The translations under genes were made by a program, and so were the position numbers. From the NCBI GenBank assembly GCA_010093515.1, contig MU001700.1, positions 122,434 to 186,433 of the forward strand: a DNA stretch of 64,000 nt, in the 5' to 3' direction. The notes beneath the pieces are model-generated. The model worked only from the letters and a program-made list of their open reading frames with translations. It did no database searches and was not told the DNA's origin. The stretch comes from Lineolata rhizophorae. Its lineage: Eukaryota > Ascomycota > Dothideomycetes > Lineolatales > Lineolataceae. Position 1 is the first letter of the stretch. The number at the start of each line of letters is the position of its first letter. Shown piece by piece: positions 1 through 64,000 of this stretch.

Positions 1-997
1 GTACCTCGCCCTCGCCTTGTCCTTGGCCCGGTCGGCGTAGGTGAAGCTCGTCTCCTTGCGGGCTTCCTCGGCCGCGTCGCCCAAGTCGCCCCCCTGCGCG
101 CCGAGTCCGACCCCACGCGCAAACATGCGCGTCTCGATGGCGGTCGCCATCCCGCTGCCCTCGGCCCCGAGCCCCGCGCCCTCCTTCCACCCCATCCTGG
201 CCAGCATGGCCATCCCTCTGCCCATCCCCTCGTATTTCCCGGCGGACGCGCCGCCGTCGGACTCGGCGTCCCGAGGCGTCGTCGGCTCGGCGGGCGGCGA
301 CGCCGCGGCCGATTGCTTCTTCCTGGGCTGTAGCTGGGGCTTCCCGGCGGCCGTCGCCTTGGCCCCGGCGGCCTCGCTGGCGGCCACCTTCGCCCTCACC
401 TTCTTCTTCAGCGCCTCGTCGCGCAGGTTCGCCGCGTGCTTCTTGCTGCTCCGCAGGTGGTCGTCGACATGGGCGGCGTCGCGGAACGCCGTCGCGCAGA
501 GGAAGCAGCAATGCCTGCCCTGCCTCCGGCCGATGAAGCCGTCGTCGTCGTCTTCCTTTGGAGCTTGCGGGCTCCCGGGGGCCGAGGAGCACCGTCCGCT
601 ATCCTCCTTCGAGGGCCCGTCGTGGAGCTCCTCGCGGCGGCGCTGCCACATCTGCATCTGCGACGCCATGGCGGTCCCCTGCGGACAAGTCAGCCGACGC
701 GATCCGGTTTCGAGCGACGTGTGCGGGACAAACCTTGCCCGAGTTGGCGACGGGCCTGCTCCGCTTCCGCTTCTTCGGGTTCGTCGGCCTCGAGCTCCGC
801 CCCGCGCTCTCCAAGATCTCCCCGTCCTCGAGCTGGCTGGACTCGGAGCGGGGGGACCGGCGATCGTCGCGGGGCGAGCCGTTCTCGTTCTCAGGGGGGA
901 CGTTGCTCGCCCCTGCGGACGGGCTCGACTCTCGCGAGCGGCGGCCGGGCGGCGAAGGCGCGCCGCCGGGGTCGAGGGGGGAATCTTGCACAACCAC
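1..997 (-). CDS. G-patch / C2H2 zinc-finger protein, RBM5/RBM10-like (3' end off the window)
   Basis: Read on the minus strand, exon 734-997 is a Ser/Pro/Arg-rich segment ending in a basic KKRKRSR patch. A 55 nt intron (679-733; donor GTTTGT, branch CTGAC, acceptor CAG) follows, and the next exon runs from 678 off the left edge. That exon encodes a C2H2 finger (CCFLC...H...H) followed by a G-patch (MGWKEGAGLGAEGSG, then RGVGLG). Zinc finger plus G-patch is the C-terminal plan of RBM5/RBM10-type splicing factors, where the G-patch contacts DEAH helicases; a role in RNA processing is inferred from that. No RRM is visible. The 5' end is unsure: a stop lies just upstream near 1006, so an upstream exon is needed. 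One possibility is an ATG at 1166 with intron 985-1090 (CTAAC branch, weak AAG acceptor). It is divergent from the molybdopterin synthase gene. Confidence 0.68.
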
Positions 998-1358
998 GGG
1001 GGGTTAGCGACAGAGCGGTCTGGGAACGTGTGCGCGGCGACCCCCTCGCAACGGGCATCCCGCTTTTTGGTGTCCGTCGCAATCATGTACCGTGAGGCGT
1101 CGTGCGCCGGCCGTCGTCGCGCCGGCTTCCGGGGCGGCGGTCATCGTGGCACACACAGGCGGACATGGTCGTCCGTGGTGTTGGTGGGCATCCAAAGGCG
1201 CCCAAGGGGGGGGGCGGCAAAGGAGGAGATGCATCGTGGGCGCCTGCAAGCGAGCCAATCAACGCGTGCAACAACTGCCGTCGCCTTTCGCGGCTGGAAG
1301 TCCGCTCCCATTTGCACGCACGCACAAGGCAACGCCCCCCCGAGCCCCGTCGTCGGAC

Positions 1359-2012
1359 ATGGATGCAGACGCCCCCCCCCGCCAGCCCCCCCCAGCCCCA
1401 TCGTCAGACATGGAGGCAGACGCGCCCCCCCGCGCCTCATCGTCGGACGTGGAGGCCAGCGCGCAAGCTCAGGCGATGGTGAAGGAGGAAGACGGCATCC
1501 GCGTCGAGCTCACGTACGACCCCCTCGACGTCGCCGCCATCGTCGGCCGCGTCAAGGACCCCAAGGCCGGCGCCGTCGTGCTGTTCGCAGGCAAGCCCAC
1601 ACCCCCGCCTCGGTCCACAAGCGTCGCGTTTCTAACGCGGGGAACAGGCACGACGCGGGACAACTTCGAGTCCAAGCCGGTCGAGCGCCTCGAGTACTCG
1701 GCCTACGCGGCGCTGGCGCTCAACACGATGCTCGCCATCGCGCGGCGGGCCAAGGGCGCGCACGGGCTCCGCGCCGTCGCCATGGTCCACCGGCTCGGCG
1801 TCGTGCCCGTCGGCGCCGAGAGCGTCCTTATCGCCGTGTCGGCGCCGCACCGGCGGGCAGCGTGGCGGGCCGGCGAGGAGGCCCTCGAGGCGTGCAAGGC
1901 CGAGGTGGAGATCTGGAAGCGCGAGGAGTTTGGCGGCGAGGGCGGCGGCGTGTGGAGGGCCAACCGCGACGGGGCTGCCGGCGCGACGGTCGACGATTCC
2001 ACGGCCGCGTGA
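1359..2012 (+). CDS. cnxH: molybdopterin synthase catalytic (large) subunit, MoaE/MOCS2B family
   Basis: Transfers sulfur to precursor Z to make molybdopterin for the molybdenum cofactor (cytosolic, with the small MoaD-like subunit). The family core is clear: GAVVLFAG then TTRDNFE, LEYSAYA, AMVHRLGVVPVG, SVLIAVSAPHR, then a helix with the conserved lysines of CKAEVEIWKREEF. The gene needs one intron at 1591-1647 (57 nt) with a GC donor (gcaagc) rather than GT, a CTAAC branch and a CAG acceptor; joining it restores LFAG/TTRDN. The intron is a multiple of three and has no stop, so it could be mistaken for coding sequence. I start at ATG 1359 (about 198 aa); the first 40 residues are a low-complexity repeat of the type SSDMxADAPPR, and ATGs at 1410 or 1476 are alternatives. 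The adenylated partner subunit is not in this window. Confidence 0.9.
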   Translation: MDADAPPRQPPPAPSSDMEADAPPRASSSDVEASAQAQAMVKEEDGIRVELTYDPLDVAAIVGRVKDPKAGAVVLFAGKPTPPPRSTSVAFLTRGTGTTRDNFESKPVERLEYSAYAALALNTMLAIARRAKGAHGLRAVAMVHRLGVVPVGAESVLIAVSAPHRRAAWRAGEEALEACKAEVEIWKREEFGGEGGGVWRANRDGAAGATVDDSTAA

Positions 2013-3707
2013 GCGGAGAGGACGGCACGCGCTGTCCGTATTTGTCACATCCAGTCAATGTCGTGCCATTCCATATCCAGCATTGATCATGTATGTCGAT
2101 GCGGACGTCGTGGCGAGGAATTGGCTGGCTCGCATTCATGTCCAGAATGCCGGCTGAGTAACTACTCATGAATGAGGACTTCTTATCATTGGACATCGAC
2201 CACGGGCAATGGTTGATCACAGTTCCCCTTGAGCGAACGACTGTCCAATCGGCTTATTTCACGTGCCGTCACGGTTGCAGAGCGGAGACAAGCCCCAAAA
2301 GTTCGACCCTGGTTCGACCCCAGAGTTCGACCGCTGGACTTGAGCCTAATCGGCCTTGCAAAAATGATCTTGAGTCCCCTTAGAGTTCCCTGAAGCTTGA
2401 CAGCCCTTCCGATTTAGGAGACTGCGAAAACGACGAGTGGAAATAAGTCATGTAACCTCGTTGCGAACAGCATGTTTCGGTAGCTTTCGGGTGCTTGTTT
2501 CTCCCGCCGCTCGTGCCCGGTATGGTCCACTCATGCCTCATGAAAATCTCGTCCAAGACACGAAATATGACTCCGTCGCCGGGTCCTGAGCCATACACAA
2601 AGGCATATATGGAAGGCCTCACCGCTACGCATGCTAATATCGCACCAAGCGTCAGCCACGAGTCCTCGCCAACATATTCCATCTCTCCAACCGCTGCTAG
2701 AGCTGCACTCCGGCATGCCAAGATAACTTTCAGAAATCTGGCGATGCTAAGTCTGCTTGATCCGAGGCAAGGCAGAGCAGCCTCTGACACTCCCTAGGTT
2801 CTAGATGTACAGCCTCTCGACCGGGACGCCGACTTCAGCACCGATGCCAGGAACGCAGGCAATATTCCCGTTTGGGTCCCCGGGAACTCTTAGCTAGTGC
2901 AATGGCGGTGTCAGGTTGGTGTCGTGGACAAGAAAACGCGCAAGAGACTTGAGAATCTGGCGCAGAAGGAAGGACAAGTGCCGTTAGGCCCTGAATACGA
3001 TTTGTACGTCGTCACTGCACGAGGAAGGAAGGATGTCAATACCCTCTTTGAGTCCCAACCACAAGTGAAGGATCGCCCGCCTCATGATGCCCTGGAATGT
3101 CCATGGATACACATCTCTTATCGTGCTGGTCTGTCGGAAGAGGGTTGTCTCCCGGGAGAGGGTTGTCTCCTAGGAGAGGGTTCTCTGTCGTGAGGTCGTC
3201 GAGGTGCTCTGTCGGAAGGTTATTGGAGTTCTCCAATGGAGGAGCAATGGTACTCTCCGTGACTCCTAGTGTTGAGCTGAAGGGAGATCCAGTTGGGGAC
3301 TCCATCGATCCAGTTGGAGATGAATGTCGCCCTCCCCCATCTCTATCCCGTAGCTCTATCTCAACAGGTCAGGACGAGTAATATCCAAGATTGGTCGGGG
3401 AACTTACGCTCCTCTGGATCCGATAGGTAGCTAATAAGAGCTTTGAGACTGTCGTGAGGTTCAGATCTCGCCACTTCCTCTGCAACGGATCGGACATCTT
3501 GGATGGAGAGCTCTCCGAGTGGCGCAAGTACTAGCTTGAGCAGAAATTTCGTCAAACGCACACGAGACTTGACATCATGGTGAGGGCTCAGCGTCGCGGC
3601 CACTGAGGCCATGCTGATATACCGAGCAACAGGCACCGTCGGCTTCCAAAAAATCTGCCATTTGGAAGGTCTCAGTTGCAATCTACCGACCGCACTCTGG
3701 TAATCAC
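2013..3707. other. intergenic, no recognisable intact gene
   Basis: Start of the first accessory block; base composition drops from very GC-rich to mixed. Short open frames exist (for example 2380-2790 minus and 3361-3780 minus) but none matches a family I know and none has convincing splice context. A short triplicated gttcgacc motif sits near 2309-2335 and a duplicated gagagggttgtctcc motif near 3140-3180. Confidence 0.5.
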
Positions 3708-4049
3708 ATGCATTGGGCGCCTCATCTGCACGGAGGCGATGACCACCATATCTTCGAAGTCGTTGGCGAGCAACCTGCATTCGTTCGAAACGACATGGAG
3801 GTAGATCCCAAGAATACCATCAGGTTGGAAATGGATATCGAGCTCACGAAGATTTCCGAAAATAATGTCGAGGAATTTAAGCGGGTCGTTCGAAAAACGA
3901 AAGTGGACGACGACACGGTTCATTGGAACTGCCAAGATTATGTTCTTGAGGCCCTGGAAAATCTCGAAATGGAATGCATAGTAGATGAGGACGTGGACTA
4001 TCAAGTAGCCAAAACCATTCTGAAGGGCGAGCTCGGCCCGATGGTGTAA
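3708..4049 (+). CDS. conserved fungal hypothetical protein, probably a 3' fragment
   Basis: 113-codon frame whose centre, HWNCQDYVLEALENLE, resembles a motif I associate with lineage-specific hypothetical proteins of Sordariomycetes. No function is known to me. The frame opens directly on HWAPHL, which looks internal to such proteins, so an upstream exon is probably missing or unrecognisable. It ends in a normal stop at 4049. It is convergent with the phosphotransferase-like gene at 4165-5064. Confidence 0.4.
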   Translation: MHWAPHLHGGDDHHIFEVVGEQPAFVRNDMEVDPKNTIRLEMDIELTKISENNVEEFKRVVRKTKVDDDTVHWNCQDYVLEALENLEMECIVDEDVDYQVAKTILKGELGPMV

Positions 4050-4164
4050 GCTTGGTAGCTGCGATTTCCCGAAAAAGAACTTGGTGATGATTCGAAATTG
4101 AAGGTTATTGGCATGGTTTAGAAATATGGTGTCGCACTAGCAAAACAAATTTGAACTCTGTCTC

Positions 4165-5064
4165 TCATTCCACATGTTTCCACCAAAGACGATCAAGAAG
4201 CCATCGGCGCGAATGGTGTCGGGGTGATATGCAGTCGGGGAGATAGTCGAACCAGTCGCTCCGCTCATTTGGCGCCAAGCTATTTGTGACCTTGATCGCC
4301 TCCTGGTAGTCGGGATAGAAGCCACTGAATTCCCAGTCAATGATTCCGGTCAAAATACAGCTCTCTTCTGTGATATTGACCATGATATTCTCGGGCCGGA
4401 GGTCGCCATGGGTGAAAACGCAGCTATCTGCAAGCGGGGGTGATAAGCTGCGAAGGAACCTGATGTACTCGTCACTGCCATAATGAGGATTCGAGAATTG
4501 GAAGTCCTCGAATTCCTTCGCAGTGAGGATGGGATGGTCGCTGACTCGAACATGTCTTCGTAGGTCTTTGCAGCGCTCTCCTGCAACTCCACCAAGCTGC
4601 TGGTCCTCCGACCGGCGAAGAGGCCGCATTTTGAGAAGGGCAGAGTTCAGGTGGTCCTGGACCGAGCATTTGAGAGCATGGTTCAGTTTTGGCCAAACCT
4701 CCTCAAGTGTCGACCCATCAATGCGCGACATAAAGAAGAGACAGTACCGACCCACTTTTGCTGCCCCTGATGGCCTTGGTGCCGGTATATAAGGATGAAC
4801 TGTCTCAAGGTATTGGAGAGTCGTGTACTCTGTAAGATCTTTGGAGTTTGGCGTTACCTTGACGACGATGCCAGGTTTGCAATCGAGCACCACGGTGCCA
4901 CCCACGGGGTGCCTGAACAAGATAGCACTCTCGCCAAGGACCTTGTCGATGTTTTCCGCCGTGGTGGGATCAGCATCATTGTTATCCTGGAAAATTTGCC
5001 TGACGGGTTCCGATAACGGGAACAAGATATCCACGGTGGCATCCCGAAGATCCTCAACCTTCAA
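4165..5064 (-). CDS. APH/choline-kinase-fold phosphotransferase, fungal family, apparently intact
   Basis: 299 aa, single exon on the minus strand. Visible motifs are an N-lobe segment HPVGGTVVLDCKPGIVVKV, the Brenner-type catalytic loop FTHGDLRPENIMV (HGD...N) near residue 220, and the metal-binding IIDWEFSGFYP near residue 243. This is the pattern of fungal aminoglycoside-phosphotransferase-like (APH) kinases. Such families are greatly expanded in filamentous ascomycetes and their substrates are mostly unknown, so I do not assign one. The ATG at 5064 gives an ordinary N-terminus (MKVEDLRDAT). It is the only kinase-fold gene in the accessory blocks without an obvious interruption. A protein in the same superfamily at 30331-31228 is broken. 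Confidence 0.75.
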   Translation of the reverse strand: MKVEDLRDATVDILFPLSEPVRQIFQDNNDADPTTAENIDKVLGESAILFRHPVGGTVVLDCKPGIVVKVTPNSKDLTEYTTLQYLETVHPYIPAPRPSGAAKVGRYCLFFMSRIDGSTLEEVWPKLNHALKCSVQDHLNSALLKMRPLRRSEDQQLGGVAGERCKDLRRHVRVSDHPILTAKEFEDFQFSNPHYGSDEYIRFLRSLSPPLADSCVFTHGDLRPENIMVNITEESCILTGIIDWEFSGFYPDYQEAIKVTNSLAPNERSDWFDYLPDCISPRHHSRRWLLDRLWWKHVE

Positions 5065-5096
5065 GACCTTGGCCGATGACAGTGAGAGTTTGCTGT

Positions 5097-5555
5097 TTAG
5101 CTTGCGAGACTTCCCGTGAAGTTCCTCTGCGAGCCCTGATCAGGACTAGAAACATTCCAGGACGCAAATGACGCACTTGAGTTCGGCTTCGTGATCTTGC
5201 GTTTAAGCAGTCGGTTGGAGTAGTCTTTGGGAACAATTGATGCCAGATCAACTTCTGGGTGGGCTGCCAACGCTTTTTGTAGCTTGTCCATAATCTGTCG
5301 GTTGTACCTCATGGCCGGCGTTTCCGCGAGGGCAACGCCCGCGGGGATGCTTTTGGTGTGTTGGCCATTTGAAAGGTGCATCTGGCTTGAACCTTCTCAA
5401 CGCAACCGACGTAAGGGCGATGGACATACAATTGCAGCATGGCGCTGTCTTCGGCAGAACGATATGCAGCAAAATAGACCGTCCCTGGTATTTCGTGAGA
5501 AGTACAGGCCATTTATGACTGTATTATAATGGCAACGTACCTTGCAAGCTAAGGT
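5097..5555 (-). pseudogene. chimeric remnant: conserved 5' exon and intron joined to different downstream sequence
   Basis: On the minus strand a short exon ending INLSLQ is followed by a 56 nt intron (about 5471-5526) and then GTVYFAAYRSAEDSAMLQLY. This is nearly identical, intron included, to the start of the gene at 52271 on the plus strand. Similarity ends just after LQLY, where this copy continues with unrelated residues. The reading frame then shifts; the downstream frame (residues such as MRYNRQIMDKLQKALAAHP) runs to a stop at 5097. I recognise no function. It is best treated as a broken fragment of a lineage-specific hypothetical family. Confidence 0.5.
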
Positions 5556-5625
5556 TGATGAAAGACTTTTATTCGCCAGTTTTCTCTCAATTTCCGACTT
5601 TCAAGCAGTCAAGGTGAAAGTTCAC

Positions 5626-5785
5626 TGAGCATCACAGAATATACGGTGGCAAAACAGAGTGTATACGAGGTCGAGGTTGAGGTTGCAGAGTGTAGGTGAA
5701 CCTCCATTCTGCGATCCATTTATGCTGTGCGCCCTTTAGCCCGGACGTCACGTGTCTACTGCTGCCATACATGATATCCACGACA
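5626..5785 (+). repeat. solo-LTR-like repeat, copy 1
   Basis: About 160 bp copy of a dispersed noncoding repeat seen eight times in this window. The family begins TGTCGAGCGTCACAG and ends GATATCCACGACA, so it has TGTCG/CGACA termini. An internal hairpin-forming GGGGCC...GGCCCC and a CACGTG core are shared by most copies. The 5' end of this copy is worn. No internal coding part is present, so it is interpreted as a solo LTR fossil or a similar short element. Confidence 0.65.
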
Positions 5786-6108
5786 AGTTGTAGCCCACCC
5801 GCGAATTACGCGCTACCAAGAACTCCGACTTTAGGAGTCAGCAGCAAGCCATTCCTAAGAATCATACGATCAACAGTAGCGCGGCCACAGTCGCTGTCTA
5901 ATCGGTGCGGCCTATATTTCGTACATCTGCGGTGAAATGGGCTATGTGCTAGCTATGCCAGGCCGAGCCTCAGGGCAGATTCTATGATTGGCTAGTCAAG
6001 CTTGTCGAAAAGGCTGTTGGCCGGGGGGTTTCGCCTGGCACTGTCATTCGCTCCTTTTTCCACGCCGGCCTCGCTAGTTCGGCATGACCGCGACCGTTCT
6101 CATCCGCA

Positions 6109-6735
6109 ATGAAGCCAATCCCCGATGAGGATATATTGCCGGCATGGCCGCCTGCCGTTGCAAAACTCACCCAGGCTCCAGAGACAGTCCCTGCCAACGT
6201 CTACGTAAAGCGACCGAGCCTGGCCTTGTACGACGTTTTCAAAGAACATAACGACTTGCATCTCCTTTCTCAAGGACTAACGGAGAAGGCTCAAGTCATG
6301 GGAATGCTTTCCTGTCACCGGCACCCTAATATTATCCGTTATTACAGCTGCTAGGTGCGACGACGGCGTATCGCTGGTCTTGTTCTTGACCGACATCTCG
6401 CCAACTTGACGAACTATCTCCAGAATGGGTTGGAGACTATTGACAAGGAACCTTTTATGGAGGCCCTCGAGTCGGCTATCCACCACCTCTATTCACTCGG
6501 TTGGGCCTATAATGATCTTAATCCCAAAAACATTCTGGTCAATGAGGCCGAGATGCCGGTTTTGATCGACTTGGGCTCTTCCCACCAGATTGGCAAGAAG
6601 TTGACAGCCATCCGGGGGAATAAGGGATGGATCGACGAGGATATGAAAGATTACACCACGTCAGAGAAGCGCCATGGCATGCATGCTCTTGCTAAGATTC
6701 GCGTATGGTTGGACAAGCCAACGTTTGAGGACTAG
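6109..6735 (+). pseudogene. kinase-fold gene, interrupted
   Basis: The frame from ATG 6109 reads through HRHPNIIRYYSC, then an in-frame TAG at 6352-6354, and continues in the same frame to 6735. The second part has WAYNDLNPKNILVN (catalytic-loop region with YND in place of HRD) and VLIDLGSS (metal-binding region with DLG). It ends with LDKPTFED, which looks like a natural C-terminus. This is a small fungal protein-kinase-like family. The fragment at 15719-16103 (minus) belongs to the same general type (FAHNDLNPTNIAL). One stop is the only interruption seen, so decay may be recent. Confidence 0.6.
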
Positions 6736-6770
6736 TTAGCAAGTGTCCGAGGATAGTTCAACTGCTGTTA

Positions 6771-7470
6771 CGGAGGAGCCTTCCAAAAGTTCCTGCGCGA
6801 CAGGGGTCTGGGACAGGGGTCTGGACAGGGGCTAGGACAGGGGTCAGCGACACTTCTAAATTAGGAGAAATCTATCTACCTTTACCTGCATTTCTATCTT
6901 CTAGGTACTTATTTCCACCTTCAGGTTTGGTGGTCTTCTGGATATAGATTGGAACTCTCTCAATCTATGCTTGAATCTGCTTTTAAAGCAGCATATCCTA
7001 TTACGCTTCCCAAACTCTTATTACCGTATCGGTCCTTGCATACTTTCTTGATTATAGAATCGATCGTTTCTCCCGTCTACTTCATTAGGCGTCCTGAACG
7101 AGGTACATCTATAACGTACTCGTCGCGTACGATAACTGGTGTAGCATTTAGGTCAAAGCCCTACTTAACAGCGCGAGAAAAGATAGCTTGAATAGTCCGT
7201 TTTGGTGCGCCAGTAATAGTTGAGATTTCAGCTGTTGTCTTGCTACATAAAGCTAATTTCAAGCCAATGATAAGCGCACGAGTTACGATATCAGTATTTG
7301 GAGCCATTGAATAACGATAAGGTTGTAGAAAGACAGAGAATTCGCACCGTACCTACTCTGTACATAAGAAAAAGGGTAGAAATAACACCTGTCATGACCC
7401 CTGTCATGACCCCTGTCATGACCCCTGTCCCAGATCCCTGTCGCGCAGGAACTTTTGGAAGGCTCCTCCG
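6771..7470 (-). mobile_element. 700 bp Tc1/mariner-superfamily remnant with terminal inverted repeats and TA duplication
   Basis: Ends are inverted copies of CGGAGGAGCCTTCCAAAAGT, continuing about 45 bp, flanked by TA at 6769-6770 and 7471-7472, the target duplication of Tc1/mariner elements. Inside each end is a small tandem array of a ~12 bp unit (gacaggggtc / tgacccctgtca). On the minus strand from ATG 7307 a transposase N-terminus is legible: MAPNTDIVTRALI..., TTAEISTITGAPKRTI (HTH), RDEYVIDVPRSGR. It has two in-frame TAG codons and is then lost after about 100 codons; no DDE catalytic part remains. It is a non-autonomous, internally deleted copy sitting directly behind the kinase remnant at 6109-6735. 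Confidence 0.85.
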
Positions 7471-7472
7471 TA

Positions 7473-7964
7473 TCTTGCTCGGGAATAAATGTCAGCATTC
7501 AAAATCTGCGCGCAGTCGTGCTTGGTGATATCATCGAGTGTCATGGTCTGTAGTTTTCCGCCGCGACGGGAGATGGGCCATTGTGCCGCGAAAATTGGAC
7601 TGAGATGGGCGGTCTGGGCCACGTTTCCGCAACCAGCCACATCCAAGGTCACAGCCACAACGCAACATAAAAAACGTGGCTTGACAACGGGCTTGGCACG
7701 GAGATGCGCTCTCTGATCTTTTAGGGCGAATTGGCGGCTCGAAACCTGGAATTTAGATAGATATTATCGGCGAGATCGTTGAAAAAATCTAGGCCATCGA
7801 TAGTGAATTTGATGCTTCACTCTGCTCGCAAATCTACATTACTGGGTCGAGGCTAAAGTTGTAAGAAAAGTACACCGCCTGTCTGCATATGATCGACTAT
7901 AATGGCCCTGCTCGTGACGGAATGAACACATTGCAGAGTCAAATCCTATTCCTAAGATAGAATT
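7473..7964. other. intergenic remnant sequence
   Basis: A minus-strand frame (about 7473-7560, MTLDDITKHDCAQILNAD...) is interrupted by the transposon at its end, so the element appears to have inserted into an older coding sequence I cannot name. The rest holds nothing I recognise. Confidence 0.35.
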
Positions 7965-10352
7965 TTAGTCGTCTGCCAACACCGTCGTGTCCTCACAAGC
8001 TTTACGAAGAATATTTTTCATGCGAGAATACAACTCTCTGTCCTCTCTTTCCCACCTCCTGCCGTGAGGAAAAACTGCCCTCCGTAGCCTATTGACCCAA
8101 GGTATCAATGACTGGTAATACACCGTGAAGTCCTTCTCCGTCATTCTAAGGAAGTCCCCCTCATCACTTACCACCCCCTTCTTAAGCTGCGCTAACTCCT
8201 CCGTGTCAGCGAAATTCCACTTGTCGAACCTGGAAACAACGCATCCCTGGCCTGGTCCATCGCAATGGACGCATATCCAGAACAGCACCCAGAAGAATGA
8301 TTCAAGGTCGTGCCTGTAAGAATGTTGCTCGCCGAGAAGCGCCCCGACTGCCATGAAGGCCCTGGTTCCGGTCTTTCCCTTCGCGCCCTCAGCACCGTCT
8401 CGCTGTACTTTGATGGCAAGGTCTAGATCAATCAAGAATGAAGGCCAGGATGGGTCGTCGTTGTCTTCATTGATCATGAGATTGTTGATCGAGATGTCTC
8501 TGTGAAGGAAGCCAGCCTTATACAAAGACTCGTGTCCCTCTATGCAGCCCTCGAACGCACGGAGCAGAGCTGCTCGAGAGCTTGCCTTGTAGATCGGCTG
8601 CCCAAAATCACGGAGTACGACACGCCGATGTACTCGGTTAGGCAGAGGGCTGCTACCCGCTTTCTCCGGGGATGCGGAACAGGATCGCTTGCTCGGCGGA
8701 AGAAAAACGTCAGTCCGGCTCGACGACCGTTTCAAGCCGGCGGTGCTACGACCTCTCCGCGGAGCACCAGCTGCACTTGCGCTCCGCGACACCGCCGAGC
8801 GTCGGGCTCTGTAGTTCTCCGCGGTCGCAATGTCTAAGCCTTTCCGCGCATTGTGTCGAATATCGTCGTCCGCACCGCCGACCTGAACCGTCTCGTGGTA
8901 ATAGTATCGGGCCACGTTGACGACGCCTCTGTCGGCCGCCTCGCAGAGCAGCTAGCCCTCTTCCTCACGTTCTGTGTACTCCCAGGAGTCTTTGATGACC
9001 AGCGGCGTTTGGGGGTCCCCCTCGCGATGCGCTTTCCAGCAAGTGGTTGCGCGGCCGGCGATGCAGGGGGCACGCCTTATAACTCGATCAATGATAAGGC
9101 GTTCTCGAAGGTTATTCCGCTGAATCTCAATGTAACGTTCGCTACCAGACTTGACAATGGTAGGGTCGAACCCCAGCTGCTCGTCATTCATCCACAGGAA
9201 GCCAAGGATTGTCGATACGAACCGCAGACCGTCTTTATTGAGATCGAACTGGTCGGACGCAATCCCTCCCAAACGGTCAAACTCCTACACCCTCATGAAA
9301 GACCCGCAGAGGGTAAAGCCTAGGACGAATCGACGAATGTCTTGAGCAGCGAGCACTTCTCTCGCATATGTCCCCAGATCAAGCCATGCCTCGGAAGCTT
9401 TATCGGCGGACGAGTTGCTCTTCAGCTCTCCTGGCACCAGGATCCGTGACTAGTGGTATCTCGAGTGTTTCCCGGCTTTAGGGTCGTTTACAAAGCCGAC
9501 GTCCATCTTGCGTTGCGCCGTAGAACCGTCAATCGGCGCGTTGGGCTGTGCCAGTGGTCTTCGTCGAAGTGTTGGGGTTGACTTGTAGTCCTCTGCAAAT
9601 GCTGCCAGCTCGTCGCAGAAGCCTGCAAACCAACTCAGCACATCATCCTGGTCCGCTCTTTTCGGCCATCCTCTCCAGCCGTCATCAAAGAGCGGATCGC
9701 TGCCTTCCATGCACTTCCTGAAAAAGGTCTCAGATGCTGTCCCAAGGTCGGCCACATCTCCAAAGTATGTCTCGTGGAAGTTGCGGAGCCCGATATATAT
9801 AAGGCCGAGCTCCTGCTTAAGCACATCATCCACGTACTCGCGGTGTTCCGACGAATTCGCGAAGCTGCTCGTGTTGCGGAGCCACGGGGTCTGTTGGAGG
9901 GAAGAGGCTATCGGTCGGGGAGGGGGGGTCGATTCAGCGACGGCGTTGTAGACCTGGTCCCAGATCTCGCTGTCGTGTTGATCGGCGAGGACTGCATTCA
10001 GGAGTGGCTTGATTTGGTCGAAGTCGAAATCGTCAGAGGCGGTCGCGGAGAAAAACCTGAGGTCGTTTCGAAGGTTGCCGCGACCAGTCTTCGAAGGAAG
10101 CTGGCACGCGACTGGAAGGCTTTGTAAGGAAGTGAGGAGGATGAGAGTGAGGTCCCGGAGGTCTGCAAATCAGCTAGACAGAAAACCTAAAACTTGTGAG
10201 GCCGACGTACCTTCACGACCTAGGTCATCAAGCGCGTCGCTGCAGGAGAAGCTCCTGTCTCCACAAATTGAGTTGAACGAAGCGCCGAAAGCATCAAGAC
10301 CTTTCCCAATAGGATTATTTTTAACGATGTCCGACTGCGATTGATCCGCCAT
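7965..10352 (-). pseudogene. FunK1-family protein kinase, copy A, with in-frame stops
   Basis: FunK1 is a fungus-specific protein-kinase family of unknown substrate. Exon 1 (10211-10352) encodes MADQSQSDIVKNNPIG; a 48 nt intron (10163-10210) follows, then exon 2 (7965-10162), together 780 codons. The N-terminal domain (DLRDLTLILLTSL, FVNDPKAGKHSRYH, DEQLGFDP) is followed by the kinase core: FLHRDISINNLMI, FLIDLDLA in place of DFG, TGTRAFMA, and SYRHDLESFFWVL typical of FunK1. Stops lie in frame at 9450-9452, 9285-9287 and 8952-8954; the first two fall where the family has tryptophan (TGG to TAG). No frameshift is needed. It pairs in inverted orientation with copy B at 38784-41284 but does not share its promoter. 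Confidence 0.85.
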
Positions 10353-10732
10353 GACAGATGTGACGGTTGTGAGAAGGCTTGGACGGACGGGGCTAAGGAG
10401 GTCGCGTTTGGTGGAACGCCGAGCGTGGAGTTGTATTCAGGAGCCATCGAGACAAATAGCCAAGCTGATAACGTAAGCGAGTCTAGGCGCGCTAGCTGCA
10501 ATCTGAAACCCAGCTACCGGGCACGCAGCAAAATTAGCCAGCCTCATCGGCCAACGTGCCGGTCGGTTGCCCGCTGGCGAATCGAACGCAGCCCTTCCGC
10601 CGACGTGCGCCCGCCACGCGGTTCCGAACGAACGCCGGAAGGCGCGGCCGTGACGCGGGGCGGGGCGTGCCGCTCTTTGACGCAGAGCCCTTCCTGCAGC
10701 CGGCCCCGATCCTCGACGGCGCGAGCCGAATC
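10353..10732. other. intergenic, GC-rich
   Basis: 5' flank of FunK1 copy A. It includes a 24 bp string at 10465-10488 (starting ctgataacgtaagcgagtct) that recurs exactly at 60880-60903. No gene is recognised; long open frames here have no family resemblance. Confidence 0.5.
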
Positions 10733-10894
10733 TGTCGAGCGTCACAGAGTACACGGTGGCAAGCAGAGTGCATCCGAGGCTGAGGCCGAGGTGTACTCTG
10801 CAATCTACGTACGCTGTGCGCTGAGCCGGGGCCGGCGTTACCTTTGGCTCCGAACATTACGTGACCACTGCTGCCGCACATGATGTCCACGACA
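10733..10894 (+). repeat. solo-LTR-like repeat, copy 2
   Basis: 162 bp, complete from TGTCGAGCGTCACAG to TCCACGACA, in the spacer between FunK1 copy A and the coiled-coil kinase-like gene. The five bases on each side are only an imperfect match, as expected of an old insertion. Confidence 0.75.
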
Positions 10895-11205
10895 AAACCA
10901 AACCGCACCAAGCCTTGGCGCAGGAGATCATGCATCTGCCCGAAGGCGAGGTGCGGGGCAGGGGCGAGTCTTGCTCGGCGCTAGCCACCCCGCCCTCCCA
11001 TCCGCTGCCCAACAAGGTGGACGCACGGTCTTCTTTTCTTCCCGTAAGCGGCAACGCGCGCACAGCAATAAAGTTTTGCGTTGGCTTTCGACCATCTCGC
11101 TAGAACGCCGCCGCGCCAATGAAATGCTATTTTCCAACGCCGCGCGCAAACCTCGGAGCCACGGGGAACGCAATCTTGGGGGCCTCGTCCAACGTCTCGT
11201 CCGAT

Positions 11206-13170
11206 TCATCGGACGGAAAGCGACCTCTTCAGCGCACGCATCTCGCGAGCGAAAGCGTCGTCGCAAACCTTCCCTTCCGTTTCCCGCTTTCGTTTCCGGT
11301 TGGACGGCAGCTCCCCCAAAGGCTCCCTCCGTACCGCTGCTCGCTCAAGATCGATGACCATCACTCGGTCCGCCGCTTCGTCGTAAACGAAGTTTCATAG
11401 TGCGGCGTCTCCGTGAATTACGTTCTGCTGATGGAGCCCTTGCAGCGCTCGCGCAGCCTTCCTTTTGTAGAAAGACCGGTTGTCTGGGCTGATGTATTTG
11501 AACAATGGCTTTCCCGCCCAGCTGAGGAAGAGCATATGCATGTACTTGCCGCCAGAATGGTAATACGGACGAAGAAGTGAGGTCTTCCCGACACAGACAG
11601 GGATACAGGCGCCTTGAACCTTCAGGGCATGCGTATACATGTTACGTTCATGGTTAAGATGCTCTTGATGTGATTCCATGCCTTTGGCGATCAAAGTATA
11701 CCCATGCGAAGACAATCGAACCTTGAATAGGGCACCCCGGGAGCCCTTGAGGTAGAGCGGGTAACAGTCAGCATCGCTGCCTCGATCCGTGGCCAGCTGC
11801 GTCCTGATAAGGTGGAGAAATTGGTCTTGCGGAAGATGCTCCTTCCTATGAGACGCCATGTTCGGACAGGCTGGGTCCAGCGTGCTGCCGTATAGGAGGC
11901 CTAGCAAACACTTATGCGTGCAGAAAGGTCGCTCCTTGATCGACACCTGGGATTCAGCATCTAGGGCATCATTATGCCTTGGGCCCGTTTCGGCGGCTTG
12001 AGCGCATCGGGCGGGCGTAGGGATCGGAGCGCATGCGGATTCTTCCCATTTCTCGGTCTTGTAGGAAGACGGCAACTGTCCTGGTTTCCGCTTGGTCTTC
12101 GGGATCTTCTTCAAGATGTCGACATATTCTACCGCCCAAGTTTTCAAGCCGGCAGTCGCATCGAACCATGCCTGCGGCGGAGGATCGGTCGCCAGCGCGT
12201 GAAGAGTAAAGGCGAAGACTTGCGCCAATGCAGTTCGATAGAGTCTATCATCGTCGTCCTCTGAAACGTCCAGAGAAGGAATGCAGATATGGTAGTATAC
12301 AGTTGTAGGGTCTTCCGGAATATGCAAGAATATCACAGCCTCACCGGTGAAGATGTAGCCATCTTGAAGCCCATGGCGGATCATGTACGAGAAGCATTGC
12401 GTGACTACTGCTGCCATCAGTCGCTTCGACAAGTATTCCACGCTCTCATCGTCGCAGTTGATGATATCATCAGGAAGGATCTCTCCCGTTAGACCTGTGG
12501 CGATCAACTCCTGCGTCAGTTTGTGGGGTGCTTTGTGTTGGATGGCTGCGACCGGACCATTCTGCCCATCCGCTTGCTGGTATACGCACCGAACCGGTCC
12601 CTCTTCGATGAACTGGCTTTCGAAAGTGACGATCCCTCGCAGATTCAGCTGCACTTGCAATGCCGGATCGTGGTAGACTTCCCGCACAAGCTTCTTCACC
12701 GCGTCCTGCACTACGCTTCTCGCGACATGCCGAAGGCTAGCTTCGCAGCCAACCGGGGCGAGCATAGATCGGACGTAGTCCAGCTGGTGCGGCGAGGGGA
12801 ATACTCGCGAAGAACTGAAGGATGAATTGGAGAGCTTCTCCCAGATCGTCCGCTGTCTGGTAGCGAAGCCCTCCCACGGTATAATGCGCTTAGGGTACAA
12901 TCGTCCGGTTGGTCGGGTAGTGTCGCCTCGGGTCCTAAGGGATAGATCGGTGACCACCTTAATGCCTCGCCAGAGCTAGTGGCAGTTCTCGAGGTACCCA
13001 GTGAGAGTAGTCGGCAGGACGGCTCGCTCAGCTTGGGCGGCGCGTGTCTCCGCTTCCTCGCGTTGGCGCCGAGCTTCGTCTAGGCGCCGGTCTTCTTCGT
13101 CTAGGCGCCGTAATGCTTCGAGTAGGCGCTGCTTTTCTTCTGCAATCTTTTCTTCTGCAATCTCATCCAT
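11206..13170 (-). pseudogene. coiled-coil kinase-like protein, two in-frame stops
   Basis: One long minus-strand frame of 655 codons from ATG 13170. Residues 1-55 are a charged coiled coil (MDEIAEEKIAEEKQ..., then RRQREEAETRAAQAE), followed by LPTTLTGYLENCH. The C-terminal third has kinase-fold features: ALFKVRLSSHGYTLIAKG, HERNMYTHAL, FLSWAGKPL, then a catalytic loop NVIHGDAA and a metal-site segment VMVIDLERA. In-frame stops are at 12976-12978 and, right after HGDAAL, at 11395-11397. The second looks like CGA to TGA, because the frame continues through NFVYDEAADRV to a terminal stop at 11206. I know this architecture from fungal hypothetical proteins but not a function. The promoter at 13212-13563 is shared with FunK1 copy B. 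Confidence 0.65.
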
Positions 13171-13211
13171 AAGGGACAGCAGTCGTGCAAAGCGAAAGAT
13201 GAGGTGGGCTG

Positions 13212-13563
13212 AGATTGTAGATGGAAAGTGGGCGCGAGGCAAGTGTCTGCAAGACAATCTGCGCACAGCCGGTATTTATAGAGAATTGCGAAGCGAGATC
13301 TAAAAAGGGGGGTGTCAGCCCGCACCTTCACCCCGTGTATCGAGTCGATCCCGAGGCACCATTAGATCTAGAACGCGTTGCCAGCGATATTCCGCTCCAG
13401 CGTTCACAAAGATATTCAGGGGGGTGTCAGCCCATACCTAGACCCCACTGTAGCTAACTGACGACGGGTGACCAAGATATCATCCAATCATCATGGCGTT
13501 GGAGCTTTACATTCCGCCGTGCAGAGTGCCTACTAAGGATCTATATCCAGAGCCCGCTGGCGT
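13212..13563 (-). promoter_or_regulatory. shared promoter module, left copy
   Basis: About 350 bp upstream of the coiled-coil kinase-like gene, strongly similar (estimated 85-90% by eye) to the reverse complement of 38376-38760, which is upstream of FunK1 copy B. It holds a TATAAATA box on the minus strand (about 13271-13280, roughly 100 bp before the ATG). It also holds two copies of a ~27 bp motif, GGGGGTGTCAGCCC then CACCTTCACCCC, at about 13307-13334 and 13419-13446. Each motif has GGGGTG/CACCCC inverted ends, suggesting a dimeric regulator site. The downstream genes are unrelated in sequence, so only the regulatory region is shared. Confidence 0.7.
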
Positions 13564-13609
13564 CAACCCAAAAGCTCCTCCCAAACGTATAGTTCTGCTA
13601 TGATGACAA

Positions 13610-13792
13610 TGTCGAGCGTCACAGTGTATACAGTGCACGGTGATAAAACACAGAATGTATGAGGTGAGGTTGCAGAGTATAGGTGAACCTGCACTCTGCG
13701 ATCTATGTACGCTGCACGCTGAACCGGGGCCGGCATTACCTTGGCCCCGAGCGTCACGTGTCTACTGCTGCCGTACATTGATATCCACGACA
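13610..13792 (+). repeat. solo-LTR-like repeat, copy 3
   Basis: 183 bp, TGTCGAGCGTCACAG to TTGATATCCACGACA, the longest copy; it lies just behind the shared promoter module. No matching flank duplication is seen. Confidence 0.75.
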
Positions 13793-13883
13793 ATAATGCC
13801 GCTGCAGATTGTTCTTCTGCGAGTAGGGTGGTTTGTCTTTGCGTTCTGGAGGGGGCAGGAAATTGCCATTGATTCGGAACTGT

Positions 13884-13915
13884 CACCACCACCACCACCA
13901 CCACCACCACCACCA
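13884..13915 (+). repeat. (CAC)n trinucleotide microsatellite
   Basis: About 32 bp of uninterrupted CAC triplets in noncoding sequence, directly following the solo-LTR-like copy 3 flank. Confidence 0.9.
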
Positions 13916-15718
13916 ACTTCATCATCATCGCCGCTGCCGTCGTCGACCGAGGTAGTGGCAGAAGGATTCGTATGTAAGTGTACGGACGCTTGCTGCAATT
14001 TGATGATCAGACGCTGCGCAAGGGACTGCGAGAAGCGGTCAATGTAGCAGCCCAAAGGAAAGCCATTCGACAAATAGCTTCTGCACGCGTGCACAAACTG
14101 CGACAAGTCGTGCAGCGCAATTGCTGGCTCGGACTCCAGGGGGTCCTCGCCGACTCGCGAAGCCGGCAGCCGTCGTTGGTTGGACCCAGCATCAAAGCGG
14201 CATCTTCTTCAACATTGCAGGACAATTCTGAACTTCTGCATGTACAGTTGTCATCACCCATTCGCGAAATTTCCCTCCATCCATAATACCCCAGACTCCC
14301 TCTCCATTCAGCTTTTGGTAGCTATGCCCTCCTGGTCTTGTATCTCAGTCTGTTAACCTGTTAATCTATAGTCCCTATTTTGGACGCGGCTCTGGAAAGC
14401 AAGGAAATTTGGATTGCGGTCTTCGTCGCTGAAAAGGTGAACGCGACACCGATGATTCTTCGGACTCAAAATAAAGCCAAATCCCGCAGCTCCGCGTGCA
14501 TCGTCAGGTGCAGCACGACTTTGCGTTGTGCTCGAATCCTCGCAGAAGTTTACATCGCTTGAGCACACGTCGCCGGAAACGTCAGTCTTGGTGTTGTCCT
14601 TGATGTAGTCGGACGTTGCGCCCGATTTGTTGGCGTGACTGTGGGGAAATTTCCAATTCCTCATCACAAGATTCCCCTGCTTCTGCTCTTCGCTCAAGTC
14701 GTCTAGGGCGGAAGGCTGTCGCCCGACGCGTTCACAATATTCATGATACCTTCACGGGCTTTGATTTGAGCTGTTGATGTCTCAGTCGTAGGCATCTTTG
14801 GCTTGCGGGCCAAAATCCATGCTGGCTTATCCTGCGAAAGCTCGACCTGCTTCAACGCTCGCGTTGAGAAAACGACCGCAGCCCCATGTCAGCCGCAAAT
14901 CGTATGCGCTCCATGTCTTCCGACAGATGTATGGAATACGATGGAACTAGTCCTACTTCCAATCTCGGATTGGCAACGTGTGCGAATTCCAGGGCCTTCT
15001 GGCCGCACAAAATTGCGTTCCAGCACTAACAAATCGTGTTTACCATCGCCCTGAGTACATACAAGGCTGTTCTGTCGACCCATTCCGTTCCGTTCGTGGC
15101 GGATGCTCGCCTACATCCGTCTATGCTGCTTGCTGCCTGCTGTATGTTTTGCAGAAAATGAGGCGAATGGTAGTTGTAACGTGCTCCAATAACGGCGGTA
15201 AACCTCGCGCAAATGTCTCATTGAATGCAACGCGCAGCATGCGAGCAGGCAATGGATGCATCGATGGCGTCCGCCTTGGTGCGCGTGGGAAGTTCATTTT
15301 CAACCATCCCCAGTGACTCATACGACCAAATGCAGAAATGGATCGCGCCAGTGCCGCGCTATCTGAAGGCCTTGATCCCATAAAGTCTGAAACAGATGCT
15401 GGTACTCCAATGGTCAAACTCGACGGGTCACCGAGGTCATGAGAGCAGATCGTGAGAGGGAAACTTGCCCGACGTCAGATCGCAATCCAAATCGTCGTAC
15501 CTAAAAAGCCACAAGCCGTCTACAATTTGCCAATGGACGTTTTTTACTGCACAATCGAAGGGCCAGGAAAAAGGAGGGCAGCGGAAGTCACATCTGGATC
15601 AGAATTGATGAATCAGGACTTATACCGATCGTTAATCCAATTTCACACGATCCGCGATGCTACTCTCCGATTGACTGACCTGCAAACTGTAGCGTGACCG
15701 TACACAGTATACTCTCTT
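13916..15718. other. intergenic, no recognised gene
   Basis: Open frames of 60-115 codons occur on both strands (for example 14353-14697 minus and 15452-15697 plus) but none shows a known domain or a convincing intron pattern. Small unknown genes cannot be excluded. Confidence 0.45.
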
Positions 15719-16103
15719 TCAAGACTCCTTGGTGGCTCTTTTGTTCTTCTCCTCCATCGACCACGCCTCTAGTTTTTGTATTACGGATTCATCATGTTGT
15801 CGGGCAGATGTGGCATAACATTCATCTGTCCAGCCATACGTGCCTGATGAAAGAAGTTGCTCGTCGAACCTTTTGCAAGACCCAAAACCGAGAATGATCG
15901 GGTTGTCATCACCATCCAGGGCAATGTTCGTTGGATTGAGGTCGTTGTGTGCGAATCCAAGAGAGTGGAGGTGCCCAACAACCCCACGGATACCGTCCAT
16001 GCAAGCAACAATGTCGAGATCATGTGGAACATCTTCATAGCGATATTGCAAGATGACGTCGTGCTTATCGAGTACGGGACTTCTGCGACCGCCAAACTGT
16101 AGC
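15719..16103 (-). pseudogene. kinase-fold fragment
   Basis: The minus-strand frame carries HLHSLGFAHNDLNPTNIAL (catalytic-loop region, HND) and NPIILGFGSC (metal-site region, GFG), ending near 15719. This is the same small kinase-like type as 6109-6735. A candidate acceptor (GGCTACAG) lies at about 16104. Upstream a duplicated GGTATGCC motif makes the donor ambiguous and no N-lobe is legible, so I treat it as a 5'-truncated remnant. Confidence 0.5.
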
Positions 16104-16290
16104 CACAGGCATACCAGCCACCGGCATACCAGCCACAGTCGTTGGAAAAAGTATGCTTTGTAATCGCTTGAGTGAAGTTACTTCGTAGAGATGGTTTCGG
16201 CGTCGGCGGAAGCCAGGGCTTTAGGTGGCTAGAGCGCACGTGATACCGCTAAAATGTGTCCTCTCTCTCATCCATGTCATATTTTTAGAA

Positions 16291-17972
16291 ATGTCCCGTT
16301 CGCTCCCTCTTCTTAAAGGGAGTATCACGCTTGAAGACGCGCTCACAGAAGATAGCGATGTCCTCCACGAGCTATCATACCCAGAGAAGCGTCTGGATTT
16401 TTACGTCTATCTTTCAGAGCATCGTCAACATCTCGAAGAACTTGTCTCTTTCCATCTAGGAGTTCCTAAGGAGACCTGCAAAGCTGCAAGAGATTTCCGA
16501 GAGTGGGTTCATGGCAGCTTCAATGCCTGCGTACCTGTTTACGTCGACGAAACAGCCAAATGCCGAGTCAAGAAGGTGTTCGACTCCCTCTACCATACAA
16601 GGTTGGAGAGTCACAGTTTCCCGGCAACGCAGAGGAGAAGCTTCGCTGTGAAGTCGCTACCTACATTTGGATTGAGAACAACTGTCCCGATATTTCAATA
16701 CCCCGTCTGAGAGGGTTCGGTTTTCCTAGCGGTCGGTGTGTATGTAAATCCCGTTCAATATATCACCCCGTTTCTAGGGGCTCATGTAATCTGCTTCCTT
16801 AGTTCACCGCGCTCGAAAATAAACCTATTCTCCGGCGAATTGCATGGTTCTTTCAGCGCACGACATTATGGCTGTTTGGGTATCCTACCCCGTCTCAGTA
16901 TATCGGCCGACAATCGCCCTTCTCTCCAGACTCCGGATATCTGATTGTGGACTGTGTTGAAGAGGGTGAGATGCTCTCTGAATCTTGGAATTTGCTACAC
17001 CACGACCGGAAACGAAGGGCCAACCTCTTTGCGGGCTTGTCTCGAATCATGCTTTCATTAGCTCGGGTGCCATTTCCACGCATTGGGCCTCTGACGATTG
17101 ACAACTGTGGTGTCTTGAGCCTTGCATGCCGCCCCTTGACATGTATACTGCAGCAGTTGGAGAATTTTGGCATTCCGACGGATATTCCAAAGGACCGGAC
17201 GTACGTCACTGCCGACGCGTATTTATCTGCTCTCCTTGCATGCCACGACAGCCGTATACGGTATATGCCAAATTCCATTCACAACACCTTAGATGGTCAA
17301 GCGCAGCTCTCAGCTTTGACGATGATGCGATCTCTCCTTCCTCACTTCACTGATCGCGATCTACGCTGGGGTCCATTTATCCTAATGCTCACCGATCTCC
17401 ATCAGAGCAACATTTTCGTCAGCAATGACTGGCACGTCACAGCGATAATTGACCTCGAGTGGGCATGTGCTTTACCAATAGAGATGCTGCATCCGCCATA
17501 TTGGTTGACCGGAGTGGCGATAGACAGGATTGTCGAGGAAGAACTCGAAGTTTTCAAGAGCCGACATGCAGAATTCATGGCGGCCTTTGAACGGGAAGAG
17601 CGGTCGTTCGGAAACAGAGATATTCCACACACCTAGATCATGCGCAAAGGCTGGGAAATCGGAAATTTCTGGTACTTCTCTGCATTGGACTGTCTCAACG
17701 GGCTATACAGTCTCTATATGTCACATATTCAGAGGATATTTGCCGCTACAGAAGATTCTGGCCCCAAATTTGATCGGACCGTGTCGGCATACTGGACCGC
17801 CAATACGGCTGAGTTCATTGCCGCTAAAGTCAGGGACAAGGAAGTGTATTCCAGTCAGCTTCGTGAATGGTTTGCGGCTGAACTCAACAGGCTTGACAGA
17901 GAGAATGATTTGGCTGACGAGGAAGGGGATGATAATTGCGCAACTGTGCAAGCGCTCGAGCTGAGTCATTGA
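16291..17972 (+). pseudogene. APH-like phosphotransferase (large fungal family), one frameshift and one stop
   Basis: Starts MSRSLPLLKGSITLED at 16291. The frame changes once near 16560-16585; from there LPLPYKVGESQFPGNAEEKL and ATYIWIE are legible. A 63 nt intron (16740-16802, donor GTATGT, acceptor TAG) follows, then LWLFGYPTPSQYIG, SGYLIVDCVEEG, the catalytic segment LTDLHQSNIFV (TDLHxxN) and AIIDLEWACALP (metal site). An in-frame TAG at 17634-17636 stands where CAG would be expected, after which the frame continues IMRKGWEIGNFWYF to 17972. This is a well-populated fungal phosphotransferase-like family of unknown substrate. The two breaks make it a probable pseudogene, though a sequencing error could explain the frameshift. 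Confidence 0.7.
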
Positions 17973-18225
17973 TTGGAAATTCGAAACTTGGCATGTAAAG
18001 GTATCCGGGTCCGCCCAAGCTCCCCTGTTTCAAACTTGCGCAGCGCAGACGCCAGACGCAGGCCGCCTTGCCAGCGGGCCAATGGTATGCTGCCCACCTC
18101 TTCCATCACCTTGATGCGCTGTCCATCGTACTTCTATAGCATACGACCATTTCTGTGAAGTTTGATCAGACAGCCCAAAACTCATTCGACTGCCTGCCGA
18201 GAGCTCGGACCTCAGCTCCGCGCTT

Positions 18226-18930
18226 TCAACTGACCAGCGGGTGCACCGGTTTGGCTCTCCAGAGGATCTCAGCACACATTTCAAGCGGAAGCATCTCCAG
18301 CATATCAAGATGGGACAGACGCTCGAGGGCCCCGTCTGCGAGATGCCGCTCGACCACAAGCAGCATCTCCGGAACCACGCCCTCCGCATCCACAAGGCCG
18401 TATCCTAGACGCTGATGGCGACGCTTGGGGCCCGCATCGGCGACGCATTCCCACACTGATGGGGGGTGTCGCCAGCAACGATGAAATCGGTCTTGCATTC
18501 AATGTGTACTCGATCTCATCGGCATACCCCTTCGTCCTTTGGAAGGGTTGGCTCGCGCAGTCCGAACAATCTGCATCCGTCCCTCCGTCGGACACGTGCA
18601 AGCACCCTGGCAGTAGAACCTCGCGCCGTCGATTGCCGTTCTTCCTGGTTGGGCGCGTGGCAGAACTTTCTTTCCATTAATGTATACATGCGTGCTCAAA
18701 TCGTAGTTGATTTGGATTCTCGGTGATCACGTGCATTCCATTTCGTGTGCGCCCTCCAGGCAAAACAAGTCTGCCCACGGACGAACGACGAGTCCAGGGA
18801 ACGGTGGGATGTCGGATGGCTCGCCGGCGGCTATAGCCCTCCAACTTGCATCCCACGAGTCAGGAGCCGACCGTTTGACTGACTCTCCAGAGCGTGATGG
18901 CCCACAGTCTGCTCCCTCGGGTGGAAGCAT
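18226..18930 (-). pseudogene. unrecognised broken coding sequence
   Basis: Minus-strand frame segments read FPGLVVRPWADLFCLEGAH, then STHVYINGKKVLPRAQPG and GARFYCQGACTCPTEGR, then YGLVDAEGVVPEMLLV and LERLSHLDMLEMLPLEMCAEIL. The last piece looks like an F-box-type helix (LPLEMxxEIL). The segments are separated by stops or frame changes. I do not recognise the whole protein. It lies just downstream of the kinase remnant at 19091-19934 on the same strand. Confidence 0.35.
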
Positions 18931-19090
18931 CTACGGCGCATTTGAGAAAGGCTAGAGCTCAAGCGCCCCCGCTGCCTGCTCGCTCGTACTGGGCAGATAG
19001 ATGCTTGAGATGGCGCCGAGGGGTGGAGCCGCAGAGGGCCGCCATTCCAGCTAGGAGCGCAACGGTTCCATCCCTCGTAGCGAGCAGAAT

Positions 19091-19934
19091 GCGACATAAA
19101 AGATCCTTGTTGTTTCCGAATAGCCTGCAGCACCTCTTCTGCGGTCTTGTATTCGCCTTCCCAGCACCCCTTGACCACGGCCCCGCCTCTCAGGCAGGAC
19201 ACGTCCGGAAAAGTTCCAGCCTTGAACAAGTCCTCCACGCGATCCTGATGAGATAATCCGTAGTGGAGCTCAATTGGCGCGGCCGATCCAGAAATGGCCA
19301 ACGTCCCCTCAAGATCGTGTAGAAGATAGACCCCAGGCTGAAGATATCCGTCGCCGGTGTCGACCGCCACTCCATTCGAGGGTCAAAAAAGGGAGTGTCA
19401 GGCAAGTGTCCGCCATCCAGTTCGAGGTCTTCGCACATTGATCCACCAAAGTGGCCGAGCCAAAGCTCCTCGGCTAGTGATTCGATGTACCAGGAAGTTT
19501 TCCGGCCGTAGATCCAAATGGATCACGCCCTTACTGTGCACGTGTACAACCGCCTCGGCCGCCTGTTCACATAGTTTCCAGCCGTGGGAACTGGACATCG
19601 GGGTGTTCGTATCGACAAATGCCTGTAGACTCCCAAACGGTGCTTCGGATAGGATGATGCCAGGCGACTGAGGTCCGAGGTACCTGCGAAAATGGTAAGC
19701 TCTCTAGCCATGTGTGATCTAGGGTGAAACAGGTCCTACTAACGGAACAATCTCGGGATGGTTTCCCAATCTTTCGAGGATTTGTTTCTCAACAGCGATC
19801 GATGCTCCATTCCGTTCCTCCAAGGCTTCGCGATTCGGGACGCCATCGCAAACTTTCATAGGCGTCTTGAGAATCCTTCCCGGAGCGACGCGAAAGAAAT
19901 CTGAAGTAGAACCGCGGTGCGGGAAGATCCCCAT
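19091..19934 (-). pseudogene. serine/threonine protein-kinase-like gene with frameshifts
   Basis: ATG 19934 starts MGIFPHRGSTSDFF. A short intron (donor GTTAGT, acceptor CAG, about 19684-19749) joins NHPEIVP to YLGPQSPGIILSEAPFG. The catalytic loop is GVIHLDLRPENFLV (HLD...N). The DFG position reads HFG (LWLGHFGGS), reached only by a frame change, and the C-lobe follows with STPATDIFSLGSIFYTIL. A further frame change precedes DLFKAGTFPDV and EEVLQAI near 19100. At least two frameshifts plus the HFG make it a pseudogene. Confidence 0.6.
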
Positions 19935-20928
19935 TCGATAAACAAACAGAGCGGTTTCTTGAGTCTGAGGTGGTGGGAAAGGCCATGGGCTACGGGAGTC
20001 TCAAACCTCGAGGTCCGAGCGCAAACCCGCCCATTCAGCCTCCTTGTTATTATTGTGAAGTGGAGAAGTGTGGATTCAAACTTATCTTCTCTGCCAAGCG
20101 GAGGACATGTGCATGAGCCATTGCACGTGACCACGCTTACTAATCCACAACACTTGTCCTCAATTCGTCGCCGACTCCCGCCGCCGAATGGTCAAGCTAC
20201 CAATGCCATAGTAAAACTCATGTGAGCTTGATCTCATCTCGAAGGATAAGTTGGAGTACTGAGAATTTTCAGTTGACTCCACTGTCTAGGACGTGCACCC
20301 AAACTTCCACTGGTACAATCTATGCACGTGGTCATCGCCAAACAGCAACGGTCAAACTCGAATCGTGCGGCGACCAGGCCAGAGAAGCCCATGTAGTCAA
20401 GGAAAACCCACTGGGTTCTAACAAGGTCAAGGAGACTTGCGGCAGAGCGGACTGCCCTAATCACCAGTGATGTGGTCAGAGTCGCCGACTGGTGGCGGGA
20501 CACAGCTCGGCGCTACGAGATTGAGGCTCTTTAGGTGGAGGCGGCCAAGAACGATTGGCTGTCGGAACCGCTCGCTTGTCGTCTTGGCCGTGGCATGCCT
20601 GATATGTAAATGATTCGCTGGTGGCATCTGCTATGTTGAGGCTTTCGCCCTAAGCCTTGTGACAAAGCCGGGCCGCGCACTTAGTCCTGGTCTGTGTTGG
20701 AAGCCGTCAACCGAACATCGCACCCCTTCAACACCTCGTGAAGGTTGCGGGAGGAGAGGGGGAGCGGGGTCTGGCATGCAGATCTCAACGTCCAATTCGC
20801 CCGGGCGTCGGGCCGCTCGGCGCTAAGAAAATCCGCTAGTCCAAAGGACGGAGCATTGAGCATTTACGTCTCCCAAAAACAAATGCGTTCTATCTATCAA
20901 AAAATTGTTGCTACGTGGCGACGTCATC
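19935..20928. other. intergenic with a possible coding fragment
   Basis: A plus-strand segment at about 20310-20470 (TIYARGHRQTATVKLE, CGDQAREAHVVKEN) looks like coding remnant with an N-terminus I cannot place. Nothing else is recognised. Confidence 0.35.
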
Positions 20929-21094
20929 TGTCGAGCGTCACAGCGTACACGGTGGCAAAAACAGAGTGTATAAGGTGAGGTTGCAGAGTGTATGTCGACC
21001 TGATCTATGTACGCTGTGCGCTGAACCGGGGCCGGCATTACCTTGGCCCCGAGCGTTACGTGCCTACTGCTGCCATACATTGATATTCACGACA
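20929..21094 (+). repeat. solo-LTR-like repeat, copy 4
   Basis: 166 bp with intact TGTCGAGCGTCACAG and CACGACA ends. The flanking 5-mers are a near match (tcatc / tcgtc), supporting a 5 bp target duplication. It lies about 180 bp past the 3' end of the rhodopsin-like gene. Confidence 0.78.
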
Positions 21095-21275
21095 TCGTCG
21101 ACCAATCAAATGGAGCGATTCGGATCGTCCGAACCAAAGCTATGTACTCAAGCGCTGCTGCTGCGTCAAGTTTATACAGAAGGAGCAGAAGAAAAAAAAA
21201 CAACTCGCCTGGCGCCGCAGCCCATGAAATAAAGGCACTCGAAGCCACCCACCCGCCCACTCAGCAGCGGCTCCA

Positions 21276-22786
21276 TCAACCAATCCGACTCCACCCGCTC
21301 CCCTTCTCGACGTCCCCCACGCTGTGCTCCTCGTAGCACACGACAACATCATCGGTGCGCTGGATGGCGCCGAGGTGGTGGTGGCTACCACTACCGCTCC
21401 CGACGACGGTCTCGCGCTTCGCCGCGTCGGCGGGCAAGATGCTCTCCTGGGAATCGACCTCGACGGCGTCGGTGCGCGAGCGCTTGCTCTTGCTGGTCGT
21501 GGCCGCGGACGCGGCGCCGACGTCGGAGAGCTCCATGGTGGGCGTGGCGGCGCTACGGTTGCCACCGTGGCCGCCGCGCGAGCCGTAGCGGTTGTAGTAC
21601 TGGCCGCCGCTCTTGCCGCGGCCGCCCGACGAACTGCCGAGCGCCTTGCGGCCGAGGATCAGCTCGAGGAGGGGCTGCAGCGTCGGAATGCAGGCGGCGA
21701 TGATGATGGAGTTGCCTTCCATGCTCGTCCAGATGACGAGGTCTGAGGTGTCGTCTGTGGACCGGAGGGCAAAAGGTCAGGAGCTTGAGACTGGAGCCGG
21801 GAGGGGGGGGGTTGATTGTTGGACTTACAGCTGAAATCGGGGCTGGCTAGGCCGGGAATACGAGTCGTTTTGTAGATGGCTACTACGGTAGCGCTTTTTC
21901 GTTTCACGGAAGCAGTTGGCGACTAGTCTGGGTCTGATAGGGGGGCAGCGGTCGTAACTTACACAGAACCGAGACCTAGAGCCGACGACAGAGCCAGCTT
22001 CTTCTTGATGCTCATTTGAAGCTTGAACAACACGATGGTCGGGTAAACGGCTAGGTAGAGATCGACGGTTGCCGAGAAGGCTGCGTTCGTGAGCTTCGCC
22101 CGCCTTTCCACAGCGCGGGAGAGGAGGTGCGTATACACTTACATCCCGCGAAGATGGCGTAATCGACCAGGACCCACGGGCTCCAGCAGGTCTTGTCCGT
22201 GATGGAAAAGTCCCACTGGGACCTGGAAGGCGTGCACTGGGCGTAGAGAATGATGACGCATCCGAAGAGGATCAAGGCGCACATGCTCGTCATGAACCAG
22301 AGCCAGATGCGGTGCAGCTTGCTAGGGTTCATGACCTTGGTCAACAGAGAGACGACGGCGAGCTTGGGCACGGCGAAGGAGAAGATGCCGGGGCAGAAGC
22401 CGGCGATGGTGAACATGATGGTGTTTTCTTGCTGCTCCGTCGTGAGGAGCTGGAAATGGCGGCCGTTGCCGTTGGCGACGGCGGCACTCGATAGGCCTAG
22501 GTTGACATATCCAAAGATCTGTTTTTCCTTCCGTTAGCGATGCCAAGAAAAAAAAAGCCGAAAAAAAAGAAGAAAGGAAGGGAGCAGCGCCGAACTGACA
22601 GACCATTGACAACAGGATCAGATAGTCATCGAGGCCCAAGTGCCTCAAGATTCTGGACCGGACGTACGTCCTACCCGCGACGAAGATGGTCGCGAGGGCG
22701 GTCAAGGTGACGGTCGACGCGATGATAGCCGGCCCCTTGTTCTGGCTGGCGACCTCTGGAGGCAGTTCTGACGAAGACGTCGCCAT
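21276..22786 (-). CDS. fungal rhodopsin-domain integral membrane protein (PTH11-like/SAT20 type)
   Basis: Five exons on the minus strand: 22604-22786, 22143-22518, 21963-22080, 21829-21893 and 21276-21754, giving 406 aa. Introns are 85, 62, 69 and 74 nt; the third uses an AAG acceptor. Several hydrophobic helices are visible, starting GPAIIASTVTLTALATIF, then the family hallmark RHLGLDDYLILL, IFGYVNLGL, IFSFAVPKLAVVSLL, LILFGCVIILYAQC, FSATVDLYLAVYPTIVLF, and the last near SMEGNSIIIAACIPTL. This arrangement is the fungal rhodopsin-like seven-helix family. Roles include surface sensing and membership of biosynthetic clusters, but ligand and role here are unknown. The C-terminal ~120 residues are Gly/Ser-rich, cytosolic by prediction. 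The first donor (GTCTGT) is unusual but the join reads well. Confidence 0.87.
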
Positions 22787-25586
22787 TGCGAACTGGCAGT
22801 AAAGCAGTCTCGGGCGCGCGGTAGTGGGGGGGAAATTGAACTCAGCGTCTTGCGGTTGAACCAAGAGACGGTCTCGGCGGAGCGAGAGCTTCGGATGTTG
22901 AAAGAACGAATGGGCTAAGGAGTGGAAGCGGCACGACGAGGAGCAACAACCCTGGATCAAATAGGGAGAGGGCCCTATGTATTCTCTGTTGTAGAGAAAT
23001 GACATGAGACATTGTTTGACAAGGGCCCCGGAAGGAGAGCGATCGTCGGCGTCCCCACCGACGGGGTATTTGGAAGATGCGAAAAGCAGAAGCCCGGCCG
23101 ACTGCACAATGAACATCACGATTCCCTGGGGTCCGGCTGGGCTCGTCGGGCCCGCGGATAACTGGGGCCGTCTCTCTCAGGGGAAGGAACGAAGAGCGGC
23201 CGCCGCCCCCGGACCGCTGAGCAGGGTGGCGAGACTCGCCCGAACAGAAAAAACAAAGCCGGGAGTGAGGGCCAAGGGCCGGGATGAGGGGCTCGGGGCG
23301 TCGAGTCTTTTCCCCCACGCGCAATGACAATGCACATCTCGACGACATGTGCTTTCACAAAGAGACGGGATTTCAGTTCTTGGGGGAGGCGCTTCGTGCG
23401 GGAAGGGCCAGGGACCCGCGGCCATGGTAGATTCCTTGCCACGGCGAGCGCCATTGCAACCGCCAACGGCGCCGGCCCGACCGCCCAGGCCCAGGCCGTC
23501 CCGGGCCTGTTCCTGGCGATCTCTGCCAACGGTCGTGCCCCGGGCGTCCCTTTAACTGTTTTGACAACCCCCGAGGTACCCGGCGCCAATCTACGGCCCG
23601 TAATATCAGCCTACACTTGAACCGTATCTGGAAAAGCTCAGTTATCTCATAAGCAAGCGTACTCTCTAAGTTTGATCTGCTGACAGAGCTAGCATTTTCC
23701 ATGCGATTTGTAACCCTCTACACCTTGAAAAAAGAGTTGGAAATATGTGCGATCTGAGGGCCAACCTCTTTACTGGAAGGGTCGATTTTGAAGTAATATA
23801 GGCCCTCCGTGTAGAAAAAGAAGGCTGTGGCCGTAGTTCTCTGGTGAGGCGTAGAGCTGTATTACGTAAGCGCACGTGATGGTAGAAATTCGCGAAAGTA
23901 TATAGAAGTCTCCCGGCAGCAGAGAGACGGGAGACATGTTTGGCATTGCTTACTTGTGTATGGTAAAACAACCGCATCGGAATTATCGGGAGCCGAAAAG
24001 CAGCGAACCCGCCGCGGATAGGGAAATGGGCATGTGTGTGCGCGCGCGGCGGTGTGAGGTCGAGCGGAGCGTCGCCGTGCTAAGCTCCTGGCTGCAGCGC
24101 CGGCCGCCGGTGGCTCCTCGGCCGCCCTAAGCCGCATCGAGCCGCGGCGTTCCCAGAGCGTTGCGGGGGCCGACGCCCAAAGGGGGAGCCTGCCCCCGTT
24201 GCCGCGCCCCCAAGCGCCCCCCCAAGCGCCACCCCAAGCGCCACCCCAAGCGCGCCCCCCCGGCCCACAACGGCCTTTGGCCGCCGCTGCCTCGGCTGGG
24301 CCAGCCCGCAGCGTGTGGCGCCCGCTAGGACGCGGTTGCCCGCGCGGGCCGCCGGCTTGTGGAGCCCTCCGCCGTTGCGCTGCCGCTCCCGGTTAGCTCC
24401 TCCGCCTCGTCCGCCGTCGCTCACTCTCGCCCGCACGCCCCTGGCCAGGGCCGTCTTGGACGTCCCCGGGATCGAGGAATTCGAACGGGGCAACAGAACA
24501 CACCTTTCAGCTAATCTCCTGCCGAATCCGCGATCCAGCTGCCGTCCCGCTGCCCGCGTAGCAGGGGCAACCCCGATCCCAGCACCGCTGCGTATGTAGC
24601 GGGCCCGAAAAATCGTCTCATCCGAAGGGCGGCACGCCACCACCATCGTTCGGCACTCATGCGCAGCAACTCACTGCCGCACCGAGTCCTCCCCCCGTCC
24701 CACCGAAACCGTTCGGTGGAGATATTTCTGTTTGCACTGCGCATTGCATATATGTATGCACAATTGCCCCCCCGGGTTGGGACCGCATCGTTGCCGGCCC
24801 ACCCCTCGCTCCAACGGCTTTCCCCCGACCCGTTGGCGAACGATGGGGACAGCACGGAGCACGTCGAGCCATTTAGGACCGAGAGAGAGATATGGGCCGA
24901 ACGGTCCCAATCCCCACCCCCACCCCCATCCGCTTGCATGGTCCGCGACAACGGTTCGCCAAGTCGACCGGGGCCGCCACCGCTCAAGCCCGACGACGCT
25001 AGCTGCTGCTGCTGCATTGTTGACCCTCCGCCTGGTGGAACTGGTCGATGCCCATCTCGTAGTACAGTACAACTCACACTTGGAGGGAAGCTCGGATAAC
25101 GGCGTGGCCCACTGGCCCCTCTAGGCGCCGCCACCGGCCGAGGAACTAACTTGATAAGAGAATCAAGGGGATGGAAAGCACTTCTCGGCATGCAGTCGAA
25201 CCAATCAGTCCATCGCGAGTCCAATCATCGCCGCATTCGGTCGGTGGAGACCAAGTGGAGGGCAGCGTTTCGACTCGTAGTTGATTTGGAATCGTATGAT
25301 TGATTGGTTGATGCTATGAGGCGAGCGGAAGTTGGTTTTCACCGCTGTACGTGAGATTGTACGTAGTAAACCACATGAAACACAGCCCATTCTGACAGAC
25401 CGCGTCTTCTCCTTGCGGTCGCCGAGTGCCTTTTTCATTTCCCGCCTTCTCCTGCTCGTTCCTTTTTTTTCTTCTCTCGAACGCCCTCCCGCTCTCTTGT
25501 GTCCGACACTGTCGTGTTTCACCCCTTGCTTCTTCCAAGTCTTTGCCTGCGACTTTGTCCCGGACATCTCACATCAAGCTGTCAAA
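22787..25586. other. 2.8 kb GC-rich intergenic region
   Basis: Lies between two divergent genes (rhodopsin-like and O-methyltransferase) and probably holds both promoters and UTRs. A short tandem array of a 10 bp unit (ccccaagcgc) sits at about 24204-24252. Many long open frames exist because of high GC, but none resembles a protein family. A pyrimidine-rich stretch (about 25440-25500) precedes the O-methyltransferase start, as is common in fungal promoters. Confidence 0.55.
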
Positions 25587-27159
25587 ATGACTGTCACCGA
25601 GAACATTCAGAACGATACCACCAATGGCACCGCCAATGGTACCGCCAACGGCAAGGCCGACGACACTGCCAATGGAACCGCCAACGGCACTATTCCCGAT
25701 ATCAGCCTTGCACTCAATCCCTCTGATGTGGAGAGCGTTCCCGGTCTCTTGAAGGATATTGCTTCGACCGGCAACTCTTTCGTCGCTCAGGAGGATCGTG
25801 CCTCCCGTCTCCAGCTTCTTGCCCAGGCTCGGCAGCTCGTTCGAGCTCTGGAGACGCCGCGCGAGACCATGCTCAAGAACTGCTGGGGAGAGGTAAAGAT
25901 TTGAGCTTTTTCACCTCCCCCACCATTCCAACACAGCTTCTGACCATGGTCGCTGGTACAGCCCGGAGCATATTGCGCCATCGCTGCCTGCATGACCATT
26001 GGAGTCTTCCCCGAACTGGCAAAGGACGATGGTAGCCCGAAGAAGGTGTCCGACCTTGCCAAGACGCTCAATTGCGACGAGAAATTGCTGGGTAGGTTAG
26101 AAGTCTTGCACGGCTACCTCCTAGCCGGTGATATTGGCCACGCTGTATCATCGTCAGCTGCTAACGTAGAACGCAATAGGCCGACTCATGAGACACTTGG
26201 GAACCATGGCAGTCATCAAGGAGACCGGCCCCAACGAGTACAAGCCCACCAACTTCTCCACCTCTCTGACCATCCCCGTCATCGGCGACGGCTTCCCCGC
26301 GCTGGCCGGCGGCGGCATGGCGGCAGTGTACAAGTTCCCGGCCTGGTTGCAGAAGTACGGCTTCAAGAACCCGGAGAGCACGACCGAAGGCCCCTACCAA
26401 TACGCCTACGACACGCACCACAACCTGTTCGGCTATTTGATGGCGCACCCCCCGCTGGGCATGCAGTTCAACCACCACATGGGCGGCTACCGCCAGGGGC
26501 GGCCCAGCTGGATGGACCCCGGCTTCTTCCCCGTCGAGGAGCGCCTGGCCGCCGGCGCCGACACGGCCGAGGGCGCCGCACTGCTCGTCGATCTCGGGGG
26601 CGGCCACGGCCACGACATCAACGAGTTCCGCCGCAAGCATCCGGACGCGCCCGGCCGTCTCATCCTGCAGGACCTGCCGGACGTGCTGGCGCAGATAACC
26701 GAGCTTGACGGCAAGATCGAGCGCATGGGGCATGACTTCTTGACCGAGCAGCCCGTCAAGGGTAAGTTGAGATGGAGTCCCGGAGAAGGGGGAACGAGGG
26801 GGGGGGGGGGGGGCATGCCTAACACGATTCTAATGTCCGGCACAGGAGCGCGCGCGTATTACATGCACTCTGTGCTGCACGACTGGTCTGACGAGACGTG
26901 CCTCAAGATCCTCGGGCGGGTCAAGGCCGCCATGCGGCCCGGCTACTCCAAGGTGCTCATCAACGAGAACGTGATCCCCGACGCCGGCGCCGGCTGGGAG
27001 GCCACAGCGCTCGACATGATGGTCATGACGCTGCTGAGCGCCGAGGAGCGCACCGAGAAGCACTGGCGCAGCCTGGTCGGCAGGGCCGGGCTCAAGCTGG
27101 TCAAGATTTGGAGCGTCGAGAATGGCTCCGAGAGCCTGATCGAGTGCGAGTTGCCGTAA
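25587..27159 (+). CDS. SAM-dependent O-methyltransferase (fungal class similar to sterigmatocystin 8-O-methyltransferases)
   Basis: Four exons (25587-25892, 25962-26091, 26180-26761, 26846-27159), 443 aa. All junctions follow GT-AG rules and restore family sequence: CWGE/PGAYCAIAA, KLLG/RLMRHLG, PVK/GARAYYMHS. Domain order is a low-complexity N-terminus with a repeated NGTA unit, a dimerisation and winged-helix region, then the SAM-binding motif LLVDLGGGHGHD, LILQDLPDV, and the catalytic-histidine segment HSVLHDWSDE. The enzyme would methylate a small aromatic or polyketide hydroxyl; the substrate is unknown. No polyketide synthase or other biosynthetic gene is in the window, and only the rhodopsin-like gene, 2.8 kb away and divergent, shares this island. 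Confidence 0.92.
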
Positions 27160-28119
27160 GTGCGGCGGGGTGGGGTGGGGGGGGGGGTGAAGCCGTGGGG
27201 TGAGTGGATGGATGGATGGAGCAGCCCTGGGGTGTATGTCGTGAAGCCCTCCCTCAACGGAGGTTGAGATCTTGGGGGGACTGGGGATGTTTGTTCGCCT
27301 CTGCAAGATTCTACGCAGTTTCAACCTCGAGCGTGTTGTGTATATAGATTCCCTGGCGTTTGGATCGAGCATCCAGATGGCACGGAATTTGACAGATTTA
27401 CCATGTTTTTAGTTCTGAGAGTCTTTGACCGACGTTGGATCGTGAAATATCCGACTCCCGACGTGGACTAAGACGGGTAGAGAAGCCGCGCAAAAAAAGC
27501 AGGCGTGTGTCGAGGCCCACGAACCGCCATTCTACTGAAAGGGTTATCCGGGCCATCCAAGCCTCGCGCATACGAATCGTGTATTGGCATCGAACTGCGT
27601 GGAGACGATAATCGCCGACTCGGTCGACATGCAACGGGCGCATGAGCGACGCAGTCGAAGTAGAGCGAGGACCGAAGCGCCGACCGTCTTGAAAATCCCT
27701 GGACACGGACCGCGTTAGTCGGACGGGCGAGTTCGTCGTCCGGGCCGAGCGCTGCCGCGCCACCTTCTGCGCCCAAACCGGCACGCAAAGCTGACTTTGC
27801 GCTCGACGAAACGCAAGGGTCGGGGCGCCGGCGACGACGGCATTGGTAGGGTTTGTTGCCTAGCGTTAGCGCCAGCAGCAGACCAAGCAAGACGGACCCG
27901 GCTCGGGCTTCTTTCGATGATCACATCCCCTAGCTGGAGATCCGCCTCCTTGAGAGCGCCATTTTCTGGTTTGGCCTGGTCGTTGCGCGCAGCTGTCAGA
28001 AGCATGTGCTGCGACTGGCCTTCTCCCCGGCGGCCAATTGTTTGCACACTTCAAACAACTTCCTGCGTAGAGGGCGAGGTAAAATCGCCGCCCCAACTAC
28101 CATATTTCGAAGGACGCGG
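27160..28119. other. intergenic
   Basis: 3' flank of the O-methyltransferase: a G-rich run at 27172-27190 and a GGAT microsatellite near 27206-27220. The rest is moderately GC-rich with no recognised coding sequence. Confidence 0.5.
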
Positions 28120-28255
28120 TGTCGAGCTCCACAGAGTATACGGTGGCAAACAGAGTGCATACGAAGTTGAGGTTGCAGAGTGTAGGTGAACCTGCACTCT
28201 GCGATAGACCGCCCCTAACGTCACGTGACTACGGCCGCCACACGTGATATCCACG
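28120..28255 (+). repeat. solo-LTR-like repeat, copy 5 (shortened)
   Basis: 136 bp, lacking part of the internal GC hairpin. It lies immediately against the coding remnant at 28256-28776, whose frame is broken at this junction, so the insertion probably happened within that gene. Confidence 0.65.
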
Positions 28256-28776
28256 TATTCGTCCAATTCGTTCGTGGCCGAGGCCTGCACGGTGTCCTCC
28301 ACAATCCTGTATCTGTATGCGGAGGGATTCCATCTGGTAGCATTAGCTTTGTTGACTGCAGCCGTGTTTGTCGAGACTTACACCTCTCTGACTGTCTTGT
28401 ATTCAAGTCTTGAGGCTCGGGCTCTTAGTTCCTCTGAGTGGGCGGTTGCTGTATCGGTAGGCTGAGTGGACGTGGAGCCTGGAGCTGCCTTGATGGCTAT
28501 GACCATTTCCTTGAAGAGCTCGGCGAGTTGCATGGCATCTGGTGGTTGATGCTAAACGATCGCTTGCGGCGTAGAACTGCCAGGAGGTGTATCTGGGGCG
28601 TGGTTCACATTGTCCGAGCTGTCTGCCACCCAAACCTCCGGCGTGGGACTACCTGGAGGCGTAGGTGAAGGAGAGTTGGTCAACCGACGAGGAGAGTTGG
28701 TCAACCGACGAGGAGAGTTGGTCAACCGACGAGGGACTTGGGTCTTGACCTTCATGGCTTTGGATGGTTTTGGCAT
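28256..28776 (-). pseudogene. N-terminal fragment of an AAA-ATPase-type fungal protein, cut by a repeat insertion
   Basis: Minus-strand start MPKPSKAMKVKTQVP at 28776, followed by three copies of the heptad RRLTNSP and a Pro/Ser-rich tract. A stop near 28552 is followed in the same frame by HQPPDAMQLAELFKEM and ASRLEYKTVREV. A typical intron (GTAAGT...CTACCAG, about 28342-28393) leads to NPSAYRYRIVED and then ELDEYV, where the solo-LTR-like repeat begins. The ASRLEYKxVxEVW/YKYKIVE/ELDEYVF pattern is one I associate with the region ahead of the AAA+ domain in fungal ATPase-family proteins. No ATPase domain is present here. The family assignment is by motif memory only. Confidence 0.5.
28670..28732 (+). 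repeat. 21 bp tandem repeat, three perfect copies
   Basis: The unit ggagagttggtcaaccgacg plus a final a is repeated at 28670, 28691 and 28712. It is in frame with the minus-strand coding remnant, where it encodes RRLTNSP three times. Perfect identity of the copies in an otherwise decayed gene suggests recent slippage or expansion. Confidence 0.95.
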
Positions 28777-28844
28777 TTTGTTCAGTGATGAGTGAGGAGA
28801 GCTGATGGAGCTAATGGTTGTATTTAATAGCTCTTGCCTTCTTC

Positions 28845-29278
28845 TTATACCTGCTCGACAAGAGCTGCGTCCCTTGGCCCCATTCCCTCACCAATATAGC
28901 ACCATTCTGTATCGAGCATTGATATGTAGGTTGATGTAGGTTCGAACTGTCGTATGACAATTCTCGGAGCGCTTGGCTGAAATCGAATATCCCAATTCTG
29001 TTTGAAGATCTTCCCACCACAGCGGTCTACGAGCATGAGCCTTGCATAGGGAAACTCAGCGCCCATAACTAGGAGGTGAGGCATAAAGTGTGATTGGTCT
29101 TGGATGTAACATGCCCTCGGGGTTGGCTCAACAAGGCGAAAGCGTCCAGTATCCGTTTCTCTTTCCCACTTTTCACACATTCGCAAAATTGGATTAACCG
29201 AGACGCTTCGAGAATTTTTGTCGTAGCACCGTCAATGGAGAGTGGCGAGTGACGCGACGTCTTCTTGTTTGAATACAT
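28845..29278 (-). pseudogene. small unrecognised coding remnant
   Basis: Two overlapping minus-strand frames look like one protein split by a frame change: MYSNKKTSRHSPLSIDGATT...EASRLIQF (from 29278) and then TGRFRLVEPTPRACYIQ, HFMPHLLVMGAEFPYARLML and MLDTEWCYIGEG to the stop at 28845. Composition is protein-like, with several aromatic residues and cysteines, but I recognise no family. It could be an unknown small gene with a missed short intron. Confidence 0.35.
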
Positions 29279-30330
29279 GGAGAAGCAAGCAAATCGTAGA
29301 GAGAACTCTGAGCTGAGAGGAGATATGTCGGAACAAAGTTGGAAAGATGTTGGAAACTTGGTCGGCGAATGATGCGCCTTATATACGCCTAGATATTTTC
29401 AGACTAGTGCTCTGCGTAGGAATTTTGTGGGAAATGCGTTGGGAATTGGTGTGAAAAACGCGGGGTACATAGCACGAATTTGCTGTGCTGTAACCTGCTT
29501 AGCGCGTCTGACCTCACTTCTCAGGTCCTCCAACCCCACGGGTATTGTTGAAGAACAATCTGCTCGCAGCTGGCAGTGAAGACAGCATTCTTGATCAGAA
29601 AAGGGATTGCTCTTATTAAGATGTTTCCGGGCGAGCCGCTCCAGCACCTCGTGGTCTCTCTTCGCAGCTTTTGTTTCATTCGCCTGCTATGGGGTACCGA
29701 GTGAAAAGCCCAGCCCTGTTTCCGTAGTGACTCGACTGCTGCATGCAAACCAATGGAGATTAAATCGGTTTGCCTCTGATAGGAAAGGATTCTCTGCGCT
29801 AGTCGCGAGGCAGCAAAGTGACCCCTCACACGCTTCACTTGTTGCCTTCTGATCAAGACATAAAAAGCCAGCGTCTAACCCGGATGTGAATGCAAAACCA
29901 GCTCATTGTCACTTGTCCAAAATAAGTCACAGAGTTCCGACTTAGCACAGCTTGCTAATCCGGCCAACAGAGAACCAATCTCCGCGCTCCTGCTTACGAT
30001 CTCAATTTCGACTACACGGAGATTCATACTTCAAACATGCCGATCAAAAGCCATCCCGTAGCCGACTGCTATCACTGTCAAGCGGTCAACTCCACGTCGA
30101 GCAAGGGAACATGTCCATCTTGCAATTACGAGCCCTTCGTGGGGTGTAACCACCCTGATTGTGGGAAGCTGCCACTCGTCAAGCACGAGCCACGTTAAGG
30201 TCATGGACTGTGTGACATCAAAGGAGGTGTTGATGATCGAGCCGATATTGTGGCTTTCATGTTGGCAACAAATTGTGATCAAGGGGGATGGCACTCATTT
30301 GGAACATTGGTTCTAGTAGCTATGCAGAAT
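29279..30330. other. intergenic with weak open frames
   Basis: Minus-strand frames at 29399-29856 (containing NPFSDQECCLHCQLRADC and LRRETTRC) look protein-like but are disrupted and unrecognised. The remainder is AT-richer and featureless. Confidence 0.4.
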
Positions 30331-31228
30331 CTAACACTCGTTGACTTTCGCTCTATGTGCCACAAGTATCACATCTTTCCTGAATCCAGGAGCCGTGGCG
30401 CTGTGCTCAAGACCATCTGTGTCCAATAAAGCATCTGAAGCAACCAGAATAGGGGCCTCTTGAACAACGCCCTTGCCAACAGGATCTGGACCTAACGATT
30501 GTTAGAGAATGAATGTAGAAATCGAGATTCAATGTTTTACCGTGGCGCAACATTATCTCACGAAGCCGCTCGGCCTCGGCCTTGTCTATCGGGCCCCAAT
30601 CCACAGCAGACTTCAGCCAAAGAGGAAGTTCGACTTCACGCGGGAAAAAGCCCGAGTACTCCCAGTCGATGATCGAGATGACCTGTAGCGTCTCTGCATC
30701 CACGAAGATGTTATGCTGGGCCAAATCGTTATGGCAGTAGACAAATTCTTCACCCGCGACTGCGTGCCGCTTTGGCCATACCCGCCGTTTGTCGATCGCC
30801 AACACTCGGTTGGGGGGAAAGACTTCCCCTGTGAGAGGACCTAGCCGCGATGATCGTAGTCGATGTAGCTGGGGGAGGACATGGCTCTTTACATAACTGT
30901 CGACGTTTTCGAACGCTCGAGTACGCCGGTCACCCTCGAGATCGTCTAGCATTACGCCATCAACACGTTCCAACGTGAGTGATAGCGAGCCACATATCTC
31001 GGTAAACTCGAGGACTTTCGGCACCGGAATTGAGGTCTAAGTCCGAATGAATTGTAATGCTGCGTGCTCGTTTCGAAGGCGCTCTCTGGCGAAGAATGGC
31101 TTGATCGGCTCCCCGAAAATGTTTAAACCTCGCTCTTGCTCGGTCAACTCTCTTTTAGTAAAGGTAAAGGGAGTCACGGTATACTCCCACTCAACTGTTC
31201 GATATTGGTGATACGGCGGAAGGGCCAT
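30331..31228 (-). pseudogene. APH-like phosphotransferase, one in-frame stop
   Basis: From ATG 31228 (MALPPYHQYRTVEWEY) the frame meets a TAG at 31037-31039 after HAALQFIRT and continues TSIPVPKVLEF, VDGVMLDDL, FVYCHNDLAQHNIFV (HND...N, catalytic loop) and VISIIDWEYSGFFP (metal site). A 49 nt intron (30492-30540, donor GTAAAA, branch CTAAC, acceptor TAG) leads to the C-terminus DPVGKGVVQEAPI...AKVNEC and stop at 30331. Full length would be about 282 codons, normal for the family. A single stop is the only lesion, so it is either very recently lost or a sequencing error. Confidence 0.72.
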
Positions 31229-31583
31229 TGTGGACGAAAGCGTAACGGAGCAGGGGAATGTGAGATGCAAACGGCGTATGCTCAGTCACGTGAGTAGACA
31301 GTCACGTGGGTGGTCGACTCGGCGCTGCCAAGACCTGAACAGTGGCACATGCCATGCTCGCGTCGTTCCGCACTGCTAGCTGGCCCATGGTTCGTGTGGG
31401 CGCCTATCGCTGCTGTCGCTGGCCGTCAGATCGACGAATGATAAGGAGGTAAGGCCTTTAACTTACTACCGTATGCTATGCGCTGGCTAAAGTTATCTGC
31501 CTGACCCGCCCTCGCCGCTGCGATGCGACCATCCTCAGACACGGCGGCTACATAAACCTCTCATTCTCATCCCACCTCTCAGC

Positions 31584-32523
31584 ATGGCTAAACACCGCGC
31601 AAACCTTTTCCATCGAATAAAAGAACGGCGCTCCTGTCCCAGCGGTGGTGAGTTCCCTCGACTAGAACCCGTGAGTATCCAATTGACCGAGATTAGAGCC
31701 GTCGCATCGAGGCATCAAGAAGCAAACCCCAAAACTTCGCAGAAGCGCACGCCTGAGAGATATACACCCGGTCGACAAGAACCACGAGAAGAGCTACCCG
31801 TCTCCGTCCACGACCGGCAAAGATCGAAAGAGGAAACGACAGCAAGAGCCTGAAGACGAATTTTGCTCTGCGCCAGCTGAAAAGAAGCCTCGAGTGTCTC
31901 CCATACACCACGACGAAGGGCCTTTTGGTTTGGAAGCTGCGAACAGCATCAGCGAGAACAGAATCAACGCGATCGATCATTGGAGGAAAGAAGGAAGCTG
32001 GCCGAAGGAATACTTTGAAATGGAGAGAACCGGGGACCACCTTCTCGCGCGGAAGAAGTCGTCGTCTTCTGTTCGCCGTAAACAATCAGACACTGGCTCT
32101 ACGACACCGAGCTCTACGACGCCCAGCGATCAAAATCCCAGGGAGGAGAAGAGTACTCCATACCAGCATCCGGGTTATCCCATCCTACTGGAGACTAAAG
32201 GTAGCTTCATGGGCAAGGATAAAGATGGGCCTCGGAAGGAAAGTAAAGATCTGTGCCGAAATTTGCTTGAGGCAGAACAGAACGTGCCAAACACCTCGCG
32301 TTTTTCCGACCACATTTTCGAGTCGACCTGCCAAAGGATTCAAGGTCGGAACGAAGCTAAGGTCATTCAAGATATCACACGATTGATCGTTCCTTCAGCG
32401 GAAGAGCTTGCCGACTTCGGTGCTGAACACCTCGAATGCCTCATACACGATTGGGACACGCGACTCATCAATCCGGGCTTGTCCATGCAAGCGATAGTGG
32501 CGGTGGCAGCTGCGGCAACATAG
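31584..32523 (+). pseudogene. DUF7924-type fungal protein, truncated at the C-terminus
   Basis: Exon 1 (31584-31647, MAKHRANLFHRIKERR), a 49 nt intron (31648-31696, GTGAGT...TTAG), then exon 2 reads KLRRSARLRDIHPV, DRKRKRQQEPEDE, KKPRVSPIHHDEG, IDHWRKEGSWPKEYFE, LLARKKSSSSVRRKQS, TKGSFMGK and NEAKVIQDITRLIVPSAEEL. This is the N-terminal half of a family common in Sordariomycetes (I believe DUF7924). It departs from the family after HLECLIHDWDTR and stops at 32523. The conserved C-terminal domain is absent downstream apart from short look-alikes (CGNIALL). Basic and Ser-rich tracts suggest a nuclear protein; function unknown. Confidence 0.6.
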
Positions 32524-33630
32524 CGCTGCTCTCAACGCAGACAAGCTCTTTGCCTTCTGCCGGAACGCCTTTACAAGAGAGCTCTCGGCGCCCGCGATTG
32601 CGTTGCATGTCGACTACTTCCATTGCGGTTGAGCTTGATGATGATATCAAATACGTTGTCAACGCATGCATCCCGTGAGGACTCTGACGAGCATCAGAAC
32701 AAATGGGCGCTGTTCACCATTGACATACACGACCGTGACCGCGCTCGAGGCACAGACTTACGTTTCGCTGCACACCTCTCCAGCACGCTCAAGACACGAT
32801 TGAACTTGTCTTTCACCAAGGCATAGGCGCCCTCGCTCGCGGCGAGACGGATCGTGAGGCCATCTCTGCCGCCCACGAGGGGCTCTAGGCAGGCGAACGT
32901 GACACACGCCATCAGCTTTGCTCGTCCGTTACTTGTGACCCGCTATCCACCGCGAATATGCATCGAAAGCGGCTCAACTTGATGTTCCTCGCTGGAAATT
33001 TGGTAAGCTCTAGGAGCGAAATCGAGTGGAATTCATTTTGCCCGGACGTGGAATGATATATCTGTAGCTAGGCACTTGGCTCATCACACCCAGAACTGCC
33101 GGATTTCAGCTTGAGGCTTTCAACTCAAGTGACACAAGAGCTGCATTGGCGTATCGTTGGCCTGGGTTCCGTACCTGTACTTACGCCCAACCAATAGGCA
33201 TTCAATGATAGAGCAACGAGAGACTTGACCCGCGATCTCGGTATCTCGCAGCCTTACATACGTGTGGCTGAAGGACCTCCAACCCTTCAACTATGACCGA
33301 TATGGAGAATACCGTCTCCATCTTCAGATCTCTCAAAGACAACAGTCGTAGTCATCACTAGCGGTGGTTGACCATGTCGGCCCGGAACGCCAAGCGTCTC
33401 TCGATCTGGCATGGTTTAAGCCGAGCGACGTTCGAAGATCACGTGGACGCGTTTCCAGCACTGGGCATACCCGGAAGGCAGTGGTTCTTGATACACTCGC
33501 GGGTCCTGCTAGCAGCGAGAAAGTAGTACTCTCATTAGACGTTGAGAGACAGCTTGCTGATGACTTTGCCTTCCTCGCGGCGCGAGAGTACGGCGTTCCG
33601 TGGCATTGGACTGAATTGAAGATGTAGAAG
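32524..33630. other. intergenic with a short open frame
   Basis: A plus-strand frame at 33364-33627 (ending LADDFAFLAAREYGVPWHW) could be a coding remnant, but the family is not recognised. Nothing else is supported. Confidence 0.4.
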
Positions 33631-34116
33631 CTAATCAACAGGCTCGGGTGCGGAGAGCAACTTGCGAACGGCATCCCAACTCATCGGTCCCGCGCCATCG
33701 GTTTCGTAGTGCCGGCTCATGGCGTTCCACTTCCATTTACTTATCCCAGAATGCACCATCGTAATCTCGACGGAACTGGGATCCACCTGGTCGAACAATT
33801 CCATAATCATCTCGCAAGTGGCACGGCCCACATGTGGGTTTCGCCATTCGCCGCGGCCAAACTTCCACTCGTAGTAGAGAGATCCGCCGTACGCATCGAC
33901 GAATGAGATCTGGTGGATACGAATGGGGAGCTCGATCTCGTCCAACGAGTCCGGTATGGAATTCTTGCCCTGCTTCCGGCCGACTGTTGGACCGGAGGCG
34001 GAGTTCGATAGTACGCCTGATAGAAGGGGGACCTCAGCCGAACTAGTCGCATCGCGATAGTCTTCGAATTGGGTCGCCGCCGTGGCGAAGAAGATCTCAC
34101 GTCCCTGGCTGGACAT
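33631..34116 (-). CDS. hypothetical protein, 161 aa
   Basis: Uninterrupted minus-strand frame from ATG 34116 (MSSQGREIFFATAATQFE) to stop 33631. It includes VDAYGGSLYYEWKFGRGEW, MIMELFDQVDPSSVEITMV and KWKWNAMSRHYETDG. Tryptophan-rich, no signal peptide or membrane segment, no known domain. It is on the same strand as, and just downstream of, the BAH-like remnant at 34308-34980, so the two may once have been one gene or neighbours. Confidence 0.4.
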   Translation of the reverse strand: MSSQGREIFFATAATQFEDYRDATSSAEVPLLSGVLSNSASGPTVGRKQGKNSIPDSLDEIELPIRIHQISFVDAYGGSLYYEWKFGRGEWRNPHVGRATCEMIMELFDQVDPSSVEITMVHSGISKWKWNAMSRHYETDGAGPMSWDAVRKLLSAPEPVD

Positions 34117-34307
34117 GGCTTCGGTCGAGTCGTTCGAAGGGTCAGTCGCAGTCGCGTCGCCTATTGTGTGTCCGATTTAGGGACTCGGCGTCGAGAGCCT
34201 GGGTACTCCTGACTCAATATCAACATGGTCCATTACTTGTGGCCGGGATGGTACTCACCGTTCTGATCATCCTTGATTCCAGATAGGTGCTTCCTTTTCC
34301 CTCGCAG

Positions 34308-34980
34308 CTAAGCGGAGAGTTTCACACGTTTTGAACCCCGGGCTCTAGGCTGCTTGGCCGGCACAACCTGTCTCCGGTATTCATCGTACCGCCTCCTCCA
34401 ATACCAACAGTCGTCACTGGCGTCGCAATTTTCCTCGACCTCGGCAACATCTATCAAGTTCTCTGTGGACAAGGTCTGTTGATGGCCTTGTGAAAGGAGG
34501 ATCTCCTTCCGGCCAAACCTCATTCTCCGCGGCGTGACGGCCTCCGACGGGTGATAGGCCCATAGTAGCTTCACGTTCTTGTGGTCAACGATCTCTTCCA
34601 CCAGGGCGATGGGTAGGCGAGTATCATCGTCGCGGTCAAGAAGTTCTACGAAAACGTAGTCTCCCACGCTCAACAGTCACTTCTCTCCATCAAGACTCGT
34701 AACGGTGGTCTGATCGAGTCCCTCAACGTCGCTGATAGGACGCTTTACTCGGTCGGGCGCGTTCGGCGCGGGCGGGGACTAGGCGATGCTAGACGGGGAG
34801 TTACGGTGAAAGGGAGGGTTTGTGACGGCTCCGGTGTCGTTCTCGTTTTTCTCGTCGTTCCCGTCGTTCACGTCGTTCTCGTCGTCGTTCTCGTCATCGT
34901 TCTCATCGTCAAAGATTTCGATCGCCGTCCGCGCTGAATCGATTAGCATTTAGCAACCCTTGGATGGATTGGTGCTTACG
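34308..34980 (-). pseudogene. BAH-domain-like protein remnant with stops
   Basis: The minus-strand frame carries an acidic Asp/Glu/Asn tract (encoded by a gtcgtt-type triplet array, about 34850-34920), then SDVEGLDQTTVTSLDGEK, then VGDYVFVELLDRDD, LPIALVEEIVDHKNVKLLWAY, EILLSQGHQQTLSTENLID and CWYWRRRYDEY, ending in a basic GSKRVKLSA tail. The pattern resembles a BAH (bromo-adjacent homology) fold of chromatin proteins. A TGA separates LDGEK from LLSVGDY and a TAG interrupts the upstream part; both fit C-to-T change (CGA, CAG). A likely intron at 34934-34979 (GTAAGC...TTCAG) lies at the 5' end. The BAH call is tentative. Confidence 0.45.
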
Positions 34981-35978
34981 GCTCAGACCATCCTATTTTT
35001 TGTCTGGGGGCTGCCCGCCGAAACTGGCATGCGCACTGTTGCTGACAACCTCCGCAGAGTCCTTCGGACCACGTTGTGTTCCACAGTCTTCAGATGAGGA
35101 TGTCGCCTGATAGGGCATCTCGGACTCTCGGTCATCCGTGCCCCGAGAATCTGCCATGCTCTCATTCCGAGGGAGAGAGCCTGGCCAGGTACGTACATCG
35201 TATCAGGCCTTTCGAAAGGGATACTAACGTTCTACCTCGGATCGAGAGTCTCCCAAGCAGATACAGAGGCCGCTGTCATAGGCGTACGGGTTGTGAAACA
35301 CCTTTTTGGTCCAATCGTGGCCGCGAAAGGTTGGCATGGAAGGAGGAAGCGTCGGAGCGGAAAGGATAGCGGCGCTCATTCTTGAAGGCTCGTGGCGTAA
35401 GGAAGGAAATCAGAAGCCGGAGTGCGGGATGTGAGGAACGGTGGACGGGTGGTCTCCCTATATACGCCATGTCTCCGCCCACATCCTTTACGCCCGGCGA
35501 CCCTCCAATTCATCACCGCCGGCCCCCAATCGACCTTCCAATGCAACCTACGGCGTGATCATCCGACTAGCCATCGCTGCGCCTCATATCTGGCGTAATG
35601 CAAATCCGACCACGATCCCGCTGCAGTCGAAAGGGGCGCCGTCGAGCCCTAGGCGAACCGCCTAGAACCAGCTGCATAGATGCTCATAGGGCCCACTTGG
35701 CGTCACAAACCTGGATAGCGAATCGATTCTCAGGATGTCGTGTCATCAGTCTCGCCAGGAGTCACACGCGCCGACCGTGCTCACCCCCTCATCTCGGATC
35801 CGCCATTCGCGCCGACAATTCCACTATTCATCTGGCCCGCCTTCTCCTTTTCGGAGATCCGAGCGCCGAGATTCATGCGTGGCTGCCTCGTGATATCGGT
35901 TCGGTCGTCTTCGGCGGGGTTAAGCTGCCGCTTCAGCGCTGCTCGAAGGATAGGGCTTTTCGGTAGTTGGACGAACCA

Positions 35979-37002
35979 AGCAATCGATCGATCGATCAGC
36001 GTAACGCCGCCGCCTAGCGTGGAGCGACTTGTTGGCGTTGCAATCTCCGGCGGAGACGGACCTTCATGACACTCCGTGTTCGCCGTGAAGTAGGACAGGA
36101 GATTCTCCTGAATCGCCAGGCGAGCGTGACATCGTCCGATGGCGAAGCAAGGGGCGATGGAGCATCGAGTCAATGCATCCGAGAGGTACCGCAAGAATCA
36201 GGATCGGCTCGGCCGATAGGAGAAGTCCAACACCGCTGTTGCCTGCCGACGATCCCAGGGCGCCTCAGCTGAGAGACGATTTAGGTTCGACGAACACGAG
36301 AGCATGGTTCATACGCTCGGCGGTAATTGATCGAGAGGCTCAGACCCCGAATGTGAGGCATTTTGGTGGTTGGATGGGCCAAGGATCAAGAAAACCGGAT
36401 CGTCAGCTCCAGCGTGACGCCGCCGGCTGGCATGCATGAGGGAGCTCGTTGACGTTGCAATCTCCGGACCTGCATGCCGCCTCATGTCCTCGGTGGAGCG
36501 CGGGACGAGTTGCTGACTGGCCAGGAGCGTTCGGGGCGGCGAACGGGCAGCCCTGGTCCCAGTTCGTGAGGCGCCTCGGCCAAGACTGAGTCGGGGATTG
36601 GGAAAAGGCGCATTCAAGGGACAAGGCGACCATCCTAACTCAGCGGGCGAGTCCGCTTCGGGAAAAGGAGGTCAGCCGGCATGATCCAATGGCCAGACCA
36701 GGAGCTGTGCCCGGTGAATGCATTCAGAAGGGATTGAGATCCACGTCGACTGGTTGGACCGCCTCTTTCGAAATCCCAACAGCGTTACGAAGCCCGGATA
36801 GTCAGGATCGTCTCGGCTGACGCGGACGTTTCAGCATAATCCTCTGGTGCATGCTACCGACATCTCAGTGAATACCCTCGGCGACGCTATGGCGCCGATG
36901 GGAAATGATACCCAAGGGGAGAGTGTAGACGATCCAGGAAGACCAGGTTCGACGAATACGAGGGAGCAAGGCTCATACCAGCCGAGATCCCGAATATGTC
37001 AG
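35979..37002 (+). repeat. diverged ~80-100 bp direct repeats in noncoding DNA
   Basis: Two pairs are legible. One shares gcgtgacgccgccg and gttgcaatctccgg at 35995-36055 and 36405-36468. The other shares aggttcgacgaa, gctcata and cccgaatatg-like blocks at 36280-36357 and 36930-37000. The spacing of the blocks differs, so this is either an old tandem unit or pieces of an unknown element. The rest of 34981-37696 holds no recognisable gene; a short inverted motif around gaggcc occurs near 37330-37380. Confidence 0.4.
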
Positions 37003-37696
37003 GAGATACGCAGCCCCAAAGGAGGGCTGAAGATAAAATGTCGTGGGCGTGGTAAGGAGAAGTGTTGGTGTCGTGCGAAGAGAGTGTGAGAAGGAGATGG
37101 AGAGGCTTCCGAGGTGGAGGTTACGAGTAGCAGGCTATCAGAAGAGTGTCATCGAAGCTCCTGCAGAGAAGACGGCGTTAAGAAGGGCCAGAGAGAGGTG
37201 GAATACGAGGTGGAATGAATCCGGAAGAGGGAGGACGAAGGCGGCGGTGTTTAAATATTACGGCTGATGACTAATGGATGACCTGTGATGTGTGGTCGGA
37301 GGAGGGATCCTCAAGGCGCCGCGTCCGTCAATGGCCTCCGAATATGGAGGCCAAAGCCTCATAATTTGGAGGCCATTGAGCCCGGATGACAAGATATACA
37401 TCCAATACCAACACAGCATTTCAAACACTAGACTATTCCTGTCACACCTCAACCACATTCTGCATTCATCTTAAGATCGCGTCGAGCGCCTCCCCCAAGT
37501 ACCGGAGTCGACCTTGTACTCACCCTTATTGAGGCGTCTCGGTTTTCTAATGAAGCATTGGAAACACTTCGCGGCCGGCTAAGTGGAAGCTGCTACTCGT
37601 GGCCTAGAGGACCGGCCCCTGCCCTCTTGCATCGCACAATCGCATTGACTTATAAGCCGGACTACTAGGAATATAGACAAATTCTTATATCAAACT

Positions 37697-38140
37697 CTAG
37701 TGGTCCTCGGAATCATCTAGACATAGTGTTGAGATCGAGGGAAGCATGTTTCTATTCGGCAGAACATTATCTCCCTTCCCTACAAGGCCCTCCACCTTTT
37801 CGAAGTACAAGACAAGTTCGCCGGTCACCCGCCTAACGGCGCTTGCTTCCTTGCGCTTCAAGTGCGCCATTCTACCTCGGAATTGATTCTGGCCCGATCC
37901 ATCGTTCCCCGTTTCTTCTGGCAGCACATTACTCTCAAAACAGTCCTCTGGGTTCACTTGCACGTGGAGATGCTGTCGCGCGTACTTCCCTCCATCCTTC
38001 TCCATCTCGATTATATAGGCCGTCCAGACTTCGGGATCTGCCTCGTTCTCGGGCACCAGATGGGCAAAGAACACGCCGTAGTAGTCGATCTCCCTGTCAT
38101 CTCGTCGCATCTCTTTCGTCACATGTATTTGCGTGTCCAC
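37697..38140 (-). CDS. hypothetical protein fragment, about 147 codons
   Basis: Minus-strand frame with protein-like composition: KEMRRDDREIDYYGVFFAHL, PEVWTAYIIEMEKDGGKYA and GELVLYFEKVEGLVGKG, ending STLCLDDSEDH. It opens without an ATG (GTG at 38140), so a 5' exon is missing or the first ATG is internal (MRRDDREID). Not recognised. It ends about 240 bp before the right copy of the shared promoter module. Confidence 0.35.
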   Translation of the reverse strand: MDTQIHVTKEMRRDDREIDYYGVFFAHLVPENEADPEVWTAYIIEMEKDGGKYARQHLHVQVNPEDCFESNVLPEETGNDGSGQNQFRGRMAHLKRKEASAVRRVTGELVLYFEKVEGLVGKGDNVLPNRNMLPSISTLCLDDSEDH

Positions 38141-38375
38141 TACTCCGTACCGTCAGGTACGTTTTGACTTTCCGTTCCCTCCAACAGCCTGATTTGACAC
38201 CCACGTTCGCAACTCCAACTCCCGGATCCACGCGTTACAATCATCGCGTACCATGAGGTTCTCTCATGTATCTGGCCAACCGTACATGGCTCGGAACGTT
38301 AGCTCCGCAAGTTGCAGTTCTGCCGCCTGTGGAAACCGCTTTTCCTTGTCATCTTAGCAGAACTATACGGCTTTT

Positions 38376-38760
38376 GGATCGATGCCAGCGGGCTCTGGAT
38401 ATAGATCCTTAGTGGGCGCTCCGCATAGCGGAATGTAAAGCTCCAACGCCATGATGAAAGGATGATATCTTGGTCACCCGTCGTCAGTCAGCTACAAAGG
38501 GGTGCAGGTGTGGGCTGACACCCCCCTATATGTCTTTGTGCACGCTGGAGCGGAATGCCGCTAGCAACGCGTTCTAAAGCTAATGGTGCCTGGGGATCGG
38601 CATAACTTCGGCTCAATACAGGGGGTGAAGGTGCGGGCTGACACCCCCCCTTTTTGATCTCGCTTCGCATACAAATACTGCCTGTGCGCAGATTGGCTTG
38701 CTGACACTTGCCTCGCGCCACTTTTCCATCTACAATCTTCCTCTCCTTAATCGACGCTCC
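38376..38760 (+). promoter_or_regulatory. shared promoter module, right copy
   Basis: Inverted counterpart of 13212-13563, ending about 25 bp before the ATG of FunK1 copy B. It contains the two ~27 bp motifs in matching positions (about 38499-38526 and 38621-38650, read as ggggtgcaggtgtgggctga and gggggtgaaggtgcgggctg) and a degenerate TATA-like ATACAAATAC near 38670. Similarity to the left copy ends at about 38376 (GGCTCTGGATATAGATCCTTAGT block) and again just before the start codon. Confidence 0.7.
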
Positions 38761-38783
38761 TTGACACGACGTGTGCTGCAATC

Positions 38784-41284
38784 ATGGCCGCGCTCTCTGA
38801 CGCAGAAATCATCGCACAGAACCCTATCGGAGGGCAGTTAGACAGCTTCCGTCGCGCCCTTCAGTCGACATTTGACGAGCTGCGTCTTTCTGAAGTCAAA
38901 GATCACCGGTCGCTAAGCGCTCGGCTTGTGGAAACCACAGGTATGAAGTCGACAGCACTTGGGGGAACGGCCAGCTAACCCTGCCAGATGCGAAATTCCT
39001 AGCCGTTGATCTTGTCCTCACGTTACAAACGACTTCGTTGGCGCGTACACTTCTTTCTCGCAGCGGCACGGGAACGCTACTACGAGATCTGTCCGGCCTC
39101 GTAGCTCATCTAGATTCTCCCGATTTCGATACGAGATCGTTCATTCCTCTATTCGAACATGTAGACGGGTGTGCCTCCGATCAAGAGATCTGTGCAGCTC
39201 TCTTTACGCTTCTCGCCAGCCTCAGATCGACCCCTCCAACAGTCTTCAGCAAACTGCCCCTCGACACGCCCGTCAAGTCCAACTCCTCTTCCCAGTGCGC
39301 TGATGAACAAACCCACAACGATATCGACGAGCGCATACTACAAGAGATCAATGGGTGCGTCTACAGGGATACTGTTGGCTTTTATAAGAAATACTTCGAA
39401 GAGAAGGAGTGGTCGGCTGATGCGGACCGTATGACCAAAATGGCGAATCCACAAGTGCGAAGTGGTCTTTGGACAGAATATCCAATAGTCCCGTCGCAGG
39501 ACGCTTTCTTCAGCTGGTTCTGGGCATTCCAGCGCAGATATCTCTGCAGAGGACGCGGCACCTTCTATGCGTCTCCCGACCTTCCGTTGGCTGGCAGCGA
39601 TTGTAAGCGCAAGCCGGACATTTTCCTCGCCTCTTGCAGCGCTTCCAGACGCGACGGCAAATACGATTAGGCAGATGTACGTGTAATCGGAAAGCTCAAA
39701 CAGAGCTTAATATCACAGAAGCACACGGACGAGCTGCTCAAGTTCACTGGACACGCTCGGGAAGTCTTCGCGGCTCAACCGACGAGGCGATTCCTCCATG
39801 GCTTCATTATCCGCGGATCTATCATGGAGCTTTGGGTTTTCGATAGGTCAGGGCTGTACGGCAGCGAAAAATTCGACATTCACAAGGACCCGCGTCGATT
39901 CATCAAGATCATGTTCGGCTACACAAGGATGAGTGACGAACAATTGGGCGTGGACACGTTCATCAAAGAGGACAAAGAGGGCAAATATGTTGTACTTGAA
40001 GAGGAGGCTAAAGAGGAGCACGTATATCTAGAAGACAAGCCGATCGCGTTTCAGCGTGCTATTGTATGTAGAGGAACTGCCTGTTATCGAGCGAGGAAGC
40101 GCGGTTCTCAGCAATGGCAATATGTTGTCAAGTTTGCCTGGCGATCGAACAAGAGGCAGGCCGAGGGCGAGCTGTTAAGGTTAGCCAAGGAAAGGAATGT
40201 CTGGGGAGTTGCAAAGCTGATAAATCACCGCGACCTGGACGCGATAGCTGACCTACGGAGCGGACTGCAATTCGGAAAGCCTCAAATATTCAGGTTGGCA
40301 CGGCAAAACCTTATCAGTCAAAGCCGTACGGGAACGCGAAGCAGCATGCTGGCGAATCCGCTAGGAATCAGTTTGACACCTCTTGCCTCATCATCGTCCG
40401 GCCAGAAGCGGAAAAGGGCAGACGAAAAAGCAATGGCGCCTCCACCGAAATGGTCTAGATCGAAAAGCAGCAGGCGATCACATACCACAGGTTCAAGTGT
40501 GCAAGCGGATGGTGGTGTCAGCAGTTGTGTCGACGACAATCCCAACTTGAACAGTCTTACTACTACCCCTGAGGTTGGGGAGCATGGATCGTTCGAAAAT
40601 CGGATATTCTCTTGCCTGATCATCTCTCCCCCAGGACGACCGCTTCGCGAGTTCAAATCCATCCTGGAATTTCTCCATGTGTGTCTTGACGTGGTCAAAG
40701 CACTTAGATCCCTGCACTGCAACGGCAAGATACTCCATCGTGATATTTCGGAAAACAATATTATCATCGCCGAGACAAAGCGGGAAGAAGAGCCTAGAGC
40801 TATTGTTATCGATTTGGATTTGGGAAAAGAGCTCGACAGAGCTCCGAGCGGAGCGAGACATCGGACAGGTACCATGGAGTTCATGGCAATCGAGGTTCTG
40901 CGGGGCAAACAGCATACGTATCGGCATGACGTGGAATCATTTTTCTATGTCATCGTATGGGTAATCATCAGCCACCGCCCTGGAGGGAGCCAGGGTCTGT
41001 CCAAAGAAAGCCAGCTTCGAGACTGGTACCGTGGAAGCTACACTCATATAGCGACCATAAAGAGAGGGCAGATGGACAGGGGAGGATTCAAGGACATTCT
41101 TGCCGAGTTCCTGCCAGCATTTGAGAGTCTCAAAGGGCCAGTCGAAGAGCTCCGCGATATCCTTTTCCCTTATCGTGGCGAACTCTTCACTGGTACCTAT
41201 AAGGACCCAGACAGGTTGTATCATCCAATGATCAAGGTGTTTGAGCGGGCCATTGCTCAGCATAGAGGGCTAGGCCTCGGGTAG
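38784..41284 (+). pseudogene. FunK1-family protein kinase, copy B, one in-frame stop
   Basis: Exon 1 (38784-38940) encodes MAALSDAEIIAQNPIGG to ARLVETT; a 47 nt intron (38941-38987, GTATGA...CCAG, CTAAC branch) follows, then exon 2 to 41284, total 818 codons. The N-terminal FunK1 region includes DEQLGVDTF and CRGTACYRARK; an insert with a basic KRKRADEK stretch follows; then the kinase core ILHRDISENNIII, AIVIDLDLG in place of DFG, HRTGTMEFMA, and TYRHDVESFFYVI. The only lesion is TAG at 39668-39670 after DGKYD, where the family has tryptophan. It is otherwise full length, so loss may be very recent, or the stop may be an error or read through. Confidence 0.85.
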
Positions 41285-41479
41285 ATAATGACTGAATTGA
41301 ACCACTGGTCGTGCCCGTTGGGCATCACTTAAACATTTGGCAATAATGGCTCCACGTGCTCAAGCTGCTCTTCAAAGTCATCAATCGGGTGCGCCATGCA
41401 ACGTCCGGCCGGGCAGCAAGCCGTGGGGGCTGCTGAGAATGGGTGGCTTGCACTCGGCCAATCAAAACGGGGAGTTGGC

Positions 41480-41835
41480 GTCTTGGGCCCCTGAGGATCA
41501 AGATGTTTTCACGGCTGCACGATGCAAGGCCGAAAAGCCGCGACCAGTGCTGTACATGAGAAGGTGAGAGCGGCCCCGCTAACCCAAAGCCGGCTCCCGA
41601 CCATGCACGAGGGGAGGAATCGCCTTCGCCTGTTCGCGCTCAGCCGGCCGTTTCGCACGTTCGCAAGGCGAGAGGATGAAGCCAACTTGTCCCGGTACCG
41701 TCTGGAGGATCAAGATGTTTTTAGGCTACATGATACAAGGCCGAAAAGCCGAGAATGATACTGTACATGAGGAGGGTGAGGAGCGGCCCGCCAAACCCAA
41801 GAAACCAAACTCCCGGCTATGCATGAGGGGAAGAG
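41480..41835 (+). repeat. direct duplication, two ~140 bp copies, the second richer in A/T
   Basis: 41480-41617 and 41687-41835 share gaggatcaagatgttt, caaggccgaaaagccg, ctgtacatgag and catgaggggaag-type blocks in the same order. Many differences are C/T or G/A changes (for example gctgcacgatgcaagg versus gctacatgatacaagg), as RIP produces. It is noncoding and lies between FunK1 copy B and the RIM2 gene 3' end. Confidence 0.75.
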
Positions 41836-41892
41836 AGATAGAAAGGGAAAGGATTAATAGGGTGAGGAAATCTATGAATGCTCTTCTTTTCA

Positions 41893-43143
41893 TCACAGCT
41901 TGCTTGTCGCGCCCAGCAACCTCAGCACCGACTCGTACGTGCCGAACGTGATGGCGGCGGACGGCACGACGCGCAACATGTGCGGGACGAGGCCGCCGTA
42001 CAGCGCCGCGAAGCCCTCCTCCTTCAAAATCAGCCGGAAACATTGTGCCAAGCCCGTGTACTTGAGGTGGCCGTTCTCGAGCGGAGCCTGTCGGAGCCGC
42101 GTCCGGACGACCTCGTGCGGATACGTCAGGAGGGCGGCCACCAGCTTGGCGGCGCCGGCGGCGCCCACCTCGCCCGCCTTGCCCCCGACCGCCCTGTCGA
42201 CGACGGTCATCTCGCCGCCGGCCCGCTCGATGCGCGCCTCCCTGCGGCGCGACGCCGCCTTCATCTGCTCGTACAGCACCCACTGCAAGGTGCTCTCGGA
42301 GACGCCCAGGTAGCTGGCGCTCAGGCCGCGGTACAGGCCGGCGACGCCCTCGGTGCGGACGACCTTGACGAGGCAGTCGAGCGCGTTGCGGTACTGGCGG
42401 GGGCCGTCGACGGCGGCGCCGGGCCGGCCGGGCGAATGGCGGCGGGGGTGCAGTTCCTTGTCGAGCTGGAGCCGCGTCTTGATGAGCCAGATGGGGTTGG
42501 TGGCGGTGCCGGTGACGAGGCCGGCCGTGACGGCCGAGAGCGCGTGCACGAGGGCCGACTCCTGCTCCTCTTCCTCTTTGACCGCCGCATCGGCACCCCC
42601 GGCCGCCGCCGCCCCCCGACCGTCCAGCGCCCGGCTATACACCCGCTTGCCGGTCCCGTAGGCGTAGAAGTTGATGCTGCGCGCCGGCACGACGCCCACC
42701 AGGTTCGGCCCCAGGCCGCGGAAGAGGCCGCGCCAGCCCTCGACCCGGGGCACGGCGGCCAGGATCTGGAGCGTCTCGCGGACGTGCAGGGCCGCGGCGC
42801 GGGCGGGCGAGAGGGCGTGCAAGGGGGGCCCGCCGCGCGCCGCCCGCAGCGAGGCCAGGTGGCCCTGGTAGAAGGTCGACTGCAGCCGCGTCTTGAGCAC
42901 CTCGAGCGGCGCCGTCAGCGTGGCCGACACCATGCCCCCGGCCCCGCCCGCCACGAGGTGCGCCCAGGACTTGGCGAAGGGGCTCGTGGCGGGGAGGACT
43001 GGGGGGTCGCGGCGCGGGAGGAGGCCGGGGGCGGGGGCATCGCGGTCGGGGCGGCGGCGGGGGGAGGGGGGAGACGGCGTCGACGACGGTGACAGTGAGG
43101 GTGATGGTGAGGGTGACGGCGACGGTGGCGGCGAGAGGCTCAT
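41893..43143 (-). CDS. RIM2: mitochondrial carrier (SLC25), RIM2-type pyrimidine nucleotide transporter
   Basis: 416 aa, single exon, minus strand. Three carrier repeats carry the signature motifs APLEVLKTRLQ, NPIWLIKTRLQ and YPHEVVRTRLRQ. Tryptophan in the second motif and ESTLQWVLYEQMK are hallmarks of Rim2p/SLC25A33/36, which exchange pyrimidine nucleotides across the inner mitochondrial membrane for mtDNA and RNA synthesis. Also visible are GWRGLFRGLGPNLVGVVPAR and GVAGLYRGLSASYLGVSES. The N-terminal 45 residues are a Ser/Pro repeat encoded by ggtgac/ggcgac repeats. A linker at about residues 170-190 (AAAAGGADAAVKEEEE) is longer than in yeast. Divergent from APN2. Confidence 0.9.
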   Translation of the reverse strand: MSLSPPPSPSPSPSPSLSPSSTPSPPSPRRRPDRDAPAPGLLPRRDPPVLPATSPFAKSWAHLVAGGAGGMVSATLTAPLEVLKTRLQSTFYQGHLASLRAARGGPPLHALSPARAAALHVRETLQILAAVPRVEGWRGLFRGLGPNLVGVVPARSINFYAYGTGKRVYSRALDGRGAAAAGGADAAVKEEEEQESALVHALSAVTAGLVTGTATNPIWLIKTRLQLDKELHPRRHSPGRPGAAVDGPRQYRNALDCLVKVVRTEGVAGLYRGLSASYLGVSESTLQWVLYEQMKAASRRREARIERAGGEMTVVDRAVGGKAGEVGAAGAAKLVAALLTYPHEVVRTRLRQAPLENGHLKYTGLAQCFRLILKEEGFAALYGGLVPHMLRVVPSAAITFGTYESVLRLLGATSKL

Positions 43144-43627
43144 GGGCGGCGGAGGGCCGGAGCCGCGGACGGGTTAGAGGGGGGCCCCTGAGGAAGTCAA
43201 GAGACGGGGGGTCGTGAGCTGCGGAGGACGGAGACTCCTCGATGGTAAGGACCGGAATCGTGGACGGCGAGGACGGGGGCTCGCAAGAGGACCGAATCGT
43301 GGATGATTAGGATGGGACTCGCAAAGGGTCAGCGATCAGACAGACACGCCGAAAGAGGGCGACGAGAGGGGGGTGGTAAATAAACGCGAGGAGGAGGCAG
43401 TAGTGAAGGGGGGAGGGAGGCAGAGAGCAGCGGAGGCGGCATTTGGACGGAGAACTCGCGGCGGGAAGTGCAGGTGACGGATGAAGCTGGCGCCGGCGCC
43501 CGAGCCCAGGGCAAGAAGCCGCGGCGCAAAAAGATTTCGCCGGGGCCCGGCCCGCAGCCGCAATGCGCCGCGCCGGCGTGACGCAGCGTGCCGCCCAGGA
43601 CATCGCGAGCGGCAGCCGCCGGCCGCA
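43144..43627. promoter_or_regulatory. bidirectional promoter region between RIM2 and APN2
   Basis: 484 bp separating two head-to-head start codons (43143 minus, 43628 plus), so it must hold both promoters. A short duplicated block (gaccggaatcgtggacgg / gaccgaatcgtggatgatta) lies at about 43249-43308. No TATA box is evident. Confidence 0.6.
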
Positions 43628-45759
43628 ATGGCGCTGCGGATCACGACGTGGAACGTCAACGGGATCCGCAACCCGTTCGCGCACCCGCCGTGGCGCGACC
43701 GCCGGGCCTTCGACGCCATGTTCGCCGTGCTCGACGCGGACGTGGTGGTGATGCAGGAGCTCAAGATCCAGGCCAAGGACCTGCGCGACGACATGGTGCT
43801 GGTGCCGGGCTGGGACTGCTTCTTCAGCCTGCCGAAGCACAAGAAAGGTCCGTCCGCCTCCGGCCTGCGGAAGCCCCCGCTGACTGACGCGACCCGCGTG
43901 CGCAGGCTACTCGGGCGTCGCCATCTACACCCGCCAGGCGTCGTGCGCGCCGATCCGCGCCGAGGAGGGCCTCCTCGGCGTCCTCACCCCCCCCGGCGCC
44001 TCGAGGCCCTACCGCGAGCTCCCCCCGGCGCAGAGCATCGGCGGCTACCCGACCGCGGCCCAGACGGAGGCGCTCGGCGCCGACCCGGCGCAGCTCGACG
44101 CCGAGGGCCGCTGCGTCGCCGTCGAGTTCCCCGCCTTCGTCCTCCTCGGCGTGTACGCGCCGGCCAACAGCAACGGGCTGCGCGACGGCTTCCGGCACGG
44201 CTTCCTGCGCGCCCTCGACGCGCGCGTGCGGAACCTGGCGCGCGCGGGCAAGAACGTGGTGCTGGCGGGCGACCTCAACGTGGCGCGGGCGGAGGTGGAC
44301 ACGGCGCGCGCGGCCGAGATGCTGCGCAAGGAGGGGCTCACGCACGACGGCTACATGGCGTCGCCGAACAGGCGGCTGTTCAACCAGCTGCTCGAGGGCG
44401 GCGAGGTGGCCGGCGAGCGGGACGCCGGGAGGGAGGACGCCGTGCTGTGGGACGTCGTCCGCGACGGCTTCCACCCCGGCCGCAGGGGCATGTTCACGCA
44501 CTGGGAGCAGAAGATCAACGCGCGGCCCGGCAACTTTGGGAGCCGCATCGACTACGTGCTGAGCAGCGTGGCGATGAAGGACTGGTGGGCGGACGCGAAC
44601 ATCCAGGAGGGACTGATGGTGGGCATCCCGCGAGTTGTTCACACCCGGTTTGCTACGCCGGCTCTGCGCGCTTGGCTAACCCGGCCGTCGTTCTCAGGGC
44701 TCCGACCACTGCCCCGTCTACGCCGTCCTGAAGCCTCTCGTCACCTTCAACGGCGAGCGGCGGCACCTTCTCGACATCATGAACCCGCCCGGCATGTTCG
44801 AGGGAGGGGAGCGCCTTCGCGACTGGTCCCCAAAGGACATGCCTTCGCTTTCCGGCCGCTTGCTGCCAGAGTTCGACCGGCGGCGCAGCATCAAGGACAT
44901 GTTTCAAAAGCAGCCCTCGGTTTCGAAAGGGGCGCCGACCGCAGCTCCTCCCCGGCCCGCGCCCACGGAGAGCGACGCGGGCCCCAGCGGCGAGAGCGCC
45001 GCGTGTGAGACTGCGCCGCACGACACTTCCCACCCTCAGCCCCGGCCCTCGCCCCTGTCTCGCGAGCGTTCTCGGCCTGGCGCCGGACGCCCCGCTCTCC
45101 CGCCGTCGGACAAGAGACGGCGCACAGGCGCCTCGTCGTCGGACTCGCCCCCCAAGCCGGCCGCCAAACGCGCGAGGCCCAGCGCGGCCGGAACGACCGC
45201 CGCCGCCCGCTCGGCCTCGGCGCCGGGCCAGCGATCGCTACGGGGTTTCTTCAAGCCCAAGGCTAGCGGCGACGACGCGACCGCCGCGGCGTCCGCGGCG
45301 GGGCCCGGGGCTTCGACCCCCCAGCCCCCTGCATGCCCTCCGCATCACCATCGCCATGACCACCACCACCGCCACCATTCCCCCACCAGCGCCGGCGCGC
45401 AAAGCGCCTCGCCCGCGCCGGCCGACCCCGCCCCCGCCGACCCCGGCGCCGGCGCCGCCGACCCCGGCGCTGCCGCCCCCGCCCTCGCCCCCGCGCCGTC
45501 CTGGGACAAGCTCTTCAGCCCGCGGGCGCCGCCGCTCTGCCGCGGCCACGGGGAGCCGTGCGCGCGGCACACGACGCGCAAGCGCGGCGCGAACCGTGGG
45601 CGGGCCTTCTGGATGTGCGCCCGGCCGCTGGGGCCCGGGGGCGCGCCGCGGCGCGAGTGCGACGCGGGGGCGTGGCGGTGTCGGACGTTTGTGTGGGCGA
45701 GCGAGTGGAACGGGGGCGGGGGAGGAGGGGGAGGAGGGGAGGGGGAAAGAGGTGAATGA
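43628..45759 (+). CDS. APN2: AP endonuclease 2 (class II DNA-(apurinic/apyrimidinic) lyase)
   Basis: Exons 43628-43847, 43906-44618 and 44698-45759 (introns 58 and 79 nt), 664 aa. Exo/endo/phosphatase domain: TTWNVNGIRNPF, VMQELKIQ, GVYAPANSNG, AGDLNVAR, SRIDYVLSS, and across the second intron GSDHCPVYAVL (catalytic His). The long disordered linker contains a PCNA-interacting motif QRSLRGFFK, a His-rich stretch and Ala/Pro repeats (PADPAPADPGAG). The C-terminus is a GRF zinc finger (LCRGHGEPC, GANRGRAFWMC, then ECDAGAWRC), as in Apn2/APEX2, which repair abasic sites and 3' blocks in the nucleus. APN2 normally flanks the mating-type locus in Pezizomycotina. Confidence 0.95.
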
Positions 45760-46145
45760 GGGGCGGCGAGGGGGGTGAGGGGGGGTGCGAGGGAAGGGTA
45801 AATTGGGGGGGGGGAGAAGAGATATAAAGGGGGGGCGAAGGGGATGAGGAGGGGCGGCGAGGGGGGGTGAAGGGGGGCGGCGAGGGGGATGAAGGGGGGG
45901 CGACGAGCGGAATGAAAGGGAACACGGGGGGTGAGGAGAGGCGGCGAGGGGGGTGAGAAGGGGGGGCGAGCGGAATGAAGGGGGGCGGCGAGCGGAATGG
46001 AAGGGGATGCGGGGGTGACGGGGGGGCGGCGAGCGGAATAGAAGGGGAACGGCGAGGGGGATGAAGGGGAATACGAGGGATGGAGGGGGGGGCGGGGGAT
46101 AGAGGGGGGCGCGAGCGATGGAGGGGCGCTGGGAATGAAGGGGGG
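45760..46145 (+). repeat. G-rich degenerate repeat tract
   Basis: Nearly 390 bp of runs of G separated by gcgagg, gatgaa or gaatgaa, directly after the APN2 stop codon. Many runs are four or more G on the plus strand, so several G-quadruplexes are possible in the APN2 transcript or the displaced strand. Units resemble ggggcggcgagggggatgaa with variable spacing. Confidence 0.85.
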
Positions 46146-46950
46146 CGCGGGGCCATTGCCGGACGCCGTTCCCTATAATAGTCTGCACTCATCGTGTGCA
46201 ATATCCCGACTTCGTGTTGCAGAGCTCGTTTTCCTTCCAGAAGCTGACGCGACTTGCACCACCTGCACTTATGCAACAACACCGATGCTGTTGCCTCACG
46301 CAACCAAGCTGCCCTGCTGCCAGACACTTGATACGCCTTCGCTTTCACGCCTCCCCTCAAAAGTTAGCAATCAGTTGCTGCCTCTCCACGCCGCCGTAGA
46401 AAAGCGACGTGGTTATTTGATTTTTTTTGTGCTATTTCCAGTGTTGTGCATTGATCTACAGCAAAGCCGGCCGGTCGCCGACGGCTGCAACATCCTAGAG
46501 CAAAGCCCGTCTACTCGGCGTGCTCGCGCTTTCGCATGCATCTGCTCGCGTTTCCCTTCGCCGATGCGACCGGTGACTCGCCTAGCTTCGCTGGATGCAC
46601 ATCTACCATTCGCCCCTTCCATCCCTCGCGCCCTTCCATCTCTCGCGCCCTCTCTATCCCTCGCGGTCCCCTCCATGCCCCGCGCCCCCCTTCACTCCCC
46701 GCGCAATGCAGCCAGGAGCTGGCGCCGACTTGGCCGGGCGGCAGACGGCTGCATGCAGCAACGCGCTGAACGGCGAGATGCCCGGCGTCGGCGAATCACC
46801 GTCACTGCCGAGCAGCCGAAGATGCAGCCGAAGATGCAGCCGACGATGCTAGCGTCGCTTAGGCCGGGCTGCTGCATGGAGGCTCTTGGTGCTCAGTGTT
46901 TGGCCAGAGCACGCGCCTTTCTTCTGTTGTTCACAGGCGTTGAAACACTC
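46146..46950. other. intergenic
   Basis: Includes a pyrimidine-rich tandem tract (about 46595-46700, units like ccatccctcgcgccctt) and a duplicated gatgcagccgaa at 46817-46850. A 273-codon plus-strand open frame spans it (46135-46956) but has no family resemblance and runs into the adjacent repeat. Confidence 0.5.
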
Positions 46951-47124
46951 TGTTGAGCGCTACAGCGTATACGGTGGCAAAATAGAGTGTATAAGGTGAG
47001 GTTGCAGAGTGTAGGTCGACCTGCACCCTGCGATCTATGTACGCTACACGCTGAACCGGGGCCGGCATTACCTTGGCCCCGAGCGTCACGTGTCTACTGC
47101 TGCCTTACATTGATATCCACGACA
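46951..47124 (+). repeat. solo-LTR-like repeat, copy 6, with perfect 5 bp flank duplication
   Basis: 174 bp with terminal TGTTG...CGACA, flanked by cactc on both sides (46946-46950 and 47125-47129). A 5 bp duplication with TG...CA ends is what LTR-retrotransposon integration leaves after recombination to a solo LTR. Confidence 0.82.
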
Positions 47125-47132
47125 CACTCTGT

Positions 47133-47292
47133 TGTCGAGCGTCGCGGAGCGTACGGTATCTAACTAGACTGTATTGACCGCGTTGCAGGGCCAGGGGCAA
47201 ACTCTACTCTGCAATCTGCGATGACTGCATGCAGCACGGCGCCAGACCGGGGCCGGCGCTACTTGGCCCCGGGCTCAGCTGCTGTTCTGCAT
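47133..47292 (+). repeat. solo-LTR-like repeat, copy 7, diverged
   Basis: Starts TGTCGAGCGTCGCGG three bases after the right flank of copy 6, and keeps the accggggccggcgct...ggcccc hairpin, but the 3' end fades near 47292. Adjacent head-to-tail placement with copy 6 suggests preferred or nested insertion. Confidence 0.6.
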
Positions 47293-47949
47293 CGCGATGG
47301 GGACAGAGCCCGCGTCTCTCCTTGCCCCTCTGTCGGCGCCATGTTGTCGCATGGCCTCGCCCGGGCTGGCAACGAATGCCGAAACGACGCGACGATGTGC
47401 TGCCAACGCGGCGCATCGTAGGTTGGCAGCGTCAGCGTTGCAGATCTGCGAGACCGCGCAGCCTCAACCGCATCACAGGGATCAAAGAGGAGCCTCAGTC
47501 TTCCGCATTGAGATGGATGCGCTCTTTGCGCCATCCCCGACGCGTAGCCACCCCTTTTCAGTGCACGTGGTCGACCGCGTAAAGAAGATCTTCCAGGACG
47601 CCTCCCACTGCACAGAGTTTGGACGCGACCAGCGCCTGATGCTATCGCGTTATTTGGCCGTTGATCGAGCTGCATGATGCTACACAACAACACCAAGTTT
47701 AAGCTTGGGAGCGTGTATGCCTTCTCTCATAAGCATTTACGTTCTGTGCTCACCAATCTCAGCGCATTCAACCGCGCCATCCCTCCACTATCCTCGAGCC
47801 TACCCTACGTCGCCTGACACAGTCGCACTCTGCTCCTCGTGCTCGTGTTTCGATTCCTATTTCGCGGAAGTGTACAAACAATTGGCGGCCGCGAAAGGGC
47901 CAGTTATAACGCGTACTCCTGACAACTGCACGCAACTACCAGGCTTTTC
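47293..47949. other. intergenic
   Basis: No recognised gene; open frames here have no domain resemblance. Confidence 0.5.
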
Positions 47950-48714
47950 TCGCACAGTGAGGTTAGGCCAGCGAATGCCGCTTTTAAGGAGGCGGAGCTC
48001 CAGCTAGGGATATGGATAGCAGCAAGCTTACGAAAGAAGATCGAGCTGGTCCCGTCTTGCCTTGCCAGTGCCTTGTCTGTCGCTGACGCCAACGCTAGAA
48101 ACAACCATGCCAATGCCGCCGTCACCAACGCCCGACCCTTGCATTTTGCAGTACTTCTTCTCGCTTCATGGGGAGGGCACGCGTGGGCACTGCTTTGGCA
48201 GTATGTTTTTCAGGAATTTAGGTGGGGGTTCAGCGCGGTACGGCCAAACTCCAATCCATCGATGACCCTCCATGCCACGGGCCATACCTATAAGCGGAGG
48301 GAAGATAGAGATCGTAGCTGACGAGCAGGACAGGCATGCCTACTAGTTTCCGTGATATCGTTGGACTCGCCGCTATCGGGCTAGCACAAAGCTCAGTGCC
48401 TATGGTCGCAGGCGTCGTCATATCAGCGCTGGGGTTCTCGTTTTTGGTTACCTTTCGATGCGCCATGATTGCTCTGTTCCCACGAACGCCGGTGGCGGCG
48501 CCATACGCTACGACGCAGAGCGGTGGCTGCCTCATCTCCGGTCCAGCCTTGGCCGCAGCGTTTAGTTGAAGACTCTAAAGGGGGTACCTGGACCGGAGCT
48601 CCATTTCTGCTTGCAAGCGGTCTGCACATCTTGACACTTGCTTATTTGTTCTCCCTACATCTGACTGAAGGCCCAGCCCAAGGCTCTCCTCTACCTGAGA
48701 GCGAGGAGTCATGA
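47950..48714 (+). pseudogene. major facilitator superfamily transporter remnant
   Basis: Plus-strand pieces in changing frames form the C-terminal half of an MFS protein: AAFKEAELQLGIWIAASL, LHFAVLLLASWGGHAWALLWQYV (helix), then FRDIVGLAAIGLAQSSVPM, VAGVVISALGFSFLVTFRCA, YATTQSGGCLISGPALAAAF, and DSKGGTWTGAPFLLASGLHIL with LTLAYLFSLHL. At least two frame changes and no N-terminal six helices. The sequence resembles fungal MFS proteins of the multidrug/siderophore-like kind, but the substrate class cannot be told. Confidence 0.55.
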
Positions 48715-49544
48715 AAGCAGTGGCTTCTGTAAGCACGGCACGTTGACCGGTTTCGAAAGAAGAACCGCCCCTGTGGCAGCGGCGCGGAGAAATACCAGCT
48801 ACACAGTGAGGAGCGTAATTAGCCGCCCTCAGCTCAGGATGTCACAGATCAGGCCCCCGAGCAAGGCGCCGAACAAGGCGCCGGCGATGCCAGTGCCGAG
48901 ACTGTCTCCCCGCTCGAGCCTCGGCGAAGCCCCTGTGAAGGCATGGGACTGCGGCAGCCTTGGTCATGTCGTCGCCGGGACAACTGCGAGGCCTCTGCGG
49001 CCACGCTACTGTAATGCTCCCTCAAGTCAGGTACGTTCTATTCTCAGCATCGACCAGGCTTTGATCTGATACGCAGAGTTTTCTGACGCTATAATTCAAC
49101 GTCATAGTTTCAATCGCTACCTTGAGAAGTCGCAGGCGGCCGTGGAGAGATGGATGAAGAATACCAGCTGTACGGTGACTAGAACACCGAGTCTTGTAAA
49201 AAAGTTCGACCAGTCGCATTGAAATATCGGGAATAAATTTACGCTCAAATGGAACCATCAACCTGAGTGGAACGCACTTGAAGAGCTTGTTGCTGGGTGC
49301 TAAGTGAAAGACAGAAGTTGAATTCGCTGGAGAGCTATCTGATGATGCCAGTGGCGAAGATATACCGTCCTACCACCTTCTCCCAATCTTGTCCCCAGAA
49401 CAACCAGCGGCAAAGAGCAGCGGCAGCGGCCAAGGGAGTAGTGCTGATGCTGATTCAAGTGGTGTGCAAGGCGGGGATAAGGAAAACTATAGACATGCCA
49501 GCTTGCAGCGCAAAGTGAGACTGATCGAGCCATGCTGAGATACA
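48715..49544. other. intergenic
   Basis: Downstream of the MFS remnant and of the SRPK-like remnant 3' end. Short frames only; nothing recognised. Confidence 0.45.
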
Positions 49545-50852
49545 TCAATCATGTTCGAAGCGGCTAAACAATCTTTCGAGCTTATAAAGCACTCGGTTGA
49601 TCCTTGGACACAAACTGAGTAATAAATTCATCGAATACGTCCTGGGCTGACGGTCTCTTCCCGGAGCCGGCGCAAAATTTTGCGTACGAGGACGAGGAGT
49701 AGCTTTCTGTCTTTGCCCTTCAAACGTATCTCGCGCAATCCAGTTGCCTTCAATCGTCAATCAAGTCCCAACAGAGACGCGCTAGTTCTAACCCCAGGGA
49801 GAACGTACCTTCCGAGTCCCAATGCTGACGACATCGATTGCTACGCTCCAGAAACTACTTCGGTGGGGGTTCCATGCGAGGAACCATCTCAGCAAAATGA
49901 AGTTCATCGTTCAGGTGACCATCTCTGACGGCGCCAAAGAGATTGCCGTCTTCGAGCAAGTTCCAAATCTTCAAATATAAGCGCATGGAATGAATTTGAA
50001 TGCGTTGCGATGCGTACCATGACACCAACAGACCAGATATCTGTCAGAGTCCCACTCCATGCTAGCGATTACCTCTGGCGCTCTGAAAACCCCGCGCATG
50101 ACGTCGCATGGTGTAGGAAAGATAGATTATACGACACCCGCTAATACCTTGCGCGGCGATGGCTAACAGTTTCGGCCTGCTCAACCTTGGACACTGCGGC
50201 AGCGTCGGCCCCGACTAGGATATTGTTGGGCGATAAGTCTACGAGACTCCTTCGCTGGCATACTTCAATATGCCTAAGTACGGCGACGAACCTGTATGCA
50301 CTATCCCCGCCTGGTGCAGAAAGTCTAGGTCCGTCACCACTACGAGCAAAAATTTCCGCACGAGTGTTTTCTCAAGAGCCCTCTCCTCGAATAGATCTCA
50401 CAAATCGGTCAGGGTTAAACCTAACGTCGGGAAAACCAGGCATTGGTGAGCCCCATAGGGCCCTCTAAAACTAAAGTCGTCCAGTGACACGCAGTCGTTC
50501 CTTGCCGGGATGCTCCGTATCGATGGATTTAATATAGTGAGAGATAGCCACTTCCTGAGTACTATCCGTTCCAATGATACAGTCCCTGGGGGTAGCTAAG
50601 GTGTTCTCGCTTGAGAGCCGTTAGGAGAATACTACGGAAATACAGGGGTTGGGGGTTGCTCAGCTAGACAGTGAAGGCCGTACCAAAGCCCAGCTTCGCG
50701 ACGACCTGGTACCTTGACTGGAAGACCTCGCCTAGGCGGACGGGGCAAAACTCTCCAGCCTTGTAGCCAATGAGGTTCTCCTCTTCGAACTTTTCATTCT
50801 CCAGGAGAACGGGGAAGCCGTCATTCGGGAAGGTGCGAGGCTGAACAGACAT
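49545..50852 (-). pseudogene. SRPK-like protein kinase, heavily interrupted
   Basis: From ATG 50852 the minus strand reads [37 protein letters not shown] and [17 protein letters not shown] (glycine-rich loop), then a stop. Pieces in other frames follow in order: EHPGKERLRV, RGPYGAHQCLVFPTLGLTL, LEKTLVRKFLLVVV, DFLHQAGIVHT, NNILVGADAAAVSKVEQAE, LTDIWSVGVMV, LLEDGNLFGAVRDGHLNDE and HFAEMVPRMEPPP. These are the ordered blocks of fungal SRPK-type kinases (YPVRLGEVF...YGTxSTVW...DIWSxG). Several stops and frame changes are present. A solo-LTR-like copy lies about 140 bp upstream. Confidence 0.65.
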
Positions 50853-50989
50853 GTTGCTTGCGGAACGGTCCATCATCCACCGCTGACCAGGTCGCCAAGG
50901 GAGTCGAAGAGGAACGATGCAAGTCCAACGCAGGGGGCGGGAGGCCGTGGAATAGCCAATCCTATCGTCGCCATGGTTGGAAAGGCAAG

Positions 50990-51150
50990 TGTCGTGGATA
51001 TCGTAGATGGCAGCAGTAGCACTTGAGTTCGAAGCCAAGTAAATGGCCGCCCAGGTCTAGCTCCGTGCAGCATACGCAGATCGCAGAGAGCAGTTGCCTA
51101 ACCTCGAATGTACTCTGTCTCCGACACCGTACACTCTGTGACGCTCGACG
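50990..51150 (-). repeat. solo-LTR-like repeat, copy 8, inverted
   Basis: 161 bp, the only copy on the minus strand (starts TGTCGTGGATATC on the plus strand). It is flanked by gcaag at 50985-50989 and 51151-51155, a second clear 5 bp target duplication. It sits in the 5' flank of the SRPK-like remnant. Confidence 0.8.
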
Positions 51151-52270
51151 GCAAGGAATCGGATGGTAAGAGGACACATTGCCGCAGCTCGCCGCCTGCC
51201 CTCGACCCGAGCTTGATCCACCTCGACATGGCGCCACAGCAGGGAACTGGTGCTACAAAGCTAAATCGAAGCTCTCAAAACCGGGTCTAGTGCTGATTCT
51301 GATGGCTTTTGAACGGCAATTCAACCATCAGCCCGCTCCGTATCCATAAGCGGTCAAATATTATTGTTCAAATGGCATCCCAACTGCCAGCAATCGGCAT
51401 GTCCGCAGACATTCATCATTCTGTGGCGCAGCAAAGTTGCAGGAATCCATGAGCTGGCATCGAACTACAACTTGAATTCTCATTAGGAGGTGCCGCTAAA
51501 GCTACCAACTCTATTCATAGGCTCCCTCTGCTTCGGTCTAGGCGCTTTTTTCCCTGAAAATCTGTTTCGATATGGATTGTGCTGCCATTAAACAGATTAC
51601 ACTTCCAATACATTTCAACTCCACAATTTCTAACATTCCTGCACGCCTTTTCACACCTTCCATGCCTGTAAATCTTTAATCTGCGTGTAAGGTAAGTCAT
51701 TTTCGTCTAAAGAACTGTTCTAACCCAAGGACGGGAGGTCTGATGCCAATGTATGTATGAACCATTTTTCCCACGTGTGCAGAGCAGGCATGAATATATA
51801 CCTGGTGTTGCTTCAGTAGCTCGCACTACAGCTAATACAAGGGGGGGAACGAACTGGCTGAGACTCACCTCCTGCGCACACGGCGCATAGAGATCTTTTG
51901 TATAAGAAAACTGAGTGGCAAAGTATGTGAGTCCCAGCCTGTTCATACCCCCTGTTGCGCAAGGCGATCTTGGTGGAAGGTGGTAGGGGGCCTCCGCATA
52001 GAGCTCTTAAGTGAAGGCGAGGCGCATAAGTTGCGCGAAGGGTGAAGCCTTAGCAGCTAAGCCTTAACAGCTAAATCCTTGGCCGGCGTAGCGGCTTCCT
52101 CCGTCTCGTCTTCTTCTCCCCGTCATCGATTCTCCATATCTCGTCGCAATCCTCGCGCATGGTCCTCTGTCAAGCCCGCCGATGTACGCAGGGCGACTGC
52201 ACTGAATTTTCCCTCGACCCCCACACCTAGCTCAACCGTTCCAGTATTTCGCCTTCGTCCGCGGCTTGCC
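51151..52270. other. intergenic, AT-richer
   Basis: No recognisable gene. A short duplicated ttagcagctaa motif occurs at about 52052-52075 just before the next gene. Confidence 0.45.
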
Positions 52271-53569
52271 ATGGCAGCGTATATCAACCTTAGCTTGCAA
52301 GGTACGTTGCCATTATAATACAGTCATAAATGGCCTGTACTTCTCACGAAATACCAGGGACGGTCTATTTTGCTGCACATCGTTCTGCCGAAGACGGCGC
52401 CATGCTGCAACTGTATTCAAACAGGCTTGTGGGCGTAGTAAGAGGTGCGTAATACCATCATCGCCCTGCATAGGCGGCAAAAAGCGCTCATGGACGTAGA
52501 ATCCACCTTTGATGTTTTGTACTCGAGTGTTGCCCGAGATTGGCATCAGCAGGACGACGTCGTTACACCCTTTAACGGCCGCCGATGGATTCACGTTGGA
52601 GCGGTTTGGACCTTTGACCTGGATAGCGCCATCCTGCGATTGGACAAGAGAGATCGCAACCTTTGGGTTCCTCTCGACCTTGTTTGCCAGCGTTCCATAA
52701 CCATTTCCAATTTCAAGCCTTACGAACTACCACAGACACTCGCCAAACACTCCTTACAATCCGTCTACCCAGCGCTGTGCTGGAAAATGAGATGCAAGGG
52801 AATCGACCTGCGGTACCTACAGCGGCGCAAGGTTTTAGTCTCCAGGATACTCGTCGACTTTGCGTTCCAGTAGAGGCACGTCCTCTGTGGTCGTTACAAC
52901 AACTCTACGTTTTGAAGGCTTGCCTATGCTATCGTCAGGATTGTCACCCTGGACTTTACCGTCGAAGAAGCAACGCTCTCACGCCAGGGCACTGGCGGCT
53001 TCTTGGTCTGGATAAACAACCTCCCAGAGTGGGACTTTGCAAGTGGAGACATTGTCAGGGTCGGTGGGACGTCCATCGTTATATGCCAGCATGCTCCACA
53101 TGCCGTCACGTTGGTCCGAAAGGATTTCGCGAAGCAGATCCAGTCCACTCCCGGTTCGGCGGACGAAAGTCTCACTTACCTTGTACTCTCGGTGCAGGAG
53201 CTTATCCTGTATCGGATAAACAGCGAACTCGAAAGATATACGGAACCCAAGCGTCTATTCGATGGGACGGGTCCTCCTTCTGATGAAGCCATCGAGCTCC
53301 TTCTCCAAGCCACGCAGACCAGCGCCCCTACGGCATCTCTTCGCAAGCTCCCCGTTGAGCTGCAGAATGCGATCCTTGACAAGGTATCAGCGGGACCAAT
53401 TGAGAGAGCTAGGGTTGGCTGCCTGCTTGACGCTGGGTCAGTTTTTGCATGGAGATGCGGCAACCGAAACATTGAAAGGGAAGAAGGTCGTCGGTCTAGA
53501 ACGCCTTGGACTCCCGTGGAGTCGCATATTTGGTTCGGTGGCTACCCTAGTGGTACAGCATACAAGTAA
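52271..53569 (+). pseudogene. lineage-specific fungal hypothetical protein, one frameshift and two stops
   Basis: Exon 1 (52271-52301) MAAYINLSLQ; a 56 nt intron (52302-52357, GTACGT...CCAG); exon 2 GTVYFAAHRSAEDGAMLQLY. The frame changes near 52440, then EVRNTIIALHRRQKALM, TFDVLYSSVARDW, VGAVWTFDLDSAILRL and DRNLWVPLDLV follow. In-frame TAG (after LVDFAFQ, 52871-52873) and TGA (after YNNSTF) interrupt; both fit TGG to TAG and CGA to TGA. It continues GTGGFLVWINNLPEWDF, SIVICQHAPHAVTL, SLRKLPVELQNAILDKVSAG and GRRSRTPWTPVESHIW to 53569. I know the family as fungal hypothetical proteins without function. Its 5' exon and intron are duplicated at 5.4 kb. Confidence 0.65.
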
Positions 53570-56500
53570 ACGTGTTCGAAACGCACATTGTAAGATAACA
53601 GTCTGATCTACCGATCTATCGCACAGTAGGAAGCTTGACCATTGCATTGGCTATCGATATGTCGTGAGTCGTACTCCCTAGATATTAGGCAGGATGACCA
53701 GTACATGTTTCAGATCACACTAATCGTGGATACCCCTTACAAACCAATAGAGAATCCGAAATATCTCCCTTCGACGATCACCCGATATTGGCTGTACGAT
53801 ATTCATCATACCCATTGACAATAGGCTGTCAATGAGACGCGCCATGATTTTATCGCCCCTATTCTAGCGGAAGTCATCAGCTTTTTCCACCGCTGGTGAT
53901 AGAATCTTGCTGGCATCGACTCTCGGACCGATCTCCTATTCAGCTGGCTCGGACGCAACCGTCTTCAGCAGGACTATGGCCTGAGGCTGCTCAAGTCCCG
54001 ACTCCAGGACTTTACCGACGTCGTCGAATCTCCACCCGAAAAGTGCCTAAAAGGCACGCATGTTGAGTGAGTCTTCCAAGGTTCTTGCAGGTTCTACACC
54101 AGCTTCAGAAGCTTGGCTCTCCGTTTGGACGGAGTAATCGCCGTATCATAAACGGACCGCCAGCTACGCTGTGGAAGAACAAGGCGGAAGAGGAGTTGCT
54201 TGGATCTGACGAGTAGATGAGTCTGCCATCCGCTTGGATTTGATGTTATCATGCTGCAATAGCAATATCGAGGTAGCTAGGACACGATAGCTGTTCACTT
54301 GTTGATACTTCCTAGCTATCTTCGATCTTTCACATCCTTCAGTCTATCACACTTGGATGTCAAGCGCTATCAAACGATCTGTCCGGCTCTCGACTCATTA
54401 TTGGCTGAGTGAGCATTCTGAGAGAAAAACGCTTTGGGTGATTCGCTGCCGATCGAATTCAAAGACTTTTCAGACTACATAGAAGTTGATTTGCAGCTAT
54501 GCATCATCTATGACGCCCGGGTTTATAAGAGGTCGAAATCTTCCTATGAGACGGCATTTTGATTGGCGGGATAACGTTTCGTATATTCAAGGCAGAAACT
54601 CGGGCACACGGAGGGATTTTTTTCAAATATGGTTATTATTACAAGGTTGGTTAGGTCGTTACTTAGACCCATCGTGACTGACACAGTCTCCAAGCGCAAC
54701 CTCATCTTGAAAACTGGCCCTATAGAAGGACCCCAGGGATCCTCCGAATCTGAATCACATTCTAATCTTTTTCGAGACCGGCTAGCGCGCCGGTATCTTG
54801 TGTGGGCATATTCTACCGAGTTCTTGCCATCACGCTGAGTTGAACTCCCAGAAGTCCGATCTAGTCTGATCCCCTCCGATTCCAACATTCAGGTGAGCTC
54901 GACAAGATTTCCGCAACACCCCCTGTTGCTTATAGAAATACAAGATGTGCGCCGACCAGGTCGCCCATTTCGCTTGCGTAGCGAAACACATACAACGCGG
55001 AGAGCACCCGCTACGAAAGAAACATATCGCGAAGTCAACGGAAGCGCGACGTAACAACCGTCCAGTATGCGTTTCTCCGCGGCCTGAAGAAGACGATAAT
55101 GGGAATGACGAGGACGACAAAGAATTTCCCGAATGTCGTGGGGAAACACCGTCAGAAACTCCGTGAGCAGCCTACCATTAGAATCCTAGACACCGAGTCG
55201 AACAAGACGTGGAACAGATGCGAAAAAGTACTAAGCAAAGCACTGCATGGCACTTTTCAATTCCACGAATATCTCTTGCTCCTCGCGAGCTCCCCAATGA
55301 TACATGGCATAGTACTCCCTGGCATGTAAGCCATCTTCAAGTTACCTGATCCATGTCGAAGTCTGGAGTCGCATGGGAGAAATCATATCCCTTGGTAGAT
55401 ACTTCTCCATTGAACGGACGATGGGAGATTCTTTCGCAGAATATCCTCGCTGTCGTATTCTGTCGATCTTGCGGGTTGCCTGGAATATCAGCAACCTGAA
55501 CCCAGAGGATGATGCGAGCTGGACGATCATCGCCCTTCGCGAACGCTATAGCATTGTCTGCGTGATCTTCGAAAGCTGAAAAGATTTGCGGAGAGAGTAT
55601 TGGGAGGTGCGTCCGTTGTTGTCGAAACGAATCGTGGTGTAATCAGCGGCTCAGAGTCGAACCGAAGAAGAGGCGCATGCGGACGAGAATTGAAAGGATG
55701 TGAGCTTGAGGGGGCTGGCAGCGAGAAATCGTAGGACAGAATGACTCGTGGGATCTCGAGAGTCAAAGTTGCTGGTAAATTGAGGACAAGTATAGAAGAT
55801 GAAGACATTATCATGAGCACTCAACCTCGCTTGGATTCTATTTTTGCCCCTCTACGGTTGCCGCACCTTATAGATTGCTAAGCATTGGCTACAGCTTGAA
55901 GAAAAACAGCAAAACTAAAGCGGAGACATGCGCCACCCAAGCTGAACGAGCTTCCTGCCCTCCCTACCCTTCACAACTTACCATCTCACTGAGTACAGTT
56001 TGCTCCCCGCCTCTCACCGTCCTTTACAACTCACTCAATTCGCTGCCCGCCTCTCCTCACTCGTTATAACTTGCCTCCTCACTCTCTACCCTCTCCGCCT
56101 AGCTTTACCGCGTCCTCAATATGCATCTCGAGTAGTCAGCTAGCCGTTAGCATTGATAGCGGTCCCACAGATTTGCCCAACTGCATACTCTTCTTACTGC
56201 TCGATCTGATCCTGAATGATGCTCCGCAGAATTCCATGGGGATAACTCAAGTCGCTGCATGGGAGGCAAGTGACAAAGTAAGCTACCCACAAAAGCCATT
56301 CGAATAGGGAACAGATAATACGCTTCTTCGACTTCATTGAAGGCACCCAATAGGTCATAGTCTTCGTTTTCTGGTATGCCCTGATTGGAGCAGATCCGAA
56401 GTCCCTCGGCTGCTACGGGCGGAGCTCGCAAATCATGCGAATTGAATCGCGCCGTCTCTGCGAAGCTGTCGCACGCGTTGTGCTTAGGTCCTCTGTCGGT

Positions 56501-58245
56501 TGCTAGGGCGGCACGGAAGCACGAGAAATCTACCTAACAAATCGAATGCTTCTTCTATCGCTTCCTGAGCAACAAGTTTTCATAGTCTTCAGAGCTGCAC
56601 CGGCCTAGGAAGAGACCCTCCGGTAATCTAGCGATGATACGTGTCCAAGGCCTCAGACCTCTAGTGAGACTAAGCTGAGGAAACTGCAAGGTTGCGACCG
56701 ATTGGACCGAGTGGCACGAGTCCTCGCGCTTCAAGATGGTTCCGACCGTCGTTAAGCCGCTGCGGAGAGTCGGGTGCGCAAGTAAGTTCTCGATATAGCG
56801 GCGTAAACCGGCTGATGGCTATATGAAACTGCAGACTTCTGATGGTTCAATGAGGACATCTCGTAACGATACCACTCAAGCCCCTCGCTGTCGCCCATCC
56901 ATCATCCTGCATCACATCGAACGAGAAAAGACCGGGATCAACCTCGTGATCATATAATAACAGCAGATTCATGCAGGACAACTTGCCGATGCTCTTCCCT
57001 TCAGGCGGAATCGTCGTCTATATCGGCATCGCGATTCAATGAACAAAGCCGAAAAGAACGCAGGAGATTCCGAGCTCCAAATCACCGACAGGATAAATCA
57101 GTGGAGAAGATCATTGAAGGCTCAAACACCGGCTTTCTGATTTTTGCTATGATAGCCCTCGTTCCTGAACTTCAGCTGTTGATGGAGCACGAAATTCTAC
57201 AGCCACCATGTAAGATCCCCCTCCATAGATCTTTTACAGACCCTTACAATGGGATCAACGGCTCAAATACCCTGTCGGCGGCCCTGAAAAGGCGGATCGC
57301 AACTCTCATCGCCACATTGTCGCTACAATCTGCATGCGAGCTCGGCGCGCGCGATCCTGACTTCGCATGGCCCGTCTTCCGCGCCTTCTGGGCCGAGCTC
57401 ACTAAGCCGGGCCTGGGCCGGCCGCCGGTGATGACTAGCCGACAAATCCCCTCCATTTTCGCCACCGACTGCCGGAGCAGCGCAGGGAACACTACATACT
57501 GAGCATTGGTGCGTATGCCATCGCATTGCTAGGCTGGAGGGCGGTGTTGTATTGATTGCTAGTGAATTCTGAGTCCACCAAAATCCTTTTTTGCTTTGAG
57601 ACATGAGCGTTTGTGATAGCAGTCCGAGCGCGTGGACCAGCTTCACGTCGGCGGAGAGGTACTCCGTGGGCCCTTCCAAATCATCTAGAAAGTGCAACAG
57701 CAGATTGGACATGCCACTTACGCACACCTAAGGACCCGGCGCACTGGACCTGCCTGCGGCGAGGCTCGCCAGCCCGTCGAGCGCCAGCATCGGATAGTTG
57801 TCCTAGAGTAGCCAGACGGGTCGGTGTGACCATGGATGAACGTAACCATGGATGGACGTGTGCACAATCTCCCAGACACACTGATGCGATAGAGAAATGC
57901 AATCTTGAATTACGAATGCAAGTGTTCTCACGCGAAAATTGGAATCTTGCACGCCTTCCCAAGAGGCGACTGAAGTTACCATCGCCAATTCTAACATGTT
58001 CCTCCTGAAGCTTGCTGCAGCAGCGACAATGTGGCCCTGCACACGAACGCCACTCTAGCGGTCTACGTACTAGGCACTCAAGAGAACGAAGGAGCACAAG
58101 AAGGAACGGAATGCAAGAGGCAGGAAAGGCTGGAGCAGCAGGAGGGGTAGGCGCAAAACGGCAAGAACTGATCCACTCGGTGCCTTGTAAACGCTACCTC
58201 CGATTGGAGACCCAATAGTGGGTTCCAATTCTCGTCCGACCGTCG
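53570..58245. other. 4.7 kb gene-poor region
   Basis: Mostly AT-richer sequence with short frames. A plus-strand stretch at about 53905-54070 (RTDLLFSWLGRNRLQQDYG and KSRLQDFTDVVESPPEK) looks like old coding sequence, as does 57101-57727, but no family is recognised. A pyrimidine-rich tract with ccctccctaccc-type repeats lies at 55950-56110. No MAT, SLA2 or COX13 sequence is visible here. Confidence 0.5.
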
Positions 58246-58339
58246 TTGTCACACCCTTCGCTAGGCAGCTGCTTCCGGGGTGGCGGTCAGCCGATTAAAA
58301 GCCCAGCTTTGCAATCGCGCTCCCACCTTTTCTCTTACT

Positions 58340-58680
58340 CCTCCACGGTCCTCACACCACCTCCATCACTCCCATCACTTCCACCCTTTCCACCATCTCC
58401 ATCCTTTTCATCGTCTCCACCCTTCTCACCCTCTCTATCCTTTTCATCATATCCACCCTTCACGCCCTCTCCATCCTTTTCATCATATCCATCCTCCTCA
58501 TCACTCCTATCACTTCCATCCTTTCCATCGTCTCCATCGGTTCCATCGATTTCATCAGGCTCCATCGGTTCCTTCATTTTCACCGCCTTCATCACTTCCA
58601 TTCCTTCCATCACTTCCTCCACTCCCATCGTTTTCATCGCTTCCCTTATTTCCATCGTTCCCCTCACTTCCAAACAAGGG
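58340..58680 (+). repeat. degenerate pyrimidine-rich minisatellite (catctccatccttttc type)
   Basis: About 340 bp of short units such as ccatccttttcatc, ccacccttctcacc and ccatcgtctccatcg in all phases. The plus strand is almost free of G. Open frames across it are a by-product of composition. Confidence 0.85.
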
Positions 58681-58834
58681 GGACAACGCTTGCACCATTG
58701 GCGTCATTCGTTGCCCACCCACATCTCCCGGTCGTCAGCCGGTTCAATACATCTTTCCGTCCTCTCGGTGGCTTCCGAGTATCCTCCTGGCACCTCGGGT
58801 CCCTCCCGAGGCGCCTAGCGAGTCGTCTCTTCCG

Positions 58835-58935
58835 GCCGAGTCATCAGCTCTGGCCGAGACAGCTCCGGCCGAGTCGTCTGCCCCAGCTGAGTCGGCTCCG
58901 GCCGAGTCAGCTCCGGTCGAGTCAGACCTCACCTC
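58835..58935 (+). repeat. 15-18 bp tandem repeat (ccgagtcggctccgg type)
   Basis: Five or six imperfect units such as gccgagtcatcagctctg, gccgagacagctccg, gccgagtcgtctgcccc, gctgagtcggctccg and gccgagtcagctccg; noncoding by present evidence. Confidence 0.85.
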
Positions 58936-59291
58936 TGGTCTCACCTACATTCATTGCCATTCACAACACCTCAAAGGAGGAGACCCAGTCTCCGGCAGAA
59001 GGAGGAGACCCATTCCCCGGCGGAAGGAACCATTCTCGCATCGAGAATGAGTCCTTCGCCGGTGGTGTCCGGTCACACCCTCGAGTGTGCCGGGAAATGA
59101 ACTTCGTCACCTTCTCACCATTCAAAGACGTGAGGAGATTCCAGTTTGCGGAAAAGAGCCGGTACTGTGTCTGCTGCTCCCCTCATTGTGCTTGTCATAA
59201 GACTAACGTTTCTTGGTGCAAAGCTTCTTCACTCATTCTTTTCAGCCAAACGTGGCCATCATTGTCGTCTGCCTATGTGCTCTTCTTCGAC

Positions 59292-59518
59292 ACAAGTCAG
59301 CATCGTCCAGTTTTGGAAAACCTTGCCAATGACCCCGCCCTTCTCCCACAAGTCAGCATCGTCCAGTTTTTGGAAAACCTCGCCGACGACCCCGCCCTTC
59401 TCCCACAAGTCAGCATCGTCCAGTTTTTGGAAAACCTCGCCGACGACCCCGCCCTTCTCCCACAAGTCAGCATCGTCCAGTTTTTGGAAAACCTTGCCGA
59501 CGACCCCGCCCTTCTCCA
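59292..59518 (+). repeat. 57 bp minisatellite, four copies
   Basis: The unit starts acaagtcagcatcgtccagt and is repeated at 59292 (56 bp), 59348, 59405 and 59462. Copies 2 and 3 appear identical, copy 1 lacks one T. In frame it would encode a 19-residue unit containing VSIVQFLENLADDPALLP, but the 56 bp copy shifts frame, so translation is unlikely to be conserved. Confidence 0.95.
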
Positions 59519-59523
59519 CCTCT

Positions 59524-59935
59524 TCCACCCTCAAGCAGAACCTCTTGCACGAACTATGGATACATCATTCAGTGTTGGACACTTTCCAGACGACGGACCT
59601 CGCGGCCGACGAATGCATTCTTTCCTCAGTACACCCTCAACCAGGACATCTTGCACGAGCATCATTCAGAGTGGGACACTTTCCAGATAGCGACCGACGA
59701 ATGCTTTCTTCCTTCGACCCCACGCTCAACCACGACATCTTTCCACCTCTCCCACCACCTCACAATGGCGGATCCGGCCGCCGGCGAACCCGTCCTTCCC
59801 GTTGCTTTTCTCGCTCCCAACTAGGGCCTTTTGCACGCGCTATGGGTACATCGCTTAAACCCGTCACTCCGCCAGCCAGGACCTCTTGCACGAGCTATGG
59901 GAACATCGTTCAGTGTTGAACGCTTTACAATGGCG
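59524..59935 (+). repeat. longer degenerate repeats with ctcttgcacgagctatgg core
   Basis: Blocks containing cctcttgcacgaactatgg, catcttgcacgagcat, ccttttgcacgcgctatgg and cctcttgcacgagctatgg occur at about 59529, 59647, 59825 and 59880, each followed by a diverged acatcattcagtgttggac block. They continue the repetitive zone begun at 58.3 kb. Confidence 0.75.
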
Positions 59936-61065
59936 GATCCCGCCGTCGACGAAGGCGTTCTTCCCTTTCTCCTCATCTAGCGAAGCCCATCTGAGGGGAG
60001 CATGGGGTAACACCAGGTTTGAATGGCACACTAGCAAATAGATTTCTCGCCAGGAAAGTCATTTCATTGCCACGCAAGCGTGTCTGCAAGCATGGACATA
60101 GATCTTTTCCCCAGTGAACCCTTACGTCTTGTCCACTCCACTCCGCTCCACCTCAATACAAAATCCATGTTTCTTGTCACAGCATCCGAAGCGGTCGAGA
60201 AGTGAATGTGAAGTAGCTCGTCACTTGTGCGAGAGGATGGTACCGTGGAAGTTCGACGATTCCAGCCGTCGATGCCCTCATGCTAGATGACGGAAAACGT
60301 TTCCCTGCGTGTGTTTCATCATTTGCTTCCTACAATTCGTTGAAATTGAGTCTCCATATTTCACTATAATTGAGTGTCTTCATCGCTTTGCAAGTCAAAG
60401 CAGAGGGTTCGTCGTGGCATTGCTCGTACGAGAGTAAGAAAGAAAAGGAATCGAGACTGAAAGACAGAGGAGAGTGAGGACTCTGACCCTGAGCATGTAG
60501 CGGATAGTCAACAAAACATTATTCCAGTCGAATTTAAGCCCGTCATTCATGCCCACTTCAATTAAGATCTTAATACCCGCGCTTGTTTGGTGCATGTCCC
60601 TTTTCCACTAAACCGATAACGCAATAGAGGCCGATTCCGCTCCTGTTCTTCGACAAGAAGTTGGACATTCTCGCGCACGAATAGCACATTCCTGCGCTAA
60701 CCCCGGCAACCCCAGGAATCGTCGCCAGATAGCCAATCGCCATCGCCCAGTCGCCTGCGGACGAGCAGCAACAACACCGCCTCCGCTTCTCGCCCCGCCG
60801 CCGAGCCGGGGTGCAGCCGCTATCGCGGATCCGGCGGTCAACCCCTGTGGAGTTGAAGTGTGTTCTATGCACATCCCCCCTGATAACGTAAGCGAGTCTA
60901 GGCACGCCAAGCAGCGCCCTTCCCAGGCCACGCTTAAGCGAGACACACGAATCATCACAGCCTCCGTGGCCAATCGGATCGCAGCCCAGGGATACTCCGT
61001 TCTCGACACGAATCGTCGCCGTCGCCTTCTTCTCCCTCCCCAGGCTTTCGCTCGTCCCCCCCGCC
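59936..61065. other. intergenic leading to APC5
   Basis: Composition shifts back to GC-rich near 60700. It contains the second copy of the 24 bp string (60880-60903). The region just before 61066 is pyrimidine-rich (cgtcgccttcttctccctcc), as expected of a fungal promoter/5' UTR. Confidence 0.55.
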
Positions 61066-63919
61066 ATGGGGCGCTACCTCACCGCCCAGACCGTCGCCCT
61101 CCTTGTCCTCACCTCCCTCTACTCCACCTCGGCCGTGCCCACGTCGGCCGCCATCGCCGTCCTGCGCTTCCTCACTGACCGCACCCTGCTCGACGGCCAA
61201 CCTCCTTACTCCAACCCGACCTCGTCCGTCGACGACGAAGACGCCGACAGCGATGGCTACCCCACCTCCACCCCCGCCGACTTCCACGCCCTGCTGGGCA
61301 AGCTTCAGTCCACCAGGCCCGGAAGGACGGTCCACGACCTCTTCGTCGACGCCTTGTGGCGCATCGACAGCATGGCCGCCTTGAACGCCTTCTTCGACGG
61401 CCTCCCCGACCTGATCAAAAAGAAGACGAGGCGAGACTTCGATTCCGAGCTGGACTCTCCGGAGCCCCCGCCCGGACCGCCGCTGTTCCCCCTTATGGGG
61501 GGCGGCCAGGAGCAGCCGCCGAGCTCCGGGCGGGGAGACGGCGCCGGCGCGCGCATCTGGCTGTTGCACAACTCGCCCCTGGGATGCTTCGTCCGCAGAG
61601 CCCACGCCGAGTTCGCCCGGCTGCCCTTCCACGGGGCCGCCGTCTTGTGGATGGCACTTCAGCGCTTCCGCATCCGGGTGCCGGCCGTGCCGAGAGCAAG
61701 CCACGTCGCCGACGTTGACGATAGCTCGGATCGCGCCGCGTCGCGGAAGGCCCTCTGGAGCGTCGCGTACGCCGGCGAGGGCATCGCGCCCGGCGACGAG
61801 ACGAGCCCCGACGTGCTCCGCCAGGGCATGGTCAGCGACACGGACGTCGAGCGACTTCTCTACTTCGCCGTGTCGCGCCTCGAGAGGCTCGGCAACCGCG
61901 TCCCCGACGCCATGAAGGCGCGGATCGAGCGCATGCTGGACCCGTCGGCGCCCGCGTCCAGCCTGCTCCATTTCGTCCGCTTCTTCGACGCCTGGCGCGC
62001 CGGCGACCGGACCTCGGCCTTCGACCACCTCCATCGCTACTTCGACTACACCATGCAGACTCCGGCCGCCGACCGCACCAACTACCAGTACGCGCTGCTG
62101 CACACGGCCATTGTGCAGGCCGACTTTGGCTGTCTGGGAGAGGCCGTCTCGGCCATCAAGGAGACCATTGCCACGGCGAGGGAAAACCACGATTTGATAT
62201 GCTTGAACTTCAGCCTGGCCTGGGTCGCGCATTTGGGCAAGGCATATCCGCGGCAGATGAGGGACGCGGGCGTAGGCGGTCTTATCGGTGGCGGAGGGTC
62301 CGAGAGGGATGGAATCATGTTCTTGAAGGCCAAAGCGCGCGAGAGCCAGATGTGGGGGTTGCTGAGTTCGTCCTTATTAACGGAGGCGAGGATGGAGCTG
62401 GCCAACGGAGGGAGCGTGGCCAAGGCCATCGAGCTCGTTCTGCAGGCCCAGCATCTCATCGTTACCTGGGATACCAAGGAGAACGTAGGGACGAGTATGC
62501 TGATGATGGCGTCCATCTTTAGCAGACTAGGTTCGTTCCAACTCTTTTCTATCCTAAGTTCCTTTCTGGCCTAAGTTCAGGGAACATGATCGTTTACGTT
62601 CGTTGACGGCGATAGGACTCGAACATTTATCCGACCTTTACTGCGAGATGCTTCTCGAGAACTACGCCCACACCACTCCTCTCGAATCGACCCTCAATGC
62701 CGTCTGCCGTCGTGCCCTATCCGTAAGCCACCCTCTCTCAACTTCTCTCCCCCCTCCTCCTCTAGCGCCCCCTCGCCACACGCTCCCCAGCCATCTAACC
62801 GGATCCAGATGGCCCAGTCGGGCGACACGAAAGCCGCCCTCGCACTCCTCTCGGCCTTCTCCCCGCGCGTCGACCGCACCCTCCGCCTCCACCAGCTGTT
62901 CACGACACAATCGGGCCTCATCCGCGTCCGACAGGCGCTCCGGGCCAACCGCCTCCAGGAAGCCTCGGCCCTCCTGCGCGCGCTGCGCGGCGCCCCGACG
63001 ACCTCCCCGGACGCCGCCTTCCACGCCGCCTGTCTCGAGACCGACTGCCAGCTGCGCGCGGCGCGTCCGCACGCGGCCATGGCGTCCCTCGCGCGCCTGG
63101 TCGACCAAGCCCAGGGCGCCGACGCCGACGTCCTCGAGCGGGTGACGCTGCTGGCGCTGAAGGCGAGGGCGTTCGCGGCGGCGGGGGAGCCGGCGGAGCG
63201 CGGCTTCGGCGTCGCGGCGCGGGCGGCGGCGCGGGCAGCGCGGGCGGGCTGCGTCGGACACGGCCTGTGGAGCGGCACGCTCGAGCTGGGCGGCGTGCTG
63301 GCCGGGCTGGGCGAGTGGGCGGCCGCCAGGAGGCTGTGCGTGGCGGTGCTGCCGCACGCGCTCGAGGGCCGCGACCCCGGCTTGGTGGCCTCGCTGTACG
63401 CCCTGCTGGCCGACGCGGAGATGGGCGAGGCGGCGGGCCGGCCGGGGCCCGGCGGCGGCGACGCGCCGGCTCCTCCTGCGGCCCAGCAGCAGGCGCCGTT
63501 GGTTTCGGCGGCGGATGTGGCCGTCGAGCGGGCGAAGTGCTGTGAGCGATTCCATTCCTCCTCGCTCTTCCCCTCTGCCGTTCGCCTCCCCCTCTTCCCT
63601 TCTTCCGTTCGCCTTCCACCCTTCTTACTTCACCTCTTTCCCTCTTCCCTTCACCTCTTCCCCTCTTCCCTTCGCCTCCCCCCTCTCCCCCTCTTTTACG
63701 CTTCCCGCGGTGCTCGAGCTAACACTTGGACAAGACTTCAGCCGCGTCGAGGATCTCGCCGGCATGTGCGACATGCAAGCGAAGAAATCGTTAATCGCGC
63801 GGGTTCGAGGAGACTACGAGCGGGCGGAGGACTGCGCGCAGGAGTACCTGGCGCTGTCGCAAGCGTTTGACGGGGGGCTGGAGGAGGAAATGGCCAAGAC
63901 GGATATCATTGAGGTTTGA
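61066..63919 (+). CDS. APC5: anaphase-promoting complex subunit 5
   Basis: Exons 61066-62530, 62616-62722, 62809-63541 and 63735-63919 (introns 85, 86 and 193 nt; the last uses an AAG acceptor after a GCTAAC branch), 829 aa. Apc5 is a TPR scaffold subunit of the APC/C ubiquitin ligase that drives mitotic exit. Legible family blocks: YLTAQTVALLVLTSLY, GCFVRRAHAEFARLPF, the Apc5 core SSLLHFVRFFDAWRAGD, YQYALLHTAIVQADFG and ETIATARENHDLICLNFSLAW, then TPR helices (SALLRALRG, KALAAAGE-like) and the C-terminal DLAGMCDMQAKKSLIAR. APC5 is usually close to COX13, APN2 and MAT in Sordariomycetes. Confidence 0.92.
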
Positions 63920-63939
63920 GGGATTGGCTGGTTTATGGC

Positions 63940-63986
63940 GTTTTCTTTTTTTTTCTGTTCTTTTTTTTTCTCTTTTTTTTTTTTTG
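63940..63986 (+). repeat. poly(T)-rich tract after APC5
   Basis: Runs of 8-13 T separated by single C or G directly downstream of the stop codon; probably 3' UTR/transcription-end region. Confidence 0.8.
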
Positions 63987-64000
63987 GCGGGCAGTTCGAG

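Follow-up and report, generated by a model that had tools for sequence, protein, structure and literature searches.

An apparently dispersed mating-type neighbourhood in Lineolata rhizophorae, with APN2 and APC5 far from a MAT-type HMG-box gene

Where is the mating-type (MAT) locus of Lineolata rhizophorae, if two of its usual flanking genes stand 15 kb apart with nothing of the locus between them? As far as the available text of the sources goes, APN2, COX13 and APC5 lie close together in published loci (PMC8905617, PMC8454179, PMC3961304, PMC5608430, PMC6627653). In the stretch of DNA analysed here (64,000 nucleotides, the window) APN2 and APC5 had been predicted from the sequence to be intact but separated by repeats and broken genes, with the MAT locus rearranged or expanded by repeats, situated outside the window, or lost. 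We have analysed the window, the 320-kb contig that carries it (C31) and the whole assembly.

APN2, APC5 and the interval between them

The features of this part of the window are the following (window coordinates).

41893..43143, minus strand: RIM2-like mitochondrial carrier gene (Mito_carr), neighbour of APN2; ORF open to its stop
43628..45759, plus strand: APN2 (DNA lyase 2), three exons, 664 aa, intact
45713..46147, no strand: G-rich degenerate tandem repeat tract
46946..47129, plus strand: solo-LTR-like repeat of 174 bp (46951-47124) with its target duplication, TG...CA ends
49974..51056, minus strand: broken kinase gene, four fragments
50990..51149, minus strand: older, decayed LTR-like copy, reverse
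52283..52416, no strand: dispersed repeat of 134 bp
58352..58672, no strand: minisatellite of 9/18/36/72 bp (tandem-repeat rows)
59291..59517, no strand: minisatellite of 57 bp, 4 copies, 97% matches (tandem-repeat rows)
61066..63919, plus strand: APC5, four exons, 829 aa, intact

Both flanking genes are intact. The spliced models of APN2 (exons 43628-43847, 43906-44618 and 44698-45759) and of APC5 (exons 61066-62530, 62616-62722, 62809-63541 and 63735-63919) are open, and the sole stop in each is the terminal one. APN2 carries Exo_endo_phos in two overlapping ORFs (Pfam, 1.5e-10 and 5.5e-5) and a GRF zinc finger (Zn_ribbon_GRF, 8.5e-6), while APC5 matches ANAPC5 with 1.8e-32. Whole-genome searches for the APN2 catalytic region and for ANAPC5 each led to a single place, the gene in the window. 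The two genes lie on the same strand with 15.3 kb between them (45760-61065), just as had been predicted, and the neighbour on the other side of APN2 is indeed the RIM2-like gene, in which Mito_carr is found in three stretches (2.7e-66).

The absence of MAT, COX13 and SLA2 from the interval was borne out. The ORFs (stop to stop, 60 aa or longer) that fall wholly inside 45.7-61.1 kb, 119 in all, were compared with Pfam at E <= 0.05. HMG_box, MATalpha_HMGbox, COX6A and I_LWEQ had no match among them; each of ten other families hit a single ORF, the best being PDDEXK_12 (7e-5). A six-frame search of the window for the HMG and alpha-box core motifs, with patterns from general knowledge, found none. 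The same kind of scan detected a real HMG exon elsewhere on C31 (6.3e-6), which serves as positive control.

Most of the predicted contents of the interval were recovered as well. The G-rich tract (TRF rows between 45713 and 46151) begins within the final APN2 codons and extends downstream, and the two minisatellites lie towards APC5. The 134-bp dispersed repeat has an inverted counterpart of 98% identity at C31:127859-127992 (window 5426-5559). The four fragments of the broken kinase gene are collinear with ORFs at C31:96310-97432 and 43-58% identical to them (E 1e-7 to 2e-12); this relative itself matches Pkinase with 4.9e-7, slightly below the curated cut-off. For the broken MFS gene that had been proposed, the interval ORFs gave no Pfam match. 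RIP as the cause of the decay was rejected: TpA/ApT and (CpA+TpG)/(ApC+GpT) are 0.68 and 1.25 in window 46200-61000 and 0.61 and 1.20 in window 1-41000, and by thresholds from general knowledge these values therefore carry no RIP signature.

The predicted solo-LTR-like repeat is a young solo-LTR-like insertion: it has TG...CA ends, it is multicopy and it is flanked on both sides by CACTC, an intact 5-bp target duplication. Since 174 bp is short for an LTR, it may belong to another type of short element. A genome search in which 40 of 70 candidates were scored returned at least 44 matches including the repeat itself. Among the matches listed, 4 of the 43 others are 100% identical over 175-176 bp, and 7 of these 43 lie on C31, where 0.44 would be expected from its share of the genome (1.03%). 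No match to the repeat turned up in 121,515 bases from 25 further loci, two of which overlap. The examined part of C31 holds six full-length copies, and only that in the window has a matching 5-bp duplication; the older copy is 72-77% identical to other copies on C31. Copies are present in both gaps, COX13-APN2 and APN2-APC5. The kinase family FunK1 also has more loci on C31 than expected (3 of 25 hand-merged loci, from 33 pieces in the genome, against 0.26).

A likely mating-type locus on the same contig

A MAT-type HMG-box gene encoding 355 aa is located at C31:74388-75559, 90.5 kb to the left of APN2. Its spliced protein matches HMG_box with 4.2e-13. The second intron (C31:74944-74996) splits a serine codon (T|CT) inside the HMG box, a position that the available text of PMC3961304 calls conserved in MAT1-2-1. 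On one side lies a divergent gene that is transcribed away from the HMG gene. Also beside the locus lie a hypothetical gene, possibly 5'-truncated, of which a search found no second copy, then CIA30 (ORF C31:77353-78075, 3.7e-40), COX13 (COX6A at C31:79035-79223, its sole place in a whole-genome search) and a sorting-nexin-like gene (PX in ORF C31:80083-80529, 1.3e-21). As there are 10 HMG-box loci in the genome (11 pieces, merged by hand), the probability that one of them would by chance lie within 5 kb of COX13 is, by our estimate, about 0.3%. The HMG gene thus shows two features of a MAT1-2 idiomorph, the serine-codon intron in the HMG box and the linkage to COX13 and CIA30, and lacks a third, flanks formed by APN2 and SLA2. 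The likely MAT locus is C31:~73-75.8 kb, made up of the HMG gene and the divergent gene. The HMG gene is most likely MAT1-2-1, presumably with the corresponding function. Of the possibilities left by the original prediction, that of a MAT locus outside the window is supported, with the HMG gene, CIA30 and COX13 together at C31:74.4-79.5 kb; a loss of MAT is not supported, since a MAT-type HMG gene is present on the same contig.

The compact APN2-COX13-APC5 neighbourhood is absent, as the three genes are neither adjacent nor nearly so. On C31, COX13 stands at 79.0 kb, APN2 at 166.1 kb and APC5 at 183.5 kb, so that APN2 and APC5 are 87 and 104 kb from COX13 and about 90 and 108 kb rightward of the HMG gene. 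SLA2 (I_LWEQ) was found in two pieces at C4:1068969-1069479, its sole place in the whole-genome search, on a contig of 1,564,135 bp. A search around it (C4:1046001-1096000) found no MAT motif. In the whole assembly COX13 and SLA2 thus occur at one place each, on C31 and C4, both outside the APN2-APC5 interval.

Comparison with known loci

Published Pezizomycotina MAT1 loci (Botryosphaeriaceae, A. niger, Trichoderma, Hypomyces, Ceratocystis) contain the same genes, and here too a MAT-type HMG gene adjoins COX13 and CIA30. Unlike in those loci, APN2 is about 87 kb from COX13, APC5 is 15.3 kb from APN2 and SLA2 is elsewhere. According to the parts of the papers available, the order is APN2-CoxVIa-APC5-CIA30 in Botryosphaeriaceae (PMC8905617); Apn2, cox VIa and APC successively after MAT in A. 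niger, with CIA30 at the opposite end (PMC8454179, table); and COX, APN2, APC, SLA2, MAT in Ceratocystis (PMC3961304). For Trichoderma a legend names APN2, COX13, APC5 and a CIA30-like gene among the flanks (PMC5608430), and in H. perniciosus the portion seen places these four upstream of MAT1-2-1 (PMC6627653).

Separated loci have been described before. In Grosmannia clavigera COX13 also stands between MAT and APN2, with more than 10 kb from MAT to APN2; however, SLA2 is beside MAT there and no evidence of transposable elements was reported (PMC3583454), whereas in L. rhizophorae SLA2 has no linkage to MAT and the gaps contain LTR-like repeats and decayed kinases. In the available text on Neofusicoccum MAT is likewise apart from APN2 and APC5, distant or on other scaffolds, but APN2-COX-APC5-CIA30 is called a collinear region (PMC8905617), while here the flank genes themselves are divided. 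Eutypa lata has MAT1-2-1 unlinked to SLA2 and APN2 (PMC9007359); here SLA2 is also unlinked to the HMG gene, yet MAT has COX13-CIA30 as its neighbours and shares its contig with APN2. In Valsa mali and Chrysoporthe COX13, APN2 or APC5 are rearranged relative to MAT as well (PMC5386874, PMC10298223); there flank genes moved inside the locus, in contrast to APN2 and APC5 here, which are far outside it. In C. zambiensis COX6A and APC5 are unlinked to the MAT locus (PMC5386874, PMC10298223). Our literature search found no paper that treats the mating-type locus, COX13, CIA30, APN2 and SLA2 together, and we do not claim that the arrangement is unpublished.

How the flanking genes may have come apart

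We consider it probable (about 0.8) that C31 carries a dispersed mating-type neighbourhood, with MAT beside COX13, APN2 and APC5 far away and SLA2 moved, formed by rearrangement and insertion together. At least one rearrangement would have removed SLA2 from the MAT neighbourhood, and COX13, APN2 and APC5 would then have been separated. Starting from an ancestral order COX13-APN2-APC5, insertion alone would suffice for this; an ancestor with COX13 between the other two would require a further inversion or transposition. The gaps would have been filled by LTR copies and by a kinase family that expanded and is decaying, and the mating type would be expected to work ordinarily through the HMG protein. 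The layout is apparently an uncommon arrangement of a familiar locus, in which a series of rearrangements, as we infer, and repeats set the flank genes apart. The predicted rearrangement is supported at least for SLA2, which is absent from the MAT contig; for COX13 relative to APN2 and APC5 it hinges on the ancestral order, in which published fungi differ. The predicted expansion by repeats is supported in part: LTR-like copies are enriched on C31 and one in the interval keeps its duplication, but the added DNA consists of repeats only to some extent.

It is quite possible, at somewhat under even odds, that an ancestral MAT-COX13-APN2-APC5 order was spread by insertion alone and only SLA2 moved. 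The order on C31 agrees with MAT-COX13-APN2 in Grosmannia (PMC3583454) and with COX, APN2, APC in the available Ceratocystis text (PMC3961304), and LTR-like copies occupy both gaps. However, COX13 is placed between APN2 and APC5 in the accessible parts of the Botryosphaeriaceae (PMC8905617) and A. niger (PMC8454179) papers, CIA30 stands between MAT and COX13 here, and the stretch of roughly 87 kb, in which a septin-like ORF and many kinases occur, is more than repeats.

We regard it as unlikely that the HMG gene is MAT1-1-3, the divergent gene a fast-evolving MAT1-1-2, and that MAT1-1-1 is hidden in the left-hand N run. The direction of the divergent gene would suit this, as would the 28.4-kb N run where MAT1-1-1 is expected (42731-71122), which could contain further MAT genes. 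Likewise the HMG core reads RPANRFIIF, and not RPPNAYI as the published Ophiostomatales MAT1-2-1 primers would predict (PMC3583454; our translation of the primers). Against it, the divergent gene, searched in pieces, gave no family match below E 0.05, and inspection by eye revealed a frame change without a good splice site; the serine-codon intron, in the text available, is described for MAT1-2-1 (PMC3961304). Genome searches with the alpha-box and MAT1-1-2 (PF17043) profiles gave no matches, weak negatives because the controls were silent too, and a degenerate alpha-box core motif matched twice, both times by chance. For the alpha-box, 42.6 of the 206 kb examined on C31 are N, the 28.4 kb beside MAT included.

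A wrong joining or separation of the MAT-COX13 and APN2-APC5 stretches in the assembly, with a more compact real locus, seems very unlikely. C31 does contain three N runs (19404-20633, 42731-71122 and 109457-122433), and the last, of 12,977 bp, separates the MAT-COX13 side from the APN2-APC5 side; if it is a scaffold gap, the distance of 87-90 kb rests on scaffolding. But the window contains no N and the 15.3-kb gap is therefore contiguous, C31:71123-109456 (MAT, CIA30, COX13) is N-free and without APN2 or APC5, so that the genes are apart regardless of scaffolding, and on C4 over 490 kb lie between SLA2 and the nearer contig end. Most improbable is a Starship-type giant element that brought accessory kinases and split the neighbourhood: the genome has 11 DUF3435 captain-like pieces and C31 carries FunK1, APH-like and PD-(D/E)XK genes, but the sole captain-like piece on C31 (285528-285902) is interrupted by one in-frame stop and lies beyond APC5, about 99 kb to its right, only 1 of 8 hand-merged captain-like loci is on C31 (P 0.08), and no DUF3435 captain was found in the readable COX13-APC5 stretch (N run aside).

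The dispersed arrangement matters for the search for MAT loci, which are often sought via APN2 and SLA2. Since neither neighbours MAT here, such a genome could be scored as lacking the locus; the useful signposts are COX13 and CIA30. The arrangement could also serve to test whether flank genes scatter where repeats accumulate and recombination near MAT is reduced. That the MAT-linked DNA of C31:~73-186 kb is young and expanded, an incipient evolutionary stratum with scattered flank genes as the footprint of reduced recombination, we think rather improbable; if so, repeats and decaying kinases would build up between MAT, COX13, APN2 and APC5 as recombination falls. The third-position GC of APN2, APC5 and RIM2 is 0.87-0.94, which, if it stems from biased gene conversion, argues for frequent recombination and against such a stratum.

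The APN2-APC5 interval

APN2 and APC5, which usually flank the mating-type (MAT) locus, are both intact in the window, which covers positions 122434-186433 of contig C31. They lie 15.3 kb apart, in agreement with the original prediction. The RIM2-like neighbour of APN2 matches the mitochondrial carrier domain (Pfam).

43628-45759, plus strand: APN2, intact, 3 exons, 664 residues; exonuclease-endonuclease-phosphatase domain and GRF zinc finger (Pfam)
46951-47124: solo-LTR-like repeat, 174 bp, starting TG, ending CA, with CACTC on either side
49974-51056: broken kinase in four pieces, collinear with ORFs at C31:96.3-97.4 kb and 43-58% identical to them
50990-51149: older copy of the 174-bp LTR-like repeat
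61066-63919, plus strand: APC5, intact, 4 exons, 829 residues; ANAPC5 domain (Pfam)

A 52-nt direct repeat (81%; 41513-41564 and 41724-41775) lies directly downstream of RIM2.

We scanned with Pfam the 119 stop-to-stop ORFs of at least 60 aa lying wholly inside 45.7-61.1 kb. At a threshold of E <= 0.05, none of the 119 matched the HMG box, the MAT alpha box, COX6A (for COX13) or I_LWEQ (for SLA2). There were single-ORF matches to ten other families, PDDEXK_12 scoring best (7e-5), and as a positive control a like scan picks up the likely MAT HMG exon elsewhere (6.3e-6). The headline observation, that APN2 and APC5 stand apart without MAT, SLA2 or COX13 between them, therefore holds. The G-rich tract, minisatellites, solo-LTR-like repeat and broken kinase noted in the interval were all found; the broken MFS gene also noted there was not confirmed, no scanned ORF giving Pfam support for it.

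The 174-bp repeat has at least 44 matches in the assembly, itself included (counts are lower bounds, with 40 of 70 candidates scored). Among the matches listed, 4 of the 43 other copies are 100% identical over 175-176 bp, which marks the insertion as recent. Of the 44 matches listed, 8 fall on C31, a contig with 1.03% of the assembled bases; leaving the query aside, this is 7 of 43 against 0.44 expected, and 25 non-randomly chosen loci from elsewhere (121,515 bases, two overlapping) held none. In the analysed part of C31, five other full-length copies showed no identical flanking duplication, which speaks against the simple picture, though older copies may lose identity. Dinucleotide ratios gave no RIP signature.

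A likely MAT locus on the same contig

The original prediction had allowed for MAT outside the window, and a likely MAT gene of the HMG type indeed lies on C31, beside CIA30 and COX13. Its core, at C31:74871, was the sole one of MAT type in a motif search of the fetched loci and the window.

C31:74388-75559: MAT-type HMG gene, 3 exons, 355 residues
C31:75.77-76.6 kb: hypothetical gene, no start visible
C31:77353-78075: CIA30 ORF (3.7e-40)
C31:79035-79223, minus strand: COX13, the single COX6A match in the assembly (30.97 Mb, 48 contigs)

A PX-domain gene follows to the right of COX13. The I_LWEQ domain of SLA2 matched one gene in the assembly, at C4:1068969 on another contig (1.56 Mb).

The spliced HMG protein matches HMG_box at 4.2e-13, and intron 2 divides a serine codon of the box, a position described as conserved in MAT1-2-1 (PMC3961304). 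The core, RPANRFIIF, departs from RPPNAYI as translated from primers in PMC3583454. Because the HMG gene carries the serine intron and neither an alpha-box nor MAT1-1-2 was found, MAT1-2 is the likeliest, not proven, reading of the sequence. The alpha-box and MAT1-1-2 profiles gave no match in searches without any responding control, and both matches to a degenerate alpha-box motif were judged to be chance. To the left of the HMG gene, a divergent gene at about C31:73.0-73.9 kb has a frame change unexplained by splicing and no family match below E 0.05; further left, C31:42731-71122 reads N and could hide MAT1-1-1. Other N runs on C31 are 19404-20633 and 109457-122433, the last stopping just before window base 1. 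Near C31:75.77 kb, G+C in 200-base windows rises from 43% to 70%, then reads 55% and 42% further right; the jump might tentatively mark an idiomorph edge.

COX13 and CIA30 stay by the HMG gene, while APN2 is 90.5 kb and APC5 108 kb away from it. By ORF edges, COX13 and APN2 are 86.5 kb apart, 12,977 bases of which are N; should these N mark a scaffold gap, the length of 86.5 kb would hang on scaffolding. The separation itself would not, since each side is contiguous. Third-position G+C is 0.94 in RIM2, 0.91 in APN2 and 0.87 in APC5 (41893-45759, 61066-63919) against 0.65 in the SLA2 ORF (within C4:1046001-1096000) and 0.47 in the HMG gene, a strong contrast.

Other fungi and a possible rearrangement

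Most Botryosphaeriaceae in one study have APN2, CoxVIa, APC5 and CIA30 collinear in that order, with MAT in Neofusicoccum distant from this region or on other scaffolds (PMC8905617). A table for A. niger places Apn2 after MAT, followed in turn by cox VIa and then by an anaphase-promoting-complex gene; CIA30 is at the opposite end, and over 12 kb separates slaB from MAT (PMC8454179). APN2, COX13, APC5 and a CIA30-like gene are among the MAT flanks of Trichoderma (PMC5608430), and in Hypomyces perniciosus APN2, COX13, APC5 and CIA30 are all upstream of MAT1-2-1 (PMC6627653). Ceratocystis fimbriata is given as COX, APN2, APC, SLA2, MAT (PMC3961304) and Grosmannia as SLA2-MAT-COX13-APN2 (PMC3583454). 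Judging from the layouts in Botryosphaeriaceae, A. niger, Trichoderma, Hypomyces and Ceratocystis, APN2-APC5 linkage is widespread across published fungi. In the present genome COX13 and CIA30 sit with MAT, and APN2 and APC5 are far off. Flank genes displaced relative to MAT have precedents in Valsa mali (PMC5386874), Chrysoporthe (PMC10298223) and Eutypa lata (PMC9007359).

Most likely, a rearrangement would have detached SLA2 from the MAT neighbourhood. The remaining flank genes would then have spread apart, whether or not an inversion took part, and the gaps would be occupied by LTR insertions and by a kinase family in decay. Of the predicted "rearranged or expanded" neighbourhood, rearrangement stands for SLA2, whose displacement to C4 requires it under either ancestral order, while the position of COX13 relative to APN2 and APC5 depends on that order. 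An ancestor with COX13 between APN2 and APC5 would require inversion or transposition; with COX13-APN2-APC5, insertion by itself would be enough for those three. The HMG gene would act like other MAT loci; reduced recombination around MAT is discussed in general in PMC7898863.

Accessory genes of the contig

Accessory genes are plentiful on C31. Of 25 FunK1 loci, merged by hand from 33 pieces in the assembly, it holds three; the weakest pieces may belong to other kinases. In-frame stops, possibly intronic, occur in two of the C31 loci. The contig also carries further kinase ORFs, some of them APH-like, together with a PD-(D/E)XK gene and DUF7924. L017 and L018 are stretches of C31, and their two ORFs in the list fall within C31:86.7-99.5 kb.

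Window 8271-9509, minus strand: FunK1-type kinase, full profile, 3 in-frame TAG; broken or intron-split
Window 39611-40963, plus strand: FunK1-type kinase, full profile, 1 in-frame TAG; broken or intron-split
L017:6700-9126, minus strand: FunK1 ORF, 809 aa, between COX13 and APN2
L018:8478-9542, plus strand: divergent septin-like ORF, between COX13 and APN2
Window 4168-5139, minus strand: APH-like phosphotransferase ORF
Window 16803-17633, plus strand: APH-like phosphotransferase ORF, under the curated cut-off
Window 30410-31036, minus strand: APH-like phosphotransferase ORF
Window 26170-27156, plus strand: O-methyltransferase-domain ORF, third-position G+C 0.89 among lower-G+C ORFs

DUF3435 tyrosine-recombinase-like pieces number 11 in the assembly, 8 of them with in-frame stops (C31:285528-285902 and contigs C18, C27, C17, C21, C9 and C1), and are possible remnants of Starship-type elements. 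The captain-like piece at C31:285528 lies too far right to have caused the flank split. The window's left half holds the three APH-like ORFs, which form part of the kinase-rich accessory set.
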